DNA from: Mumia flava | Lineage (GTDB): Bacteria; Actinomycetota; Actinomycetes; Propionibacteriales; Nocardioidaceae | Assembly: GCF_002797495.1 (NCBI RefSeq) | Contig: NZ_PGEZ01000001.1 | Coordinates: 1,426,001-1,490,000 of the forward strand | DNA length: 64,000 nt | Reading direction: 5' to 3' | Made by a program: the position numbers and the translations under genes | Shown: positions 1 to 64,000 of the stretch, one piece after another | How positions within the stretch are numbered: position 1 is the stretch's first letter | How the letters are laid out: every line of letters starts with the position of its first letter | The notes under the pieces: generated by a model | The model's input: only the letters and a program-made list of their open reading frames with translations | Told to the model about the DNA's origin: nothing | The model's database searches: none

Positions 1-250
1 GCTGGATTCCGCCCACCTCCCGGCTGCCCGCCACGATCGCCCGCCGCCCTGCCGGCACCGGGAGGGACTCCACCGGCGGGGCGTCGATCTCCATCAGACG
101 CAGCAGGAGCTTCATCTCCGGCTCCAGCGTGCGCCCGTCGCGTACGACCGGTGGGCCGGCCATCCGGGCGAGGGCACCGGGCGGGAGCCGGAACAGGCCC
201 CGCAGGGCGCGCGATCGGGCGTTGCTGAGGCGATCGGGGGTCTCGCTCAT
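1..250 (-). CDS. N-terminal part of an alpha/beta hydrolase (lipase/esterase type), cut by the window edge
   Basis: Only the first 83 or so codons lie in the window; the rest runs off the left edge. The ATG is at 250. The translated start ([20 protein letters not shown], then a stretch with [14 protein letters not shown] and [11 protein letters not shown]) resembles the N-terminal cap of actinobacterial hormone-sensitive-lipase or LipH-type alpha/beta hydrolases. No catalytic residue is visible in this piece, so the family call rests on the N-terminus alone. It is divergent from ppk, with a 118-bp spacer between the two start codons. Confidence 0.55.
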
Positions 251-292
251 GCGCGGCACCGTAGCGGATCCCGCCGCCGCCGTGGCCCGATC

Positions 293-328
293 GGGCGATC
301 CGGCGGGCGATCCGGCGGGCGATCCGGC
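293..328. repeat. Three tandem 12-bp repeats upstream of ppk
   Basis: The unit gggcgatccggc occurs three times head to tail (293-304, 305-316, 317-328). It lies in the divergent spacer between the hydrolase and ppk. The unit is a multiple of three, so if ppk began further upstream it would read as repeated Gly-Asp-Pro-Ala. I see no reason to place it in the coding region, because the ATG at 369 gives the expected start of the protein. Confidence 0.8.
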
Positions 329-368
329 TGGACACCTCTCGTTCACGATTACGTGCGACGATGCCGAC

Positions 369-2567
369 ATGGCCGAAGAACACGGTGCGCAGCCGACCGC
401 GGTGCTGTCCGAGGACGTTCCGACCTCGCCGGACTCCTTCGACGTCGACCCGCCGTTCGACCCGCGGTTCGACGACCTCCCGGACGACCGCTTCACCGAC
501 CGGGAGCTGAGCTGGCTGGCGTTCAACCAGCGTGTGCTCGAGCTGGCCGAGGACGCATCGGTGCCGCTGCTCGAGCGGGTCCGGTTCTGCGCGATCTTCT
601 CCAGCAACCTCGACGAGTTCTTCATGGTCCGCATCGCCGGTCTGAAGCGACGCATCACTGCCGGCCTGGCCTCCCGGCGACCCAGTGGCATCAGCCCGCG
701 GGAGGTCTGGTCGGACTCGCTCGACTCCGCCCGCACGCTCATGCTCCGCCAGAGCGCGCTCTTCGGTGAGCTGACGGGCCGGCTCGCCGAGCACGAGATC
801 GAGCTGCTGCACTGGTCCGACCTCGACGAGGGCGAGCGCGCCCGGGCCTCGGAGCTGTTCACGGAGCGCGTGTTCCCCGTCCTCACCCCGTTGGCGGTCG
901 ATCCCGCGCATCCCTTCCCGTACATCTCGGGGCTGTCGCTCAACCTCGCCGTCGTGATGCGCAACCCGGCGACGTCCAAGTCGCACTTCGCCCGGGTCAA
1001 GGTGCCGCCGATCTTCGAGCGCTGGGTCACGGTCGGGCCGCAGCGGTTCGTGCCGCTGGAGGAGGTGATCGCCGCCCACCTGTCCGCGCTCTTCCCCGGG
1101 ATGGAGATCGAGGCCCACCACTTCTTCCGTGTCACCCGCAACGAGGACCTCGAGGTGGAGGAGGACGACGCCGAGAACCTCCTGCAGGCGTTGGAGAAGG
1201 AGCTGCTGCGCCGCAAGTTCGGCCCGCCCGTGCGGCTCGAGGTCGCCGAGGACATGGCCGACCACGTGCTCGACCTGCTCGTCTCCGAGCTCGACATCTC
1301 CCACGCCGAGGTGTTCCGGCTGCCGTCTCCGCTGGACATGGCGAGCCTGTTCCAGATCGCGGACCTCGATCGCCCCGAGCTCTCCTACGACCCGTTCGTC
1401 CCGGCGACCCATCCGGACCTCGCCGAGGTCGAGTCGTCCAGCCCGGCCGACATGTTCACGGCGCTGCGCGAGCGCGACGTGCTCCTGCACCATCCGTACG
1501 ACTCGTTCGCGACCAGCGTGCAGCGCTTCGTCGAGCAGGCGGCCGCCGACCCGAACGTCCTGGCGATCAAGCAGACGCTCTACCGCACCTCCGGCGACTC
1601 GCCGATCGTCGACTCGCTGATCGACGCCGCCCGGGCAGGCAAGCAGGTGCTGGTGCTGGTCGAGATCAAGGCCCGCTTCGACGAGCAGGCCAACATCCGC
1701 TGGGCCCGCAAGCTGGAGCGTGCCGGGTGTCACGTCGTGTACGGGCTGCTGGGGCTGAAGACGCACTGCAAGCTGTGCCTGGTCGTGCGTGACGAGCCGG
1801 ACGGCCTGCGCCGCTACGCCCACGTCGGCACCGGCAACTACAACCCCAAGACCGCGAGGATGTACGAGGACCTCGGACTGCTCACCTCCGACCCTCGGAT
1901 CGCCGACGACCTCACCGACCTCTTCAACAACCTCTCCGGCTACTCCCGGCGCGAGTCCTACCGCGAGCTCCTGGTCGCCCCGGCCCGGCTGCGACCCGGG
2001 ATCGTGGAGCGGATCGACGCCGAGATCGAGCACCACCGGGCCGGCCGGCCGGCCGGGATCCGGTTCAAGGTGAACTCGATCGTCGACGAGGCGATCATCG
2101 ACGCGCTCTATCGCGCGTCGCGGGCCGGTGTGCCGGTCGAGCTCCTCGTCCGCGGGATCTGCGCGCTGCGTCCCGGTGTGCCGGGCATGAGCGAGAACGT
2201 CGTCGTCCGCAGCGTCCTCGGCCGCTATCTCGAGCACAGCCGGGTCTACTGGTTCGAGGCCGGGGGCGACCCGCAGGTGTGGATCGGCTCCGCCGACCTG
2301 ATGCACCGCAACCTCGATCGCCGGGTGGAGGTGCTGGTCCGGCTCGCGCGGGCCGAGCACGTGACGGAGGTGGCCCAGATGCTCGACGTCGCGATGTCGC
2401 CGGAGACCTCGGCCTGGGACCTCGGGCCGGACGGCACCTGGGTCCGCGACCGGCACGGAGACAGCCCGCGGCGCGATCTGCAGGAGTGGTCGATCGCTCG
2501 GACCCGCGCGCGGCGGGCACGAGCGCGGGCGGAGGCGCAGGACCGAGCGGCGATCGGAGCGCTGTGA
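369..2567 (+). CDS. ppk: Polyphosphate kinase (RNA degradosome-type PPK1)
   Basis: PPK1 reversibly moves the gamma phosphate of ATP onto polyphosphate. With the ATG at 369 the protein has 732 residues, normal for actinobacterial PPK1. Near the N-terminus is the family signature ([17 protein letters not shown], then [19 protein letters not shown]). The autophosphorylated histidine is in LGLKTHCKL (about His466), and the second conserved histidine is in [12 protein letters not shown] (about His646). The frame stays open upstream to 129, but that extension is repeat-rich and overlaps the divergent gene, so the ATG at 369 is preferred; it has only a weak ribosome site. A single GTTCAC half-site near 340 could be part of a PHO box but has no partner. 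Its stop overlaps the next start by four bases. Confidence 0.95.
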
Positions 2568-3466
2568 GCACACCCGGCGTCCGGATCTCGGCCGGCGCGG
2601 TGGTCTGGCGCGCCCGCGGCGACGACCGCGACGACGTCGAGCTGCTCGTCGTGCACCGCACCCAGCGTCAGGACTGGACGATCCCGAAGGGCACCGTCGA
2701 GAAGGGCGAGGCGGTGCCCGTCGCCGCGGTGCGCGAGGTCGAGGAGGAGACCGGGGTCCGCGCGCGGCTCGGCGTCCCGCTGATGGACCTCGAGTACGAG
2801 TACACCCGTGGCCGGCTGAAGCGGGTCTCGTACTGGGCCGCGCGCCCGGTTCGCGGCGACGCGGACGCGTACGTACCGAACAAGGAGATCGACCAGGTCC
2901 GCTGGGTCGGGCTGCGCAAGGCGTACGGGCGGTTGTCGTACGACAGCGACCGTGCCGTGCTCGACGCGTTCTCCGAGCGGCTGGCGGCCGGGGCGCTGCG
3001 GTCCCGCACCCTCGTCGTCGCCCGGCACGCACGCGCACGGTCCCGCTCGGCCTGGCGCAAGGAGCCGCTCGCGCGTCCTCTGACGGCCTCGGGACACACC
3101 CAGGCGCACCACCTGCGGCCGCTGCTGGACGCCTACGCGGTCCACCACGTGCGTACGAGCGGTGCCGTGCGCTGCCTGCAGACGCTCACGCCGTACGCCG
3201 AGTCGGCCCACCGGCCCCTCACCCTCGACCACCGCCTCGACGAGCCGGACGAGGGAGGCCCCACGAAGCAGCGCCCGGTCTCGGAGGCGATGGCCGAGCT
3301 GGTCGGGCACAAGAAGCCCGCTGCGGTCTGCGGTCACCGTCCGGTCCTCCCGGCGATGCTGGCGACGCTCGGCCTCGAGGCCGACCCGCTCCCGCCGGCC
3401 GGCGCGCTCGTCATCCACCACCGCAAGGGCACCGTCCACGCCGTCGAGCGCCACGAACCCCGCTGA
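2564..3466 (+). CDS. mutT1: MutT1-type NUDIX hydrolase with histidine-phosphatase domain
   Basis: This 300-residue two-domain protein starts at a GTG (2564) overlapping the ppk TGA. Residues 1-140 form a NUDIX fold with the box [20 protein letters not shown] followed by TGV at about 43-65. Residues 145-300 form a histidine-phosphatase domain beginning with [14 protein letters not shown] and having further histidines ([11 protein letters not shown]) near the end. This pairing is that of mycobacterial MutT1, which hydrolyses 8-oxo-dGTP and diadenosine polyphosphates. The coupling to ppk is typical of actinomycetes and suggests joint control of nucleotide and polyphosphate pools. Substrate preference here is inferred from family. 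Confidence 0.9.
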
Positions 3467-3475
3467 CCCACGCCC

Positions 3476-3547
3476 GCGCCCGATTCGACGGGTTCCCCAC
3501 CGTTCGGCGGCGCCGAAGCGGTGGGAAACCCGACAAGTCGCGGGCGC
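3476..3547. repeat. 72-bp imperfect palindrome, copy 1 of 2
   Basis: A 72-bp element with outer arms gcgcccg/cgggcgc and inner arms ending in cccaccg/cggtggg. Pairing the two halves gives a long stem with a short centre. A second 72-bp copy lies at 41594-41665. The ends and the cccaccg/cggtggg blocks are shared, while the centres differ and each remains self-complementary. This is the pattern of a REP-like intergenic palindrome. Here it follows mutT1 and may also end its transcript before the pst promoter. Confidence 0.75.
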
Positions 3548-3609
3548 ATGCCCCGCGGCGTGACGGAGCGCACGCCGACCCGACGATCTGCGCCGAACGG
3601 ACAGCCAGC

Positions 3610-3653
3610 GTTCACCTCTGGTTCACCTTCAGCGGGCTGCCGCTTCACTTCTC
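3610..3653 (+). promoter_or_regulatory. PHO box (PhoP site) upstream of pstS
   Basis: Two adjacent 11-bp units, gttcacctctg (3610-3620) and gttcaccttca (3621-3631), match the actinomycete PHO-box direct repeat. A third weaker unit, cttcacttctc (3643-3653), falls in the same 11-bp phase. The site ends about 60 bp before the pstS GTG. By analogy with Streptomyces, phosphorylated PhoP would bind here in phosphate starvation and activate pstSCAB. Confidence 0.85.
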
Positions 3654-3712
3654 GTACCTAACGTCGCCCACGACAACGCAACCGAAGTGACATCGAGAGA
3701 GAAGAAACGACT

Positions 3713-4810
3713 GTGAACCGCACCAAGCTGCGCATCGCCGCCCCCGCGGCGCTCGCCGTGTCCGCCGTCCTCGCGCTCTCCGCCTGCGGAGCGGGCAACG
3801 AGGCCGACGCCACCGACAGCGAGTCCGACGGGGCCCTCTCCGGCACCCTGAACGGCGCCGGCGCCAGCTCGCAGGAGGCGGCCGTCGACGCGTGGAAGCA
3901 GGGCTTCCAGACCGCGAACCCCGACGTCACCGTCAACTACGACCCGGTCGGGTCGGGCTCGGGACGTGAGCAGTTCATCGCCGGCGGCACCGCCTTCGCC
4001 GGCTCGGACGCCTACATGGACGACGAGGAGCTGACGGCAGCGGCTGAGCGCTGCGGCTCCGACGTGGTCGAGGTCCCGACCTATGTCAGCCCGATCGCCG
4101 TGATCTACAACCTCCCGGGCGTCGACACGCTCCAGCTGTCGCCCGAGGCCACCGGCGCGATCTTCGAGGGCACCATCACGAAGTGGAACGACCCGGCGAT
4201 CGCCGAGGACAACCCGGACGTCGACCTTCCGGACAGCCGGATCGTCCCGGTGCACCGTGCCGACGACTCGGGCACCACCGAGAACTTCACCACCTACCTC
4301 GATGCCACCTCGGGCGGCAGCTGGTCCGGCGGTGTCGTCGAGACCTGGCCGATCGAGGGCGGCGAGGCCGCTGACGGCACGTCGGGTGTCGTGGCTGCCG
4401 TCCAGGGCGGCGAGGGCACGATCGGGTACGCCGACGCCAGCCAGGCCGGCGACCTCGGTGTCGCGATGCTGAAGGTCGGCGAGGAGTACGTCGGGCCGAC
4501 GCCGGAGGCCGCTGCGAGCATCCTCGAGGCCTCGAGCCGCGTCGAGGGGCGCGGCGACACCGACATCGCGCTCGACATCGACCACGGCACCAGCGAGTCC
4601 GGTGTCTACCCGAACGTCCTGGTGTCCTACCAGATCGCGTGCCTGCAGTACGACGACCAGGAGACCGTCGACCTGGTCAAGGGCTGGCTGACCTACGTGA
4701 TCAGCGAGGAGGGCCAGCAGGCCTCGGCCGAGTCGGCCGGCTCCGCGCCGATCACCGGCGACATGGCCTCGCAGATCCAGGACATCGTCGACCAGATCTC
4801 GACCAAGTAG
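3713..4810 (+). CDS. pstS: Phosphate-binding lipoprotein PstS
   Basis: The 365-residue substrate-binding protein of the high-affinity phosphate ABC importer. It starts at a GTG preceded by gagaga. A lipoprotein signal runs to the lipobox LSAC with Cys25 as the lipidation site. The mature protein has the PBP-like phosphate fold: GAGASSQ near the start, GSGSGREQF, and DDSGTTENFT, the stretches that bind phosphate in PstS proteins. First gene of pstSCAB, directly downstream of the PHO box. A strong hairpin separates it from pstC, so more PstS than permease is probably made. Confidence 0.95.
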   Translation: MNRTKLRIAAPAALAVSAVLALSACGAGNEADATDSESDGALSGTLNGAGASSQEAAVDAWKQGFQTANPDVTVNYDPVGSGSGREQFIAGGTAFAGSDAYMDDEELTAAAERCGSDVVEVPTYVSPIAVIYNLPGVDTLQLSPEATGAIFEGTITKWNDPAIAEDNPDVDLPDSRIVPVHRADDSGTTENFTTYLDATSGGSWSGGVVETWPIEGGEAADGTSGVVAAVQGGEGTIGYADASQAGDLGVAMLKVGEEYVGPTPEAAASILEASSRVEGRGDTDIALDIDHGTSESGVYPNVLVSYQIACLQYDDQETVDLVKGWLTYVISEEGQQASAESAGSAPITGDMASQIQDIVDQISTK

Positions 4811-4824
4811 CACCACCCAGGCTC

Positions 4825-4868
4825 GTGGGCGGGGCCCCCCGATCGGGGGTGAGGGGAGCCCCGCCCAC
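4825..4868 (+). terminator. Hairpin between pstS and pstC (attenuator or processing stem)
   Basis: Arms gtgggcggggc (4825-4835) and gccccgcccac (4858-4868) are perfectly complementary, and the loop contains a smaller C/G-rich stem. There is no T run after it, so partial termination or a 3' stabilising stem for pstS mRNA is more likely than a full stop. This is a common arrangement between a binding-protein gene and its permease genes. Confidence 0.65.
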
Positions 4869-4904
4869 GGCAACACTCCCACTGGAATCGAGAGGACTCC
4901 CGGC

Positions 4905-5834
4905 TTGACCACTCTCACCACTCCAGCGAAGCGGCGGCTCGGTGATCGCATCTTCACCGGGCTGTCGCGTACTGCTGCGTACAGCATCCTGGCGATCCTC
5001 GCCGGGGTCGTGATCTTCCTCAGCATCGAGGGCTGGCCCGGCATCACCGCCTCACCCGACGAGGTCAAGAGCGGCGAGTCGTTCCTGGCCTGGGTCGCCC
5101 CGCTGGTCTTCGGCACGCTGTGGAGCTCCGCCCTGGCGCTCGTCATGGCGGTGCCGCTCGCGATCGGCGTCGCGCTGTTCATCACCTACTACACGCCCCG
5201 CTCGCTCGGCGTGTTCTTCGGCTACCTGGTCGACCTGCTCGCCGCGGTCCCGTCCGTCGTGTTCGGACTCTGGGGCATCGCAGTCCTCGCCGGCCTGCTC
5301 GTCAGCCCCTACGAGTGGCTGTACCAGAACCTGAGCTTCCTGCCGTTCTTCGCAGGGCCCCCGTCGGCGACCGGCCGTACGATCCTCACCGCCGCGATCG
5401 TGCTCGCGGTGATGATCCTGCCGATCATCACCGCGATCGCTCGCGAGGTGTTCAAGCAGACGCCGGTGCTCCTGGAGGAGGCCGCGCTCGCGCTCGGCGC
5501 CACCCGCTGGGAGATGATCCGCACGGTCGTCCTGCCGCACGCCCGCTCGGGCATCATCGGCGGCTCGATGCTCGGGCTCGGCCGCGCGCTCGGCGAGACG
5601 ATGGCCGTCGCGATGGTCCTCTCGGCGAGCGGCGTGGTCACCTTCAACCTGATCAGCTCGACGAACCCGAGCACGATCCCGGCGAACATCGCCCTGCAGT
5701 TCAAGGAGAACTCGGGCCTGACGATCAACGTCCTGATCGCCTCCGGCCTCGTGCTCTTCGTCATCACGCTGGCCGTGAACATCGCCGCCCGGGCGATCGT
5801 GAACCGCCGCAAGGACTTCGCGGAGGGCCGCTGA
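4905..5834 (+). CDS. pstC: Phosphate ABC transporter permease PstC
   Basis: A 309-residue inner-membrane permease. The best start is a TTG at 4905, preceded by gagagga at normal spacing. About six hydrophobic segments are visible. The cytoplasmic EAA loop reads EEAALALGATRWEMIRTVVLPHARSG cut into its usual two halves, followed by the permease motif GRALGETMAV. It pairs with PstA to form the membrane channel driven by PstB. The stop overlaps the pstA ATG (ATGA), which indicates translational coupling. Confidence 0.95.
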   Translation: MTTLTTPAKRRLGDRIFTGLSRTAAYSILAILAGVVIFLSIEGWPGITASPDEVKSGESFLAWVAPLVFGTLWSSALALVMAVPLAIGVALFITYYTPRSLGVFFGYLVDLLAAVPSVVFGLWGIAVLAGLLVSPYEWLYQNLSFLPFFAGPPSATGRTILTAAIVLAVMILPIITAIAREVFKQTPVLLEEAALALGATRWEMIRTVVLPHARSGIIGGSMLGLGRALGETMAVAMVLSASGVVTFNLISSTNPSTIPANIALQFKENSGLTINVLIASGLVLFVITLAVNIAARAIVNRRKDFAEGR

Positions 5835-6922
5835 TGACCATCCAGACCACCCCTGAGGTCCCCACCGGATCGCCGTCCGACCCGCTCGGGCCGGACTGGC
5901 ACCGGCGACAGCTGTGGCCGCGCACGGGCTGGTACGCGCTGGCGCTGGCGGTCGTCGTGACCTCCGCGCTGCACGCCGGACTCGGGCTGTCGCTCCTGCC
6001 GTCGGTGATCGTCGGCTGGTGCATCGTCGGGATCGGGCTGCCGGCCGCGTCCTGGATCGTGGAGGGTCGCCGCAAGGCGCTCGACCGGTTCATCACGGTC
6101 ACGGTCTCGTCGGCCTTCGTGCTGGCGATGATCCCCCTGCTCTCGATCATCTGGACCGTCGCGAAGAACGGCTTCCCGGTGCTCAGCCCGGAGTTCTTCA
6201 CCTACTCCATGCGCAACGTCGTCGGTGAGGGCGGCGGCATCTACCACGCCATCTGGGGCACGGTGCTCATCACCGCCGCCACGGCGGTCATCTCGGTGCC
6301 GCTGGGCATCCTCACCGCGATCTACCTCGTCGAGTTCGGCGGCGACGGTCGGACGGCGCGCACGATCCGGTTCCTGGTCGACGTGATGACCGGCATCCCC
6401 TCGATCGTCGCCGGCCTGTTCGCCTACGCACTGTTCGCGGTGTTCTTCGGACCCGGTGTCCGGATGGGCATCGCCGGCGCCGTCGCCCTGTCGGTGCTGA
6501 TGATCCCGGTCGTGGTCCGCTCGGCCGAGGAGATGCTCCAGCTCGTCCCGCACGAGCTGCGCGAGGCCTCGTACGCGCTGGGTGTGCCGCGGTGGCGCAC
6601 CGTGCTCAAGGTGGTGCTCCCGACCGCGATGGCCGGCCTGGTCACCGGTGTGACCCTCGCGGTGGCCCGCGTGATCGGCGAGACCGCGCCGCTGCTGGTC
6701 ACCGTCGGCATCACCGACTCGACCAACTTCAACCTGTTCGACGGGCGGATGGCGACGTTGCCGGTCTTCGCCTACACCTCGATCAGCTCCCCGGGCTTCC
6801 CGCCCGGCCCGTCGATCGACCGGGCCTGGGGTGCGGCGCTCGTGCTGATGCTGATCGTGATGATCCTCAACCTCGCCGCCCGACTCGTGACCTACTACTT
6901 CTCTCCGAAGGACAAGCGATGA
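5834..6922 (+). CDS. pstA: Phosphate ABC transporter permease PstA
   Basis: A 362-residue permease starting at the ATG that overlaps the pstC stop. Two N-terminal membrane segments lie in the first 100 residues, longer than in short PstA proteins. The core has the EAA loop ([20 protein letters not shown]) and the conserved [11 protein letters not shown]. The C-terminus ends with a membrane helix and a short basic tail. Its stop overlaps the pstB start. Confidence 0.95.
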
Positions 6923-7779
6923 GCATGCGATCCGTGACCCGTGAATCCTCCCCCGCCATGACCGCAGCCACGCAGACGCCGCAGACCTCGCCCCGCCACC
7001 GCGGGTCGGGCATCGACGTCGAAGGTCTCAACATCTTCTACGGCGACAGCCACGCGGTGCGGGACATCACCCTGTCGATCCCGGGCCAGTCGGTGACCGC
7101 GATCATCGGCCCGTCGGGCTGCGGCAAGTCGACCTTCCTGCGCACCCTCAACCGCATGCACGAGGTGACGCCGGGAGCCCGGGTCGAAGGCACCATCCGT
7201 GTCGACGGCCGCGACCTGTACGACACCGGGGTCGACCCGGTCCTGGTGCGGCGCGAGATCGGGATGGTCTTCCAGCGCCCGAACCCGTTCCCGACCATGT
7301 CGATCAAGGACAACGTCCTCGCCGGGGTCCGTCTCAACGGCGGTCGGCTCCGCAAGGACGACGCCGACGAGCTCGCGGAGAAGGCGCTGCGCGGCGCCAA
7401 CCTCTTCGAGGAGGTCAAGGACCGCCTCGGGCGTCCCGGGGCGAGCCTCTCCGGCGGGCAGCAGCAGCGCCTCTGCATCGCGCGTGCGATCGCGGTCGAG
7501 CCCGCGGTCCTGCTGATGGACGAGCCCTGCTCGGCTCTCGACCCGATCTCCACCAGTGCGATCGAGGACCTGATCGGCGAGCTGAAGTCCGACTACACGA
7601 TCGTGATCGTCACGCACAACATGCAGCAGGCCGCCCGAGTCTCCGACGAGACCGCGTTCTTCAACCTCGCGGGTGTCGGCGAGCCCGGGGAGCTGGTCGA
7701 GTCCGGCGACACGACGAAGATCTTCTCCAACCCGGACAACCCGTCCACCGAGGCGTACATCACCGGCCGCTTCGGCTGA
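6919..7779 (+). CDS. pstB: Phosphate ABC transporter ATPase PstB
   Basis: A 286-residue ATPase with Walker [11 protein letters not shown]-loop [12 protein letters not shown], signature LSGGQQQR, Walker [14 protein letters not shown] and the switch histidine in [16 protein letters not shown] is characteristic of PstB. I use the ATG at 6919, which overlaps the pstA stop; ATGs at 6925 and 6958 are also in frame, so the first 30 or so residues are uncertain. No phoU follows. The operon ends at a hairpin shared with the convergent MFS gene. Confidence 0.95.
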
Positions 7780-7801
7780 GCGACAGCCACGTCCGTACGA
7801 G

Positions 7802-7830
7802 GGCCCTCACCCCGTCAGGGGGTGGGGGCC
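7802..7830. terminator. Bidirectional terminator hairpin between pstB and the MFS gene
   Basis: Arms ggccctcacccc (7802-7813) and ggggtgggggcc (7819-7830) pair with one mismatch around a 5-base loop. The hairpin sits just past pstB and overlaps the last codons of the convergent MFS gene, so it can end transcription from both sides. Confidence 0.7.
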
Positions 7831-9047
7831 TTCGCCGTCGGAGGCAGGTCGGTCCACCGTCCGACGAACCATGCGAGCACGACGAGCAGCAGCGCGAGCA
7901 CCGAGAGCGTGGCCGCGAGGGTCGTCACGTAGGTGCCGGCAGCGATCAGCCCGAAGACGCCGAGCGTCACGGCCTCGGAGCTCAGCCCGGCGAACGACGT
8001 GACCGTCGCGCGTGCCCGACCGGTGACCGCGTCCTGGAGGCGGGCGTCGACGACGAGCGTGATCATCGTCGCGATCCCGAACGCCAGCCCCAGGACGGTG
8101 AACAGCGCGACCCTCCCGGCCACGCTGTCCGCGACCGAGAGCGGGTCGGTCAGCCCGGCGACGAACAGCGCGGCAGCGAGCAGGAGCAGCCACGCCAGCC
8201 ACCGGCCCCGCAGGAGCGCGGCCCGTCCGGTGAACGCCGTACCGACTGCCTGGAAGGCCACCGTCAAGGTGATGAGCAGCGGGATCTGCGCGGCCGGAGC
8301 ACCCTGGTCGCGTCCGATCAGCGGGAAGTACTCCTCGACGAGGCTCACCGACCAGAGGAACGCGCTGAGCAGCACCAGCCGGCGCACGGCCCGCACGCGG
8401 GTCGACTCGACGAACCCCGCCCGCATCGTGCGGACGTAGCGCGACCACACCGTCGAGGCCACCTCCGCGTCCTCCGTCGGCGTGGTGGGAGTGGTCGGTG
8501 CCGCCTTCGGCAGCGCGAGAGCGCAGGCCGCGTGGACGAGCGCCACCGCGACGCTGACCCACGCCACCAACGTGTAGCCGCCGAGGGACATCAGCGGGGC
8601 CGCCAGCGCGATCGCGGCCAGCATCGCGAGGATCTGCACCGTGGTCGCGGTCCCCATCAGCCCGGCGTAACGCTCCGCGCGACCGTGCGCGGACAGCTCG
8701 TCGTACAGCAGCGCCTCGAAGGTGCCCGACATCATGGCCCCGGACAGGCCCCACAGGACGAAGCCGAACGCGAACCCCGCGTACGTCGGCACCAGGATCC
8801 AGGAGGCGAACGTGGCGGCGAGCAGCAGGCCGGCCCCGAACAGGAGCAGCCGGCGGTCCACCAGGTCGGCCCAGGTCCCCGACGGCACCTCGACCACGAA
8901 CGCGGTCACCGACCAGAACGCGAGCAGCGAGGTGATCTGCGCGTCCGACAGCCCGGCGTCGGCGAACAGCAGCGTGTAGACCGCGAAGAACGGGATCGCG
9001 GCATTGAGCGCGAAGTACGCGATCGCCCAGAACGCGACGCGCCTCAT
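7815..9047 (-). CDS. MFS transporter (12-helix, drug-export-like)
   Basis: A 410-residue, highly hydrophobic protein with about 12 membrane segments. The motif-A-like loop after helix 2 reads SGTWADLVDRRLLL, and a charged cytoplasmic loop of about 40 residues lies between helices 6 and 7. It starts 13 bases after the pit stop, so it probably sits in the DUF47-pit-MFS operon. The substrate cannot be read from sequence; it may be an efflux carrier. Confidence 0.8.
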   Translation of the reverse strand: MRRVAFWAIAYFALNAAIPFFAVYTLLFADAGLSDAQITSLLAFWSVTAFVVEVPSGTWADLVDRRLLLFGAGLLLAATFASWILVPTYAGFAFGFVLWGLSGAMMSGTFEALLYDELSAHGRAERYAGLMGTATTVQILAMLAAIALAAPLMSLGGYTLVAWVSVAVALVHAACALALPKAAPTTPTTPTEDAEVASTVWSRYVRTMRAGFVESTRVRAVRRLVLLSAFLWSVSLVEEYFPLIGRDQGAPAAQIPLLITLTVAFQAVGTAFTGRAALLRGRWLAWLLLLAAALFVAGLTDPLSVADSVAGRVALFTVLGLAFGIATMITLVVDARLQDAVTGRARATVTSFAGLSSEAVTLGVFGLIAAGTYVTTLAATLSVLALLLVVLAWFVGRWTDLPPTAKAPTP

Positions 9048-9060
9048 CGGCGCACCGGAC

Positions 9061-10071
9061 TCAGGGCAGGAACCAGGCCACGAGGTAGTAGGTCAGTGCC
9101 GCGACCAGGGCGGCGGCGGGGATGGTGACGATCCACGCCGTCACGATGCCACGAGCCACGCCCCAGCGGACGGCGCTGAACCGCTTCGTCGCGCCGGCTC
9201 CCATGATCGACGAGGTGATCGTGTGGGTCGTCGAGACGGGCGCCCCGAATCCCATCGCCATGACGTAGAGGACGCTCGCGGCGGTCGTCTCCGCCGCGAA
9301 CCCGCGCGGCGGATCGAGGTGGATGATCCGGCGTCCGAGCGTCCGCATGATCCGCCAGCCGCCGGAGTAGGTGCCGAGCGAGATCGCGGCCGCGGCGGAG
9401 ACCTTGACCCAGAACGGGATCCCGTCGTCGGCGGCGACGTAGCCGCCGGCGAGCAGGGCCAGAAACATGACACCCATCGTCTTCTGCGCGTCCTGCAGAC
9501 CGTGGCCCAGTGCCATCGCGGCCGCCGAGACCGTCTGCGCGAGGCGGAAGTGCCGGGAGGTCTTGTGCGGGTTGCTGCGGCGGAACGCCCAGAGGATCCC
9601 CGTCATCAGCAGGAAGGCTCCCGTGAACCCGACCACCGGGGAGACGACCATCGGGATCGCGACCTTGTCGACCACCGTGGCCCACGCGACCGTGCTCGCG
9701 GACGCGACACCGGCGCCGACGAGGCCTCCGATCAGTGCGTGGGAGGACGACGAGGGAAGACCGAAGTACCACGTGATCAGGTTCCAGACGATCGCGCCGA
9801 CGAGCGCCGCGAACACGACGGTCAGCCCGTGGTTGCCCTCGCCCTCGACTCCCTCGGCGATGATGCTTCCGACGGTGTCGGCAACCTCGGTCCCGAGGAA
9901 GGCACCGATGAAGTTCATGATCGCGGCCATCAGCAGCGCGATCCGCGGCGTCAGCGCGCGCGTCGAGACCGACGTCGCGATCGCGTTGGCCGCGTCGTGG
10001 AAACCGTTGGTGTAGTCGAAGATCAGCGCAACGCTGACCACGAGGATCACCATCAGCAGGGTGAGCTCCAC
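9061..10071 (-). CDS. pit: Low-affinity inorganic phosphate transporter (Pit family)
   Basis: A 336-residue PiT-type carrier. Two copies of the family motif are visible: DYTNGFHDAANAIATSVSTR near the N-terminus and GHGLQDAQKTMGVMF in the second half. The GTG at 10071 follows the DUF47 stop by two bases, and an extension further upstream would run into that gene. About nine to ten membrane helices. Pit proteins carry metal-phosphate, usually driven by protons. With pst nearby, the locus encodes both high- and low-affinity phosphate uptake. Confidence 0.93.
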   Translation of the reverse strand: MELTLLMVILVVSVALIFDYTNGFHDAANAIATSVSTRALTPRIALLMAAIMNFIGAFLGTEVADTVGSIIAEGVEGEGNHGLTVVFAALVGAIVWNLITWYFGLPSSSSHALIGGLVGAGVASASTVAWATVVDKVAIPMVVSPVVGFTGAFLLMTGILWAFRRSNPHKTSRHFRLAQTVSAAAMALGHGLQDAQKTMGVMFLALLAGGYVAADDGIPFWVKVSAAAAISLGTYSGGWRIMRTLGRRIIHLDPPRGFAAETTAASVLYVMAMGFGAPVSTTHTITSSIMGAGATKRFSAVRWGVARGIVTAWIVTIPAAALVAALTYYLVAWFLP

Positions 10072-10073
10072 CC

Positions 10074-10691
10074 TCAGGACTCCTTGACCGCGATCTGCTC
10101 GACCGTGTTCGCCACGGACTCGAGTGCGTCGACGGCGCTCTCCAGCGAGTCGACGACGTCCTTCAGCTTCAGCACCTCGAGCGCCTTGTACTCGCCGCTG
10201 AAGAGCTTGGCCAGGATCCGCCGGTAGTCCCGGTCGCCCTGGTTCTCCAGGCGGTTGATCTCGATCCAGTACTCCGACAGGTCGGTCATCGTCCGCAGCC
10301 GCGGCATCGCCTCGGCGGTCAGCTCGCAACCGCGCTGGATCACCTCGACCATCGACGCCATCCGGCCGGGCAGCGCATCGAGCTCGTACAGCACGACGAG
10401 GTCGCCGGCCTCCTCGATGAAGTCCATGACGTCGTCGAGGCTGCTCGCGAGCTTGTAGATGTCCTCGCGGTCGAACGGCGTCACGAAGGTCTGGTTGACG
10501 CGGTTGATGATCGCGTGCGTCGTCTCGTCCGCGTTGTGCTCGACCTCACGCAGCTGTGCGGCGACGTCGTCGCGGTCGACGGACTCGTCGAGCATCTTGG
10601 CCAGCAGGTCCGCCCCCTCGACGAGGTGCTGGGCCAGCTGGGTGAACAGGTCGTAGAACGCTGTTTCCGTCGGTCGAATTCGCAACCGCAC
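10074..10691 (-). CDS. DUF47 / PhoU-like accessory protein of the Pit transporter
   Basis: A 205-residue helical protein beginning VRLRIRPTETAFYDLFTQLA at a GTG (10691) with gggag upstream. Repeated acidic helices (LREVEHNADETTHAI, REDIYKLASSLDDVMDFIEE) are those of DUF47, a PhoU relative that binds metal ions and is nearly always coupled to pit. Its stop is two bases before the pit start. It probably regulates Pit activity rather than transcription. Confidence 0.9.
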   Translation of the reverse strand: MRLRIRPTETAFYDLFTQLAQHLVEGADLLAKMLDESVDRDDVAAQLREVEHNADETTHAIINRVNQTFVTPFDREDIYKLASSLDDVMDFIEEAGDLVVLYELDALPGRMASMVEVIQRGCELTAEAMPRLRTMTDLSEYWIEINRLENQGDRDYRRILAKLFSGEYKALEVLKLKDVVDSLESAVDALESVANTVEQIAVKES

Positions 10692-10817
10692 GACAAACTC
10701 CCGTCGGGTGGGGCAGGGGCCGGGACAATGGTACGGGCTGGTCCATGGCCGTGCGCAGTCCGGTCGAACGTCCGCGTGACCCACATCACGCGAGCACGCC
10801 GGCCGACGTCGTCCCGC

Positions 10818-10982
10818 CTAGTCGCGACCCTCCGGGGCTATGCCGAGGATCTCGTCGACGCGACGCTGACTGAGACGCTCGCAGGACTCCGACGCCGCGA
10901 TCATCAGGGCGCTGGTCATCTCGATCTCGTCGAGCGCGTCCTGATCGCGCAGTCGAGCGTCCAACGGCTCCGGCGTCGCCAT
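10818..10982 (-). CDS. Small hypothetical protein, 54 residues
   Basis: A 54-codon gene, start ATG at 10982 with gaggtggggg upstream and TAG stop at 10818. The protein begins MATPEPLDARLRDQDALDEI and contains TSALMIAASESCERLSQRRV followed by DEILGI. The second part resembles short actinobacterial proteins of unknown function ending in a similar 'AAS...LSQ..ID..LG' pattern. Codon third positions are G/C-rich in this frame. It lies upstream of DUF47-pit but is separated from it by about 125 bp. I do not know its function. Confidence 0.6.
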   Translation of the reverse strand: MATPEPLDARLRDQDALDEIEMTSALMIAASESCERLSQRRVDEILGIAPEGRD

Positions 10983-11116
10983 CCCCCACCTCTCGCACGC
11001 TCGAACGGCTGTACGAGGTCAGGCTACGGGGTGCGGACCAGTCGACGGGGAGCATTGGGGAAATCCACGCGACCCCCGCTCGCGCGCCCCCGACGAGCCC
11101 GGTCGGAGAATGGAGA

Positions 11117-11155
11117 AGGGCCGGGCGCGATGCTTCGACCATCGCGCCCGGCCCT
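11117..11155 (-). terminator. Rho-independent-type terminator of the cutinase gene
   Basis: A perfect 16-bp stem (agggccgggcgcgatg, 11117-11132, with its complement at 11140-11155) and a 7-base loop. It begins 24 bp beyond the cutinase stop. On the minus strand it is followed by ttctccattctcc, a pyrimidine-rich tail. Confidence 0.85.
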
Positions 11156-11179
11156 CAACTCATGCCGCGCCGGGAGGGA

Positions 11180-12031
11180 TCAGGCGGGGCAGGTGTCGCG
11201 GTACTCCGAGAGCTGCGACGAGACCGTCGACGGCAGCGGGCAGAGCACCGACGAGTAGCGGGTGTCGCCGTCGAGGTAGCGCTTCAGCCAACTGACCATC
11301 AGCGCACCCTGGTCGTCGGGATCGGTGTTCGCGGCCAGGTGGTCCTCGAGCCGGAGCTCTGCGTACGCCTTCTCCGGGGCGCCGCTCAGCGTGGCGTAGA
11401 AGCGCTCGGAGTGGGAGCTGACCGGGGCGATCGTGTCGGACTGCGCCCCGATGATCATCGTCGGGACGTCCACGCCGTACCAGGTCTTGTCGGTGTGCCA
11501 GGGCTGCAGGGCGACGGCCGCCTTCACGTTCGATCCGCCGTTCTCTGCGGCGTAGAGCGTGCCTCCGCCGCCCATCGAGTGACCGGCCACGGCGACCCGG
11601 GACGTGTCGATCTGGGACCGGCCGGACCAGCTGCGGGTCAGGTAGTCGACACCCGCGAGGATCTGCCGACCGCGGCTGTCAGGCTGGTCGAGGGTCGTGT
11701 TGGTGTCGATCACGAGCACCACGAACCCGTGCGAGGCGACGCGCCGGGCCAGGCCGCTGTACATCGACGCGGTCGCGGTGAAGCCGGGAGAGAAGACCAC
11801 GGCGCCGAAGTTGCTGCCGGTGGAGGGGCGGTAGATGTCGCCGCCGCCGAAGCCGCTGACGAACCAGCCCGAGACACCGTCGGTGCGGACGCTGTACGGG
11901 CCGCTCCCGAGAATGTTGGACCCGTTCGGGGCCGGACCGTTCTCGACGGCACCGGCCGACGACACCCCGACGAGGGGCAGGGCGACGACGGCGAGCAACG
12001 CCGCGAGTCTGGTCGCGAGACGTGTGAACAT
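11180..12031 (-). CDS. Secreted cutinase-like polyester hydrolase (PET-hydrolase family)
   Basis: A 283-residue secreted alpha/beta hydrolase closely patterned on Thermobifida cutinases and PETase. A signal peptide covers residues 1-28 (cleavage near SAGA-VENG). Family marks in order: SPGFTATASM (oxyanion region, Phe84 where many PET-active enzymes have Tyr), DTNTTLDQPDSR, nucleophile GHSMGGGGTL (Ser152), LQPWHTDKTW (Trp178), Asp199 in QSDTIAP, His231 in EDHLAAN, and the C-terminal disulfide pair Cys264/Cys281. The residue after the catalytic histidine is Leu rather than Phe. It is transcribed alone, with its own terminator. Activity on cutin-like polyesters is expected from family; activity on PET is inference. 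Confidence 0.9.
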   Translation of the reverse strand: MFTRLATRLAALLAVVALPLVGVSSAGAVENGPAPNGSNILGSGPYSVRTDGVSGWFVSGFGGGDIYRPSTGSNFGAVVFSPGFTATASMYSGLARRVASHGFVVLVIDTNTTLDQPDSRGRQILAGVDYLTRSWSGRSQIDTSRVAVAGHSMGGGGTLYAAENGGSNVKAAVALQPWHTDKTWYGVDVPTMIIGAQSDTIAPVSSHSERFYATLSGAPEKAYAELRLEDHLAANTDPDDQGALMVSWLKRYLDGDTRYSSVLCPLPSTVSSQLSEYRDTCPA

Positions 12032-12419
12032 CCCGTTCTCCTTTCGGATCGAGCGGCCCGAGAGCGCTCCGCATCCGGAGGAGCACCGCCTGTTGAAATC
12101 GGGACGTTAACGACTGGGTTACAAAGTGATCAAGAGCACAACACAGGTGCCGGATCACTGGTAAGCCTCGACTTACTAAGCGCTTGCTTATGACTGCCAC
12201 CGGCTGTTTCTCCGGGATTCCGGTGGCACTCCGACAGAATCTGACGATTCGGCGATGCGGCGAGCGAAATTCTCCGGTCGGCCAATCACGGTCGGGACCG
12301 TGCGATCGGGCCCGTGGACGCGTCGACGTGAGACCTGGTCTCAGCGCCACCCCACGATCGGGCCCGCACCACCGCCCGGCCGTGAGCCAGTTCCCACACC
12401 ACCGCCGCTGGGAATCAGC
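12032..12419. promoter_or_regulatory. 388-bp spacer with a TetR-type palindrome upstream of the cutinase gene
   Basis: No gene is apparent. About 145 bp upstream of the cutinase start is the perfect 8-bp palindrome aagcgctt (12178-12185) inside ttactaagcgcttgctta, the type of site bound by TetR repressors. The section around 12100-12190 is distinctly A/T-rich for this genome and probably holds the promoter. Near 12391-12415 a small gttccca/tgggaat stem may end the TetR transcript that comes from the right. Confidence 0.5.
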
Positions 12420-13022
12420 TCACACGAGCAGGCCGCTCACGAGCCGTCCGAGCACCTCGCCGGCCTCCTCGCGGACACGGCCGCGCTCACCCGGATCGGC
12501 TGCCGCGATCGTCATGGCGCAGCCGCCGAGCAGGCTGAACGCGATCGACGCGGTCGTGTCGATCGGCAACGGTGCCATCCGTCCCGCCGACACCAGGGCG
12601 GTCACGATCTCGCGGATCAGCCCGGCGGCGTACTCCTCCTCGCAGGCCTTCCAGTCCTCCCACCCCAACGCGATCGGGCCCTGGCGGAGCACGATCTCGG
12701 CGTAGTCGGAGTCGCAGGCGTGGTCGAGGAACGCGCTCATCGCGGCGAACGCGCCGGTCGCCGGGTCCTCGTGCGCCAGGAAGGCCTCGCGGATCGACTC
12801 CATCCCGGCCGCCTCGGTCCGCTCCAGGACGGCGCGGTAGAGGTCCTGCTTGTCCTTGAAGTGGTGGTAGACCGCACCCCGCGTGACCTGGGCCTCCGAG
12901 GCCACCGCCGACAGGGCGGTCTTGGTGAAGCCGCGCTGCGCGAACAGCGCGGCCGCCGTCGTGAGCAACGCCTCACGGGTCTCCTCGGAGTACTGCTCGC
13001 GTCGGCTCGGGAGGCGTGACAT
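12420..13022 (-). CDS. TetR-family repressor, divergent from the MMPL unit
   Basis: A 200-residue TetR protein. The N-terminal helix-turn-helix is typical (EALLTTAAALFAQRGFTKTA, then VTRGAVYHHFKDKQDLYRAV), followed by an all-helical ligand domain. I choose the ATG at 13022 (MSRLPSRREQ); the ATG at 13040 lies within the presumed operator. It is divergently arranged with the 13126 and 13737 genes and probably represses them and itself through the palindrome at 13037-13053. This is the usual arrangement for MMPL exporters. Confidence 0.88.
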   Translation of the reverse strand: MSRLPSRREQYSEETREALLTTAAALFAQRGFTKTALSAVASEAQVTRGAVYHHFKDKQDLYRAVLERTEAAGMESIREAFLAHEDPATGAFAAMSAFLDHACDSDYAEIVLRQGPIALGWEDWKACEEEYAAGLIREIVTALVSAGRMAPLPIDTTASIAFSLLGGCAMTIAAADPGERGRVREEAGEVLGRLVSGLLV

Positions 13023-13036
13023 ACTCCCAGCATATG

Positions 13037-13053
13037 ACATACAGTGTGTATGT
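13037..13053. promoter_or_regulatory. TetR operator palindrome
   Basis: acatac-agtgt-gtatgt is an inverted repeat centred in the divergent spacer between the TetR gene and the 159-residue protein gene. It lies in an A/T-rich patch likely to contain the core promoters. I infer that it is the binding site of the adjacent TetR repressor. Confidence 0.65.
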
Positions 13054-13125
13054 GACCGACACTTAGTAGGTCACTGGCGCACTGTTTGTCGCTCCGTTCG
13101 AGGCCCCGGTACGAGAGGAAGACCG

Positions 13126-13605
13126 ATGACCACCTCGACGATCGATCGCTCCGCCTGGGAGCGCACCACCCAGCGCCAGCGCGCCCTGCGCGCCGTCACC
13201 GATGCCGCGCAGGACCCGGCCGCCACGGCCGCTGCCGTCCGCCGTGCACGCGCCGACGCCTTCGACTCTCTCGACGACCTGCTGCTCGCGGCGTACGCAC
13301 AGTGGCAGCGGACCGTCGACGCCCAGCTCGACCTCGCCCTCGAGCGCGAGGCGACGGTCTCCGAGGCCGTCCGGAGTGCGTGGTCCGCCGCGGGGGACGC
13401 GCTCCCCGGGACCGCCGCGCTGCTGGAGCAGCACCGCGACCACCCGGCCGTGGTCCAGGCGCACGCACGACACGCACGCACCACCCGCCGACGCACCGGC
13501 GCCTCGGTGCCGACCGTGTGGCGCACCCCGACCGGGTCGACCCGACCCCGGCGCTCCTGCGGGCTCGGCCTCCGGCGCCGGGTCCGCACGCTGATCGCCG
13601 GCTGA
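13126..13605 (+). CDS. Hypothetical protein, 159 residues, first gene of the MMPL unit
   Basis: Starts at the ATG at 13126 with gaggaa upstream. The protein (MTTSTIDRSAWERTTQRQRA onward) is soluble and mostly helical, with an Arg-rich C-terminus and no membrane segment or signal peptide. Part of it (EREATVSEAVRSAWSAAGDA) has an amphipathic pattern. I do not recognise a family. Its position between the TetR operator and an MMPL transporter suggests it is TetR-controlled. A 21-bp hairpin and a separate SARP-type box follow before the transporter gene, so the two genes may be transcribed separately. Confidence 0.6.
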   Translation: MTTSTIDRSAWERTTQRQRALRAVTDAAQDPAATAAAVRRARADAFDSLDDLLLAAYAQWQRTVDAQLDLALEREATVSEAVRSAWSAAGDALPGTAALLEQHRDHPAVVQAHARHARTTRRRTGASVPTVWRTPTGSTRPRRSCGLGLRRRVRTLIAG

Positions 13606-13606
13606 C

Positions 13607-13659
13607 CCGGTCCCGGGCGCCGCCGCCGACCCTCCAGTGGTGGCGGCGCCCGGGACCGG
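13607..13659 (+). terminator. Strong hairpin between the 159-residue protein gene and the MMPL gene
   Basis: Arms of 21 bases at 13607-13627 and 13639-13659 pair with a single G-T, around an 11-base loop. It begins just after the upstream stop. There is no T run. It probably stops read-through from the TetR-controlled promoter, leaving the MMPL gene to the SARP box immediately downstream. Confidence 0.75.
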
Positions 13660-13661
13660 CA

Positions 13662-13690
13662 CCCCAAGCGGTTCCCAACCGAATCTCAAG
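13662..13690 (+). promoter_or_regulatory. SARP-type box: three heptamers at 11-bp spacing before the MMPL gene
   Basis: CCCCAAG (13662-13668), TCCCAAC (13673-13679) and TCTCAAG (13684-13690) repeat with exact 11-bp period. SARP regulators bind tandem heptamers at this spacing, overlapping the -35 region. The nearly identical array at 19436-19464 precedes the FAD oxidase. The gene for a SARP protein lies between the two. Confidence 0.75.
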
Positions 13691-13736
13691 GCGCCCGAGG
13701 GACGCTCCTGATCTCACTCACGAGAAGGAGCAACCG

Positions 13737-15875
13737 ATGTCCTCCCTGCTGGACCGCCTCGGGCGGGCGACCGCCGCCCACCCCTGGCGCACGATCACCG
13801 CGTGGGTGGTCGCCCTCGCCGCCGCCCTCGCTCTCGCCGCTGCCGCCGGCGGGACCTTCCAGGACGACTGGGACGTGCCCGGCGCCGAGGCGCAGCGCGG
13901 TCTCGACACGATCCGGGAGCACCTGCCCAGCTCGGGTGGGGCGAGCGCTCTCGTCGCCGTCCACGACCCCGACGGTGACCGGCTCGCCGCCGGCGACCTC
14001 ACGCACCTCGCCGACCAGCTCGGCGACGTCGACCACGTCGTCGACGTGTCACCCGCCCGGGTCTCCGACGACGGCGACACCGCGCTGCTCGCGGTCCGCT
14101 ACGACGTGCCGGTCACGCACCCGGACGTGATGGGTGCGCTCGAACCGCTCGAGCAGGCCGTCGATGCCGCCGCGCTGGACGGGGTCGAGGTCGACTTCGC
14201 CGGTGAGGTGCCCTCCTCGGCGATGGAGATGAGCGGACGCGGGGAGCTGATCGGCGTCGGGGTCGCGCTGGTCCTGCTGATCCTCACGTTCGGCTCCGTC
14301 GTCGCCGCCGGGCTCCCGATCGCGGTCGCCGTCGGCGGGCTGGCGCTCGGCACGGCCGGGGTCACGCTGCTCGCAGCGACCCGCGACGTCAGCACCACGG
14401 CACCGACGGTGGCGACGATGGTCGGCCTGGGCGTGGGGATCGACTACGCACTGCTGCTCGTCACCCGGTTCGCCGAGCGCACGAGCGTCGGTGAGCCGCG
14501 CGTCGAGGCCGCGGGCTACGCGAACAGGACCGCCGGGCGATCCGTCGTGTTCGCGGGCATCACCGTGCTGGTCTCGCTGATGGGGCTCGGGCTCGCCGGC
14601 CTGCCGACGTACTCGGCGTTCGGTCTGGCGACCGGGATCACCGTCGTCGCCGTGATGGCGGCGGCACTCACCCTGGTGCCGGCGCTGTGCGGTCTGGCCG
14701 GCCCACGCGTGCTCGCGCGCCGCATCCGCCGCGGCGGCCCCGAGCTCGTCGACCCCTCCCGGCCGTCGTTCACCGCGCGCTGGGCGGCACGTGTCGGTGC
14801 TCGACCGCTGCCCTGGGCGCTGGCGGCCCTGATCGTGCTGCTCGCCCTGGCCGCCCCGGCCCTCGGGATGCGCACGTTCCCGCAGGACGCGAGCGCCGAC
14901 CCGAGCAGCTTCACGACCCGCCAGGCCTACGACGTGGTGGCCGCCGAGATGGGGCCCGGTGCGAACGGCACGCTCACCATCGTCGCCGACCTCGAGACGC
15001 TCGGCCCCGACGGCGTGGAGCAGACCCGCGCCGCGGTCGCCGAGGACGCCCGGATCGTCGAGGTGGGCCCGGTCGTGTCCTCACCCGACGGAGCGATCGC
15101 GCTGTTCGAGGCACAGCCGGCGTTCGGCCCGACCGACGAGCGCACCGCCGACCTGATCGCCTCGCTGCGCGACGACGTGCTGCCGGCCTTCGTCGACGTC
15201 ACCGGCAGCACCGCCGTCCTGAGCGACATCTCGTCGATGCTCGCCGAGCGGCTGTGGCTCGTGGTCGCGTTCGTCGTCGGTGTCTCCATGCTGCTGCTGG
15301 CGGTGATGTTCCGGTCACTGGTCGTCCCGGTGAAGGCCGCGGCGATGAACCTGCTGTCGATCGCTGCGGCGTACGGAGTGGTGACGCTGGTCTTCCAGCA
15401 CGGCTGGGGGTCGTCGCTGCTCGGGATGGACCACGCGGTGCCGGTCTCGAGCTGGGTGCCGATCCTGATGTTCGCGGTCCTGTTCGGCCTGTCGATGGAC
15501 TACGAGGTCTTCCTGCTCTCCCGCGTCCGCGAGGCCTGGCTGGCGACCGGTGACGCACGCGGCTCGGTCGCCGCCGGGCTCGCGTCGAGCGCACGGGTGA
15601 TCTCGGCTGCCGCGGCGATCATGGTGGCGGTCTTCCTCGGGTTCGCCACCGAGTCGGCCGTCACGGTCAAGATGCTCGGCGTCGGGATGGCCGCGGCGGT
15701 GGCGCTCGACGCCACGCTCGTCCGCCTCGTGCTGGTCCCCGCGACCATGACGATGCTCGGGCGGTGGAACTGGTGGCTGCCGTCGTGGCTCGACCGCGAC
15801 GGACGCAACGACGGCGGCTCGGATCGCCCGCTGGGGTCTGCCGACGACCGCCCGGCGGTGCCGGTGCGGATCTGA
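13737..15875 (+). CDS. MMPL/RND-family membrane transporter
   Basis: A 712-residue protein with the two-halves layout of MMPL exporters: a first helix (residues 18-38), an external domain with GTFQDDWDVPGAEAQRGLD, five helices, then a second helix-external domain-five helices repeat. The conserved GLGVGIDYALLLVTRFAE (first half) and FGLSMDYEVFLLSRVREAW (second half) carry the charged proton-relay residues. Start ATG 13737 with aaggag. Members export lipids or small hydrophobic compounds; the cargo here is unknown. The stop lies 6 bp from the convergent SARP stop, with no room for a separate terminator. Confidence 0.9.
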   Translation: MSSLLDRLGRATAAHPWRTITAWVVALAAALALAAAAGGTFQDDWDVPGAEAQRGLDTIREHLPSSGGASALVAVHDPDGDRLAAGDLTHLADQLGDVDHVVDVSPARVSDDGDTALLAVRYDVPVTHPDVMGALEPLEQAVDAAALDGVEVDFAGEVPSSAMEMSGRGELIGVGVALVLLILTFGSVVAAGLPIAVAVGGLALGTAGVTLLAATRDVSTTAPTVATMVGLGVGIDYALLLVTRFAERTSVGEPRVEAAGYANRTAGRSVVFAGITVLVSLMGLGLAGLPTYSAFGLATGITVVAVMAAALTLVPALCGLAGPRVLARRIRRGGPELVDPSRPSFTARWAARVGARPLPWALAALIVLLALAAPALGMRTFPQDASADPSSFTTRQAYDVVAAEMGPGANGTLTIVADLETLGPDGVEQTRAAVAEDARIVEVGPVVSSPDGAIALFEAQPAFGPTDERTADLIASLRDDVLPAFVDVTGSTAVLSDISSMLAERLWLVVAFVVGVSMLLLAVMFRSLVVPVKAAAMNLLSIAAAYGVVTLVFQHGWGSSLLGMDHAVPVSSWVPILMFAVLFGLSMDYEVFLLSRVREAWLATGDARGSVAAGLASSARVISAAAAIMVAVFLGFATESAVTVKMLGVGMAAAVALDATLVRLVLVPATMTMLGRWNWWLPSWLDRDGRNDGGSDRPLGSADDRPAVPVRI

Positions 15876-15881
15876 CCGTCC

Positions 15882-18800
15882 TCAGAAGCCGTGGGCGTCC
15901 CGCTGGGCGAGGAGCCACTCCTCGACCAGCGGGAGGTCCCAGTCCCGGATCAGTTCCAGGGCGTCCTCCGCGTGACCGCGCGCGCGGGCGTGCTCGCCCG
16001 TCGCCGCCGCGGCCAGTGCCAGGAAGGCGTCCACGGGTCCCATCGCGATCGTCGACCCTCCGCTGAGGACCCCTCCCGCGAGGCCCTGCAGTCGTCGGTA
16101 GACGAGCGCAGCCAGCTCGGGCTCGTCGAGGGCGAGCGCCGCCTCGGCGGCGAACCCCCACACCAGCGGCGCGAACCAGGACTCGTCGTCGGCGTCCGCA
16201 ACGGCGGCGGGAAAGAGCTCCCGGGCCTCGTCGAGGCGATCGAGTCGGACGAGGAAGCCGACGATCGTCATCCGGATGGGGACCTCGGCGTCCCGCACGA
16301 ACTCGGCCAGCGCCTCCACCGAGAACTCCCCGGGGCCGCTCTCCCTGCTCCAGATCCCGATGACCAGCCCCAGGGCCGCGATGGCGTCGTCGCGGTGGGG
16401 CACCGCCACTGCATCCGCTGCGGCCACGAGCCCGTCCAGGCATCCCCGAGCCTCGTCGAGGCTGCCACGCATCGCGAGCCACGGGAGCCGCATGCAGTCG
16501 AGGTACCAGCGCGGGTAGGCGAGCTGGAGCTCCTCGGCGAGTCGACGGCCCTGCGCCAGGTCGGTCTCCATCGCCGTCACCTGACCGAGCTCGCTCAGCG
16601 CGGTCGCCCGGTGAGCGAGCCCCATCGCCTCGCCGCGGGCGTCTCCCCGCGCCCGGGCGATCGCGACCACCTCGTCCGCGAGCTCGCGACGCTGCCGTGC
16701 GGTCCACGGGTGCCAGACGGCCAGGAAGGCAGCCGCGTACGACTCCATCAGCAGCGCGTCGTCGCCGAGCCTCCGCGCCATCGCGAGTCCGTCGGCAACC
16801 AGCTGCTGGCGCTCGTCCTCGGTCGCGGTGTAGTAGGTCTCGTTCGCGAGGCTGATGAGGACCGTGCTGCGCAGGGCGGAGTCCTCCGGCGGGAGCGTCT
16901 CGAGGGACCGGCGCAGGGCGGCCACGAGGGCGTCGTTGGTCGCCCCGAACGAGCGTGTCTGCCACAACGCGCCGCGGGTGGTGGCGACGGCTGCCCGAGC
17001 GAGCAGAGCGGGGTCTCCGATCTCCTCGGCCACCCCGATCGCCTCCACGACCGCGTCGGTCAGCGCGTCCCAGCGTGCGGCCCAGCGTTCGGCGTCGGCG
17101 AGGGCGAGCAGCAGCTCGTAGCGGTCCGCCGGCGTGGCATCCGGATCGAGGTCGATCCGCGTGAGCGCAAGGTCGAGGAGGTCGGCTGCCTCCTCGTGCC
17201 CGTGCAGCCGCTGGGCTGCCAACGCCGCACGGTACGCGGCGGTCCACGCCTGCGCGGCGTGCGCCGAGCCGGCCTCCGCCCAGTGCCGGGCGACCTGTGC
17301 GATCTGTGCGGACGCACGCCGGTCGGCGCTCAAGGTCTCGGCGATCCGGGCGTGCATGCGCTGGCGTCGCGAGGGTGACAGCGCGCCGTAGACGGCGTCG
17401 CGCACCAGGGCGTGGGAGAACCGGAACCGGTCGTCGCCCTCGTCGCGCAGCAGCCCCGCGGCCGTCGCCTGCTCCAGCCGGTCGAGCACGGCGAGGTCGG
17501 ACTGACCCGTGCACGCCGTGACGGTGGTCAGGTCGAAGCGCCGCCCGACGACCGCGGCGTACCGCAGCACCTCCAGCGTCGGCTCCCCGACCGCGTCCAG
17601 GCGTCGGCGGACGACGTCGGCGACCGCGGTCGGCGGTTCCGCGTCCACAGCGCCCTCGCTCTGGAGCAGCCGCGCGTACTCCACCACGAAGAACGGGTTG
17701 CCGTCCGTACGGTCGCGCATCGCCTCTGCGGCGCGGACGGAGACGGGGCGGTCGCCGAGTGCGTTGAGCACCGCGCCGGTGTCGGGGACCGAGAGGCCGT
17801 GCAGACGCAGCGTCGCTGCGTGGCGACGTGCCAGCGCCTCCAGGGTCTCGGCGACCTGACCGGCGGGCTCGGGGTGCGAGCGCAGGGTGACGAGGAGCAG
17901 GAGACGTCCGTGCTCGGCCAGCGCGGCGAGGTGGCGGAGCACGCGCAGCGAGGACGGGTCGGCCCACTGCAGGTCGTCGAGGGCGACGACGATCGTCCGG
18001 TCCGCTGCCGCCGTCAGGATCTCGCGGCAGATGTGGTCCCACGCCGCGAACCGCCCGCTGTCGGGGTCGGGGTCGCGCTCGCGGTCGGCGACCGGGACCG
18101 TGCTGCCCAGCCCGTCGAGCACCGCCTGCCACGGCCACAGGGGCGGGGCGCCGGCGTCCGACGAGCAGCGGCCCACGAGCACCCGGGCACCGCGACCGCG
18201 GGCGGTGGCCATCAACTCGGCCACGAGCCGGGACTTGCCGATCCCGGGTTCGCCGGTGACCACCGCGAACTGAGGGACGCCCGCGTCCGCCGCGTCGAGC
18301 CGCGAGCGCAGCACGGCGACCTCGTGGTCCCGGCCGACCATCGGCCACGCCGGGAGCCGTGGTGTGCCGGCGTCCGGCCGCATGCCCCCGGCGGTGGGCT
18401 CGGCGGGTCCGGCGGGCGCCGTCGGTCCGGCGGGCGCCATCGGTACGGCGGGTGCCGTCACGGAGGCCACCGGTACGGCGGGTGCCGTCGCTTCGCCGAC
18501 CGCCACGCCGCTGCGCGTCAGTCCTTGCTCCGACCAGGTGAGCAGCGGGTCCTGGCGCAGGATCGCGGTCTGGGTGTCGCGCACCAGCGCCGTCGGCTGG
18601 AGGCCGAGCTCCTCGTCGAGCGTGCGGGCGAGCAGGCTCACGACCTCGAGGGCGTCGGCCTGGCGTCCGGTACGCGCGAGCGCGACCGCCCGCAGCGTCC
18701 AGAGTCGCTCGCGCAGCGGGTGCTGGCTGGTCAGTGCCTCGAGCTCGGCGGCGACCGTCGCGTGCTCCCCACGGGCGAGCCGGACGACCGCGAGGTCTTC

Positions 18801-19343
18801 CAGCCCGACCAGGCGGAGCTCGTCGAGCCGGGCCCGTTCGGCGACCGCCTGAGGGTGGTCTCCCAGGTCGTCGTACGCACGTCCGCGCCAGGACGCGACC
18901 GCGGCCTCGAGGTCCTGGCCGATGCGCTCGAGCACGTCGTCGGGGACCACCCCGGACCCGGGGATCGCGTCGCGGGCCAGCGGACCGAGCGCCCGGTGGG
19001 CCCGCTGGAGCAGCGCCGTCGTGGTCGCGGCGTCCACCTGCACGCTGGGCGCATCCAGCACGTAGCCCCCGTTGGCCGTGCGCAGGGGTGCTCCCTCGCC
19101 GGGACCGGTGGCCGTGCCGAGCGCGCGGCGCAGCCCCGAGACGTACGACTGCAGCGTGCCGAGGGCACCGTCCGGCGGACGGTCCCCCCACAGGTAGTCG
19201 ACGAGCGTGTCCACGCTCTGCACGTTCCCGACCCCGAGCGCGAGCGCCGCGAGCAGGACACGGTGCTTGCGCGTCCCGAGCGCGACCGGCGGCGAAGCCT
19301 GCTCACGGTGCACCTCGACCGGGCCGAGCACACCGAGCCACAT
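15882..19343 (-). CDS. SARP/AfsR-like regulator: OmpR-type HTH, BTAD, AAA ATPase and TPR-like tail
   Basis: A 1153-residue large SARP regulator. Residues 1-95 form an OmpR-type DNA-binding domain (RKHRVLLAALAL, TLQSYVSGLRRALG). Residues 100-245 form the BTAD helical domain. A Pro/Ala linker at about 280-315 is encoded by 18-bp repeats. Next comes a STAND/AAA ATPase with Walker A TGEPGIGKSRLVAEL (about 362) and Walker B VVALDDLQWADPSS (about 448). The last 500 residues are helical repeats. It is divergent from the FAD oxidase and convergent with the MMPL gene, and SARP-type boxes precede both, so these are its probable targets. Confidence 0.9.
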   Translation of the reverse strand: MWLGVLGPVEVHREQASPPVALGTRKHRVLLAALALGVGNVQSVDTLVDYLWGDRPPDGALGTLQSYVSGLRRALGTATGPGEGAPLRTANGGYVLDAPSVQVDAATTTALLQRAHRALGPLARDAIPGSGVVPDDVLERIGQDLEAAVASWRGRAYDDLGDHPQAVAERARLDELRLVGLEDLAVVRLARGEHATVAAELEALTSQHPLRERLWTLRAVALARTGRQADALEVVSLLARTLDEELGLQPTALVRDTQTAILRQDPLLTWSEQGLTRSGVAVGEATAPAVPVASVTAPAVPMAPAGPTAPAGPAEPTAGGMRPDAGTPRLPAWPMVGRDHEVAVLRSRLDAADAGVPQFAVVTGEPGIGKSRLVAELMATARGRGARVLVGRCSSDAGAPPLWPWQAVLDGLGSTVPVADRERDPDPDSGRFAAWDHICREILTAAADRTIVVALDDLQWADPSSLRVLRHLAALAEHGRLLLLVTLRSHPEPAGQVAETLEALARRHAATLRLHGLSVPDTGAVLNALGDRPVSVRAAEAMRDRTDGNPFFVVEYARLLQSEGAVDAEPPTAVADVVRRRLDAVGEPTLEVLRYAAVVGRRFDLTTVTACTGQSDLAVLDRLEQATAAGLLRDEGDDRFRFSHALVRDAVYGALSPSRRQRMHARIAETLSADRRASAQIAQVARHWAEAGSAHAAQAWTAAYRAALAAQRLHGHEEAADLLDLALTRIDLDPDATPADRYELLLALADAERWAARWDALTDAVVEAIGVAEEIGDPALLARAAVATTRGALWQTRSFGATNDALVAALRRSLETLPPEDSALRSTVLISLANETYYTATEDERQQLVADGLAMARRLGDDALLMESYAAAFLAVWHPWTARQRRELADEVVAIARARGDARGEAMGLAHRATALSELGQVTAMETDLAQGRRLAEELQLAYPRWYLDCMRLPWLAMRGSLDEARGCLDGLVAAADAVAVPHRDDAIAALGLVIGIWSRESGPGEFSVEALAEFVRDAEVPIRMTIVGFLVRLDRLDEARELFPAAVADADDESWFAPLVWGFAAEAALALDEPELAALVYRRLQGLAGGVLSGGSTIAMGPVDAFLALAAAATGEHARARGHAEDALELIRDWDLPLVEEWLLAQRDAHGF
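18406..18489. repeat. Four 18-bp repeats encoding the Pro/Ala linker of the SARP protein
   Basis: Units ggtccggcgggcgccgtc and ggtacggcgggtgccgtc occur at 18406, 18424, 18442 and 18472 (a 12-bp interruption precedes the last). On the minus strand each reads as six residues such as TAPAVP or TAPAGP. The repeats keep frame, so copy number can change the linker length between the DNA-binding half and the ATPase half without breaking the protein. Confidence 0.85.
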
Positions 19344-19435
19344 GAGCGGATCCTAAGTCGGCCGGGGACCACCCGCTGCGCGATTTCCGCTGTCCCGCCC
19401 GGCAGGACGGGCCGTACGGCACGCCCCCGGACCCG

Positions 19436-19464
19436 CCCCAAGCCGATCCCAAGGACTCCCCAAG
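19436..19464 (+). promoter_or_regulatory. SARP-type box: three heptamers at 11-bp spacing before the FAD oxidase gene
   Basis: CCCCAAG (19436-19442), TCCCAAG (19447-19453) and CCCCAAG (19458-19464), exact 11-bp period. It lies in the divergent spacer between the SARP gene and the FAD oxidase, about 72 bp before the oxidase ATG. It matches the array at 13662-13690. Confidence 0.8.
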
Positions 19465-19536
19465 GTGCCGGGCTCACCGTGGTCGATGTCAAACGAACCG
19501 AGCCGGTCCGACCGGCACCACCAGCAAGGAAGCATC

Positions 19537-20937
19537 ATGACCACAACGACCGACGCGATCGAGATCCGACCGGGTCGTCACACCGCGGGCACGGACGACA
19601 TCGCGTTCGACGCCCTGCGGGTCCAGATCGGCGACCGTCTCGTCCTGCCCGGTGAGCCCGGGTGGGACGAGGTCAGCCTCGCCTGGAACCTCGCGATCGA
19701 CCAGGCGCCGTGCGCCGTCGTCCTCGCGTCGAGCACCGACGACGTCGCGGCCGCGATCCGGTTCGCCCGGGCCTACGGCCTGACGGTGGCGCCGCAGGCC
19801 GGCGGGCACGGGGCCAGCGGGCGCCTGCGCGGCAGCATCGTGGTCCGCAGCAGCGGGCTCGACGAGATCGACGTCGACGTCGTGGGGCGCGTCGCCCGCG
19901 TCGGTGCCGGCGTCCGCTGGGGCCAGCTCCAGGCACGTCTGGACGGCACCGGTCTGACGGGCATGATCGGCTCGAACCCGGACGTCTCCGTGGTCGGCTA
20001 CACCCTCCAGGGCGGGTACTCCTGGTTCACGCGCGCGTTCGGCATGGGCTCGGACTCGCTGCGCGCGGCGGAGATCGTCGACGCCGACGGCCGCCTGCGC
20101 CGGATCGACGACACGTCCGACCCGGAGCTGATGTGGGCGCTGCGCGGCGGGGGCGGCAACGTCGCCTACGTGACCGCGGTCGAGATCGACCTGCACCCCG
20201 CGCCGCGGATCGCAGGTGGACGCCTGGTGTTCGACATCGCCGACGCCCGCGACGTCCTCGAGGCGTTCGCGACGGCGACGTCCGAGACCGCGGACACCGT
20301 GTCGCTGTGGGCGTCGATCGCCCACATGCCGGACGCGCCGTTCCTGCCCGCCGAGATCCGCGGACGCTCGCTGGTCACGGTGGACGCCTGCGCGAGCGAC
20401 GGGATCGGCCCGCTCGAACGGGCGCTGGCCCCGATCCGTGCCGCGGGCACCGTGCAGCACGACACGATGCGGGTCCGTACGGCGGCCGAGGTCGGCGACA
20501 TCTGCGAGGAGCCGGTCGACCCGATGCCCGCAGCGCACCGCGCCGTACCGCTCGGCGAGGTGACGCCCGCGACCGTCGACGCCGTGCTCGCCGCGGTCGG
20601 CCGCCCGGGCCCGGTGATGCAGCTCCAGATCCGCCACCTGGGTCCTGCGCGCCCGGGGCACCGGGACGGGTTCGTCACCGCGGTCCCGTCCACGTTCGTC
20701 GCCACGGCACTCGCGCTGGTGCCCGACCCGGCCGTCGAGGCCGTGATCCGGGACGCGTTCGACGGCGTCGCTGCCACGTTGCGCCCGTGGACCGCCGGCT
20801 CGGTGGCGTCGACGTTGGTCGCGGCCTGGGACACCCTCGAGCGCACCGCCTCGTACAGCGACCGCGCCCTGCTCGCCGAGGTCATGGCGGACGCCGATCC
20901 CACCGGCACCTTCACCGCGGCGGTCGGCCTCGTCTGA
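19537..20937 (+). CDS. FAD-linked oxidoreductase (PCMH/BBE-like)
   Basis: A 466-residue oxidase with the PCMH FAD-binding domain: PCAVVLASSTDDVAAAIRFA, then PQAGGHGASGRL whose histidine is the likely 8-alpha FAD attachment site, then GYTLQGGYSWFTRAFGMGSD and RGGGGNVAYVTAVEIDL. The cysteine used by bicovalent members for a second FAD link is absent. The C-terminal 'berberine bridge' motif is degenerate. Start ATG 19537 with agcaagga. Substrate unknown; relatives oxidise sugars, alkaloids or secondary metabolites. The SARP box upstream suggests activation by the divergent regulator. Confidence 0.85.
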   Translation: MTTTTDAIEIRPGRHTAGTDDIAFDALRVQIGDRLVLPGEPGWDEVSLAWNLAIDQAPCAVVLASSTDDVAAAIRFARAYGLTVAPQAGGHGASGRLRGSIVVRSSGLDEIDVDVVGRVARVGAGVRWGQLQARLDGTGLTGMIGSNPDVSVVGYTLQGGYSWFTRAFGMGSDSLRAAEIVDADGRLRRIDDTSDPELMWALRGGGGNVAYVTAVEIDLHPAPRIAGGRLVFDIADARDVLEAFATATSETADTVSLWASIAHMPDAPFLPAEIRGRSLVTVDACASDGIGPLERALAPIRAAGTVQHDTMRVRTAAEVGDICEEPVDPMPAAHRAVPLGEVTPATVDAVLAAVGRPGPVMQLQIRHLGPARPGHRDGFVTAVPSTFVATALALVPDPAVEAVIRDAFDGVAATLRPWTAGSVASTLVAAWDTLERTASYSDRALLAEVMADADPTGTFTAAVGLV

Positions 20938-20955
20938 GGGACGCCCGTCCGGGAG

Positions 20956-20987
20956 GCGACCCCGGGACCACCCGGTCCCGGGGTCGC
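20956..20987. terminator. Bidirectional terminator hairpin
   Basis: A perfect 14-bp stem (gcgaccccgggacc / ggtcccggggtcgc) with loop accc between the convergent FAD oxidase and quinone reductase genes. Confidence 0.85.
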
Positions 20988-20999
20988 GCCTTCGACCGG

Positions 21000-21926
21000 T
21001 CAGCCGACCCGGACGACGACCTTGCCGCGGGTGTGGCCGGTCTCCACCGCCCGGTGCGCGTCCGCCGCGTCGGCGAGATCGAAGACCTGCGCCACCTCGA
21101 CGCGGACCGCGCCGGCGTCGATCAGCCCCGCGAGAGCGGTGAGGTCGTCGGGGTCAGGACGCACCCAGACGTACTCGCCGCCCAGCTCGTCTCGCGCGCG
21201 AGCGTCCGTGATCGACACGACCGTCCCGCCGTCGGCGAGCAGCTCGCCGGCCGTCTCGACGGCGTCGCCGCCGACGTAGTCGAGGATCACGTCGTACCCG
21301 TCCGGCGCGAGGGCGCGCGCACGGTCGACCAGCCCGGCGCCGTACGTGATCGGCTCGGCGCCGAGCTCCCGCAGGTACGGGTGGTTCGGCTCCGACGCGG
21401 TCCCGACCACCCGCGCACCGGCGTGGACGGCGAGCTGCGTGGCGAACGAGCCGACACCGCCGGCCGCCGCGTGGACCAGGACCGTCGATCCCTCGCCCAG
21501 CCCCGACCGTCGGACGGTCTGGAGGGCCGTCAGCCCGGCCAGCGGCACGGCCGCGGCCTCCTCGAACCCGATCGACGCCGGCTTGCGGGCGACCGTCCGG
21601 ACCGGCACCGCGACCCGCTCCGCGAGCGTGCCGCCGCCGACCGTGTCCTTGCGGGCGTAGGCGAACACCTCGTCACCGACCTGCAGCTCCGGCGTGTCGA
21701 GACCGACCTGCTCGACCACGCCGGCGACGTCCCACCCCGGGACGGCGGGGAAGTCGACGTCGATCAGCCCCTGGAGGTAGCCCTCGCGGACCTTGTAGTC
21801 CACCGGGTTGACTCCGGCCGCGACCACACGGACGACCACGGTGTCCGGGCCGGGGTGCGGGTCGGGGAGGTCGCGCAGGTGCAGCACGTCGGCGCTGCCG
21901 AACTCGTCGTAGGCGATGGCTCTCAT
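21000..21926 (-). CDS. NADPH:quinone-reductase-like MDR oxidoreductase
   Basis: A 308-residue member of the medium-chain dehydrogenase/reductase superfamily without catalytic zinc ligands. The N-terminus MRAIAYDEFGSADVLHLRDL is the usual quinone-reductase start, GVNPVDYKVREG is in the substrate domain, and VHAAAGGVGSFATQLAVHAG is the NADPH-binding Rossmann turn. Start ATG at 21926. Likely reduces quinones or enones. Short gap (38 bp) to the alcohol dehydrogenase upstream, so probably the last gene of the GXWXG-ADH-QOR operon. Confidence 0.85.
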   Translation of the reverse strand: MRAIAYDEFGSADVLHLRDLPDPHPGPDTVVVRVVAAGVNPVDYKVREGYLQGLIDVDFPAVPGWDVAGVVEQVGLDTPELQVGDEVFAYARKDTVGGGTLAERVAVPVRTVARKPASIGFEEAAAVPLAGLTALQTVRRSGLGEGSTVLVHAAAGGVGSFATQLAVHAGARVVGTASEPNHPYLRELGAEPITYGAGLVDRARALAPDGYDVILDYVGGDAVETAGELLADGGTVVSITDARARDELGGEYVWVRPDPDDLTALAGLIDAGAVRVEVAQVFDLADAADAHRAVETGHTRGKVVVRVG

Positions 21927-21964
21927 GCCCCGCACAACGGGTTCGACGACCCAGCCATTCCGCC

Positions 21965-23056
21965 TCACCCGAAGGTGAGGACCGGCTTGATCACGTCGCC
22001 GCACGCGCTCGCCGCGACCGCGTCCTCGATCGTCTCGAAGGGCATCCGGGTGATGATCCGCTCCAGCGGCAGCCGGCCGTCGGCGTGCAGCGCGAGCAGC
22101 CGCGGGATGAAGACCTCGGGCACGGAGTCGCCTTCGATCACGCCTCGCACGGTGATGCCCTTGGACATCAGGGTCATCGGTTCGACCGGGAACGACTGCC
22201 CGATCCCCAGCACGGCGAGCCGGCCGCGGGGGCCGAGCAGGTCGAGTGCGGACGCGACGACCTCCGGCCGCCCGGTGGTGTCGACCGCGCAGGCAGCGCC
22301 CCCGTCGGTGAGGTCGCGGACCGCACCGACCGGGTCGTCGACCGGATCGAGGGCTGCGCGGGCACCGAGCTCGACGGCGAGCGTGCGGCGCGACGCCACG
22401 GGGTCGACCGCGATCACGTCGGCGCCGGAGGCCACGGCCGCCATCACGGCCGCCATGCCGACCGCGCCCGTGCCCAGCACGACGACCGGCTCACCGGCCG
22501 TGGGACGGAGCACGTTGAGCACGGCTCCTGCTCCGGTCTGGACGCTGCACCCGAGCGGCGCGGCGACGCCGGCCGGAACACCGGCGGGGACCGTGACGAC
22601 GTTCGACTCGTACGCGAGGGCGTACCTCGCGAAGCTGGACTGCCCGAAGAACCCGCCGTTGAGCCGCTCGCCGCGGCGCGTCAGAGCGCTGGTGCCGGCG
22701 GCGCGGCCGCCGAGGCTGTTCAGGCCCCGTGCGGTGCAGTACGCCGGAGCCCCGGTCGTGCAGGAGGTGCACGACCCGCAGCTGCGGAAGGTGCAGACCA
22801 CGTGGTCGCCCGGGCCGACCCCGCGGACCCGGCTCCCGACGGCCTCGACCACGCCCGCGCCCTCGTGGCCGAGGACGGCCGGGAGCAGCCGCTCGGTGAG
22901 CATCGCCCGGGTGCTGATGTCGGTGTGGCAGAGCCCGACGGCGTCGATCCGGACCAGGACCTGGTCGTCCTGCGGCCCGTCGACCTCGATCTCGTCGAGC
23001 ACGAACGGTCCACCCGGTCGTTCGACGATCGCGGCGCGGGCCGTACGGGCGCTCAC
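21965..23056 (-). CDS. Zinc-dependent alcohol dehydrogenase (aryl-alcohol type)
   Basis: A 363-residue MDR alcohol dehydrogenase. Catalytic zinc residues are in GLCHTDIST and LGHEGAGVVEAVG. The structural zinc lobe is CGSCTSCTTGAPAYC preceded by CTFRS. The coenzyme turn reads VLGTGAVGMAAV, with Asp in AVDPVAS favouring NAD. NGGFFGQSSFARYALA is characteristic of benzyl/aryl-alcohol dehydrogenases. The GTG at 23056 overlaps the GXWXG stop by four bases, so the two are coupled. Probable role: oxidation of an alcohol produced or bound by the partner protein. Confidence 0.88.
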   Translation of the reverse strand: MSARTARAAIVERPGGPFVLDEIEVDGPQDDQVLVRIDAVGLCHTDISTRAMLTERLLPAVLGHEGAGVVEAVGSRVRGVGPGDHVVCTFRSCGSCTSCTTGAPAYCTARGLNSLGGRAAGTSALTRRGERLNGGFFGQSSFARYALAYESNVVTVPAGVPAGVAAPLGCSVQTGAGAVLNVLRPTAGEPVVVLGTGAVGMAAVMAAVASGADVIAVDPVASRRTLAVELGARAALDPVDDPVGAVRDLTDGGAACAVDTTGRPEVVASALDLLGPRGRLAVLGIGQSFPVEPMTLMSKGITVRGVIEGDSVPEVFIPRLLALHADGRLPLERIITRMPFETIEDAVAASACGDVIKPVLTFG

Positions 23057-23520
23057 GCGCGCTCGAGGAAGAAGTAGAAGTGCCGCTCGTCGTCGAGGAC
23101 GCCCTTGCCGTTCATGATGCCGAGCACGGTGGACTCGTCGACCTGCTTGAAGTGGTCGAGCACCGGCTGGCCGTCGTAGACCATGGTCGCGGTCGACTCG
23201 CCACGGAACTCCACCATCCACAGGCTCGCGGCGCCCTTGCCGGTCGTCAGGTCGGAGTACAGCTCGCCGTCGGACCCGCGGCAGACCAGCGGCTGCGCGT
23301 CGTCCAGCGACGAGAAGGTCTTGCCGTACCACCCGATCCGCTCCAGCATCCCGTTCATCCGGTGGCCGGTGACGAACTCACCGCCCTTCCACCGACCGAG
23401 CAGCGCCTCGGGCCGGACGACGTCGAGCGCTGCCCAGACGGCGTCGAGCTCGTCGGGGTCGACCGTGCCGTCGGTCTCGCGCAGTCGGGCGAAGGTCTGG
23501 CGTGCCTCGGTGATGTCCAT
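23053..23520 (-). CDS. GXWXG/DUF4334 domain protein
   Basis: A 155-residue protein beginning MDITEARQTFARLRETDGTV. It has LLGRWKGGEFVTGH, which supplies the GXWXG motif, and a DUF4334-like C-terminus (STVLGIMNGKGVLDDERHFY then FFLERA). The family is of unknown function and often sits beside alcohol dehydrogenases, as here with a 4-base overlap. The promoter region upstream has an inverted repeat (23551-23576) that the adjacent TetR probably binds. Confidence 0.85.
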   Translation of the reverse strand: MDITEARQTFARLRETDGTVDPDELDAVWAALDVVRPEALLGRWKGGEFVTGHRMNGMLERIGWYGKTFSSLDDAQPLVCRGSDGELYSDLTTGKGAASLWMVEFRGESTATMVYDGQPVLDHFKQVDESTVLGIMNGKGVLDDERHFYFFLERA

Positions 23521-23550
23521 CGGTCGCTCCTGTGGTCGGGTGGAGCGATC

Positions 23551-23576
23551 CTGACACAAATCCGCAATAATGTCAG
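23551..23576. promoter_or_regulatory. Inverted repeat ctgaca-N14-tgtcag before the GXWXG-ADH operon
   Basis: ctgaca (23551-23556) and tgtcag (23571-23576) flank an A/T-rich core (caaatccgcaataa), unusual for this genome. It lies between the TetR stop and the GXWXG start, where a promoter is expected. ctgaca also occurs within the palindrome at the TetR start (24116-24153), which suggests a common regulator. Confidence 0.6.
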
Positions 23577-24124
23577 CGGGTGGATGCGGTGAGCGCGAGG
23601 TCGACGAGCCGGGCGACGGCGCGGTCGCGGGCGGTGCGGTCCGTCGACTTCAGGGCGATCCCCTCGACGCCGTAGACCACGACGACCGCCGTCTCGTCCG
23701 CCTCCCCGACCCCGGCCTCGCACAGGACGCGCTCGACGGCATCGAGGAGCGCGGTCTCGAAACCCTCCCAGAGATCGCCCGCCTGGGCGTACGTCTGGTC
23801 GATCAGCTCGGCACGGATCCGACCCAGCTCGGGACCGTCGTAGAAGACGAGAACATGCCTCAGAACGTCGAGCAGACGCTGCCGAGGCGGACCGGCACCG
23901 GCGGCCGCCGCGCGTACGTCGTGGACCGCGCCGTCGAGGGCGAACGCCACCGCGGCCCGGAACACGCCTCGCTTGTTCGGGAAGTACTGGTAGAGCGCCG
24001 GGCGGGACAGCTCCGTCGCGTCGGCCAGCAGCTGCATCGAGGTCGCGCGGTAGCCGTTGCGGGCGAAGACCCGCAACGCCGGGCCGAGGACCTGCGCGCG
24101 GCGGGCTGGACTCAGCTGGGGCAC
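23573..24124 (-). CDS. TetR-family regulator of the GXWXG-ADH operon
   Basis: A 183-residue TetR protein: HTH with LGPALRVFARNGYRATSMQL and LSRPALYQYFPNKRGVFRAA, and a helical ligand domain. It is encoded just upstream of, and in the same direction as, the GXWXG-ADH-QOR genes, with an inverted repeat in between. A 14-bp perfect palindrome covers its start codon. Both facts suggest autoregulation and control of the dehydrogenase operon. Confidence 0.88.
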   Translation of the reverse strand: MPQLSPARRAQVLGPALRVFARNGYRATSMQLLADATELSRPALYQYFPNKRGVFRAAVAFALDGAVHDVRAAAAGAGPPRQRLLDVLRHVLVFYDGPELGRIRAELIDQTYAQAGDLWEGFETALLDAVERVLCEAGVGEADETAVVVVYGVEGIALKSTDRTARDRAVARLVDLALTASTR

Positions 24125-24153
24125 CGAACCAGTCTGACAGTTCGGTGCCCCAG
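24116..24153 (-). terminator. 14-bp perfect stem: terminator of the M14 gene overlapping the TetR start
   Basis: Arms ctggggcaccgaac (24116-24129) and its exact complement (24140-24153) with a 10-base centre cagtctgaca minus its pairing ends. It begins 17 bp after the M14 stop and covers the TetR ATG at 24124. It can act as a terminator for M14, as an RNA stem that hides the TetR start codon, or as an operator; the sequence alone does not separate these. Confidence 0.7.
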
Positions 24154-24169
24154 TGTCACACCGCGGTCG

Positions 24170-26842
24170 TCACGGCGCCGGAACCCCGTCGCCGTCGGGC
24201 GAGGCCCAGAACAGTCCGGTCGCCACCTGGCTCATCCCGCCCTTGGGGTGCGTCCGGAACACCACCGACGTCCCGAACACGAGCGCCTTCGCGCCGGAGT
24301 CGGACGCCGCGGAGACGACCGCCGCCTGGCCTGCGGAGTCGGCCGGCCCGTTGCCGCCGCTCCCGCTCGGCCGCCAGTGCCCCGCCACCAGCGGGTCCGC
24401 GCCGTACGCCTGCTCGACGGTGGTGCCCGTCCCCAGGCCGGCGAACCAGATCGCCGGGTACACGAAGGCGTGGCCCTGCGGGTACGCCGACAGTACCCCG
24501 TCGTCGACGGTGTCGACGGTGACGATCCCGTTGCCGGACCGGTTGCCGCTCACGGCGGTGCCCGACATCAGACCGAGATCGGTCGCGGTCGAGAACGCGC
24601 CCGTCCCGCGGCCGACGATCCCGCCGCCGTCGGCGACGTAGGCGTCCAGCGCCGCCGCACCGGCTTCTTCACCGGCGCCGAAGGACAGGCCGGACCCGAG
24701 CCACATCACGTCGACGTCGTCGAGGATCGACGGGTCCGCGGCCAGCTCGGCCTCGTCCAGCTCGACCAGGTCGTCGAAGCCGAGCTGGGTGAGCGACAGC
24801 AGGTCGTCCTGGCTCCCGGTCCAGCCCACGGTGAGGTCCTCCAGCCCCTTCGCCCGGCCGGACCGCACCTCGGCGAGGTCGCGCTTCGAGGCCGTCTCGA
24901 AGTCGACGCCGAACTCGTCGGCGGCCTCGGCCGCCGCCCGGCGGCCGGCCGAGCCGTCGTCCACGAGCGCCGAACCGTCGGACAGCTGCGACACGGCGAT
25001 CCCGTCCTCGAGCAGGGCGTTCAGTGCCTGGAAGTCGCCGACGCCGGCGAGGTCGAAGGTCAGAGCGGCCTTCGACCGCGGGACGTCCCCGTCGGCGTCG
25101 TGACGGGTGGCCGGGCGGGTCCACGGGAGGGAGCCGCTCCCGGTCGTCCCGACCGGCTCGACCGTCGCGCCCCACAGGTAGCCCCAGCTCCACGCCGACA
25201 CGTCGTACATGCTCGGGACCTTGTCCGAGATGTCGCTGCCCGCCGCGAGCAGGTTGTGCGCCAGGTTGCGTCGCGGCTGGTGCATGTCGACGACGTACGA
25301 CCCGGCCGGGTACGTGGTGCCGTCGATGCGGCTGGTGCGCACGAGCCGCCCGACCTCGACCCCGTGCAGCTGGAGCCGCTCGACGAGGAACCGCGCGTCG
25401 CTGCTCGAGCGCTGACCCGAACCCGTCGGGATCACGAACGCCCGCGGATAGGTGACCGCGTTCTGGTCGTCGGCCGCGTCCCACTCGGCCTTCCACTCGT
25501 CGGGGCCGGCCACCTCGTCGAGGTTCTCCGAGGTCAGCGCGACGCGCGGCGCGCCGGATCCCGCCCGGCGGAAGAACTCGATCTGGTCGTCGAGCATCGC
25601 GTCGTCGTTCGTCTCGACGTAGTCGACCAGGCTCTGCATGGTCTGCAGCGCGACGGCGGTGTTCACCACGGCGTTCTCCGGCGTCTGCGAGCTCCCGTTC
25701 GGGCGCGACTTCGGCAGCTCCACGGTCGAGGTGACCGCTCCGGAGAACGCGGCGTACTGCGCGGTGAAGATCGGCGGGTAGTCGTCCCAGCCGGACGGGG
25801 TGTCGCGGTACGGGATCTTGATGTGCGCCGTGTCGGGTCCGGTGTTCTCGTCCACGACCTGCCCGGTCGTCACGTCGTAGTACGTGTTGCCCGGGATGTC
25901 GGCCGCGACGACGTCCTGCTCCACCTGGAGCGAGAGCGCGTACCCGTGCGGGATGAACAGGTCGTACTCGTAGTCGTCGCCGTGCGGCGGTCCGCAGGGC
26001 TCGACCTGCAGGACCCGGGTGTAGCCGTGGAAGTCCGCGGCGTACAGCGCCTGGACGGCCTGCGCCGTGCGGACGAACGAGACCGACTCGGGCGTGGTGT
26101 TCGTGACCATGTCGCGGTTCTCGTCGAGGTTGAGCGCGGTCGCGCGCTGCCCGATCGTGCGCCCGTCCGGGTTCAGGGTGAGGCTGAAGTAGATCCGGTG
26201 CTCGCTGAGCAGATCCCGGACCTGCGACCACGGAGCAGTGGCGAGCTGCTCGATGTACTGCAGCGCCGCGTCGGTGCCCTCCCACTCGTTGCCATGGATG
26301 TTGGCGCTGATCCAGATCGGCGTCTTGTAGTGCTTCTGGAGGAGCCGGTCACGCTCGGCGAGTCTCGGGTGCTCGCGGATCTCGTCCCGCCACGCCGTCT
26401 GGAGCCGGGTCTCGTGGCGCCTCTCGGGTGCGGTGAGCGTCACCAGGTAGAGGTCGCGGCCCTGCGTCGACTGCCCGACGACCTGCGTCGAGACGCGGTC
26501 CGAGCCGGCCATCAGGTCGTTCAGCATCGGAGCGATCTGGTCGTACCCGACGAGGTTGCCGGTGTCGGCCGCGTCCGGCTCTGTCTCGGGGAACACGGTG
26601 AGCTGCGGCTGGTAGGGGTACGAGCTCGGCATCGGCAGTGGATCTCCGACGCCGGCGCCGTGCTTCGCCGCCCACCGGGCAGCCTTCGCGGTCAGGGATC
26701 CGGGGTGCGTGCCGTCCTTGGCGGAGCGCACGCTGAACCGGTCGCGATCAGGGGGATCCGCGGCAGCGGGGGCCGCGACCAGGACAGCGGCCGACATCAG
26801 GGCGGCGCCGGCGAGGGCACCGGCTCGACGGGACGATCGCAT
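24170..26842 (-). CDS. Large secreted M14-family zinc carboxypeptidase
   Basis: An 890-residue exported protein. The signal peptide covers residues 1-28 (LMSAAVLVAAPAAA-DPPD). The M14 peptidase domain lies at about 100-400: zinc ligands in ISANIHGNEWEGTD (His and Glu) and probably DFHGYTRVLQ (third ligand), and the substrate-binding LTLNPDGRTIGQRAT. The C-terminal 350 residues have a glutamine-amidotransferase-like pattern (DVMWLGSGLSFGAGEE, YVADGGGIVGRG). That two-part layout is known for large actinobacterial M14 proteins. It probably degrades peptides or cross-links outside the cell. Transcribed alone. Confidence 0.88.
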   Translation of the reverse strand: MRSSRRAGALAGAALMSAAVLVAAPAAADPPDRDRFSVRSAKDGTHPGSLTAKAARWAAKHGAGVGDPLPMPSSYPYQPQLTVFPETEPDAADTGNLVGYDQIAPMLNDLMAGSDRVSTQVVGQSTQGRDLYLVTLTAPERRHETRLQTAWRDEIREHPRLAERDRLLQKHYKTPIWISANIHGNEWEGTDAALQYIEQLATAPWSQVRDLLSEHRIYFSLTLNPDGRTIGQRATALNLDENRDMVTNTTPESVSFVRTAQAVQALYAADFHGYTRVLQVEPCGPPHGDDYEYDLFIPHGYALSLQVEQDVVAADIPGNTYYDVTTGQVVDENTGPDTAHIKIPYRDTPSGWDDYPPIFTAQYAAFSGAVTSTVELPKSRPNGSSQTPENAVVNTAVALQTMQSLVDYVETNDDAMLDDQIEFFRRAGSGAPRVALTSENLDEVAGPDEWKAEWDAADDQNAVTYPRAFVIPTGSGQRSSSDARFLVERLQLHGVEVGRLVRTSRIDGTTYPAGSYVVDMHQPRRNLAHNLLAAGSDISDKVPSMYDVSAWSWGYLWGATVEPVGTTGSGSLPWTRPATRHDADGDVPRSKAALTFDLAGVGDFQALNALLEDGIAVSQLSDGSALVDDGSAGRRAAAEAADEFGVDFETASKRDLAEVRSGRAKGLEDLTVGWTGSQDDLLSLTQLGFDDLVELDEAELAADPSILDDVDVMWLGSGLSFGAGEEAGAAALDAYVADGGGIVGRGTGAFSTATDLGLMSGTAVSGNRSGNGIVTVDTVDDGVLSAYPQGHAFVYPAIWFAGLGTGTTVEQAYGADPLVAGHWRPSGSGGNGPADSAGQAAVVSAASDSGAKALVFGTSVVFRTHPKGGMSQVATGLFWASPDGDGVPAP

Positions 26843-26950
26843 GGGGGCTTCCTCTCACCGGGCGGGGCGACGGGGACGACACCCGCGGTGGCCCGATTCT
26901 GCACCGACATGCCCGACTCCGCTCGTCCAGACGGCGACGTGCGGTGGCCG

Positions 26951-27352
26951 TCACGCGGTGCGGCGGATCGTCAGCTCGACCGCGCCGCTGTTGTTGAACC
27001 CGAACCACGCGACGTCGTTGGCGAAGCACCGCAGCTCGCCGCCGGCCTCGGCGAGGTGGGTCGTCCCGGAGCCGATGGCGAACGTCGCCGCGCCGTTCGA
27101 CCCGACGGTGCCGATCAGCGTGAACCAGTCCGCTTCGCGGTGCCGCCTCAGCCGCTCCGCCCAACGGAGCACGCGGTTCGGCGACGCGTACCCGTCCGGT
27201 CCGCACTCGGTCCGCCAGTCGGTCCACGTGCCGGTGGCGGTGAGGTCGTACGACCCGCCCGCGACGAGCACGGCGCCGGTCGCGACCCAGCGCGGTCGTG
27301 ACGCCACCCGCACGGTGCGCTGCTCGCCGACGGTCAGCAGCGGCCCGGTCAC
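26951..27352 (-). CDS. PA-IL-like lectin-fold protein, 133 residues
   Basis: Starts at a GTG (27352) that overlaps the stop of the hydrolase gene by four bases; a second GTG at 27355 is possible. The pattern (TGAVLVAGGSYDLTATGTWT, ECGPDGYASPN, WFTLIGTVGSNGAATFAIGS, CFANDVAWFGFNNSGAVELT) matches the PA-I galactophilic lectin-like beta-sandwich, including the ND...NNSG end that binds calcium and sugar in LecA. No signal peptide is seen. It is coupled to a lipase-fold hydrolase and may target it to a glycan surface; that is inference. Confidence 0.7.
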   Translation of the reverse strand: MTGPLLTVGEQRTVRVASRPRWVATGAVLVAGGSYDLTATGTWTDWRTECGPDGYASPNRVLRWAERLRRHREADWFTLIGTVGSNGAATFAIGSGTTHLAEAGGELRCFANDVAWFGFNNSGAVELTIRRTA

Positions 27353-28839
27353 CACAGCCGCGCGTCGAACCGGAGGTGGGCGTCGGGGCCGAGCAGCGTC
27401 CTCGCCGTCTCGGGGAGCTGCACGACGCCGCTCCAGCCGTTCTCGCTCCCGCCGGTCCACTCCATCACGTTCGGGGCCAGGGTCGAGGAGCGGACGGGCC
27501 CGGCCAGCTCGCTGTTCCACGCGCACGCACCGCCGACGACGTTGCCGGCCTCGGGGTCGCCGACCGGCTTGATCTCGAGCTCGACGAGCAGGCTGTCGTC
27601 CCAGTCGGCGATCTGCTCGAGGTGGTCGCCGAAGTTGAACCAGCCGCCGCGGGCGACGAGCGATGCGAGCCGCAGGTTCAGGGCGTAGCGGATCGTCGAC
27701 TTCGAGCCGGGTGCGAGGAAGACGGTGAGGAGCGGCGTCTCGGCCTCGGTCAGCTTCTCCAGGTCGACCGGGCAGTGGTGTGCGGCGGTCTGCTCGTGGA
27801 CGAGGACGGGGAGCTCCCGGATCGCGAGCTTCACGTCGGCCTGCCAGGTCCGGTCGTCGTCGGCGGTGAGCCGTGCCGGATCCAGGCCAGCGAGGTGGAA
27901 GTCGACGCGGAGGCTGCCGAGCAGGAACCGCTTCAGGTTCTGGTAGACCTCCTCGGAGTTCACCAGCCCGTACCGGCCCGAGTGCGAGCGGTGGACGTAC
28001 GCGCGGGCCGACCCCAGCACGACGGCGTTGCGGATCGCGACCAGGCCGTCGCTCTGCTCGCCCATGGCCTTCGCCGACAGGCCGAGCGCGACCTCGTAGT
28101 CACGTGCGTTCGTCCCGGCGATCGACAGCACCCGGTCGGTCGGGAAGCCGTTCAGCATCGTGCGGGGGTCCCAGTCCTCCGCCGGCTTCGCGTCGGACAG
28201 CTCCGACTCCGGAACCATGTAGCCGGCCATCACCTCCGGGGCGAAGATGTCCGAGCCGGCCGGACCGAACGTCTTGATCACCCAGTCCCCGATCCCCCCG
28301 CCGAGCTTCGGGTCGATCCCGCCGTGCGGTGTGCCGATCGTGCAGAGCTTCGAGACCACCGACGCCGGGTCGTCGAGGTGCTTCTGGATCGCCGCCCGGC
28401 AGATCAGTCCGCCCATCGAGTGCGCCACGAGGTTAACCATCGGGGCGCCTGCGGTCTTCTCCCGGACCAGGGCGATGAAGTCGGCGAGCCCCTGTGCCGC
28501 CCGTGCGATCTCGTACGGCTCGGGTTCCTCGCCGAACGTGCTGGAGTTGCGGTCGTAGAACCGGTACACCCACAGCGAGTCCGGCGCGAGCTCGCCGGCA
28601 CCGGCGTCCAGCAGGAGCTGCTGCTGGTTGCCGCCGACCGCGAGGTTGTAGCGGTCCTCGTTCATCAGGCGCAGCAACGGCCCCTCGAACTGGTGGAACC
28701 GCGGGGCCCCTTTCGGGCCGACCCGTACGTGGGTGGAGCCGACGTTGAAGCCGTAGAACGGGTCGTCGACGAGGGAGTCGATCCCCCGCTGACCGCCGCC
28801 GAAGCCGCGGACGTAGATGATCGGAAGCCGCTCTGCCAT
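27349..28839 (-). CDS. Lipase-fold alpha/beta hydrolase (PGAP1/lecithin-acyltransferase-like)
   Basis: A 496-residue protein starting at ATG 28839 (MAERLPIIYVRGFGGGQRGI). The nucleophile elbow is NLVAHSMGGLICRAA, preceded by LADFIALVREKTAGAPM, and TIGTPHGGIDPKLGG follows as in triacylglycerol lipases that act on large substrates. The C-terminal 170 residues are a separate beta-rich domain with no family I recognise. No clear signal peptide. Coupled to the lectin-like gene by a 4-base overlap. The natural substrate is unknown. Confidence 0.75.
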   Translation of the reverse strand: MAERLPIIYVRGFGGGQRGIDSLVDDPFYGFNVGSTHVRVGPKGAPRFHQFEGPLLRLMNEDRYNLAVGGNQQQLLLDAGAGELAPDSLWVYRFYDRNSSTFGEEPEPYEIARAAQGLADFIALVREKTAGAPMVNLVAHSMGGLICRAAIQKHLDDPASVVSKLCTIGTPHGGIDPKLGGGIGDWVIKTFGPAGSDIFAPEVMAGYMVPESELSDAKPAEDWDPRTMLNGFPTDRVLSIAGTNARDYEVALGLSAKAMGEQSDGLVAIRNAVVLGSARAYVHRSHSGRYGLVNSEEVYQNLKRFLLGSLRVDFHLAGLDPARLTADDDRTWQADVKLAIRELPVLVHEQTAAHHCPVDLEKLTEAETPLLTVFLAPGSKSTIRYALNLRLASLVARGGWFNFGDHLEQIADWDDSLLVELEIKPVGDPEAGNVVGGACAWNSELAGPVRSSTLAPNVMEWTGGSENGWSGVVQLPETARTLLGPDAHLRFDARLW

Positions 28840-29035
28840 CGCACGTCGCCGCGGCGCCCGGCGTCCCGCCGACGTCTCGGCCCGCGACCCTCCTGTGCGC
28901 AGCGTGGCATCCCCACGGCGCCTCGGCTCGGCACTTGCACCGAACGCGCGAGGGTGCCCTCGGCCGGATCGGTGAAATCCGGTCAAGTCGCCCATGCGGC
29001 CCGCCTAGGTTGAGCGGACCGGTGAGGAGGCCGTC
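28840..29035. promoter_or_regulatory. Divergent promoter spacer
   Basis: This 196-bp spacer separates the hydrolase (minus) and the secreted EF-hand-like gene (plus). Toward the plus gene, ggtcaagt (28981) and cctaggttg (29006) could be -35 and -10 elements, and ggagg (29021 region) precedes the ATG at 29036. I see no palindrome or other site. Confidence 0.35.
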
Positions 29036-29950
29036 ATGGGTCGAACCGCTCTCGTTCTCGTCGTTCCGCTCGTGCTGACCGCGTTCTGCCTCGAGACAGC
29101 CGCCGCCACAGCGTCCGCGGAGACGACGACGTCAAGCGCTGCGGCCGCGGGGGCCGGCGGCACGACGGCACGCACCGCGGGTGTCGCCGACGCGGCCGAG
29201 GAGCGGCGGCGCAAGAAGCGGGCCCGCCTGAAGGCCACGTGGCGCCGCGTCGGACGCGGCAAGGTCGCGGTCAAGGTCCGCAGCAACGCCCGCAAGGCAC
29301 GCATCTCGTACCGCGTGGGGAGGAAGAAGCGGACGCGGTCCGTGGTCGTGCGGCTGCGGAAGAACCGCGCCCACCGGGCCCTGCCCAAGAAGTCCAAGCG
29401 CATCCGGGTCCGCGCGCTCGCGACCCGACGCCTCCGCGCCAGCCGGCTCGAGCGTGCGAAGCACCTGCGGGCTCCACGGATCTGGATGGCTGACGGCGAC
29501 GGCGACGGGATCAAGGACTACAACATCGACCGTCAGGCGGACGGGCGACGCGACGCGATCCTGTTCGACGACAACCGCAACGGGCTCTACGAGCGCATCG
29601 CCATCTTCGCGCGGCGCAAGCCGATCGCGGTCGCGCTCGACCAGGACGAGAACGGCTACCTCGAGGCGTTCCTGCTGGACCTCGACGCGAACGGTGCCGG
29701 CGAGCGGATGTACTACGACGCCAACCAGGACCGCTACGCCGAGTGGCAGTGTCTCGACACCGACGGCGACGGGTACGCCGACACCTGGTACTACACGCCG
29801 GCGAACGTCACCTCGACCGCAGTCGGGCGGCGCGCGAACGACCTCATGGTCCGCAACATCAGCACGCTGAACCAGCTCCGCCAGCTCGATCCGTGGTCGC
29901 TCGGCTACCTGCCGTACGACCCGTCGCCGTCGCTCCTGCGGGGCGAGTGA
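29036..29950 (+). CDS. Secreted basic protein with EF-hand/type-3-repeat-like Asp-rich loops
   Basis: A 304-residue exported protein. The signal peptide spans residues 1-28 (LVLVVPLVLTAFCLETAAAT). Residues 55-145 are strongly basic (RRRKKRARLKATWRRVGRGK and similar). Residues 150-250 hold repeated acidic calcium-type loops: DGDGDGIKDYNID, FDDNRNGLYERI, DQDENGYLEAF, DLDANGAGERMYY, DANQDRYAEW, DTDGDGYADTWYY. These resemble EF-hand-like or thrombospondin type-3 repeats. A basic half joined to an acidic calcium-binding half is unusual. The function is unknown; cell-surface or matrix association is plausible. Confidence 0.75.
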   Translation: MGRTALVLVVPLVLTAFCLETAAATASAETTTSSAAAAGAGGTTARTAGVADAAEERRRKKRARLKATWRRVGRGKVAVKVRSNARKARISYRVGRKKRTRSVVVRLRKNRAHRALPKKSKRIRVRALATRRLRASRLERAKHLRAPRIWMADGDGDGIKDYNIDRQADGRRDAILFDDNRNGLYERIAIFARRKPIAVALDQDENGYLEAFLLDLDANGAGERMYYDANQDRYAEWQCLDTDGDGYADTWYYTPANVTSTAVGRRANDLMVRNISTLNQLRQLDPWSLGYLPYDPSPSLLRGE

Positions 29951-30019
29951 GCTGTCGGCGCGGTCTCGCGCACCGGGCGCGTACGGCATACTGGCCGCCG
30001 TGATCGGGCCACCCGCCCG

Positions 30020-30092
30020 GGGCCTCTAGCTCAATCGGCAGAGCAGCGGACTTTTAATCCGCGGGTTGTGGGTTCGAGTCCCACGGGGCCCA
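30020..30092 (+). tRNA. tRNA-Lys, anticodon TTT
   Basis: A complete cloverleaf: acceptor gggcctc/ggggccc (one T-G pair), D arm gctc...gagc, anticodon stem gcgga/tccgc with loop cttttaa (anticodon TTT), T arm gtggg-ttcgagt-cccac and discriminator A at 30092. CCA is not encoded. Confidence 0.95.
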
Positions 30093-30132
30093 CCGTGTGA
30101 TTCTGTGACCGGACGATGATCCGGGTGAGGGC

Positions 30133-30651
30133 TTACGGCTGGTTCGGCTGAGTGGTGACACTCCGTCGACGCCGGCGCGGCCACCACGCCGGCACGGCCT
30201 CGCGGTAGCGCCGGTAGGCCTCGCCGTAGGTCCGCAGCAGCGTCGGCTCCTCGTACCACCGCACGAAGGACGCCGTCACGGCCCAGAACAGGCCGGCGTA
30301 CGCGAGCACCGCCCACGACCCGAAGACGAGCGCCTGGCCGGCGATCACCAGCGTCACCCCCGCGTACATCGGGTTGCGCATCCAGCGGTTGAAGCCGTCC
30401 ACGACGAGTCGCTCGGTCGGCGCTGCCGGCATCGGGGTGCCGCCCGCGCGGGCGAAGCGCACGAACGCATCGACGACCGGGACCAGCCCGACCACGACGA
30501 CCGCCGAGCCGACGGCCACCGACGCCGTACGCAGGGTGCCGTCGTCGGGCATCGACCAGCCGGTGATCACCCACGGGATCAGACCGGCGGTCGTGCCGGG
30601 CGCGGCGAGGAAGAACGCAGCGCTCCCGATCCGCGAGGCCGCCGGCCTCAT
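30133..30651 (-). CDS. Isoprenylcysteine-methyltransferase-like membrane protein
   Basis: A 172-residue membrane protein with four hydrophobic segments and the ICMT/phospholipid-methyltransferase signature: RNPMYAGVTLVIAG, then FVRWYEEPTLLRTYGEAYRR with a C-terminal PAWWPRRRRR. Such proteins use S-adenosylmethionine to methylate lipids or prenyl groups; bacterial substrates are mostly unknown. Start ATG 30651 with aggag. A TTGACA -35 box read leftward lies inside operator O2 (30746-30761), so the TetR encoded at 32291 probably represses it. Confidence 0.8.
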   Translation of the reverse strand: MRPAASRIGSAAFFLAAPGTTAGLIPWVITGWSMPDDGTLRTASVAVGSAVVVVGLVPVVDAFVRFARAGGTPMPAAPTERLVVDGFNRWMRNPMYAGVTLVIAGQALVFGSWAVLAYAGLFWAVTASFVRWYEEPTLLRTYGEAYRRYREAVPAWWPRRRRRSVTTQPNQP

Positions 30652-30690
30652 CGTGCAATCTCCTGCGCTCGGGTCATCCGCACTCCCTAT

Positions 30691-30706
30691 GCCAACACAT
30701 GTTGAC
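30691..30706. promoter_or_regulatory. Operator O1, gccaac-acat-gttgac
   Basis: A one-mismatch copy of GTCAAC-N4-GTTGAC, 40 bp upstream of the methyltransferase ATG. Same family as O2 and O3. Confidence 0.6.
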
Positions 30707-30745
30707 CTGAACCCCGTCCCCAGCATGCATGGCCGCGGCCTGGTT

Positions 30746-30761
30746 GTCAACGGCTGTTGAC
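30746..30761. promoter_or_regulatory. Operator O2, gtcaac-ggct-gttgac
   Basis: A perfect 16-bp copy of the palindrome. Its minus strand contains TTGACA, with catgct 17 bp further, which makes a plausible promoter for the methyltransferase gene. The bases to its right resemble those to the right of O3. Confidence 0.7.
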
Positions 30762-30814
30762 CCACCGTGCGGCGCACGAGCCCGACGATGGCTTGGACCG
30801 GCCGCACCCCGACT

Positions 30815-32065
30815 TCATGGGCCGAGCGCTGCGACGGGTAGAACGAGAATGCCGTCGCGACGTCGGATCGCTGACGACCGCGTCGTCACCACTCCCATGA
30901 ACTCCGGCAGACCAACCTTGCTCGTGTCGACCTTCTGGACGAACCTCAGGAGCGAGTCGGCCGCGGAGTCAACTGCCTCCGGGTTCATCTTCACCTCGAG
31001 TGCACCCCAGCGACCGTCGTCGAGCGTGATGACGAAGTCGACCTCGTGCCCGTTGTTGTCGCGCCAATGCCACAGTCGCCCACCCAGGGGCTGACCGTAG
31101 ACACGGAGATCTCGCGCGACGAGCCCCTCGAAGTGGAACCCGGCTGCGTTGAGGTCCCGCAGCAGCTGCGTCGGCCCCGCACCCAGCGAAGCAATCCCGA
31201 GGGAAGGATCTGCCATGAAGCGCGTCGCGGCCTTTCTCAGCGGCGTAGTGGCGCGCATGTGCGGCGCCCAGGCCGGAACGTCCTCGGTGAGCATCAGCCT
31301 GCGGAGCGCATCGAGGTACCTCGCCACCGTCTCCTGCCGGGCTGGGCCATCGGGGCCGCCGACATCCGATGCCACCGCCTTCGCAGTCAGCCCGGTCCCT
31401 ACGCCACGCCCGAGGGAACGGAGCATTCGCATGAGGCTCTCGGGATCCCGCCTGACACCGAGCCGCGGCAGGTCGATCTCGACGACGGTGCGCAAGTAGT
31501 CGGACATCCAACGTTGAGCCTCGCGGACGGGCGCATCCAACAAGTCGGGCCAACCGCCGACCACCATGCGCTCCACCAGCTCAGGCACCGTGACCCCCGG
31601 GTCGAGTGTCGGCGCGAAGTCGCCATCGAACAGTCCACGCAGCGACACCTGACCGTTCGAGACCCCACCCTCGAAGAGGCTCATGGGCCGCATCTCCAGC
31701 CGAGAGAACCGACCAGCCCCTGTGTGTCGTGCAGCATCGTCATCAGGCGTCGCCGATCCAGTGAGGATGAATCGGCCACGAGCCCGATGGTTGTCGACCT
31801 CGCGACGAACGAGATTCCACAAGGACGGGGTGATCTGCCACTCGTCGAAGAGCACCGGCGCGTGTGCGCCGAGCAGAACCTCCGGTGCCGTCTGCACCAG
31901 AGCCTGGGCGCCCATGTCGGTGTCCATCTGGAACGTCGTTGCCGCCACACGCTCGGCCGTGGCGGTCTTCCCGCAAGCCTTAGGACCCTCGATGAGAACG
32001 GCACCCGCCCATCTCATCCGGTCGGCGAGATCCCCGTCCGCCACACGCGTTCGGTAGTCATGCAC
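30815..32065 (-). CDS. DUF4143-type AAA ATPase
   Basis: A 416-residue ATP-binding protein. The AAA_14 domain has Walker A LIEGPKACGKTATAERVA and Walker B HAPVLFDEWQITPSLWN, followed by sensor region FILTGSATPDD. The C-terminal part is DUF4143, with NNGHEVDFVITLDDGRWGAL and EVKMN, a PD-(D/E)XK-like nuclease pattern. The family is widespread and often looks like a mobile or defence-related accessory gene; its function is not established. Base composition is clearly lower in GC than the neighbours and codon bias is weaker. It lies between two copies of one operator, which suggests a later insertion. Confidence 0.85.
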   Translation of the reverse strand: MHDYRTRVADGDLADRMRWAGAVLIEGPKACGKTATAERVAATTFQMDTDMGAQALVQTAPEVLLGAHAPVLFDEWQITPSLWNLVRREVDNHRARGRFILTGSATPDDDAARHTGAGRFSRLEMRPMSLFEGGVSNGQVSLRGLFDGDFAPTLDPGVTVPELVERMVVGGWPDLLDAPVREAQRWMSDYLRTVVEIDLPRLGVRRDPESLMRMLRSLGRGVGTGLTAKAVASDVGGPDGPARQETVARYLDALRRLMLTEDVPAWAPHMRATTPLRKAATRFMADPSLGIASLGAGPTQLLRDLNAAGFHFEGLVARDLRVYGQPLGGRLWHWRDNNGHEVDFVITLDDGRWGALEVKMNPEAVDSAADSLLRFVQKVDTSKVGLPEFMGVVTTRSSAIRRRDGILVLPVAALGP

Positions 32066-32110
32066 GTCGCTGCTCCCTCGCAGGCACCGAGACCATCCTC
32101 TAGGCCTAAA

Positions 32111-32147
32111 CGAGACAATAGTATGGGTAAAAGCGAGACAATACTAT
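32111..32147 (-). promoter_or_regulatory. A/T-rich promoter with paired repeats upstream of the ATPase gene
   Basis: cgagacaata occurs at 32111 and again at 32134, 23 bp apart. atagtat (32118-32124) and atactat (32141-32147) form an inverted pair. On the minus strand these read as two copies of ATTGTCTCG. The section is the most A/T-rich in this part of the window and lies 46-82 bp before the ATPase ATG. It probably holds its promoter and a regulator site. Confidence 0.6.
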
Positions 32148-32229
32148 ACGTCTAACCGAGATGATTCGATGGCGTGCTCTAGCTTCAGCCGCCAGCGGTA
32201 CACCCCGTCCTCGCAACCTCGATTCGCTT

Positions 32230-32245
32230 GTCAACGAACGTTGAC
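32230..32245. promoter_or_regulatory. Operator O3, gtcaac-gaac-gttgac
   Basis: A perfect copy of the palindrome, 45 bp upstream of the chosen TetR start. Together with O1 and O2 it supports autoregulation by this TetR protein and control of the methyltransferase gene. Confidence 0.7.
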
Positions 32246-32290
32246 CGCCGTACGGTGTGGGCACCGCCGATGACGAGACGAGGGACCGCG

Positions 32291-32896
32291 ATGGCTGCTC
32301 CGCAGACCCCGACAACCTCGCGACCGCGCAGCGCGGAGGCGACGAAGCAGGCGATCCTCGATGCGGCGCGCACGCGGTTCACGACCGAGGGCTACCGCCG
32401 GGCCACCGTGCGGGCGGTCGCCGCCGACGCGGGGATCGATCCGGCGATGGTGATGCGGTACTTCGGGAGCAAGCAGCAGCTGTTCGCGGCCGCGGCCGAC
32501 CTCGACCTGCGACTACCCGAGCTGAGCCGGGTCGCCCGGAGCAGACGGGGCCACCAGCTGGTCACCCACTTCGTCGCACGCTGGGAGGACCCGGACGACG
32601 ACACGCTGCTCATGCTGCTGCGTGCCGCGATCGACGACGAGCAGATGGCGGAGACGATGCACCGCATGTTCGCCGAGCAGCTGGTCGCGACGATCGTCTC
32701 CGTGCTCCCCGACGAGCGGATGGACGAGGCGCCGCGACGAGCCGGCCTGATCGCGACCCAGATGCTCGGACTCGCGCTCTGTCGCGACATCCTGCGGCTG
32801 CCGCCGGTGGTCGCGCTCAGCCCGGCCGCAGCGGTCGCGTCGATCGCCCCGACCGTCCAGCGCTACCTCACCGCCCCGCTGCCCGACGCGGACTGA
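32291..32896 (+). CDS. TetR/AcrR-family regulator
   Basis: A 201-residue TetR protein with HTH KQAILDAARTRFTTEGYRRA and DPAMVMRYFGSKQQLFAAA. I take the ATG at 32291, which has gaggga upstream; the ATG at 32270 has no ribosome site. O3 lies immediately upstream. The same palindrome precedes the methyltransferase gene 1.5 kb to the left, so I infer that the two were once a simple divergent pair before the ATPase gene entered. Confidence 0.88.
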   Translation: MAAPQTPTTSRPRSAEATKQAILDAARTRFTTEGYRRATVRAVAADAGIDPAMVMRYFGSKQQLFAAAADLDLRLPELSRVARSRRGHQLVTHFVARWEDPDDDTLLMLLRAAIDDEQMAETMHRMFAEQLVATIVSVLPDERMDEAPRRAGLIATQMLGLALCRDILRLPPVVALSPAAAVASIAPTVQRYLTAPLPDAD

Positions 32897-32942
32897 TCGG
32901 CCGCGGGGCGCCGTACGCCCTGCCGCCCTCGGAACGCCGCCG

Positions 32943-35474
<2,532 letters not shown>

Positions 35475-35478
<4 letters not shown>

Positions 35479-36065
35479 GCGGGCCCCCTCAGGTCCTCGG
35501 TGGCGGTGCGCACCCGGCTGCGGATCCGGGACACGCGGTTGCGGACCGTGCCGTGGGTGACGCCGAGCTCGTCGGCCGCCTCGGCGTACGACCGGTCGCC
35601 GGCGACGCACAGCGAGAACAACCGCTGGTCGAGAGTCGACAGCGAGCGGACGTGCTCGTGCACCCGCTCGAGGACGAGGTCCGCGACGACCACGTCGTCC
35701 GGGCCCGGGTGGATGCTGGCGACGTTCTCGTCCAGCTCGGCCCAGGCACGGCGTCGCCGGCGGCGCTGGTGGTTGAGCGCGGTGTACTTCGCGGTCGCGA
35801 GCAGCCACGGCAGGACCGAGCGGTCGACGACGTGGATGTCGTCACGCCGCCGCCACGCGGTGACGAAGACGTCCTGGACGACCTCCTCGGCATCGGCGTC
35901 GACGCCGACGACGCGGTAGGCCTGCCAGTAGACGGGACGCACATGGCGTTCGTAGAGCAAGCCGAGCGCGTCGCGGTCACCGCGGCGCATCCGGGCCAGC
36001 AGCAGGCGGTCGTCGTCGGGCTCCCGACCGGGGTGGTCGGTCTCGCTCGGCGGCTCGGTCGTCAT
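35475..36065 (-). CDS. ECF-type RNA polymerase sigma factor
   Basis: A 196-residue sigma-70 family protein. Region 2 has RMRRGDRDALGLLYERHVRP and DAEEVVQDVFVTAWRR. Region 4 has LSTLDQRLFSLCVAGDRSYA and ELGVTHGTVRNRVSRIRSRV. Start ATG 36065 has ggag upstream; an in-frame ATG at 36098 gives 11 more residues. It is coupled to the DUF4349 gene. Target promoters cannot be read here. Confidence 0.92.
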
Positions 36066-36128
36066 GGCGCTCCGTTCGTGGTCCCTCATCTTCTCCATGT
36101 CGCGAGCGGGAGAAGCGTCTCAGTCGGA

Positions 36129-37718
36129 TCACGATTCGTTGGGCGCACTCCGACCGGACGACTCGTCGACGTGGCGGAGCGCAGCCCACGCGATCGCCGC
36201 CACGAGCAGTGCGACGACGGCGATCACGAGGTACGCCACGAGCGCACCGCGGTCGAACGCGTCGCGGGCCGCTGCTGCGAGGGCGTCACCGTCCGTACGA
36301 CCGAGGCCGTCGGCGACCTCGAGCGCGCCCTGCAGCGACCCGTCCGCACGGTCGGCCTGGCTCGCGTCGAGCGATCCCGAACCGCCCGAGGCCGCGGCGA
36401 GGTCGGACGCGTACAGGCTCGCGAGCACCGACCCGACGACCGCCACGCCGACGGCGGCGCCGACGAACCGGCTGACGAAGTTCAGCGAGGACCCGTGGCC
36501 CGCCTTCGCGGGAGGCAGGTCGTTCATGACGACCGTCGACGGCGGAGCGATCAGCACCGACAGCCCGGCGCCCAGCAGGACCGAGGCCCCGACCGACGAC
36601 CACGTCGGACCTCCGACCGTGGCGGCGAGGGCCGCCGCCGCGGTAGCGCACACGAGCAGGCCGGACGTGATCGTCCAGCGGGGACCGAGCCGCGCCAGGA
36701 CCCGGTGGGCCCGCAGCGAGCACGCACCGAACACGGCGGCGAAAGGAACGAGCAGGACACCGACCGTCACGATCGACTCACCGCGGACGTCCTGGAGGTC
36801 CTGCGGGGTGAGGAAGAGGAAGGAGTTGAAGACCAGGTACGCCACCAGGAGCGTCACGGAGCCGGCCAGGACGGCGGGGCGCCGCAGGATCCGGACGTCG
36901 AACAGCGGCGCGGAAGCCCGCAGCTGCCGTCGTACGAACCAGGCCAGCGCGACCGCGCCGACGGCGAACGCCACGAGCACGACCGGGGACAGCCAGCCGC
37001 GCTCCGGCCCTTCGATCACCGCGAACAGCACGCCGCCCAGCCCCACGACCGACGCGATCGCGCCGCCCACGTCGAGATCGCTGTAGCCGCCCGGTGGCTC
37101 AGGCGCTCGCGACTCGGCGATCGTCCGGGCGCCGACGATCACGCCGAGCGCCACCACCGGCACGTTGACCAGGAACACCGATCCCCACCAGAAGTGGTCG
37201 AGGAGCAGCCCGCCGGCGATCGGTCCGACGGCGAGCCCGGATGCTCCGAACACGACGAACGTGCTGATCGCCGGGCCGCGTTCCTCGGGGGCGTACATCG
37301 AGGCGATGATCGCGAGGGCCGGCGCGGTGACCCCCGCCGCACCGACCCCCATCAGGGCCCGGGCCGCGATCAGCAGGCCGACCGACGGGCTGAAGGCGGC
37401 CACCAAGGAAGCCACGGCGAACAGCGCGTAGCTCACCAGGAACACCCGCCGTCGGCCGTACCGGTCGGCGGCAGCGCCGCCGAGCACGAGCAAGCCGGCG
37501 AGGACGATGCTGTACGAGGCGACGACCCATTGCAGCTCGTTCGTGGATGCGTCCAGCGCGCGCCCGATGAACGGGACCGCGACGTTGGTGATCGTGAGAT
37601 CGACCCCGGCGGTCAGGGCGCACAGGCACAGCGTCGCGAGCGCGACCGTACGCCGCCGCCCGTCGATGCTGCCCACCGGATCGGCGTGGTGCGGGTGCAG
37701 ACGACCGTGATCGTGCAC
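36129..37718 (-). CDS. MFS drug exporter, 14-helix DHA2 type
   Basis: A 529-residue protein with about 14 hydrophobic segments. Marks: LTAGVDLTITNVAVPFIGRA in helix 1, motif A GGAAADRYGRRRVFLVSYAL, and motif C region GASGLAVGPIAGGLLLDHFW WG. It resembles EmrB/QacA exporters of antiseptics and antibiotics. The start at 37718 is one of several possible; a His-rich N-terminus (MHDHGRLHPHHADP) precedes helix 1 and might bind metal. 63 bp upstream of the sigma gene, same direction. Confidence 0.87.
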   Translation of the reverse strand: MHDHGRLHPHHADPVGSIDGRRRTVALATLCLCALTAGVDLTITNVAVPFIGRALDASTNELQWVVASYSIVLAGLLVLGGAAADRYGRRRVFLVSYALFAVASLVAAFSPSVGLLIAARALMGVGAAGVTAPALAIIASMYAPEERGPAISTFVVFGASGLAVGPIAGGLLLDHFWWGSVFLVNVPVVALGVIVGARTIAESRAPEPPGGYSDLDVGGAIASVVGLGGVLFAVIEGPERGWLSPVVLVAFAVGAVALAWFVRRQLRASAPLFDVRILRRPAVLAGSVTLLVAYLVFNSFLFLTPQDLQDVRGESIVTVGVLLVPFAAVFGACSLRAHRVLARLGPRWTITSGLLVCATAAAALAATVGGPTWSSVGASVLLGAGLSVLIAPPSTVVMNDLPPAKAGHGSSLNFVSRFVGAAVGVAVVGSVLASLYASDLAAASGGSGSLDASQADRADGSLQGALEVADGLGRTDGDALAAAARDAFDRGALVAYLVIAVVALLVAAIAWAALRHVDESSGRSAPNES

Positions 37719-37763
37719 AACACCCGAACGTAGCGACCAGCCTGCGCGCCGGGCGGGAAGTTG

Positions 37764-39245
37764 TCAGTCGTCGTCCTGCGCGGTCAATGGGGTGGCGATG
37801 TCCTCGAGCGACTGCTGCTCTGCCTTCACACCGAGGAACAGCGCCATGATCCCCCCGAGGACCATCAGGGCGGCGCCGAGGAAGTAGCCGGGCGCGATCC
37901 CGGTGATGTCGCCGGCGTTGCTCGCGCTCTCGATCAGCCGACCGAAGATCAGGGGCCCGGTGATCCCGCCGACCGCCGTTCCGATCGCGTAGAAGAAGGC
38001 GATGCAGAGCGCGCGGGTCTCCATCGGGAACACCTCGCTGGCCGTCAGGTAGGCCGAGCTTGCGCCGGCAGACGCGAAGAAGAAGGCGACGATCCCGAAC
38101 ACGGTGAGCGTGAGCGCGGTCAGGTCGCCCAGCACGAACCCGGCGACAGCGAGCACGACGCCGGAGACGATGTACGTCGACGAGATCATCGGGACACGGC
38201 CGACCTTGTCGAACAGCGGCCCGAGGATCAGCGCGCCCGCGAAGTTGCTGAGCGCGAACGCGGCGAGGTACCAGCCGGTCTGCCCGACTCCGAGGAACGT
38301 CTGCAGAGTGTCGCCGAAGGTGAAGAAGAACGCGTTGTAGAGGAACGCCTGCCCGACGAACATCCCCAGGCACAGCACCGTACGGCGGGGGTAGGTCGCG
38401 AACACCGTCCGTGCGATCGTCGGCAGCCCGATGGTCTTGCGCTGGTGGACGGTGATCGTCTGCTCGGGATCCTCCAGATCGACCTCGTCCTCGTGCTCGA
38501 CGCGGTCCTCGATCTCCCGTACGACCTCCTCGGCGGCGTCTTCCCGCCCGTGGATGAACAGCCAGCGCGGCGACTCCGGGACGTTGCGCCGCACGAACAG
38601 CACGACGAGGCCGAGGACGGCGCCGAGGGCGAAGCAGAACCGCCAGCCGAACTCCGGGTTGACGAGGGCCGGGTCGAGCAGTGGGATCGTGATGAGCGCG
38701 CCGAACGCGGCGCCGATCCAGTACGAGCCGTTGATCGTGATGTCGATCCGCCCGCGGTACTTCGCGGGGATCAGCTCGTCGATCGCGGAGTTCACCGCCG
38801 CGTACTCGCCACCGATCCCCAGGCCGGTGATGAAGCGACAGCCGAAGTACCACGCGGGGTTCATCGAGAACGCGGTCAGCACGGTGCCGCCGAGATAGAC
38901 GAGCAGGGTGATGATGAACAGGCGCTTGCGCCCGAACCGGTCGGTGAGCTGCCCGAAGAACAGTGCGCCGATGCAGGCGCCGGCGACGTAGATCGCGCCG
39001 GCCATGCCGATCTGGCCGCTGGTCAGGCCGAGTCCGTCGGTCGAGTCCTTGAGGACGGCCGAGAGGTTGCCGACGATCGTGACCTCGAGGCCGTCGAGGA
39101 TCCAGACGGTGCCCAGTCCGATCACGATCATCCAGTGGAACCGCGCCCAGGGCAGCCGATCGAGCCGCGCCGGGATGTTGGTCGTGACGGTGCCGAGGGC
39201 GTCGCTGTCGCCGGCGCGCTCACCAGAGTTGCTCGAAGTACTCAC
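37764..39245 (-). CDS. MFS sugar-porter-type transporter
   Basis: A 493-residue, 12-helix transporter: LDGLEVTIVGNLSAVL in helix 1, motif A FGQLTDRFGRKRLFIITLLV, and FITGLGIGGEYAAVNSAIDE with PAKYRGRI, which are the sugar/organic-acid porter signatures. A charged cytoplasmic loop (EDRVEHEDEVDLEDPEQT) lies between helices 6 and 7. Family members import sugars or aromatic acids; the substrate here is unknown. 45 bp from the downstream MFS gene, so the pair may be co-transcribed. Confidence 0.85.
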   Translation of the reverse strand: MSTSSNSGERAGDSDALGTVTTNIPARLDRLPWARFHWMIVIGLGTVWILDGLEVTIVGNLSAVLKDSTDGLGLTSGQIGMAGAIYVAGACIGALFFGQLTDRFGRKRLFIITLLVYLGGTVLTAFSMNPAWYFGCRFITGLGIGGEYAAVNSAIDELIPAKYRGRIDITINGSYWIGAAFGALITIPLLDPALVNPEFGWRFCFALGAVLGLVVLFVRRNVPESPRWLFIHGREDAAEEVVREIEDRVEHEDEVDLEDPEQTITVHQRKTIGLPTIARTVFATYPRRTVLCLGMFVGQAFLYNAFFFTFGDTLQTFLGVGQTGWYLAAFALSNFAGALILGPLFDKVGRVPMISSTYIVSGVVLAVAGFVLGDLTALTLTVFGIVAFFFASAGASSAYLTASEVFPMETRALCIAFFYAIGTAVGGITGPLIFGRLIESASNAGDITGIAPGYFLGAALMVLGGIMALFLGVKAEQQSLEDIATPLTAQDDD

Positions 39246-39281
39246 CAGATCGTTGTACGCCCCAACGGTCTTGCGTGCAGA

Positions 39282-39452
39282 TCACCGCTCGCGCTGTGGC
39301 TGGGCCTGCTCGGCGCCGACCTCACCGTCGACGGACCGCCCGAGCTCGGCGCCGCACTCGCCGTCGTCGCGCGCCGGTACTCCCGCGCAGCGAAGGCCGC
39401 CGGGGCCGGCCGATCGAGCAACAGACCGGTCCCGCCGAATGTTAGTTGCTAA
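39282..39452 (+). pseudogene. Remnant of a coding sequence (3' end only)
   Basis: This frame (SPLALWLGLLGADLTVDGPP, then ELGAALAVVARRYSRAAKAA) has the strong G/C third-position bias of real genes and reads like the C-terminus of a soluble protein, possibly an SCP2 or maleylpyruvate-isomerase-like domain. No start or upstream part exists; it begins abruptly just beyond the MFS start. The open frame ends at 39452 within the TetR operator. I take it as a gene fragment left by deletion or rearrangement. The family guess is weak. Confidence 0.4.
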
Positions 39453-39456
39453 CATT
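39438..39456. promoter_or_regulatory. TetR operator aatgttag-ttg-ctaacatt
   Basis: A perfect 8-bp inverted repeat with a 3-bp centre, ending 5 bp before the TetR GTG. TAACAT (39450-39455) fits a -10 box placed so that transcription would start at or next to the GTG, giving a leaderless mRNA. The repressor would then block its own -10 element. Confidence 0.75.
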
Positions 39457-39461
39457 CTCGC

Positions 39462-40037
39462 GTGACCACCTCACCGACGCGTACTGCGGGCAAGCGCGAG
39501 CGCACCCGCGCCCGGCTGACCGACTGCGCGCTCACGCTCTTCGAGAAGCAGGGGTACGACGCCACCACCGTGCGCGAGATCGCGGGCGCCGCGGGGGTCA
39601 CCGAGATGACGTTCTTCCGGCACTTCGCCACGAAGGAGTCCGTCCTGCTCGACGACCCGTACGACCCCGCGATCGCGAACGCCGTGGCCCACCAGCCGCC
39701 GAGCCTGCCCCCGCTGGCCCGTGCCGTCGGCGGCGTGCGCGAGGCGTGGGGGCGGGTGCCGGAGCCGGAGGACGCGACCGTGCGGCGCCGCGTGCGGATC
39801 GCGGCTGCGACGCCGTCGCTTCGAGCCGGCGTCTCGCGCAACAACGCCGAGACCGAGCGCGTGATCGCTGAAGCGTTGGAGTCGGGCGGGAGCGGTGTCC
39901 TGCCCGCCCGGATCGCGGCCGCCGCCGTCCTCGCCGCCCTCACGACCGCGTTGTTCGCGTGGGCCGAAGGCGAGGACACCCGACTCGCCTTCGCCATCGA
40001 GACCGCCCTGGCGACGCTGGAGGGCAGCGATGGCTGA
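39462..40037 (+). CDS. TetR-family regulator of an ABC exporter
   Basis: A 191-residue TetR protein with HTH RARLTDCALTLFEKQGYDAT and VTEMTFFRHFATKESVLLD. GTG start at 39462 without any ribosome site and immediately after the operator/-10, consistent with leaderless translation. The C-terminal end overlaps the ATPase gene by eight bases, so regulator and exporter form one operon that the regulator itself represses. Confidence 0.9.
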   Translation: MTTSPTRTAGKRERTRARLTDCALTLFEKQGYDATTVREIAGAAGVTEMTFFRHFATKESVLLDDPYDPAIANAVAHQPPSLPPLARAVGGVREAWGRVPEPEDATVRRRVRIAAATPSLRAGVSRNNAETERVIAEALESGGSGVLPARIAAAAVLAALTTALFAWAEGEDTRLAFAIETALATLEGSDG

Positions 40038-40758
40038 GCCCGTGCTCCGGCTCGCCGCGCTCGTCCGCGAGTTCGGCGGCGGCGCCGGGCTGCACGGCGT
40101 CGACCTCGACGTACGGGCGGGCGAGGTGCACGCGCTCGTCGGGCTCAACGGCGCCGGCAAGACGACGCTGATGCGCACCGCGCTCGGGATGCTGCGCCCG
40201 GACGCCGGCGAGGTCCGGGTGCACGGGACCAGGCTCCCCGCCGCGACGGCGTCGACCTGGAGACGGGTCGGCCACCTGGTCGACGCCCCGTTCGCCTATC
40301 CCGAGCTCGACGTGCGGACCAACCTGCGGCTCGCCGCCCGGCTCCACGGTCTCGCGCCCGACGAGGCACGGCGCCGGACCGACGCGATCGTCGCCGAGCT
40401 CGAGCTCACGCCGTACGCGTCGGTCCGCGCGCGACGGCTCTCGGCGGGCAACCGGCAGCGCGTGGGCATCGCGGCCGCGCTCCAGCACGACCCGGGGCTC
40501 GTCGTGCTGGACGAGCCGACGAACGCGCTCGACCCGCGCGGCGTGATCCTGCTCCGCGAGGCGCTCGTACGCCGCGCGGAGGCGGGTGCGGGGATCCTGG
40601 TGTCCAGCCACCACCTCGACGAGGTGGCGCGGATCGCCGACCGGATCACCGTGATGAACGACGGCCGCGTGGTCGGCGCGCTGGAGCCCGGCGGGACCGA
40701 TCTCGAGCGAGCGTTCTTCGCTCTCGTGCTCGCCGACGACGAGGAGCGTGCGTCGTGA
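40030..40758 (+). CDS. ABC transporter ATPase
   Basis: A 242-residue ATPase of the DrrA/CcmA type: Walker A GLNGAGKTTLMRTAL, signature LSAGNRQRVGIAAAL, Walker B LVVLDEPTNALDP and switch His in VSSHHLDE. It overlaps the TetR gene and is coupled (GTGA) to the permease gene. Together they form a small exporter; cargo unknown. Confidence 0.92.
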   Translation: MAEPVLRLAALVREFGGGAGLHGVDLDVRAGEVHALVGLNGAGKTTLMRTALGMLRPDAGEVRVHGTRLPAATASTWRRVGHLVDAPFAYPELDVRTNLRLAARLHGLAPDEARRRTDAIVAELELTPYASVRARRLSAGNRQRVGIAAALQHDPGLVVLDEPTNALDPRGVILLREALVRRAEAGAGILVSSHHLDEVARIADRITVMNDGRVVGALEPGGTDLERAFFALVLADDEERAS

Positions 40759-41567
40759 GCGGCGCACCCACCCGTACGGGCGGCGGTGCCGGGAGGCTCG
40801 GCCTCCTCGCGGCTGCGTGGGAGACCGAACGGCGCAAGGCGCTCGCGTCGCCGGTGGTGGTCACGACGGCGGCCCTGGTCGCCGGTGGGATCACCGTCCT
40901 CGCCGCGTCGCTGACGCTCGCCGCACGGGCGGGCAACGAGCAGATCCGCGCGCAGCTCGGCGCGACCCTGGGGCAGAGCGGCGCCGACGGCTGGACGACC
41001 TACACGGGTGCGCTCGCCCAGGTCAGCGGGGCGGCCGCGCTGCTCGGGTTCGGGGTCGCGCTGAGCTGGTTCGTCGGGCGGGAGTTCGCCGACGGGACCC
41101 TCGCGGGCCTGTTCGCTCTGCCGGTGTCGCGGCAGACGACCGCGCTCGCGAAGCTGCTCGTGTACGCGGCGTGGGCCGCGGTCGTCGCGGCGGCATCGAC
41201 CGTGTCCGCACTCGTCGCCGGACTCGCGATCGGCCTCGGCCCGCCGGACGGTGGCGCGGTCGCCGCTCTCGGCCGGCTGTGCGTCCTCGTCCTGCTCACC
41301 GCGGTGATCGCGACACCGGCGGCGTGGACCGCCACGCTCGGGCGCGGCCTGCTGAGCGGGATCGCCGCCACGGTGCTGGTGATCGCGACCGCGCAGGTGC
41401 TCGCGGTCGCGGGGACGGGGGCGCGGTGGCCGTTCGCCGCCCCTGCGCTGTGGGCGCTGGACCCGACGTCGGTCACGGCACCACAGCTCGGGCTGCCCGT
41501 CCTGGTCGGCGTCGGGTTCGGCGCCCTCACGATCCGCTCCTGGGCGCACCTCGAGCTCGACCGCTGA
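40755..41567 (+). CDS. ABC transporter permease (ABC-2 type)
   Basis: A 270-residue protein with six hydrophobic segments and the loop FGVALSWFVGREFADGTLAG LFALPVSR characteristic of ABC-2 permeases. GTG start overlapping the ATPase stop. Last gene of the TetR-ATPase-permease operon. Confidence 0.88.
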   Translation: MSGAPTRTGGGAGRLGLLAAAWETERRKALASPVVVTTAALVAGGITVLAASLTLAARAGNEQIRAQLGATLGQSGADGWTTYTGALAQVSGAAALLGFGVALSWFVGREFADGTLAGLFALPVSRQTTALAKLLVYAAWAAVVAAASTVSALVAGLAIGLGPPDGGAVAALGRLCVLVLLTAVIATPAAWTATLGRGLLSGIAATVLVIATAQVLAVAGTGARWPFAAPALWALDPTSVTAPQLGLPVLVGVGFGALTIRSWAHLELDR

Positions 41568-41593
41568 CGCGCCCGCGCACGCCACCGCGACGC

Positions 41594-41665
41594 GCGCCCG
41601 ATTCGACGCGTTTCCCACCGAATGCCGGCAGGCGTTCGGTGGGAAACCCGTCACATCGCGGGCGC
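41594..41665. repeat. 72-bp imperfect palindrome, copy 2 of 2
   Basis: Same length, ends and cccaccg/cggtggg blocks as the copy at 3476-3547. The central stem differs (aatgcc-ggcgtt here), but the two sides still match each other. It follows the ABC permease gene and precedes the rhamnosidase promoter. Confidence 0.75.
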
Positions 41666-41710
41666 GGACGGGGCTGACGCGGTGTCCGGATCCGGCCACC
41701 CGAGCGCGTT

Positions 41711-41760
41711 GACGTGACGCGTGTCACGTCGTTACGTTGACCCGGACCTTGAATCGTTTT
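41711..41760 (+). promoter_or_regulatory. Promoter and palindromes of the rhamnosidase gene
   Basis: gacgtgacgc-gtgtcacgtc (41711-41730) is a 20-bp inverted repeat with one mismatch. ttgaatcgtttta (41748-41760) resembles half of the TTGAATCGATTCAA sites used by LacI-family regulators of sugar genes. No regulator gene is adjacent, so control would come from elsewhere. Confidence 0.5.
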
Positions 41761-41774
41761 ATGTGGAGGCCTCC

Positions 41775-44700
41775 GTGCTGAGCATCCGTCCCCGACGACG
41801 CCGGCGCACCGCCGCGATCGTCGCGTCGTCCGCGCTGCTCGCCGGCGCGCTGCTGATCCCGTCGGCCCCCGCGGTGGGTGACCCGTCGCCCAACGCCGCC
41901 GAGGCCGCCACCGCGCGCCCGACCGGACTCACGATCGGCCAGCTGCCGGCCCCGGCCGACGTCGGCGACCTCGACGCACCGCTGCTCGGCTGGCACGTCG
42001 GGACGGCCGTCCAGAGCGGCTACCGGGTCCAGGTCGCGCCCGAGGGCGACGATCCCTGGGACGACCGGATCTGGGACTCGGGACGCGTGGACTCCCCCTC
42101 GAGCACCAACGTCGCGTACGACGGCCCGCGACTCGACCCCACCACCGCGTACACCTGGCGCGTACGCACCTGGAACGGCCGCGGCAAGCCGAGCCCGTGG
42201 TCCAAGCCGGCCGACTTCTCGACCGCCCCCGACCAGCAGTGGGGTGACTCGACCCCGATCTGGCTCGGCGGCGAGGACGACGACGCGTGGGGGGACTACA
42301 CGCTCGAGACGACGTTCTCGATCACGACGCAGAACGCCACGATCCTCTTCCGCGCGCAGGACACGAACAACTACTACATGTGGCAGGTCCGCGGCGACGG
42401 CGTCAACCAGCTCGCCCCGCACAAGCGCGTCAACGGCGCCTACACCGAGCTGAAGACCGTGCCTCTCGACCTCGACCTGCAGCGCAACACCGACCACACC
42501 CTGAAGATCGAGGCGGTCGGCGACACGATCCGGACGTGGATCGACGGCACGCTGGTCGACACCACCACCGACGCGACCTTCTCCTCCGGCACGATCGGCT
42601 TCCGTACGGGCGGCTCCGAGCGCAACTCCTGGGACGACCTGAGCGTCACCGCACCGGACGGCACGAGCCTGTACGCGAGCGACTTCTCGTCGACGGCCAG
42701 CGACTTCGCCTGCGCCACGACGTCCGACGGACGCCTCGTGGTCGGGACCGGCCAGAACTGCATCCTGTCGGAGGCCTGGCGCGACTACACGCTCGAGACG
42801 ACGTTCTCGATCACCGCTCAGAACGCGACGATCCTGTTCCGCGCCGCCGACGAGAACAACTACTACATGTGGCAGGTCCGCGGCGACGGCGTGAACGAGC
42901 TCGCCCCGCACAAGCGCGTCAACGGCACCTACAGCGTGCTCAAGACCGTGCCGCTCGGCATCGACCTGCAGCGCGACACCGACTACCGGCTGAAGATCGA
43001 GGCGGTCGGCAGCACGATCCGGACCTGGATCGACGGCACCCTCGTCGACACCACCACCGACTCGACGTTCGACGCCGGCACGATCGGCTTCCGCACCGGC
43101 CGCACCGAGCAGACCACGTTCGACGACCTCACCGTCACCGGCGCGGGCGGCTCGACCCTCTACGCGAACACGTTCGACGCACCCAGCGCCGACTTCGCCT
43201 GCGCCCGTACGACCGGGGGCCGGCTCGCCGTCGACGTGAACGCGCAGTGCCTGCTCGGCGAGGTCACGACCGACTGGGCGTTCCTGCGCGGCGAGACCGA
43301 GCTGGGCGACGCGCCGATCGAGAAGGCCGTCGTCTACGCGACGGGCGCATCCGCCGAGCCCGCGAGCCAGTACGTCTACAAGCTCTGGCTGAACGGCCAG
43401 GTCGTCGGCTTCGGGCCTACTCGCTCGATCGCGAACGAGACCCGGTTCGACGGCTACGACGTGACCGACCTGGTCGAGGCGGGTCAGGCGAACGCGCTCG
43501 GCGCGCTCGCGTACACGACGGCGGACCAGCGGTTCCAGGCGTGGCTCGTCGTCGACCACACCGACGGGACCCGCGAGACCTTCGGGACCGGGCCGGAGTG
43601 GACGACGATGAACGGCTCGGTCGTCTTCCCCCAGGCCGGGAGCATCGGCACCGGCTTCTACGCCGCACCCAAGGAGAACCTCCAGGCGGAGGCGTACCCG
43701 TCCGGGTTCGCCGAGCCCGGCTTCGACGACTCCGTCTGGGAGCACGCGGCGGCCAAGCCGGCGTTCGACGACCTCGAGGCGACCCCGACCGCGAAGGTCG
43801 AGCAGGAGCTCAAGACGCCGGTCGAGGTGGTCGAGAAGTCGCCGGGCCACTACTTCCTGGACTACGGCAAGACCTGGATCGGCGGCCTCAGCCTCGACCT
43901 CGACGGCGAGGACGGCCAGGTGCTCGACCTGCGCTTCGGCGAGGAGCTGTCGTCGCCGCAGACCGTGCGGTACGCGATGCGGACCGGCAACACGTACCAG
44001 GACCTCTGGACCCTGCGAGACGGCGAGCAGCACCTCGAGACCTGGGGCATGCGGGTCTTCCGCTACGTCGAGGTGATCGGCGCTCCGACGGGACTCGGAG
44101 CGGACGACTTCCCGGCGCTCGCGCAGCTCTACCCGTACGACCCCGACGGCGCGGTCTTCGACTCCTCCGACGACGCGCTGAACCAGGTCTGGGAGCTGTC
44201 GCGCCACACGGTGGAGGCGACGAACCACAACCTGTACGTGGACTCGTGGACGCGTGAGCGCAAGGCGTACGAGGCGGACTCGTACCTGCAGATGATGGCG
44301 AACTTCTTCACCTCGTCCGACCCGACGCTCGGCAACTACTCGCTCGACTACCTGCTGACGCGTCGGACCTGGCCGACCGAGTGGCCGATGTACACGATCC
44401 TGGCGTTCCACGACAGCTACCTGCAGACCGGCGACACCGCCGGACTGGAGCGCAACTACGACCAGCTCGTCGACAAGCTGCCCGACCAGTGGATCGAGCA
44501 GAGCACCGGGCTGATCCGGAAGAACTCCGGCTCGAACGGCGGGAACAGCTGCACGGACTGCGACATCGTGGACTGGCCGACCTCGGAGCGCGACGGCTAC
44601 GTGTTCCGGCCGTACAACACGGTGATCAACGCGATCGGCTACCGCAGCTACCGCGACATGGCCGACATCGCCACCGCACTCGGCAAGGACGCCGACGCGG

Positions 44701-45500
44701 CCTCCTTCACCGCGACCGCCGACCGGCTGCGCGAGGCCGCGAACGAGCGGCTGTTCGACACCGAGAAGGGCGCCTACCGCGACGGGCTCAACGCCGACGG
44801 CACGCCGGTCGACCACTTCGCGGTGCAGGCGAGCGTGTTCGCGGCGGCGTTCGGCCTGCCGGACGCGGACCAGGCGTCGGCCTCCGCGGACTACGTGCAG
44901 TCGCGCGGGATGGCGTGCTCGGTCTACTGCGCGGCGTTCGTGATCGAGTCGCTGTACGCGGGCGACCGCGGCGACGGCGCGCACGACCTGCTGACCGACA
45001 CCGGGCTGCGCAGTTGGATGAACATGATCGCCAAGGGCGCGGGCGCGACCGCGGAGGCGTGGGACACGTCGCTGAAGTCCAACATGACGTGGTCGCACCC
45101 GTGGGCCGCCTCGCCGGCCTACACCGTGCCGCAGGGGATGTTCGGGATCGAGCCGACCACCCCGGGCTACGCGACGTACGACGTCCGGCCGCAGCCCGGC
45201 GGCGTCGACTGGGCACACGTCACGCTGCCGACGCTCAAGGGCCGGATCGGCGCGGCGTACGACGTGGTCGACGGGCGCACCGACGTGGGCGTGTCCGTGC
45301 CGGGCAACACGACGGCGCGGGTCTTCGTACCGACGTCGGAGGAGGGCGACGCGACCGTCTACGTCGACGGCGTGGCCCGCCCCGGGACGTACGAGCGGGG
45401 CTTCCTGCGGGTCGACGAGGTCGGTGCCGGCTGCCACGTGCTGTCGACGTCACCCAACGCGAGCGTCGGCGACCGCCTCACCTCGGTCTGCGCCGACTGA
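41775..45500 (+). CDS. Secreted alpha-L-rhamnosidase (GH78) with duplicated beta-sandwich module
   Basis: A 1241-residue exported glycosidase. I choose the GTG at 41775, which has ggagg five bases upstream and is followed by an Arg-rich signal peptide (RPRRRRRTAAIVASSALLAG). An N-terminal fibronectin-like GH78 domain comes first, then two copies of a 150-residue module at about 173-320 and 337-485 (each with DYTLETTFSIT, NYYMWQVRGDG and APHKRVNG), then the GH78 beta-sandwich and (alpha/alpha)6 barrel (NLYVDSWTRERKAYEADSYL, carrying the acid Glu) and the C-terminal sandwich. It removes terminal L-rhamnose from glycosides or polysaccharides. Single gene, own terminator. Confidence 0.88.
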   Translation: MLSIRPRRRRRTAAIVASSALLAGALLIPSAPAVGDPSPNAAEAATARPTGLTIGQLPAPADVGDLDAPLLGWHVGTAVQSGYRVQVAPEGDDPWDDRIWDSGRVDSPSSTNVAYDGPRLDPTTAYTWRVRTWNGRGKPSPWSKPADFSTAPDQQWGDSTPIWLGGEDDDAWGDYTLETTFSITTQNATILFRAQDTNNYYMWQVRGDGVNQLAPHKRVNGAYTELKTVPLDLDLQRNTDHTLKIEAVGDTIRTWIDGTLVDTTTDATFSSGTIGFRTGGSERNSWDDLSVTAPDGTSLYASDFSSTASDFACATTSDGRLVVGTGQNCILSEAWRDYTLETTFSITAQNATILFRAADENNYYMWQVRGDGVNELAPHKRVNGTYSVLKTVPLGIDLQRDTDYRLKIEAVGSTIRTWIDGTLVDTTTDSTFDAGTIGFRTGRTEQTTFDDLTVTGAGGSTLYANTFDAPSADFACARTTGGRLAVDVNAQCLLGEVTTDWAFLRGETELGDAPIEKAVVYATGASAEPASQYVYKLWLNGQVVGFGPTRSIANETRFDGYDVTDLVEAGQANALGALAYTTADQRFQAWLVVDHTDGTRETFGTGPEWTTMNGSVVFPQAGSIGTGFYAAPKENLQAEAYPSGFAEPGFDDSVWEHAAAKPAFDDLEATPTAKVEQELKTPVEVVEKSPGHYFLDYGKTWIGGLSLDLDGEDGQVLDLRFGEELSSPQTVRYAMRTGNTYQDLWTLRDGEQHLETWGMRVFRYVEVIGAPTGLGADDFPALAQLYPYDPDGAVFDSSDDALNQVWELSRHTVEATNHNLYVDSWTRERKAYEADSYLQMMANFFTSSDPTLGNYSLDYLLTRRTWPTEWPMYTILAFHDSYLQTGDTAGLERNYDQLVDKLPDQWIEQSTGLIRKNSGSNGGNSCTDCDIVDWPTSERDGYVFRPYNTVINAIGYRSYRDMADIATALGKDADAASFTATADRLREAANERLFDTEKGAYRDGLNADGTPVDHFAVQASVFAAAFGLPDADQASASADYVQSRGMACSVYCAAFVIESLYAGDRGDGAHDLLTDTGLRSWMNMIAKGAGATAEAWDTSLKSNMTWSHPWAASPAYTVPQGMFGIEPTTPGYATYDVRPQPGGVDWAHVTLPTLKGRIGAAYDVVDGRTDVGVSVPGNTTARVFVPTSEEGDATVYVDGVARPGTYERGFLRVDEVGAGCHVLSTSPNASVGDRLTSVCAD
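42290..43200 (+). repeat. Tandem duplication of about 490 bp inside the rhamnosidase gene
   Basis: The stretch from about 42291 recurs from about 42781 with high identity at DNA as well as protein level; for example cgctcgagacgacgttctcg is at both. High DNA identity points to recent duplication of one carbohydrate-binding-like module. Confidence 0.8.
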
Positions 45501-45511
45501 ACGAACGCCCC

Positions 45512-45545
45512 CGGCGCCCCCTTCGCAGTCGCGGAGGGGGCGCCG
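45512..45545 (+). terminator. Terminator of the rhamnosidase gene
   Basis: 15-bp arms (45512-45526 and 45531-45545, one mismatch) with loop agtc, 12 bp after the stop. Confidence 0.85.
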
Positions 45546-45640
45546 TTGTGTGCGCATGCAGCGCACCAGCCGGACAGGCGACTCCGTACGCCCGTCACGG
45601 CGGCTGAATCTGAGTGATCGCCTCCGCCTACGCAGCAGGG

Positions 45641-45680
45641 TTGACAGATATACCTTAGCGCTAAGACAGTGATGCCTAAG
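45641..45680 (+). promoter_or_regulatory. Promoter with island operator A
   Basis: A perfect TTGACA (45641-45646) is followed by the perfect dyad cttagcgctaag (45654-45665). Exactly 15 bp further is a half-matching copy, gtgatgcctaag (45669-45680). These are copies of the dyad found in four other control regions of the 45.6-63.4 kb island. The dyad lies between -35 and start, so binding would repress the MBL gene. Confidence 0.75.
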
Positions 45681-45704
45681 GGATATTCGGAAGTGGAGGA
45701 ATCC

Positions 45705-46895
45705 ATGTGTGAAACCTGTTCGACGGCGTCTGGCCGGAGCTTCGACCGGCGGACTCTCCTTGGTGGAGCGGCCGCCACGGCGGCTGCGACCGCGGCCGCA
45801 CAGTTCGTGACCGCTCCAGCGGCGGCCGCGGCCCCTGCTGGTGGGCAGACTCACGATCTGACCGGCATGAGCGTGCGACTCCTCGGCACCGCAGGCGGCC
45901 CCGTCTGGTACCCCGGGACGGATCGTGCCGGGACCAGCACTGCCGTGGTGGTCGACGGAGCCGTCTACCTGTTCGACTGCGGTGATGGTTCACTTCGCCG
46001 GTTCCGGGAAGCAGGCCTCGGAAGCATGGCGACCGATTTCGCAGGCTTCGAGAACCTCCGGACGGTGTTCCTCACCCACCTCCATCCGGATCACTACCTC
46101 GACCTCCCCGGGCTGCTGCTCTTCGCTCCCGTTCTGGGCCTCACGAAAGGCGCGTTCGACACCATCGGGCTCTACGGCCCCGGATCGCGAGGCGTCCTCC
46201 CACCGGTCGATCCGCGCCTCTCAGAGCCGGATCTCATCAGCCCAGCCGAGCCGCTTCCCGGCACGTCGGCACTGGTCGACCACATGATCGCCGGGAGCGC
46301 GACATCCTTGAACGAGAGCATGCGCGACACCGGACGGGCGGACGTCCGCCACCAGGTGATCGCGCACGACGTCGCGCTTCCCAGCTCGCTCCTCGTCGAC
46401 CCGAACCAGGACACGGCACCGTCGATGGCGCCCTTCGTCGTCTACGAGGACGATCGGGTCCGGGTATCCGCGACACTCGTGCCGCACGGCGTCACCTTCC
46501 CCGCCTTCGGCTACCGGGTGGAGTCCGAGCACGGTGTCGTGGCCATCTCAGGGGACACCGCCGCCTCGAGCAATGTGGTGGCGCTGGCTGCGGACGCCGA
46601 CGTCCTGATTCACGAGGTCGTCGATCCCGCCTGGGCCGAGGGTGTCTTCCCGCAACCGCGGAACCCTCGCCAGGACGCCCTGGTGAGCAAGCTCGTGGAC
46701 TCGCACACCCCTGTCGGGGAGGTCGGGCGCGTCGCAGACGAGGCGGGCGCGCGCAACCTGGTGCTCTCGCACCTCTCGCCGGCCAACTGGCCCGCCGGCC
46801 GGTGGAGACGACAAGTACGGCGGAAGCGCGGCCTCGTCACGGTCGGTCACGACCTCGACCTCGTACGCGTGCGGCCCGGGTCGGATCGGCACTGA
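45705..46895 (+). CDS. Tat-exported metallo-beta-lactamase-fold hydrolase
   Basis: A 396-residue protein starting at ATG 45705 with ggagga upstream. A twin-arginine signal (SFDRRTLLGGAAATAAATAA) directs folded export, as expected for a metalloenzyme. The zinc motif is TVFLTHLHPDHYLDLPGLLL; AISGDTAASS, HEVVD and LVLSHLSP complete the MBL metal site. The nearest pattern is that of arylsulfatase/RNase-Z-like MBL hydrolases. It may act on a lactone or ester precursor outside the cell. First gene of the dyad-controlled island and convergent with the MarR gene. Confidence 0.85.
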   Translation: MCETCSTASGRSFDRRTLLGGAAATAAATAAAQFVTAPAAAAAPAGGQTHDLTGMSVRLLGTAGGPVWYPGTDRAGTSTAVVVDGAVYLFDCGDGSLRRFREAGLGSMATDFAGFENLRTVFLTHLHPDHYLDLPGLLLFAPVLGLTKGAFDTIGLYGPGSRGVLPPVDPRLSEPDLISPAEPLPGTSALVDHMIAGSATSLNESMRDTGRADVRHQVIAHDVALPSSLLVDPNQDTAPSMAPFVVYEDDRVRVSATLVPHGVTFPAFGYRVESEHGVVAISGDTAASSNVVALAADADVLIHEVVDPAWAEGVFPQPRNPRQDALVSKLVDSHTPVGEVGRVADEAGARNLVLSHLSPANWPAGRWRRQVRRKRGLVTVGHDLDLVRVRPGSDRH

Positions 46896-46932
46896 GTCCG
46901 GACGCCGCGCTCGCGGGCTCGGAGAGCTGGAG

Positions 46933-47475
46933 TCAATCCGATTCGACCAGAGGCTCCGCCTGGAAGGACGCGACCGATGCGCTCAGACGTCGCAGCAGCG
47001 AGGCAAGCATCGCCTGCTCGTGGGCGTCGAGCAGACCGAGCATCGCCTGCTCGGTGGCGAGGTGGTCCGCGAAGACCGCATCGATCTTCCCCAGCCCGAG
47101 CTCGGTGAGCTCGGCGTAGACGACCCGCCGGTCCTCCTTCGAGCGCGTCCGCCGGATCAGCCCGTCCGCTTCCATCTTGTCCAGGCGGAACGTGATCCCG
47201 CCGGACGTCAGCAGCGACGACTCCGCGAGCTCGCCTGCCGTCTTGCGGTGCGGCGCACCGGAGCGGCGCAGGTTCGCGAGGACGTCGAAGGACGCCAGCG
47301 TCAGCCCGTGCCGCTCGTGCACCTGGCGCAGGACCGCACGCTGAGCCGCGTTGAGCCGGGTGATGCGCCCGAAGACCCCGATCGCCGCGGCGTCCAGGTC
47401 GGGCCGTTCGCGCGTCCACTGGGCGACGATGTCATCGACTTCGTCACGCTCGTCCTGCGACACGTTCGCCTCCAT
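46933..47475 (-). CDS. MarR-family repressor, presumed controller of the catabolic island
   Basis: A 180-residue MarR protein. The winged-helix part has LTLASFDVLANLRRSGAPHR, SLLTSGGITFRLDKMEADGL and the wing RRTRSKEDRRVVYAELTELG. ATG 47475 has gaggag upstream; the ATG at 47502 has none. It is divergent from the coxMSL genes, and dyads B1 and B2 lie in the shared spacer. It is the only regulator gene in the island, so I infer it binds all five dyad regions and is released by a pathway compound. Confidence 0.88.
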   Translation of the reverse strand: MEANVSQDERDEVDDIVAQWTRERPDLDAAAIGVFGRITRLNAAQRAVLRQVHERHGLTLASFDVLANLRRSGAPHRKTAGELAESSLLTSGGITFRLDKMEADGLIRRTRSKEDRRVVYAELTELGLGKIDAVFADHLATEQAMLGLLDAHEQAMLASLLRRLSASVASFQAEPLVESD

Positions 47476-47515
47476 GTGGCTCTCCTCGACTCCACTGGCC
47501 ATTGCCAGAAAAGAT

Positions 47516-47547
47516 CTTTGCCCTAAACTATATATCCCAGCGTTAAG
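47516..47547. promoter_or_regulatory. Island operator B (two dyads) between marR and the Mo-hydroxylase genes
   Basis: ctttgccctaaa (47516-47527) and cccagcgttaag (47536-47547, reverse of cttaacgctggg) match the island dyad; they are 20 bp apart. The spacer is A/T-rich (actatatat) and probably holds both divergent promoters. Confidence 0.65.
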
Positions 47548-47610
47548 ATTGTTAACACAGGAAACACTTCAACGGCACCGAAGCATAGTGCCAGGACAGA
47601 GAGTCTCGAC

Positions 47611-47640
47611 ATGACGACAACCGCGTGGCGGCGCCGGTGA
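47611..47640 (+). CDS. Possible nine-residue leader peptide before the FAD-subunit gene
   Basis: An ATG at 47611 opens a frame of nine codons (MTTTAWRRR) whose TGA (47638-47640) overlaps the GTG at 47637. The upstream ggacagagag is a fair ribosome site, and the GTG itself has none. This would make start of the FAD subunit depend on translation of the leader. It could also be chance. Confidence 0.35.
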   Translation: MTTTAWRRR

Positions 47641-48518
47641 AGCCCGCTCCGTTCGAGTACGTCCGCGCTCGATCCCTCCACGAGGCGGCCGAGCTCCTGG
47701 CCGCCGACCCCGACGCGAAGGTGCTCGCGGGCGGCCAGTCCCTCGTCCCCATGCTGAGCATGCGTCTGGCCAGACCTGCCCGGCTCGTCGACGTCGGGCG
47801 AATCGAGCACCTCGCGTACGTGGACGAGGTCGAAGGTCACCTCGAGATCGGCGCAACGGCCACCCAGACCCAGGTGGCAACCCACCCGCTGACCCTGTCC
47901 CGGGTGCCGATCCTGTCCGCCGGCATCGCCAGGATCGGGCACACGCAGATCCGCAACCGGGGCACCGTCTGCGGCAGCCTCGCCCACCACGACCCGTCGG
48001 CGGAGCTGCCCGCGCTCGCGCTGGCGCTCGACGCCCGGCTGACCTCGTTCAGCGTCCGCGGCCCCGTCTCGCGCACCGCGGACGCGTTCTTCACCGGGAC
48101 GTTCGACACCGCGCTCGACCTCGACGAGGTGCTGACGTCGGTCCAGTTCGCGATGCCTCCCGAGGGGACCGGCTGGTCGTTCCGCGAGGTCGCGCGCCGC
48201 AGCGGCGACTTCGCCCTCGTCGGTGTCGGCGCACTGCTCCACACCGACGACGCGGGCGTGGTCGACCACGTCCGGATCTCCCTGTTCGGCGTGGGGTCCA
48301 CGCCCGTCCGGGTGCGCGCGGTCGAGGACCGGCTCCTCGGCACGGTGGTGGACGAGCCCGCGCTCGACGCGGCGGCCGAGGCCACCGCCGACCAGATCGA
48401 CCCGACCAGCGACGCGCACGCCTCCGCGGACTACCGGCGCGAGGTCGCTGCCCATCTCGTCCAGGAGGCCCTCGCCGAGGCGTGGGCCACGACCAGGAGG
48501 AAGCACGCCGATGCCTGA
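47637..48518 (+). CDS. FAD-binding medium subunit of a CO-dehydrogenase-type molybdenum hydroxylase
   Basis: A 293-residue CoxM/CutM-like subunit. Taking the GTG at 47637 gives the family-typical start (V/M)KPAPFEYVRARSLHEA; a GTG at 47625 is also open. FAD contacts are in VLAGGQSLVPMLSMRLARP and IGHTQIRNRGTVCGSLAHHD. It passes electrons from the 2Fe-2S subunit to an acceptor. The 3' end overlaps the small-subunit gene by eight bases. Part of a complete M-S-L set with coxG-like gene after it. Confidence 0.92.
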   Translation: MKPAPFEYVRARSLHEAAELLAADPDAKVLAGGQSLVPMLSMRLARPARLVDVGRIEHLAYVDEVEGHLEIGATATQTQVATHPLTLSRVPILSAGIARIGHTQIRNRGTVCGSLAHHDPSAELPALALALDARLTSFSVRGPVSRTADAFFTGTFDTALDLDEVLTSVQFAMPPEGTGWSFREVARRSGDFALVGVGALLHTDDAGVVDHVRISLFGVGSTPVRVRAVEDRLLGTVVDEPALDAAAEATADQIDPTSDAHASADYRREVAAHLVQEALAEAWATTRRKHADA

Positions 48519-48993
48519 GATCACCGTGACCGTCAACGGCACCGAGCACCGGCTCGACGTCCACGACCGGCTGCTCCTCACCGACCTGCTCCGCGACCGG
48601 CTGCGGCTCACCGGGACCCACCTCGGGTGCGAGCACGGCGTCTGCGGTGCGTGCACGGTGCTGCTCGACGACCTCCCCGTGCGCGGGTGCCTCGTGCTCG
48701 CCGTGCAGGCGGACGGCCGCCAGGTGCGTACGGTCGAGTCCGTCGCGCCGGACGCGTCCACGCTGCACCCGGTCCAGCAGGCGATGGCGGACTGCCACGG
48801 GCTCCAGTGCGGGTTCTGCACACCCGGCATCGTGATGACCCTCGTCGCGATGCACGAGCGGGACGAGCGACCCGCGACCGACGAGGTCGACGAGGCGCTC
48901 TCCGGCCACCTCTGCCGGTGCACCGGCTACCGCAACATCACCGAGGCCGCGCACCGCGCCCTCGGGTGCGAGCGCGAGGAGGCCCGACGATGA
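48511..48993 (+). CDS. 2Fe-2S small subunit of the molybdenum hydroxylase
   Basis: A 160-residue subunit with both iron-sulfur clusters: plant-type CEHGVCGACTVLL plus Cys in PVRGC, and the second cluster LQCGFCTPGIVM with HLCRCTGYRNI. It starts at ATG 48511 with gaggaag upstream and overlaps the large-subunit ATG by four bases. Confidence 0.94.
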   Translation: MPEITVTVNGTEHRLDVHDRLLLTDLLRDRLRLTGTHLGCEHGVCGACTVLLDDLPVRGCLVLAVQADGRQVRTVESVAPDASTLHPVQQAMADCHGLQCGFCTPGIVMTLVAMHERDERPATDEVDEALSGHLCRCTGYRNITEAAHRALGCEREEARR

Positions 48994-51383
48994 CCGCTCC
49001 GACCGACGGCTCGGCGTCGAGGGCCTCGCTGATCGGCGCCTCGATCCCGCGGCGCGAGGACGACGCGCTCCTGCGGGGCGAGGGCCGGTTCCTCGCCGAC
49101 CTCGACATCCCGGGTGCGCTCGAGGTGGCGTTCGTACGCAGCCCGCACGCGCGCGCCACGCTCACGAAGGTCGACCTCGGCGCGGCCCGCGAGCTTCCGG
49201 GTGTCGTCGCCGCCTTCGCGTGGGACGACCTCCGTGACGACGTCGCCCCGCTCGTGCTCGAGGCGGAGATGCGCGTCCCCGAGCGGGTCGTCGAGGCGGT
49301 GCGGCCGCTGTCGCGCCTGCAGCCGTTCCCGCTGCTCGCCGACGGGGCGGTGCTCTGCGTCGGGCAGCCGGTCGCGGTCGTCGTCGCCGTCGACCGCTAC
49401 GTCGCCGAGGATGCGCTCGAGCTGGTCGACATCGACTACGCGCCGCTGCCGGCACTGGTCGACCCGCTCGACGCCCTCGGGCCGGACGCGCACGCGGTCG
49501 CACCCGGGACGGACGACAACCTCGCGATCTCGGTCGAGGGCCACGTCGGCGACGTCGACGCCGCGCTGAACTCCGCCGTCCACGTCGTCACCGAGCGGTA
49601 CCGCTCGCACCGCTACGTCGCCTCCCCGATGGAGACCCGCGGCGTGGCGGTGACGGTCGACCCGCACGACCGCTCGCTGACGGTGTTCGCCTCGACGCAG
49701 ACACCGCACCGGCTGCGCGAGGTGATCGCCTCGACGCTGGGCATCGACGCGGGCACGGTCCGGGTGACCGCTCCCGACGTCGGCGGCGGCTTCGGCCAGA
49801 AGGGGGTGCAGTACGTCGAGGACGTGCTCGTCCCGTACCTCGCGCGTCGACTCGGCCGACCGGTCCGCTGGGTCGAGGACCGACTGGAGAACCTGACCTC
49901 GTCGTCCCATGCCCGCGAGCAGGTGCACGACATCACGCTCGCCGCGGACGCCGACGGACGGCTGCTCGCGCTGCGCGACGACGTCGTGATCAACCTCGGG
50001 TGCGCGAACCTCACCGGCCTCGTGGTCCCGTACAACACCCTCACCCACGTGATCGGCCCCTACGTCGTCCCCGCGCTCGACCTGCGTGTGCGCGGCGCGC
50101 TGACCAACACGATGTTCGCCACGCCATACCGCGGGGCCGGGCGGCCGGAGGCGGTGTTCGCGATGGAGCGGGCGATGGACCGGCTCGCCCACCAGATCGG
50201 GATCGAGCCGCACGAGCTGCGCGCCCGCAACCTCGTCCAGCCCGAGGCCATGCCCCACGAGACCGGCCTGATGTACCGCGACGGAACGATGCAGACGTAC
50301 GACTCGGGGAACTTTCCCGAGCTGCTCCGCCGCCTGGTCGGGCACCTCGACGTCGACGCGGTCCGCACGCGCCAGGCCGCCGGCGCGTCCGCCGGCCGCC
50401 GGATCGGCGTCGGGCTCGCGATGTACATCGAGGGCACGGGGCTGGGTCCGTTCGAGAGCGGCTCGGTGAGCGTGCTGCCGAACGGGCGGGTGCGGGTCGC
50501 GACCGGAGCCAGCTCCCAGGGCCAGGCGCACCGGACGACCTTCGCCCAGGTCGCCGCGGACGCGCTCGGGGTCCCGTGGGACCGGATCGACCTCGTCGAG
50601 GGCGACACCGCCGCGATCGGGCACGGCGTCGGGACGATCGCCAGCCGCAGCATGGTGACGGCGGGGAACGCGATCCACACCGCAGCGCTCGCGGTGCGGG
50701 AGGCCCTGCTGGCCGACGCGTCGCAGATCCTCGAGATCGCGGTCGAGGACCTCGAGCTCGTCGACGGATCCGTACGACCGGTCGGCATCCCCGACGCCGG
50801 CATCGACGTCGCCGAGCTGGCACGGCGGCGGGCCCCGCTGCTCGCCCCGGGCACCACGACGGGACCGGGTGCGACGGTCAGCGAGACCGCCTTCTTCAAG
50901 CCCCCGACCGTCACCGTGGCGAGTGCCGCTCACGGCGCGGTCGTCGAGGTGGACGAGCGCACCGGCACCGTCGAGATCCTGCGGTACGCCGTGGTGCACG
51001 ATTGCGGACGCGTGGTCAACCCGATGGTCGCCGACGGCCAGGTGACCGGCGGCGTGATGCAGGGCATCGGGGGTGCCCTCTACGAGGAGATGCAGTACGG
51101 GCCGGACGGGCAGCCGCGGTCGGTGACCTACATGGACTACCTGGTCCCGACGTCGGCGGAGGCCCCGCCGTACGTGCTCGACCACGTCGAGACGCCCTCC
51201 ACCCTCAACCCGCTCGGCGTCAAGGGCCTCGGCGAGGGCGGGGCGATCGCCCCGCCGGCCGCCGTCACCAACGCGGTCGAGGACGCCCTCGGCCCCGACC
51301 GCGTCCACCTGACCCGCGGACCGCTCAGCCCGAGCCGGATCCGCGACCACATCCGCGACGGCCGCACGGCCGCAGAGAGGTAG
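48990..51383 (+). CDS. Molybdopterin-binding large subunit of the molybdenum hydroxylase
   Basis: A 797-residue catalytic subunit of the xanthine oxidase/CO dehydrogenase family. Molybdopterin contacts include APDVGGGFGQKG, TPYRGAGRPEAVFAMERAMD and ATGASSQGQAH, and the base Glu is in VKGLGEGGAIAPP. The active-site loop PYRGAGR is form II, not the AYXCSFR loop of true CO dehydrogenase, so the substrate is probably an aromatic or N-heterocyclic compound hydroxylated with water. MCD-dependent assembly genes (coxD/E/F) are not in the window. Confidence 0.92.
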   Translation: MTAPTDGSASRASLIGASIPRREDDALLRGEGRFLADLDIPGALEVAFVRSPHARATLTKVDLGAARELPGVVAAFAWDDLRDDVAPLVLEAEMRVPERVVEAVRPLSRLQPFPLLADGAVLCVGQPVAVVVAVDRYVAEDALELVDIDYAPLPALVDPLDALGPDAHAVAPGTDDNLAISVEGHVGDVDAALNSAVHVVTERYRSHRYVASPMETRGVAVTVDPHDRSLTVFASTQTPHRLREVIASTLGIDAGTVRVTAPDVGGGFGQKGVQYVEDVLVPYLARRLGRPVRWVEDRLENLTSSSHAREQVHDITLAADADGRLLALRDDVVINLGCANLTGLVVPYNTLTHVIGPYVVPALDLRVRGALTNTMFATPYRGAGRPEAVFAMERAMDRLAHQIGIEPHELRARNLVQPEAMPHETGLMYRDGTMQTYDSGNFPELLRRLVGHLDVDAVRTRQAAGASAGRRIGVGLAMYIEGTGLGPFESGSVSVLPNGRVRVATGASSQGQAHRTTFAQVAADALGVPWDRIDLVEGDTAAIGHGVGTIASRSMVTAGNAIHTAALAVREALLADASQILEIAVEDLELVDGSVRPVGIPDAGIDVAELARRRAPLLAPGTTTGPGATVSETAFFKPPTVTVASAAHGAVVEVDERTGTVEILRYAVVHDCGRVVNPMVADGQVTGGVMQGIGGALYEEMQYGPDGQPRSVTYMDYLVPTSAEAPPYVLDHVETPSTLNPLGVKGLGEGGAIAPPAAVTNAVEDALGPDRVHLTRGPLSPSRIRDHIRDGRTAAER

Positions 51384-51385
51384 GC

Positions 51386-51994
51386 ATGGAGCTCCAGCAC
51401 ACGTTCACCGTCCCGATCAACCCCGGAGAGGCCGCCGCGGTGCTGCACGACGTACGGCGGCTCGCGCCGTGCGTACCCGGTGCGACGCTCGACGACTTCG
51501 ACGGACATGAGTTCAGCGGACGGATGACCGTCAAGGTCGGCGCGATCGTGATGGCGTACCAGGGCGCGGGACGGTTCCTGGACGGCGACGACCGGACGAT
51601 CCCGCTGCGCGTCGAGGCACGCGAGACGAAGGGCGCCGGCGGCGCTGCGGCCGACGTCGTGTGCCGGCTGGACGCCGACGGCGACGGCACCCGGGTCGTC
51701 GTCGACACCCGCCTCGACATCTCCGGACGTCCGGCGCAGTTCGGCCGTGGCGTGATCAGCGAGGTCGGCGACCGGGTGATCGCGGCGTTCGCGGACAACC
51801 TCCGGGCCGAGCTCCTCCGGGGCGCGAACGCAGGTGCGGGCGCCGCGGAGGCGGACCGGTCCGCTGCGCCCGCGGCGGCGCCGCTCGACCTCGGATCGGT
51901 CGCCGGCCCTGTGATCGCCCGCAGGCTGGCGCCCGCCGGCGTCGTGCTGGCGATCGCGGCGGCATTTCTCCTCGGACGGCGCAGCGCCCACTGA
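51386..51994 (+). CDS. CoxG-like SRPBCC protein with C-terminal membrane anchor
   Basis: A 202-residue protein: SRPBCC/CoxG domain at 1-145 (MELQHTFTVPINPGEAAAVL, RLAPCVPGATLDDFDGHEFS), an Ala-rich linker and a final hydrophobic segment (GVVLAIAAAFLLGRRSAH). CoxG recruits CO dehydrogenase to the membrane, and this protein probably does the same for the enzyme here. Two bases separate it from the large-subunit gene. Confidence 0.88.
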   Translation: MELQHTFTVPINPGEAAAVLHDVRRLAPCVPGATLDDFDGHEFSGRMTVKVGAIVMAYQGAGRFLDGDDRTIPLRVEARETKGAGGAAADVVCRLDADGDGTRVVVDTRLDISGRPAQFGRGVISEVGDRVIAAFADNLRAELLRGANAGAGAAEADRSAAPAAAPLDLGSVAGPVIARRLAPAGVVLAIAAAFLLGRRSAH

Positions 51995-51998
51995 AGCC

Positions 51999-52021
51999 CG
52001 TTACCGAATCGTTACCGAAAC
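51999..52021 (+). promoter_or_regulatory. Direct repeat cgttaccgaa x2, GlnR-box-like
   Basis: cgttaccgaa occurs at 51999-52008 and 52010-52019, 11 bp apart, giving GTTAC-N6-GTTAC and the AC-N9-AC pattern of actinomycete GlnR boxes. It lies about 80-100 bp upstream of the ABC importer gene, and nitrogen control would fit a nitrogen-containing substrate. The match is to half of a full box only. Confidence 0.4.
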
Positions 52022-52039
52022 TGTCTAGGCGCCATATAT

Positions 52040-52066
52040 CTTAGGTCTAATACTTATTGATCTAAG
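52040..52066 (+). promoter_or_regulatory. Island operator C (two dyads, 15 bp apart)
   Basis: cttaggtctaat (52040-52051) and tattgatctaag (52055-52066, reverse of cttagatcaata) in an A/T-rich promoter region 30-57 bp upstream of the binding-protein gene. Confidence 0.72.
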
Positions 52067-52096
52067 AAGTACTCCCGCTGAGAGAAGGGCCAGCCC

Positions 52097-53119
52097 ATGT
52101 CGAAGAAGCTCGTCACCGCCGCGATGGTGACCGTCACGGCGCTCGTCGCCACCGCCTGCGGAGGCGGCGGCTCGGACGCCTCCGAGAGCGGGAAGGTGAC
52201 GGTCGCCCTGCCGTTCGCCAGCTGCCTGTCCTGGTACCCGCTCTACGTCGCGAAGGACAAGGGCTACTTCGACGACGAGGGGATCGACGCGACGTTCGAG
52301 GCCACGGATGGCTCGGGCGGCGCCGTGCAGGCCACGCTGTCCGGGAAGGCCGACCTCGCGCTCGCGGCACCCAACGCCTACCTGTCCGCGACCGGCACCG
52401 GCGCCGACCTCGAGGCGTACTACGGCTTCTACCAGGCCAGCACGTTCTCGCTCGTCACGCCGAGCGACTCCGGCATCAACGACCTGTCCGACCTCGAGGG
52501 CTCGACGATCGGCATCAGCACCCCCGGCGGCGGCGACGTCATCTACATGGAGTGGCTGATGGCGCAGGCCGGGCTGCACAAGGACGAGGACTTCTCCGAG
52601 CTCGCGGTGGGCGACGGCTCGTCGGCCGCGACGGCGCTCAGCAAGGGCTCCGTCGACGCCTACTCCGCGTCCTTCTTCGACGAGGAGGTCATCAAGGCCG
52701 GCGGGATCGACCTCACCGTGCTGCACGGCGAGGACGAGCCCCAGGTCGTGGACAACTTCCTCGTCGCGACGCAGGAGTGGACGTCGGCCAACAGCGACAC
52801 CGTCGACGGCCTCGGCCGGGCGATCGCTCGCGGGACCGCGTGGGGTCTGGACAACCCCGACGGTGTGATCGACCTGTGCGGCACCTACGCACCGGAGGAG
52901 ACCGAGGACCCCGACTTCGCGAAGGTCGTCTACGACCGGGTCAGCGACCTGCTCACGCTGCCCGCGAGCGCGAACGGCCAGTACGGCGCGATCGACCTCG
53001 ACACGTTCGGCACGGTCGCCGGACAGCTCGCCGACCTGGGGCTGGTGGACAGCGCCGACGGCGCCGCCGACGTGAACAACGACCACGTCGAGGCCTGGAA
53101 CTCCGACCCGGCCTCCTGA
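52097..53119 (+). CDS. Substrate-binding lipoprotein of an NMT1/nitrate-sulfonate-type ABC importer
   Basis: A 340-residue lipoprotein with lipobox VATAC (Cys21). The fold is of the NMT1/THI5/SsuA type: FASCLSWYPLYVAKDKGYFDDE, then GSGGAVQATLSGKADLALA and STIGISTPGGGDVIYMEWLM. Relatives bind nitrate, sulfonates, thiamine precursors, riboflavin or aromatic acids. Being under the island operator, it probably binds the pathway substrate. Followed by its ATPase and permease genes. Confidence 0.88.
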   Translation: MSKKLVTAAMVTVTALVATACGGGGSDASESGKVTVALPFASCLSWYPLYVAKDKGYFDDEGIDATFEATDGSGGAVQATLSGKADLALAAPNAYLSATGTGADLEAYYGFYQASTFSLVTPSDSGINDLSDLEGSTIGISTPGGGDVIYMEWLMAQAGLHKDEDFSELAVGDGSSAATALSKGSVDAYSASFFDEEVIKAGGIDLTVLHGEDEPQVVDNFLVATQEWTSANSDTVDGLGRAIARGTAWGLDNPDGVIDLCGTYAPEETEDPDFAKVVYDRVSDLLTLPASANGQYGAIDLDTFGTVAGQLADLGLVDSADGAADVNNDHVEAWNSDPAS

Positions 53120-53160
53120 GCACCCGCACCAGGCGGCCGCACCCGCCACGAGAGGGAACC

Positions 53161-54018
53161 ATGACTGACCACGGCACGACCAACGGCACCGCGACCACCG
53201 CCACCGCGGAACGAGGACCGGCGGGAGGGGCGGTCCACGTGGCCGACCTCGTCCGGACCTTCACCCGCGACGGTGAAACGGTGCACGCCCTGGGACCGGT
53301 GTCGCTCGACATCGAGCCCGGTGAGTTCGTGGCGCTCCTGGGTCCCTCCGGGTGCGGCAAGAGCACGCTGCTCAACATCATCGGCGGACTCCTCCCGCCG
53401 ACCTCGGGCACCGTCCGGGTCGGCGGGAACGACGTCGCCGGCGTCCCGGACGGTGTCGGGATGATGTTCCAGAAGGCCGTCCTGCTGGCCTGGCGGACGA
53501 TCCGGGAGAACGTGCTCCTCCCGGTGGAGGTGGCGGGCGGCCGCAGGGCCGCGAAGGCCGCGAGCACCCGGGCCGACGAGCTGCTCGACCTCGTCGGGCT
53601 GAGCGGCTTCGCCGACAAGATGCCGAACGAGCTGTCGGGCGGCATGCAGCAGCGTGCGGCGATCTGCCGGATGCTGATCCAGGACCCCGAGGTCCTGCTG
53701 CTCGACGAGCCGTTCGGAGCGCTCGACGAGTTCACCCGCGAGTACATGAACGTCGAGCTCGCGCGGATCTGCGCGCTGACCGGGCGTACCGCCGTCTTCG
53801 TCACGCACTCGATCTCCGAGGCGGTGTTCCTCGCCGACCGCGTGGTGGTGATGAGCGCGCGTCCCGGTCGGATCGCCGGTGTGGTCGACGTCGACCTGCC
53901 CGGACCGCGCGACCCCGAGGTGATGACCGGGTCGGCCTTCCAGTCCTACGTGCGCGAGGCGCGCGACCTGCTGAAGACCGGCTACGAAGCCGCGTCCTCG
54001 ACCACGAAGGAGTCCTGA
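53161..54018 (+). CDS. ABC importer ATPase (SsuB/TauB-like)
   Basis: A 285-residue ATPase: Walker [16 protein letters not shown], signature LSGGMQQRAAICRML, Walker B VLLLDEPFGALDEFTRE and switch His in FVTHSISEAVFLADRV. These are marks of the nitrate/sulfonate/taurine importer class. An N-terminal Thr/Ala-rich tail of about 25 residues precedes the domain. One base separates it from the permease start. Confidence 0.93.
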   Translation: MTDHGTTNGTATTATAERGPAGGAVHVADLVRTFTRDGETVHALGPVSLDIEPGEFVALLGPSGCGKSTLLNIIGGLLPPTSGTVRVGGNDVAGVPDGVGMMFQKAVLLAWRTIRENVLLPVEVAGGRRAAKAASTRADELLDLVGLSGFADKMPNELSGGMQQRAAICRMLIQDPEVLLLDEPFGALDEFTREYMNVELARICALTGRTAVFVTHSISEAVFLADRVVVMSARPGRIAGVVDVDLPGPRDPEVMTGSAFQSYVREARDLLKTGYEAASSTTKES

Positions 54019-54019
54019 G

Positions 54020-54877
54020 ATGGCGCAGACCGCCACCGCGCCCGCCGCGCCGACCTCCCCGCCGGCCGCCCGGACCCGCAAGCCGCTGATGGAGCGGATC
54101 CCGACGCCCGTGCTCCTGACGATCGCGCTCGCGGTGCTCGTCGCCGTCTGGCAGGGCGTGATCGCCGCGGGGCTCGTCAACGAGTACGTGCTCCCGACGC
54201 CGTGGGACACCGCCGTCGCGCTCTGGGACGTGACCGTCGACCTGTTCACCGGCGGCCCCGTCTTCGACGCCTTCCTCGTCTCCGCGCAGGAGACGCTCTA
54301 CGGCCTGCTGATCGCCGCGGTCGCCGGTGTCGTGCTCGGCGTCGCGATCGCCGAGACCGTGATCGGCCGCCGGGTGCTGCAGCCGCTGATGGTCGCTCTC
54401 TACGCCGCGCCGAAGGTCGCGCTCGCTCCGCTGTTCGTGGCGTGGTTCGGGTTCGGGATGGCGCCGAAGATCGTGATGGCCGCGGTGATCGCGTTCTTCC
54501 CCGTGATGGTCGACACCGCCGCGGGCCTCGCCGGCATCGACGAGGACGAGGACAAGCTGTTCCGGTCGATGCGGGCCTCGCGCTGGCAGCGGTTCTTCAA
54601 GCTCAAGCTGATGAACGCGCTGCCGTTCATCTTCGCCGGGCTGAAGTCCGCCGCGGTCCTCGCGGTGATCGGCGCGATCGTCGCGGAGTTCCTCGGCGGC
54701 GGCGAAGGGCTCGGCGTGATGGTGAAGACCGCGAGCGTCGGCTTCGCGCTCGACCGTGTCTTCGCCTTCGTCATCCTGCTCTCCGTGCTGGCGTTCCTCG
54801 TCTACCTCGCGGTCGACGTGATCGAGCGCCGGGTCATCTTCTGGCGCCAGACCGGCTTCCTCCCCACCGAGTCCTGA
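54020..54877 (+). CDS. ABC importer permease (SsuC-like)
   Basis: A 285-residue permease with six membrane segments and the EAA-type loop RSMRASRWQRFFKLKLMNAL. APLFVAWFGFGMAPKI is typical of the nitrate/sulfonate/bicarbonate class. A Pro/Ala-rich cytoplasmic tail precedes the first helix. Next gene (ALDH) begins 9 bp on. Confidence 0.92.
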   Translation: MAQTATAPAAPTSPPAARTRKPLMERIPTPVLLTIALAVLVAVWQGVIAAGLVNEYVLPTPWDTAVALWDVTVDLFTGGPVFDAFLVSAQETLYGLLIAAVAGVVLGVAIAETVIGRRVLQPLMVALYAAPKVALAPLFVAWFGFGMAPKIVMAAVIAFFPVMVDTAAGLAGIDEDEDKLFRSMRASRWQRFFKLKLMNALPFIFAGLKSAAVLAVIGAIVAEFLGGGEGLGVMVKTASVGFALDRVFAFVILLSVLAFLVYLAVDVIERRVIFWRQTGFLPTES

Positions 54878-54886
54878 AGGATCCCG

Positions 54887-56353
54887 ATGTCCTTGACCCC
54901 GATCCTCGTCGGCGGCGAGCTCCAGCTCGGCGCCGGCCGCGAGCTCACCAGCACCGACCCTGTGGACGGCCGGCCGATCGCGACGATCGCCTCGGCGTCG
55001 GTCGACGACGTCGAGACCGCCGTACGGCGGGCCGCGGCCGCGCAGTCCGACCCGGCGTGGCGGCGGATGCTGCCGCACATCCGCGCCCGGCTGCTGCACC
55101 GCACCGCCGACCTGATCGAGCAGCGCCGCGACGAGCTCGCGCTGCTCCAGTCGCGCGACAACGGCAAGCCGATCACCGAGACGCGTGCGCTGGTCGCGAG
55201 CGCGATCGGCACGTTCCGCTACGTCGCCGCGGCCCTCGAGTCGTCCGACGACGCGCTCACGGTGCCGCGCGGTCCGTACCTCACGATGTCCGTGCACGAG
55301 CCGATCGGCGTGGTCGGTGCGATCACCCCGTGGAACTCGCCGATCGCGTCGGACGCCCAGAAGCTCGCCCCGGCGCTCGCGGGCGGCAACGCCGTCCTGC
55401 TGAAGCCGGCGGGCTGGGCCCCGCTCCTGTCGCTGGAGCTCGGCCGGATCCTGCTCGAGGCCGGCTTCCCGCCGGGGCTCGTCAGCGTGCTGCCCGGCGA
55501 CGGCGCGACGGTCGGCCAGGCGATCGTCGACCATCCCGCGGTCGGCCACGTCTCGTTCACCGGCGGGACCTCGACCGGGCGCCGCCTGGCGGGCTCGGCG
55601 GCGCAGAAGCTGATGACGACGTCGCTCGAGCTGGGCGGGAAGTCGCCGACGATCGTGTTCGACGACGCCGACCTGGACGTCGCGGTCAACGGCGTCCTGT
55701 TCGGCATCTTCAGCTCGCAGGGCCAGTCGTGCATCGCCGGCTCCCGGCTCTTCGTCCAGCGCTCGATCTTCGACGCGTTCCTCGACCGGCTCGTCCGTCG
55801 TACGGAGGCGTTGCGGGTCGGGCACCCGCGCGACGAGAAGACCCAGATGGGTCCGCTCATCACCGAGCAGCACCGCGCGTCGGTCGAGGCGTACGTCGAG
55901 CTGGCCCGGTCCGAGGGCGGCACCGTCGTCGCGGGCGGGTCGCGTCCCGAGGACCCCGCGCTCGCCGAAGGGACCTACCTGCGCCCCACCGTCGTCACCG
56001 GTCTCGGCAACGCGTCCCGCACCGCGCAGGAGGAGATCTTCGGTCCGGTGCTCGTCGCGATGCCGTTCGACGACTTCGAGGACGTCGTGGCCCAGGCCAA
56101 CGACACGGTCTACGGGCTCGCGGCCGGCGTGTGGACCCGGGACTTCCCGAAGGCGTGGCGGACCGCGCGGGCCGTCCAGGCCGGACAGGTGTGGGTGAAC
56201 ACGTACAAGCAGCTGTCGATCGCGACACCGTTCGGAGGCGTCAAGGAGAGCGGGTCGACCCGCGAGAAGGGCCAGGACGCGATCCGCGCGTACCAGCGGC
56301 AGAAGAGCGTCTACGTCTCCACCGACAGCACCCCGATCGGCTGGGCCGACTGA
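54887..56353 (+). CDS. NAD(P)-dependent aldehyde dehydrogenase
   Basis: A 488-residue ALDH. NAD-binding marks are GAITPWNSPIASDAQKLAPA and FTGGTSTGRRLAGSA, the general base Glu is in TSLELGGKSPTIVF, and the catalytic Cys is in SSQGQSCIAGSRLFV. The pattern is close to betaine/aminomuconate-semialdehyde dehydrogenases. Being in the importer operon, it probably oxidises a semialdehyde formed after ring cleavage or side-chain removal. A strong hairpin follows. Confidence 0.92.
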   Translation: MSLTPILVGGELQLGAGRELTSTDPVDGRPIATIASASVDDVETAVRRAAAAQSDPAWRRMLPHIRARLLHRTADLIEQRRDELALLQSRDNGKPITETRALVASAIGTFRYVAAALESSDDALTVPRGPYLTMSVHEPIGVVGAITPWNSPIASDAQKLAPALAGGNAVLLKPAGWAPLLSLELGRILLEAGFPPGLVSVLPGDGATVGQAIVDHPAVGHVSFTGGTSTGRRLAGSAAQKLMTTSLELGGKSPTIVFDDADLDVAVNGVLFGIFSSQGQSCIAGSRLFVQRSIFDAFLDRLVRRTEALRVGHPRDEKTQMGPLITEQHRASVEAYVELARSEGGTVVAGGSRPEDPALAEGTYLRPTVVTGLGNASRTAQEEIFGPVLVAMPFDDFEDVVAQANDTVYGLAAGVWTRDFPKAWRTARAVQAGQVWVNTYKQLSIATPFGGVKESGSTREKGQDAIRAYQRQKSVYVSTDSTPIGWAD

Positions 56354-56380
56354 CCTCCGGCGATCCCCCGGCACTCCGAC

Positions 56381-56421
56381 GGCGGCCGGCCCCGACCCCG
56401 TGAGGGTCGGGGCCGGCCGCC
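56381..56421. terminator. Bidirectional terminator, 18-bp perfect stem
   Basis: Arms 56381-56398 and 56404-56421 are exact complements around cgtga. It lies between the convergent ALDH and aspartate-dehydrogenase-like genes. Confidence 0.9.
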
Positions 56422-56437
56422 GCTCTCGTGCGGGCGG

Positions 56438-57223
56438 TCAGACGGCGAGGGCCTGGCGGAGGGTCCGCAGCACCGCGTACGGGACGACCTGGCTGGTCCG
56501 CGGGTTGGTCGGCGACGGGCGGTTGCGAACCTCGAACCGGTACGTCCCGACCGGCCCGTCCGCCTCCACCACGTGCGACACCAGGGTGGCGGCCGGATCG
56601 GCGACCAGCTCCACCTCGACCTCGCTCTCGGGGAGCATGAGCGCCAGGGTCGCGGCGACGTTGAGGGACCTGGGGAACAGCGGCGCCGCCTGCTCTGCCG
56701 TGCCGCGGAAGACGACGACGGGCGCGTCGGTGCCGAGCAGCGCGTCACGCTGCGGGTCGTCCATCCAGTCCTGCACGAGTGCGGAGGGCGTCTTCGTCGT
56801 CGTCAGCCGGACCCGCCCGAAGGGAGCGGCGGAGGCGCCTGCCACCAGCAGGTCGAGCCCGCCGAGCGCGCCCGTTGTGAGGAAGGTACGGCCCGGCCCG
56901 GCCGCATCCAGGCGGGCCCGGAGGTCGCGGTCGACGAGGGCGCCGACCGACGAGATCACCAGATCCGTCCCGGAGTCGAGGATCCGCGCCCCGTGCGCGA
57001 GCAGGGCGGCGTGCCCGGCGCACTCGATCAGGACGTCGGCACGGGCGGTCGCCTCGTCGACGTCGACGACCGGGACGTCGACCCGGCCGCGGGCCCGATC
57101 GCCGACCACGCAGCTCAGGCGTGCGCCGGGGACGCGTCCTGCGGCGAGCTCGTCGGCGACGACGGAGCCGATCGAGCCGAAGCCGAGCACGGCGACCTCA
57201 CGGGTGGGACTCGACGTGGTCAC
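56438..57223 (-). CDS. Aspartate-dehydrogenase-like (DUF108) protein
   Basis: A 261-residue NAD(P)-binding protein. The Rossmann turn is VAVLGFGSIGSVVADELAAG. DVLIECAGHAALLAHGARIL, VISSVGALVD, TTGALGGLDLLV, TTTKTPSAL and RSLNVAATLALM are the marks of L-aspartate dehydrogenase/NadX. The GTG at 57223 has ggagg upstream. AspDH makes iminoaspartate or runs in reverse to assimilate ammonia. In a catabolic cluster it more likely acts on an amino or imino acid intermediate, which would imply a nitrogenous substrate. Divergent from the SDR gene with operator D between. Confidence 0.88.
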   Translation of the reverse strand: MTTSSPTREVAVLGFGSIGSVVADELAAGRVPGARLSCVVGDRARGRVDVPVVDVDEATARADVLIECAGHAALLAHGARILDSGTDLVISSVGALVDRDLRARLDAAGPGRTFLTTGALGGLDLLVAGASAAPFGRVRLTTTKTPSALVQDWMDDPQRDALLGTDAPVVVFRGTAEQAAPLFPRSLNVAATLALMLPESEVEVELVADPAATLVSHVVEADGPVGTYRFEVRNRPSPTNPRTSQVVPYAVLRTLRQALAV

Positions 57224-57241
57224 GCACACCTCCAAAATTAA

Positions 57242-57268
57242 CTTGGCTCAAAGATACTCAGAACTGAG
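57242..57268. promoter_or_regulatory. Island operator D (two dyads, 15 bp apart)
   Basis: cttggctcaaag (57242-57253) and ctcagaactgag (57257-57268) in the divergent spacer between the aspartate-dehydrogenase-like and SDR genes. The first resembles the other island dyads; the second is an inverted repeat in the same 15-bp register with a more divergent centre. Confidence 0.65.
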
Positions 57269-57290
57269 AGATCATGGTAGCGTGATCGGC

Positions 57291-58091
57291 ATGGAACTTG
57301 GACTCGCCGGTCGGACGGCTCTCGTCACCGGCGGCAGCTCGGGCATCGGGCTCGCCGTCGTCGAGACGCTGCTGGCCGAGGGCGCCCGCGTGGCCACCTG
57401 CGGCCGCGACGCGACCCGCCTCGAGATGGCCCTCGAGCACCTGCGTAGCACGCACGGCGACCGACTGCGTACGGCCGTGGCCGACGTGACCGACGCCGAC
57501 CAGGTCGGCGCCTTCGTCGCGGACGCCCTCGACGCCTTCGGCTCGGTCGACGTGCTCGTCAACAACGCGGGCCGCTCGCACCTGTCCACGTTCGCGACGA
57601 CCACGGACGACGCGTGGCGCGAGGAGCTCGACCTCAAGCTCTTCGGCGTCGTGCACCCCACGCGGGCGGCCCTGCCCGCGCTGCGCGCCTCGGACGCCGC
57701 GGCCATCGTCAACGTCAACGCCGTGCTCGCCCGGCAGCCCGAGCCGCACCTCGTCGCCACCTCGGCGGCACGCGCGGCCCTGCTCAACCTGACCAAGTCG
57801 ATGGCCGGCGAGCACGCCGACGACGGCGTGCGGGTCAACTCCGTGAGCGTCGGCGTGATCGACACCGGCCAGTGGACCCGCCGCTGGGAGGCCGCACGCG
57901 CCGAGGGCAGCACCGCGCTCGCGTACGACGCGTGGGCCCGCGACCTGGCCGCCGACCGGCGCATCGCGCTCGGACGGCTCGGCACCGCCCAGGAGGTCGC
58001 GGACGCGATCGTGTTCCTCGCGTCGCCGCGCGCGTCGTACGTGACCGGCACCCAGCTCGAGGTCGCGGGCGGGGTGAGCCGCTATGTCTGA
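57291..58091 (+). CDS. SDR-family protein lacking the usual Tyr-Lys catalytic pair
   Basis: A 266-residue short-chain dehydrogenase/reductase. The cofactor motif is VTGGSSGIGLAVVETLLAEG, and NNAGRSHLSTF is normal. The YxASK active site, however, reads ATSAARAALLNLTKSM: Tyr is Thr/Ala and Lys is Arg, and the Ser before it is also changed (NVNAVLARQ). This matches the 3-oxoacyl-reductase-like SDR subgroup that lacks the Tyr. It may work by another mechanism or serve a binding role. ATG 57291 has little ribosome site; the in-frame GTG at 57282 is an alternative. Overlaps the ThDP gene by eight bases. Confidence 0.82.
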   Translation: MELGLAGRTALVTGGSSGIGLAVVETLLAEGARVATCGRDATRLEMALEHLRSTHGDRLRTAVADVTDADQVGAFVADALDAFGSVDVLVNNAGRSHLSTFATTTDDAWREELDLKLFGVVHPTRAALPALRASDAAAIVNVNAVLARQPEPHLVATSAARAALLNLTKSMAGEHADDGVRVNSVSVGVIDTGQWTRRWEAARAEGSTALAYDAWARDLAADRRIALGRLGTAQEVADAIVFLASPRASYVTGTQLEVAGGVSRYV

Positions 58092-59793
58092 GCAGCCCTC
58101 TGCGACTGAGCAGCCCCCGGCGGCCGATCAGCCTGCCCCGCGCCCCGCGGCGCTCGACGCGACCAACGGCGGCGACCTGCTCGTCGCGGTGATGGACGCG
58201 CTCGGCGTCGACGTCGCGTTCGGCGTCGTCAGCGTGCACAACCTGCCCCTGGTCGACGCGATCGCCTCCCGGCGCCGATTCGTCCCGGTCCGGCACGAGG
58301 CCGCCGCGGTGAACGCCGCCGATGCGTACGGGCGCGTCCGCGGCACCGTCGGCGTCGCCCTGACCAGCACCGGCACCGGCGCGGGCAACGCCGCGGGCTC
58401 GCTCGTCGAGGCGCTGGCGACCGGCTCCCGGGTGCTGCACGTCACGGGCCAGATCGAGAGCCGCTACCTCGGCCAGGGCCGCGGCTTCATCCACGAGACG
58501 AAGGACCAGGCCGGGATGCTGGCCGCGGTCAGCAAGGCCGCGTACACCATCTTCAACGTCGACTGCGCCGCCGACATCCTGGCCGGCGCCGCGGCCGAGG
58601 CCCTGACCGCGCCGTACGGGCCCGTCAGCGTCGAGTGGCCGATCGACCTCCAGTACCGTCCGCACGAGATCGGCACCGTGACGGTCGAGCCGTTCGCGGA
58701 CGCGGCTCCCGACGTCGACGAGGACGCACTCGCCGATGCGGCCGCCCTGGTCGCGGGCGCACGCCGACCGCTGCTCTGGATCGGCGGGGGCGCAGTCGAG
58801 GCGCGCGACGAGGTGCTCGCGCTCGCGACGCGCACCCGCGCCGGGATCCTCACCAGCAACTCCGGCCGCGGCGTGGTCGGCGAGGGCCACGGGGCCTGCG
58901 TCGGCAACTTCGCCACCAGTCCGGCGGTGCGCCCGCTGCTGGAGTCGGCGGACCTGCTCGTGAGCGTCGGGACGCACTTCCGCAGCAACGAGACGGGCGA
59001 CTACGCGCTGCCGCTGCCGGTCCCCCACGTCCAGATCGATGTCGACAAGGCGGCGATCGGTCGGGTGCACCCGGCCGAGGTCGGTCTCGTCGGTGACGCC
59101 GCGGCGACGCTCGCCCGGCTCACCGATGCGCTCCCCGATCGGACGGCGACCGAGGACGGCTGGCTCACCCAGGTCGCCGCCGCCCGGCGCGGGGCACGCC
59201 AGGCACTGCGCGACGGCATCGGCTGGCAGGCCCAGATCTGCGACGCGGTGCGCTCGGCGTTCCCGCGGCAGGCGGTCCTCGCCCGCGACGTGACCATCCC
59301 GTCGAGCATGTGGGGCAACCGGCTGCTCGCGGTCGACGACCCGAGCGTCAACGTCTTCCCGCGCGGCGGCGGCATCGGGCAAGGACTCGCGATGGGCATC
59401 GGGGCCGCGATCGCTCGGCCGGACCTGCCGACCCTGATCCTCGCCGGCGACGGCGGGCTCGCGGTCCACCTCGGCGAGCTCGGCACGCTCGCGCAGGAGC
59501 GTCCGTGGGCCGTGCTGCTGCTCTTCAACGACGGCGGGTACGGCGTGCTGCGCAACACCCAGGACGGGTTCGTCGGACGCCGCTCCGGGGTCGATCTCGC
59601 GACGCCCGACTTCGGCCGACTCGCCGCTGCGTACGGGCTGCCGCACACGGTCGTCCGCAGCGTCGACGCGATCGAGGAGGCGCTCGCCTCCGCCCTGTCG
59701 GCGCGTGGTCCCGCCGTGGTCGAGGTCGACGTCGACGCGCTCGGCCCGATCCCCCGCCCGTTCACCCCGCCGGTCAGCATCCCCGGCGCCTGA
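58084..59793 (+). CDS. Thiamine-diphosphate-dependent enzyme (acetolactate-synthase/benzoylformate-decarboxylase superfamily)
   Basis: A 569-residue ThDP enzyme. The N-terminal pyrimidine-binding domain has the catalytic Glu in VPVRHEAAAVNAADAYGRVR. The central domain has LLWIGGGAVEARDE. The C-terminal diphosphate-binding motif is LAGDGGLAVHLGELGTLAQE through FNDGGYG. A flexible Pro/Ala tail precedes residue 25. It cannot be assigned between decarboxylase, carboligase and lyase. In this cluster, decarboxylation of a 2-oxo acid derived from the ring is the simplest role. Confidence 0.88.
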   Translation: MSEQPSATEQPPAADQPAPRPAALDATNGGDLLVAVMDALGVDVAFGVVSVHNLPLVDAIASRRRFVPVRHEAAAVNAADAYGRVRGTVGVALTSTGTGAGNAAGSLVEALATGSRVLHVTGQIESRYLGQGRGFIHETKDQAGMLAAVSKAAYTIFNVDCAADILAGAAAEALTAPYGPVSVEWPIDLQYRPHEIGTVTVEPFADAAPDVDEDALADAAALVAGARRPLLWIGGGAVEARDEVLALATRTRAGILTSNSGRGVVGEGHGACVGNFATSPAVRPLLESADLLVSVGTHFRSNETGDYALPLPVPHVQIDVDKAAIGRVHPAEVGLVGDAAATLARLTDALPDRTATEDGWLTQVAAARRGARQALRDGIGWQAQICDAVRSAFPRQAVLARDVTIPSSMWGNRLLAVDDPSVNVFPRGGGIGQGLAMGIGAAIARPDLPTLILAGDGGLAVHLGELGTLAQERPWAVLLLFNDGGYGVLRNTQDGFVGRRSGVDLATPDFGRLAAAYGLPHTVVRSVDAIEEALASALSARGPAVVEVDVDALGPIPRPFTPPVSIPGA

Positions 59794-59815
59794 GACCCTC
59801 AAGGAGACGACGCAG

Positions 59816-60727
59816 ATGACATCCCTCGTTCCCCCGCGGCTGCGCGCGCTGCGCCACGTCGGCCTGCGGACCTCCGCGTTCGACGAGTCGGTGGCGTTCT
59901 ACGCCGGCCCGTGGGGCCTGGAGATCGTCGAGCGCACCGACGACGCCGTCTACCTCCGCGCCGCCGGCCCCGAGCACCACGTCCTGGCGCTCTACCGCTC
60001 CGCGTCGAACGCGCTCGACCACGTGGCGTTCGCCGTGCCGACGCCGGCGGAGGTCGACGCGGCCGCAGCCTGGGTCGAGGCCGAGGGCACGACGATCCTC
60101 GAGAAGCCCGGGCCGCTCGACCGGCCCGGTGCCGGGTACGGCTTCCGGTGCCTCGATCCCGAGAACCGCGTGCTCGAGATCAGCGCCGAGAACCACGCGG
60201 TGCCCGAGCGCCCGCAGGACGTGCCGGTTCCCCGCAAGGTCGCTCACGTCGTCCTCAACACGACCGACATCGACGCTGCCACCGCCTGGTACACCCGCGT
60301 GCTCGGACTGCGGGTCAGCGACTGGTCCGAGCACAAGATGGTGTTCCTGCGCGCGGTCGGCGACCACCACGTCGTCGCCTTCAACCAGGCCGAGTGGACC
60401 GCCCCGAACCACGTCGCGTACGAGGTCGCGAGCCTGGACGCCTGGATGCGCTCGATCGGGCGGCTCAAGGTCGCGGGCCACGAGGTGTCCTGGGGACCCG
60501 GGCGGCACGGTCCCGGCGACAACGCGTTCGCGTACTACGTCGACCCGGCCGGGCTCGTGCCCGAGATGACGGCCGAGGTCCTGCAGATCGACGACGACAC
60601 CTGGATGCCGCGGGTCTGGCCGCGCACCCCCGAGCTGTCCGACCTCTTCCGCACCGCCGGCCCGCCGTCGCCCTTCATCCGCGAGCACATGGCCGGCGTC
60701 CCCGATCCCGGGTGGGTGCAGGGCTGA
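59816..60727 (+). CDS. Type I extradiol ring-cleavage dioxygenase (VOC fold)
   Basis: A 303-residue two-domain VOC protein. The C-terminal domain has the full iron set: His144 (KVAHVVLNTTD), His199 (PNHVAYEV) and Glu250 (GLVPEMTAEV). It also has His231 and Tyr241 in GRHGPGDNAFAYYVDP, in line with the acid-base His and Tyr of extradiol enzymes. Aaggag precedes ATG 59816. It would insert O2 next to a diol, as in catechol 2,3-dioxygenases, so the pathway should produce a dihydroxylated ring. The exact ring is unknown. Confidence 0.88.
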   Translation: MTSLVPPRLRALRHVGLRTSAFDESVAFYAGPWGLEIVERTDDAVYLRAAGPEHHVLALYRSASNALDHVAFAVPTPAEVDAAAAWVEAEGTTILEKPGPLDRPGAGYGFRCLDPENRVLEISAENHAVPERPQDVPVPRKVAHVVLNTTDIDAATAWYTRVLGLRVSDWSEHKMVFLRAVGDHHVVAFNQAEWTAPNHVAYEVASLDAWMRSIGRLKVAGHEVSWGPGRHGPGDNAFAYYVDPAGLVPEMTAEVLQIDDDTWMPRVWPRTPELSDLFRTAGPPSPFIREHMAGVPDPGWVQG

Positions 60728-60806
60728 CCTCCTGGCCCTGCACCCGCTCGCACCCACCTGCCCCGAACAGCTCCCGCCACGGGACCCACGAAGGAAGGAA
60801 CCACCG

Positions 60807-61328
60807 ATGACCAGCACCACGACCGAGACCCACCCCGAGCTCGAGGCCGCCTTCGACCGGGCGCTCGCGACCAGCGCGACCCGCACGATCGACTTCGACA
60901 CCCTGAAGTTCCAGACCAAGGCCGGCGACAAGTTCCGCCGCGCCCAGGTCCGCTACATCGGGTCGGGCGCCACCGGCAACCACGAGGGTGATGCCAACAT
61001 CATCCCGTCGGACCACTTCACGTTCTCGAACATGATCCTTCCGTCGGGCTGCGTCGGCCCCGAGCACACGCACCACGACGTGGAGGAGGCGTTCTTCGTG
61101 CTCGAGGGCGAGGTCGAGTTCACCCTCCACGACGTCGAGGACGGCACCAAGACCGCCAGCCGCGTGCTCGGCAGGTACGACCTCCTCTGCGTGCCCGCCG
61201 GCGTGCCGCGGAGCCTCGAGACGGTGAGCGAGGAGGATGCGCGGATCTGCGTCATCATCGGCACCCAGAAGCCGCAGCTGCCGACGTACCCGGAGACGTC
61301 GGAGATGCACGGCGTCACCCGCGACTGA
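60807..61328 (+). CDS. Cupin-domain protein
   Basis: A 173-residue single-cupin protein. Motif 1 is intact (GPEHTHHDVEEAFFVLEGEV, with two His and a Glu). Motif 2 (LGRYDLLCVPAGVPRSLETV) has Arg where the third metal His usually lies. A metal site with two His and one Glu remains possible. It may be a dioxygenase, isomerase or stability factor for a ring-cleavage step. GgaaggaaC precedes ATG 60807. The next gene starts two bases after the stop. Confidence 0.82.
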   Translation: MTSTTTETHPELEAAFDRALATSATRTIDFDTLKFQTKAGDKFRRAQVRYIGSGATGNHEGDANIIPSDHFTFSNMILPSGCVGPEHTHHDVEEAFFVLEGEVEFTLHDVEDGTKTASRVLGRYDLLCVPAGVPRSLETVSEEDARICVIIGTQKPQLPTYPETSEMHGVTRD

Positions 61329-61330
61329 AC

Positions 61331-62140
61331 GTGTCGCACGACGTCGACCCGCGGGCCGTCGCGGCACGCCTCAGCACGAGGCGCGCCGGCGACGGCCCGC
61401 TCCTGTTGTGCCTGCACGGCATCGGCGGGTCCTCCGCCACCTTCGAGCCGCAGCTGGCCTCGCTCGCCGACCTCGCCACCGTGGTCGCCTGGGACGCACC
61501 CGGGTACGCAGGCTCCCCCGACTCCGGGGCGCACCTGACGATGGACGACTACGCCGACGTCGCCGCCGAGGTGATCGAGGCGCACGGCCAGGGCCGTGCC
61601 GCGGTCCTCGGGATGTCCTGGGGCGGGGTGATCGCGATGCGGCTCGCCCAGCGGCACCCCGAGCGGGTCCGCGCGCTCGTGCTCGGCGACAGCACCCGCG
61701 GCTCGGGGCGGTCGCCCGAGACGGCCGCGGCGATGCGGTCGCGCGCGGCCGAGCTCGCCGAGGTCGGCCCCGACGTCTTCGCGCAGCGACGCGCGGCACG
61801 GCTGCTGCGCACGTCCGCGCCCGCCGACGAGGTGGCCTCGCAGGCGCGGGCCATGGCCTCCGCGATCCGGCTCCCCGGCTACGGAGACGCCACCGCGTCG
61901 ATGGCGGCGACGTGGTTGGACGGGTCGCTCGGGACGATCGACGTGCCGACGCTCGTGCTGCACGGCGACGACGACCGCATCACCGGCGCGCCCGAGAGCG
62001 AGGCGATCGCGGCGCAGATCCCCGGGGCCGTCCTGCGGGTGGTGCCGGAGGCGGGGCACCTGGCGAACACCGAGAACCCGATGGCGTTCGACGCCCACGT
62101 GCGCAGCTTCCTCCGCGCACTCGCTCCCGCGCGTCGCTGA
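61331..62140 (+). CDS. Alpha/beta hydrolase (enol-lactonase/C-C hydrolase-like)
   Basis: A 269-residue hydrolase: oxyanion region CLHGIGGSSATFEPQL, nucleophile LGMSWGGVIAMRLAQ, acid Asp in LHGDDDRITG and His in PEAGHLANTENP. The end resembles 3-oxoadipate enol-lactonases, and the same fold serves meta-cleavage C-C hydrolases and N-formylmaleamate deformylase. It follows the extradiol dioxygenase and cupin genes, so hydrolysis of the ring-fission product is likely. GTG start at 61331. A 25-bp terminator hairpin follows. Confidence 0.87.
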   Translation: MSHDVDPRAVAARLSTRRAGDGPLLLCLHGIGGSSATFEPQLASLADLATVVAWDAPGYAGSPDSGAHLTMDDYADVAAEVIEAHGQGRAAVLGMSWGGVIAMRLAQRHPERVRALVLGDSTRGSGRSPETAAAMRSRAAELAEVGPDVFAQRRAARLLRTSAPADEVASQARAMASAIRLPGYGDATASMAATWLDGSLGTIDVPTLVLHGDDDRITGAPESEAIAAQIPGAVLRVVPEAGHLANTENPMAFDAHVRSFLRALAPARR

Positions 62141-62163
62141 CCGGCTCGAACGGCGCGCACCGA

Positions 62164-62216
62164 CCGCACGACGCAGCGCCCGCCCCGGTGGCCGGGGCGG
62201 GCGCTGCGTCGTGCGG
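62164..62216. terminator. Bidirectional terminator, 25-bp perfect stem
   Basis: Arms 62164-62188 and 62192-62216 are exact complements around a 3-base loop. It ends the SDR-to-hydrolase operon and the convergent monooxygenase gene. It is the longest perfect hairpin I found in the window. Confidence 0.92.
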
Positions 62217-62222
62217 GTCTGC

Positions 62223-63341
62223 TCAGTCGAGCGGGACCGACCAGGCGTCGTAGCCGTAGACCCACTCGCCCGTACCGGAGTCCTTGAGCCAGGCGTTGTC
62301 GCGCGAGGAGACCTGGATCCGCGCCGTACGCTCCCGCCGCGCCCGCTCGTACGGGACGAACGCCTCCGCGGGATCCTCGGCGGCTTCGACGCAGCGCGTG
62401 AGGACGACCGCGTCCTCGATCGCCTGACCGGCGCCCTGGGCCATGAACGGCATCATCGGGTGGCAGGCGTCCCCGAGCAGCGTGGCGCGGCCGGCGGTCC
62501 ACGACGGGAGCGGGTCGCGCACGTAGAGCGCGGACTTCAGCACCTCGTCGCACGCACTGAGGAGCCTCCGCGCCTCGGGGTGGAAGTCGGCGTACAGCTC
62601 GCGCAGCTCCGCGACCCGCCCGGGCTGCGTCCAGGACTCCTCGTGCCAGCCGTCCTGGGGGATGGTCGCGAAGATGAAGAGGTCGCGCCCGCGGTTGAGC
62701 GGGAACGTGACGATCTGGGTGTTGACGTCGGGCCCCCACCACTTGGTGAAGGCGTCCAGGTTCGCGACGCCGGTGAGCGTCTCGACGGGGACGACGGCGC
62801 GGAACGCGACCACGCCGGTGAACGTGGGGCTCTCGGGCCCGTGGATCACGGTCCGGACGGTGGAGTGGATCCCGTCGGCGCCGATCACGACGTCGGCACG
62901 GGCGCTCTCCCGGTCGGCGAACGCGAGCTCGACCCCGCCGGAGTCCTGGGTGATCCCGACCAGACGGTGATCGAAGCGGACGACGCCGTCCGGCAGTGCG
63001 TCCTCCAGCGCGTTCATCAGGTCGGCGCGGTGCATCGTGAGCTGCGGCGCTCCGTACTGCTCCTCCGCCACGTCGCCCATCGGCAGCCGGGAGGTCTCCT
63101 CACCGGTGTCGTACGTGCGGCTGATCCGTGCGACCGGCCGGGCGGCGGTCTCGCGCAGCGCGTCCCCGACGCCGAGACCGTCGAGCGCGCGGACCGCGTT
63201 CGGGGTCAGGTTGATGTCAGCGCCGACGCGGGCGAACTTGGGTGCCTGCTCGTAGACGACCACGTCGTGCCCGAGCCGGCGCAGCCCGATGGCCGCGCAC
63301 AGCCCGCCGATGCCCGCTCCGCTGATCGCGATCGTCGCCAT
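62223..63341 (-). CDS. FAD-dependent aromatic monooxygenase, NicC/salicylate-hydroxylase-like
   Basis: A 372-residue class A flavin monooxygenase. The Rossmann motif is ISGAGIGGLCAAIGLRRLGH, the DG motif is VVIGADGIHSTVRTV, and the GD motif is ATLLGDACHPMMPFMAQGAG. KWWGPDVNTQ, the second-helix IHR/MHRADL and the C-terminal WVYGYD are close to 6-hydroxynicotinate 3-monooxygenase NicC. Such enzymes hydroxylate at a carboxylate-bearing carbon with loss of CO2. ATG 63341 has ggaagg upstream. It has its own operator E. The substrate could equally be another hydroxy-aromatic acid. Confidence 0.88.
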   Translation of the reverse strand: MATIAISGAGIGGLCAAIGLRRLGHDVVVYEQAPKFARVGADINLTPNAVRALDGLGVGDALRETAARPVARISRTYDTGEETSRLPMGDVAEEQYGAPQLTMHRADLMNALEDALPDGVVRFDHRLVGITQDSGGVELAFADRESARADVVIGADGIHSTVRTVIHGPESPTFTGVVAFRAVVPVETLTGVANLDAFTKWWGPDVNTQIVTFPLNRGRDLFIFATIPQDGWHEESWTQPGRVAELRELYADFHPEARRLLSACDEVLKSALYVRDPLPSWTAGRATLLGDACHPMMPFMAQGAGQAIEDAVVLTRCVEAAEDPAEAFVPYERARRERTARIQVSSRDNAWLKDSGTGEWVYGYDAWSVPLD

Positions 63342-63368
63342 GTTCGCCTTCCGTCCCACGTCATAACT

Positions 63369-63395
63369 CTTTGGTCTAAAAATATTAGACCAAAG
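63369..63395 (-). promoter_or_regulatory. Island operator E (two dyads, 15 bp apart)
   Basis: ctttggtctaaa (63369-63380) and attagaccaaag (63384-63395) are near-perfect copies in inverted order, 28-54 bp before the monooxygenase ATG. The spacer is A/T-rich. These two copies are the clearest members of the set and define CTTTGGTCTAAW. Confidence 0.78.
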
Positions 63396-63440
63396 ATACT
63401 TGCTCAGGGCAAGGCCCGCTCGCGACGGCGCCGACGGACG

Positions 63441-64000
63441 TCAGGCGCGGTCGCGGGCGGCGGTGCAGGCGTCGCGGACGGCCTCGGCGACGCGGTCGTG
63501 CACGTCGGGGTGGAACACGCTCGGGATGATGTAGTTCGCGTTCAGCTCGTCGTCGGCAACCGTGGCCGCGATCGCCTCCGACGCCGCGAGCAGCACCTCG
63601 GTCGTGATCCCGTGGCTCTGCGCGTCGAGCAGCCCGCGGAAGACGCCGGGGAACGCGAGGACGTTGTTGATCTGGTTCGGGTAGTCCGACCGCCCGGTCG
63701 CGACCACCGTCGCGTGCGCGCGGGCGAGCGCCGGGTCGATCTCCGGGACCGGGTTGGCGAGCGCGAACACCACGGAGCCGTCGGCCATCCGCTCGACGTC
63801 GCGCGCAGTGAGCACGTCCGGCGCCGAGACGCCGACGAACACGTCCGCACCCTCGATCACGTCGGACAGGCCGCCGGTCAGGCCGCGCGGGTTGGTGTTC
63901 TCGGCGATCCAGCGCAGCGCCGGGCCGAGACCCTCGCGGCCGGTGTGCACGACGCCGTCGATGTCGCAGACCACGACGTCGCGCAGCCCGGCCTCGAGCA
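63441..64000 (-). CDS. C-terminal part of an NAD(P)-dependent malic enzyme, cut by the window edge
   Basis: The gene enters from the right edge; about 186 codons are visible, ending at TGA 63441. VCDIDGVVHTGREGL, DVFVGVSAPDVLTARDVERM, VFALANPVPEIDPALARAHA, GRSDYPNQINNVLAFPGVFR and the C-terminal YIIPSVFHPDVHDRVAEAV are characteristic of bacterial malic enzymes, which turn malate into pyruvate. It would suit a pathway ending in a C4 acid, but it has no island dyad in view and may simply be a neighbour. Confidence 0.93.
   Translation of the reverse strand, partial: LEAGLRDVVVCDIDGVVHTGREGLGPALRWIAENTNPRGLTGGLSDVIEGADVFVGVSAPDVLTARDVERMADGSVVFALANPVPEIDPALARAHATVVATGRSDYPNQINNVLAFPGVFRGLLDAQSHGITTEVLLAASEAIAATVADDELNANYIIPSVFHPDVHDRVAEAVRDACTAARDRA

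Follow-up and report, generated by a model that had tools for sequence, protein, structure and literature searches.

The question that this locus raises is whether one MarR-family regulator, encoded inside a cluster of degradation genes of Mumia flava, controls the entire cluster through a 12-bp dyad (CTTWG-NN-CWAAG, hereafter the box) that recurs ahead of its operons. We analysed a 64,000-nt stretch of DNA (the window; rank scans cover 63,989 positions of it), the 4.4-Mb genome to which it belongs and related genomes. The genes of the island, grouped into the transcription units in which they are probably expressed, are as follows:

45705..46895, + strand: MBL-fold (metallo-beta-lactamase-fold) hydrolase, ribonuclease Z-like (Pfam PF12706/PF00753)
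46933..47475, − strand: marR, MarR-family regulator of 180 aa, proposed repressor (Pfam MarR_2, E 2.5e-12)
47637..51994, + strand: molybdenum hydroxylase operon, with xdhM (47637-48518), xdhS (~48517-48990, by eye), xdhL (48990-51383) and a CoxG-like gene (51380-51994)
52097..56353, + strand: ABC importer, with NMT1-type SBP (52097-53119), ATPase (~53164-54018, by eye) and permease (54020-54877), then aldehyde dehydrogenase (54887-56353)
56438..57223, − strand: nadX-like gene, aspartate dehydrogenase family (by annotation)
57282..62140, + strand: SDR, TPP enzyme (58084-59793), two-domain VOC dioxygenase-like protein (59816-60727), cupin (60807-61328) and alpha/beta hydrolase (61331-62140)
62223..63341, − strand: FAD monooxygenase (FMO), nearest solved relative 6-hydroxynicotinate 3-monooxygenase

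MarR is the sole regulator recognised by gene annotation among the island genes. Its winged-helix domain was found by profile (PF12802, 47.2 bits with a cut-off of 27; PF01047, 45.7 bits with a cut-off of 24.6), which places it in the MarR family, and its gene has an alternative start at 47502. Because the TPP enzyme has a match in one of six genomes at E ≤ 1e-60 and the best matches of MarR in congeners lie between E 4e-28 and 5e-25, we take the island to be accessory. In an empty-site test, five congeners retained the malic enzyme, but none of the window sequence left of the island was found beside it there. Judged from titles and abstract openings, none of the papers listed by our pathway searches points to this gene set.

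The candidate control regions (listed without strand) and the promoters predicted at one of them are:

45654..45680: operator A, perfect dyad 45654-45665 and half box 45669-45680, upstream of the MBL-fold gene
47501..47527: operator B, strong box 47516-47527 and degenerate left partner 47501-47512 in 15-bp register
47536..47547: B2, the second B copy of the initial annotation, a moderate and uncertain match 20 bp from the strong box
52040..52066: operator C, boxes 52040-52051 and 52055-52066, spacing 15 bp
57242..57268: operator D, boxes 57242-57253 and 57257-57268, spacing 15 bp, between nadX and SDR
63369..63395: operator E, boxes 63369-63380 and 63384-63395, spacing 15 bp, a nearly perfect 27-bp palindrome
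47502-47529, rightward: predicted sigma-70-like promoter, overlying operator B
47555-47527, leftward: predicted sigma-70-like promoter, sharing one base with the strong B box

All box words reported by the initial annotation were found where it had placed them. It had described boxes in five control regions, often paired at 15 bp, and that spacing is exact for C, D and E as it stated; operator A consists of 1.5 boxes, its half-copy at 45669 lying 15 bp from the 45654 dyad as reported, and the two copies named for B are 20 bp apart, in line with the coordinates it gave. Operator B, located between marR and xdhM, appears as one strong box with an uncertain partner. The proposed location in rare A/T-rich patches was borne out, with a GC content of 40-47% in 60-bp windows centred on A to E versus 72% overall, which places them in the lowest 0.1-0.5% of the window. 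A position 20 to 60 bp before a start codon is roughly right but not uniform: with start codons picked by eye, the distances are 24 bp for the MBL-fold gene, 40 bp for marR, 30 bp at C, 13-22 bp for SDR, 18 bp for nadX, 27 bp for FMO and ~110 bp for xdhM. The 15-bp register had also been taken to put two dimers on related helix faces; 15 bp corresponds to 1.43 turns (~154 degrees), so the dimers would be expected on nearly opposite faces.

Most likely, A to E are operators through which a single local MarR repressor controls the whole cluster, its own gene included; this reading is built on sequence comparison. One MarR dimer would bind each dyad, and two dimers would occupy each operator of ~27 bp on nearly opposite faces. 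Without inducer, MarR would block the promoters of its own gene, the molybdenum hydroxylase operon, the importer/aldehyde dehydrogenase operon and nadX, as well as those of the SDR-TPP-VOC-cupin-hydrolase operon, the FAD monooxygenase and the MBL-fold protein, until a pathway substrate or intermediate bound MarR and released all operons at once. We infer the binding of MarR to the boxes, the repression, the two-dimer geometry and the ligand, both that it exists and what kind of compound it is. Points against a single repressor acting at A to E include the weak second box of A, the weak partner at B and a leftward B promoter that has just one base in common with the strong box.

The alternative that survives best, though we consider it improbable, is that MarR activates transcription, or both activates and represses it, at some of these promoters; PMC9613470 mentions MarR proteins with activating and with dual roles. 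The positions of the boxes argue for repression, as operator B overlies the predicted rightward promoter and sits at the −10 element of the leftward one, and the D pair ends 13-22 bp ahead of the SDR start codon. These two divergent sites at B are the only sigma-70-like sites in 45500-63500, where 0.2 would be expected, and transcription from the leftward one would start inside the operator.

The same operator is found at marR and at every island operon, and it is rare elsewhere in the genome. The degenerate box HTTWGNNCWAAD has five matches at 0 mismatches in the 4.4-Mb genome, all within A, B, C and E (the reversed control has 4). The 27-bp pair, when up to 3 mismatches are allowed, matches five places genome-wide, which are the five control regions (control, 0); B was matched there through the degenerate left partner at 47501, not through 47536. 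When each region was left out in turn, the strong boxes ranked 2 to 15 in the window, B2 ranked 101 and the A half-copy 114. A consensus scan with 3 mismatches revealed no enrichment in the window (72 found versus 105.6 expected), so only stricter forms discriminate.

Because the single-box and pair patterns were derived from the sites themselves, more weight is carried by an independent matrix that was built solely from the eight boxes of a syntenic Actinomadura cluster and run over the 63,989 window positions. Its ranks 1 to 8 were A1, C1, E2, E1, C2, B1, D1 and D2, which are eight of the nine copies of the initial annotation, followed by B2 (47536) at rank 11, the A half-copy (45669) at rank 99 and 47501 at rank 540. 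Comparison of upstream regions between the orthologous clusters revealed the same boxes in Actinomadura, with a 15-bp pair at each of the four shared regions B, C, D and E, and these four pairs are the best four of seven pattern matches in its 10-Mb genome. The Actinomadura orthologue of B has a clear left partner at 15 bp, where 47501-47512 of the window is degenerate.

The spacing recurs more widely: among near-perfect box pairs (up to 1 mismatch) in 31 related loci, 17 of 24 are exactly 15 bp apart, and the reversed control has none. Sites about 15 bp apart, as a two-dimer operator would require, are exact at C, D and E and frequent in relatives, with A half and B uncertain. In loci that contain the core enzymes, 20 of 35 MarR genes have a pair (up to 3 mismatches) in their upstream 600 bp; in loci that lack these enzymes, 7 of 65 do. 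For the remaining 15 of the 35, no pair was found ahead of MarR itself, and some core-positive loci of this kind carry pairs before other operons. No pair was found in two proteobacterial loci that have related enzymes but IclR regulators, which is weak evidence because their 52 kb would hold few by chance.

Among 341 family genomes, the window-type pair at 1 mismatch occurs in just 2, its own and G232. Across 20 genomes selected because they have a MarR homologue, the window pattern had 19 matches versus 18 for the reversed control, which is no excess in number, and it was absent from 8 of the 20; in 15 further genomes, there were fewer matches than in the control (60 versus 156). On the intergenic stretches of relatives, the density of the window matrix was reached by 11, 9, 3 and 4 of 200 column-permuted matrices at thresholds of 8, 9, 10 and 12, and permuted matrices gave up to 12 pairs at 15 bp versus 3 for the true one. 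The presence of TAAG-nn-CTTA half-sites in many relatives suggests an explanation for this failure. Later scans of relatives accept both half-site forms, a choice made after viewing the upstream sequences.

The pattern TWAGNNCTWA-N5-TWAGNNCTWA, which was composed after inspecting the upstream regions of 10 of the 13 genomes in which it occurs, gave 20 matches in these 13 among the 341 family genomes at up to 1 mismatch; its reversed control gave 12 matches spread over 11 genomes, of which one (G222) belongs to the 13. Such matches bear on the possibility, which we regard as quite unlikely, that the boxes are bound by a distant MarR paralogue or another factor encoded elsewhere and that the island MarR controls only itself or something else. 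The family does abound in MarR paralogues (a match at E ≤ 1e-15 exists in 288 of 294 genomes), and the binding of this MarR to the boxes is itself an inference. The pairs nevertheless keep company with MarR, as 19 of the 20 matches are no more than 10 kb away from a MarR homologue, as are 16 of the 19 window-pattern matches in the 20 chosen genomes (window-pattern matches alone were placed; the misses are in G010, G175:C28 and G313:C46). The boxes are also absent elsewhere in the own genome, and the half-site type covaries with the recognition helix of MarR, although this amounts to two independent changes only (sign test p 0.5). It is highly improbable that the dyads, instead of being operators, are conserved promoter elements or structural DNA features of A/T-rich starts: they do coincide with rare A/T-rich patches, but the rest of the 4.4-Mb genome holds no exact copy of the single box and the reversed pattern has no 15-bp peak in relatives.

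Because the mark and its spacing are kept in related clusters, one MarR very probably controls the whole cluster. The corresponding claim of the initial annotation, that MarR binds the boxes and governs the entire pathway, is a well-supported reading, drawn from island-only boxes, the Actinomadura spacing, recurrence beside MarR and helix covariation, whereas its details on the faces, A and B need correction. We tentatively raise the further possibility, which we hold to be doubtful, that an actinobacterial MarR clade reads modular dyads exactly 15 bp apart (two, sometimes three in a row) and that a two-residue position of the helix, Gly-Gly versus Ser-Ala or Ala-Gly, switches TTAG to TAAG at constant spacing; if true, the helix switch would amount to a simple specificity code that leaves the geometry unchanged. 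The clusters, having two half-site types but a single spacing, offer a natural test of specificity change in MarR under a fixed two-dimer assembly.

The cluster is a further, unusually well supported case of a known kind of MarR regulon, and the analysis puts a regulator and its sites on a conserved degradation gene set. The operators of SlyA and E. coli MarR are 12-bp dyads with the same 5-N2-5 geometry as the island boxes and different half-site words; we know of no fixed 15-bp pairing for them. Auxin degradation was considered as the function of the island because its MarR regulators are known and a TPP enzyme beside an aldehyde dehydrogenase could fit one proposed route. The iad genes encode a Rieske oxygenase, an acyl-CoA synthase, a thiolase and an amidase (PMC12633357), and the iad set was rejected in a comparison by annotation only, the first three being missing from the island. 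IadR and IacR are local MarR repressors beside auxin degradation loci that are released by a pathway compound, and a DNA site is reported between iadR and iadA (PMC9613470); the island likewise has a local MarR adjoining a degradation locus, for which repression until a compound binds is our proposal. The operators and regulator could be used in an inducer screen for finding the substrate.

A geometric precedent is the crystal structure of Rv2887 with DNA, in which two MarR-family dimers occupy a 27-30 bp site, 15 bp each, on nearly opposite faces, with helix alpha4 in the major groove (PMC5526998). Both systems have two sites spaced by ~15 bp, the dimers of the island being predicted from sequence. 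The site bound by Rv2887 is rich in G/C, has a 6-bp palindrome beneath one of the dimers and is proposed to be read indirectly (PMC5526998), whereas the island dyads are A/T-rich and recur at fixed spacing. By name, no molecule called Rv2887 is among the 29 PDB matches of the island MarR at E ≤ 1e-4; the nearest solved sequences are the MarR-family regulators 8ylh (E 9e-27) and 8ylf (E 4e-25), and 7kfo, named Variovorax MarR_73 (PMC11630574), is a weak match (E 3.6e-6). The NCBIfam matches of the MBL-fold gene product all fall under the cut-offs. Judged by eye, this protein carries a Tat-like signal.

The five putative operators, A to E, would serve the following island genes, and gene order would make them the control regions of all island units.

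45705, MBL-fold protein (profile/homology annotation)
47475-46933, minus strand, marR
47637-51994, molybdenum hydroxylase (FAD, 2Fe-2S and molybdopterin subunits; 2Fe-2S by eye) and CoxG-like protein
52097-56353, NMT1-type ABC importer (ATPase by eye) and aldehyde dehydrogenase
minus strand, NadX-like protein
57282-62140, SDR, TPP enzyme, two-domain VOC dioxygenase-like protein, cupin and alpha/beta hydrolase
minus strand, FAD monooxygenase (nearest solved relative 6-hydroxynicotinate 3-monooxygenase)

MarR is the sole regulator recognised among these genes. Because the TPP enzyme occurs in one of six genomes of the genus, M. flava only (E ≤ 1e-60), and the best MarR matches in congeners are far weaker (E 4e-28 to 5e-25 versus 4e-117 for its own), the cluster is accessory. 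Its G+C content does not differ from that of the window (72.2% vs 71.8%). A literature search by title and abstract opening returned nothing pointing to this gene set, whose regulon may nevertheless already have been published.

All 12-bp boxes reported by the initial annotation were found in place. With patterns derived from the island sites themselves, the single box HTTWGNNCWAAD matched five times in the 4.4-Mb genome, each time within A, B, C or E (reversed control, 4), and the pair HTTWGNNCWAAD-N3-HTTWGNNCWAAD, allowing up to three mismatches, matched exactly the five control regions (reversed control, 0). An independent matrix, made from eight boxes of the syntenic Actinomadura sp. CNU-125 cluster and scored at 63,989 window positions, ranked A1, C1, E2, E1, C2, B1, D1 and D2 first to eighth, in that order; B2 (47536) ranked 11, the half-copy in A 99 and the left partner in B (47501) 540. 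A looser consensus with three mismatches was not enriched in the window (72 vs 105.6 expected). Distant from the island, an A/T-rich patch (32090-32170) with a box-like word at 32099 and GAGACAATA repeats precedes an ORF resembling, by eye, a TetR N-terminus.

Synteny between the Actinomadura cluster and the island runs from marR through to the FAD monooxygenase, with 56-90% identity in aligned segments (MarR 79% over 160 residues, 71% over 180 columns); 37 kb of its locus showed no match to the MBL protein. Comparison of the orthologous upstream regions, as initially proposed, revealed that all four shared regions (B, C, D and E) contain a 15-bp pair, and these pairs are the best four of seven pattern matches in the 10-Mb Actinomadura genome. 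When the regions are aligned, the pair is the best-conserved stretch in C and D, and less clearly so in B and E.

The spacing analysis covered 31 loci that encode two or more core enzymes (Actinomadura included, window excluded; several share a genome or come from close relatives) and used TWWGNNCWWA, which accepts both half-site forms and was adopted after the upstream regions had been inspected. At spacings of 11-30 bp and up to one mismatch, 17 of 24 distinct pairs were 15 bp apart (reversed control, 0); with two mismatches it was 30 of 74, followed by 22 bp with 13 (control, 1). The 66 loci lacking core enzymes gave 3/4 and 5/10, respectively. A pair lay within 600 bp upstream of 20 of 35 MarR genes in core-positive loci versus 7 of 65 in others.

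A TWAG/CTWA pair, written after upstream regions of 10 of the 13 matching genomes had been inspected, gave 20 matches in those 13 of 341 family genomes at one mismatch, 19 of them within 10 kb of a listed MarR homologue; the reversed control gave 12 in 11 genomes, one (G222) shared. The twentieth (G109:C2) lies upstream of a gene; its G211 counterpart, judged by eye, carries a comparable site, 9 kb away from MarR. Of the 341 genomes, two (M. flava and G232) contain the window-type pair when one mismatch is allowed. At three mismatches, the window-only pattern showed no numerical excess in 20 MarR-bearing genomes (19 vs 18 control) or 15 further genomes (60 vs 156), and 16 of the 19 lay near a listed MarR homologue; its signal is the position of matches, not their number. 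No 15-bp pair was present in two proteobacterial loci that have related enzymes but IclR-type regulators, weak evidence given locus length. These plasmid loci (L167, L168) carry the enzyme core (FAD monooxygenase, TPP enzyme, SDR, cupin and alpha/beta hydrolase, in L168 additionally VOC and NadX) together with a Rieske oxygenase, and no molybdenum hydroxylase within the stretch shown.

The 15-bp step had been taken to place two dimers on related helix faces. It corresponds to 1.43 turns, or about 154 degrees, and adjacent MarR dimers should therefore occupy nearly opposite faces. The arrangement predicted for the island pairs resembles that in the Rv2887-DNA crystal structure, where two MarR dimers of 15 bp each lie on nearly opposite faces (PMC5526998). 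Literature on paired MarR sites also included a review, in which the two-dimer passages found deal with TetR, LysR and AraC proteins (PMC6018408). Three consecutive dyads at 15-bp steps occur in L156 (14827-14868), L166 (8299-8340) and G288:C1:3694064-3694105, suggesting arrays longer than two dimers in some relatives.

Half-site type appears to track the recognition helix: TTAG-nn-CTAA loci have Gly-Gly in 12 of 12 readable cases (window included; one further row unreadable) and TAAG-nn-CTTA loci Ser-Ala or Ala-Gly in 12 of 12, with the Gly-Ala loci L082, L083, L085 and L124 left out. On a tree of 25 rows (both traits script-read for 21, some classes by eye or from weak pairs), operator class changed twice, each time together with the helix; these two independent pairs (sign test, p 0.5) are suggestive, not proof. 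By eye, L082 and L085 have TGGG/TTGT-type upstream boxes at 15-bp steps.

Promoter prediction across 45500-63500 gave two sigma-70-like promoters against 0.2 expected, and both lie at B. The rightward promoter covers 47502-47529; the leftward -10 (47532-47527) overlaps the strong box by one base, and its start would therefore fall within the operator. At D, 13-22 bp separate the end of the pair from the SDR start codon. These positions fit repression with autoregulation by MarR. The proposed B pair held for its strong box, its right partner at 20 bp being only a moderate match; a left box at 15 bp is clear in Actinomadura and degenerate in the window. Downstream of B, a nine-residue leader ORF (47611-47640, ATG to TGA) overlaps with its stop the proposed xdhM GTG start at 47637, and the Actinomadura locus L073 has, by eye, the same arrangement.
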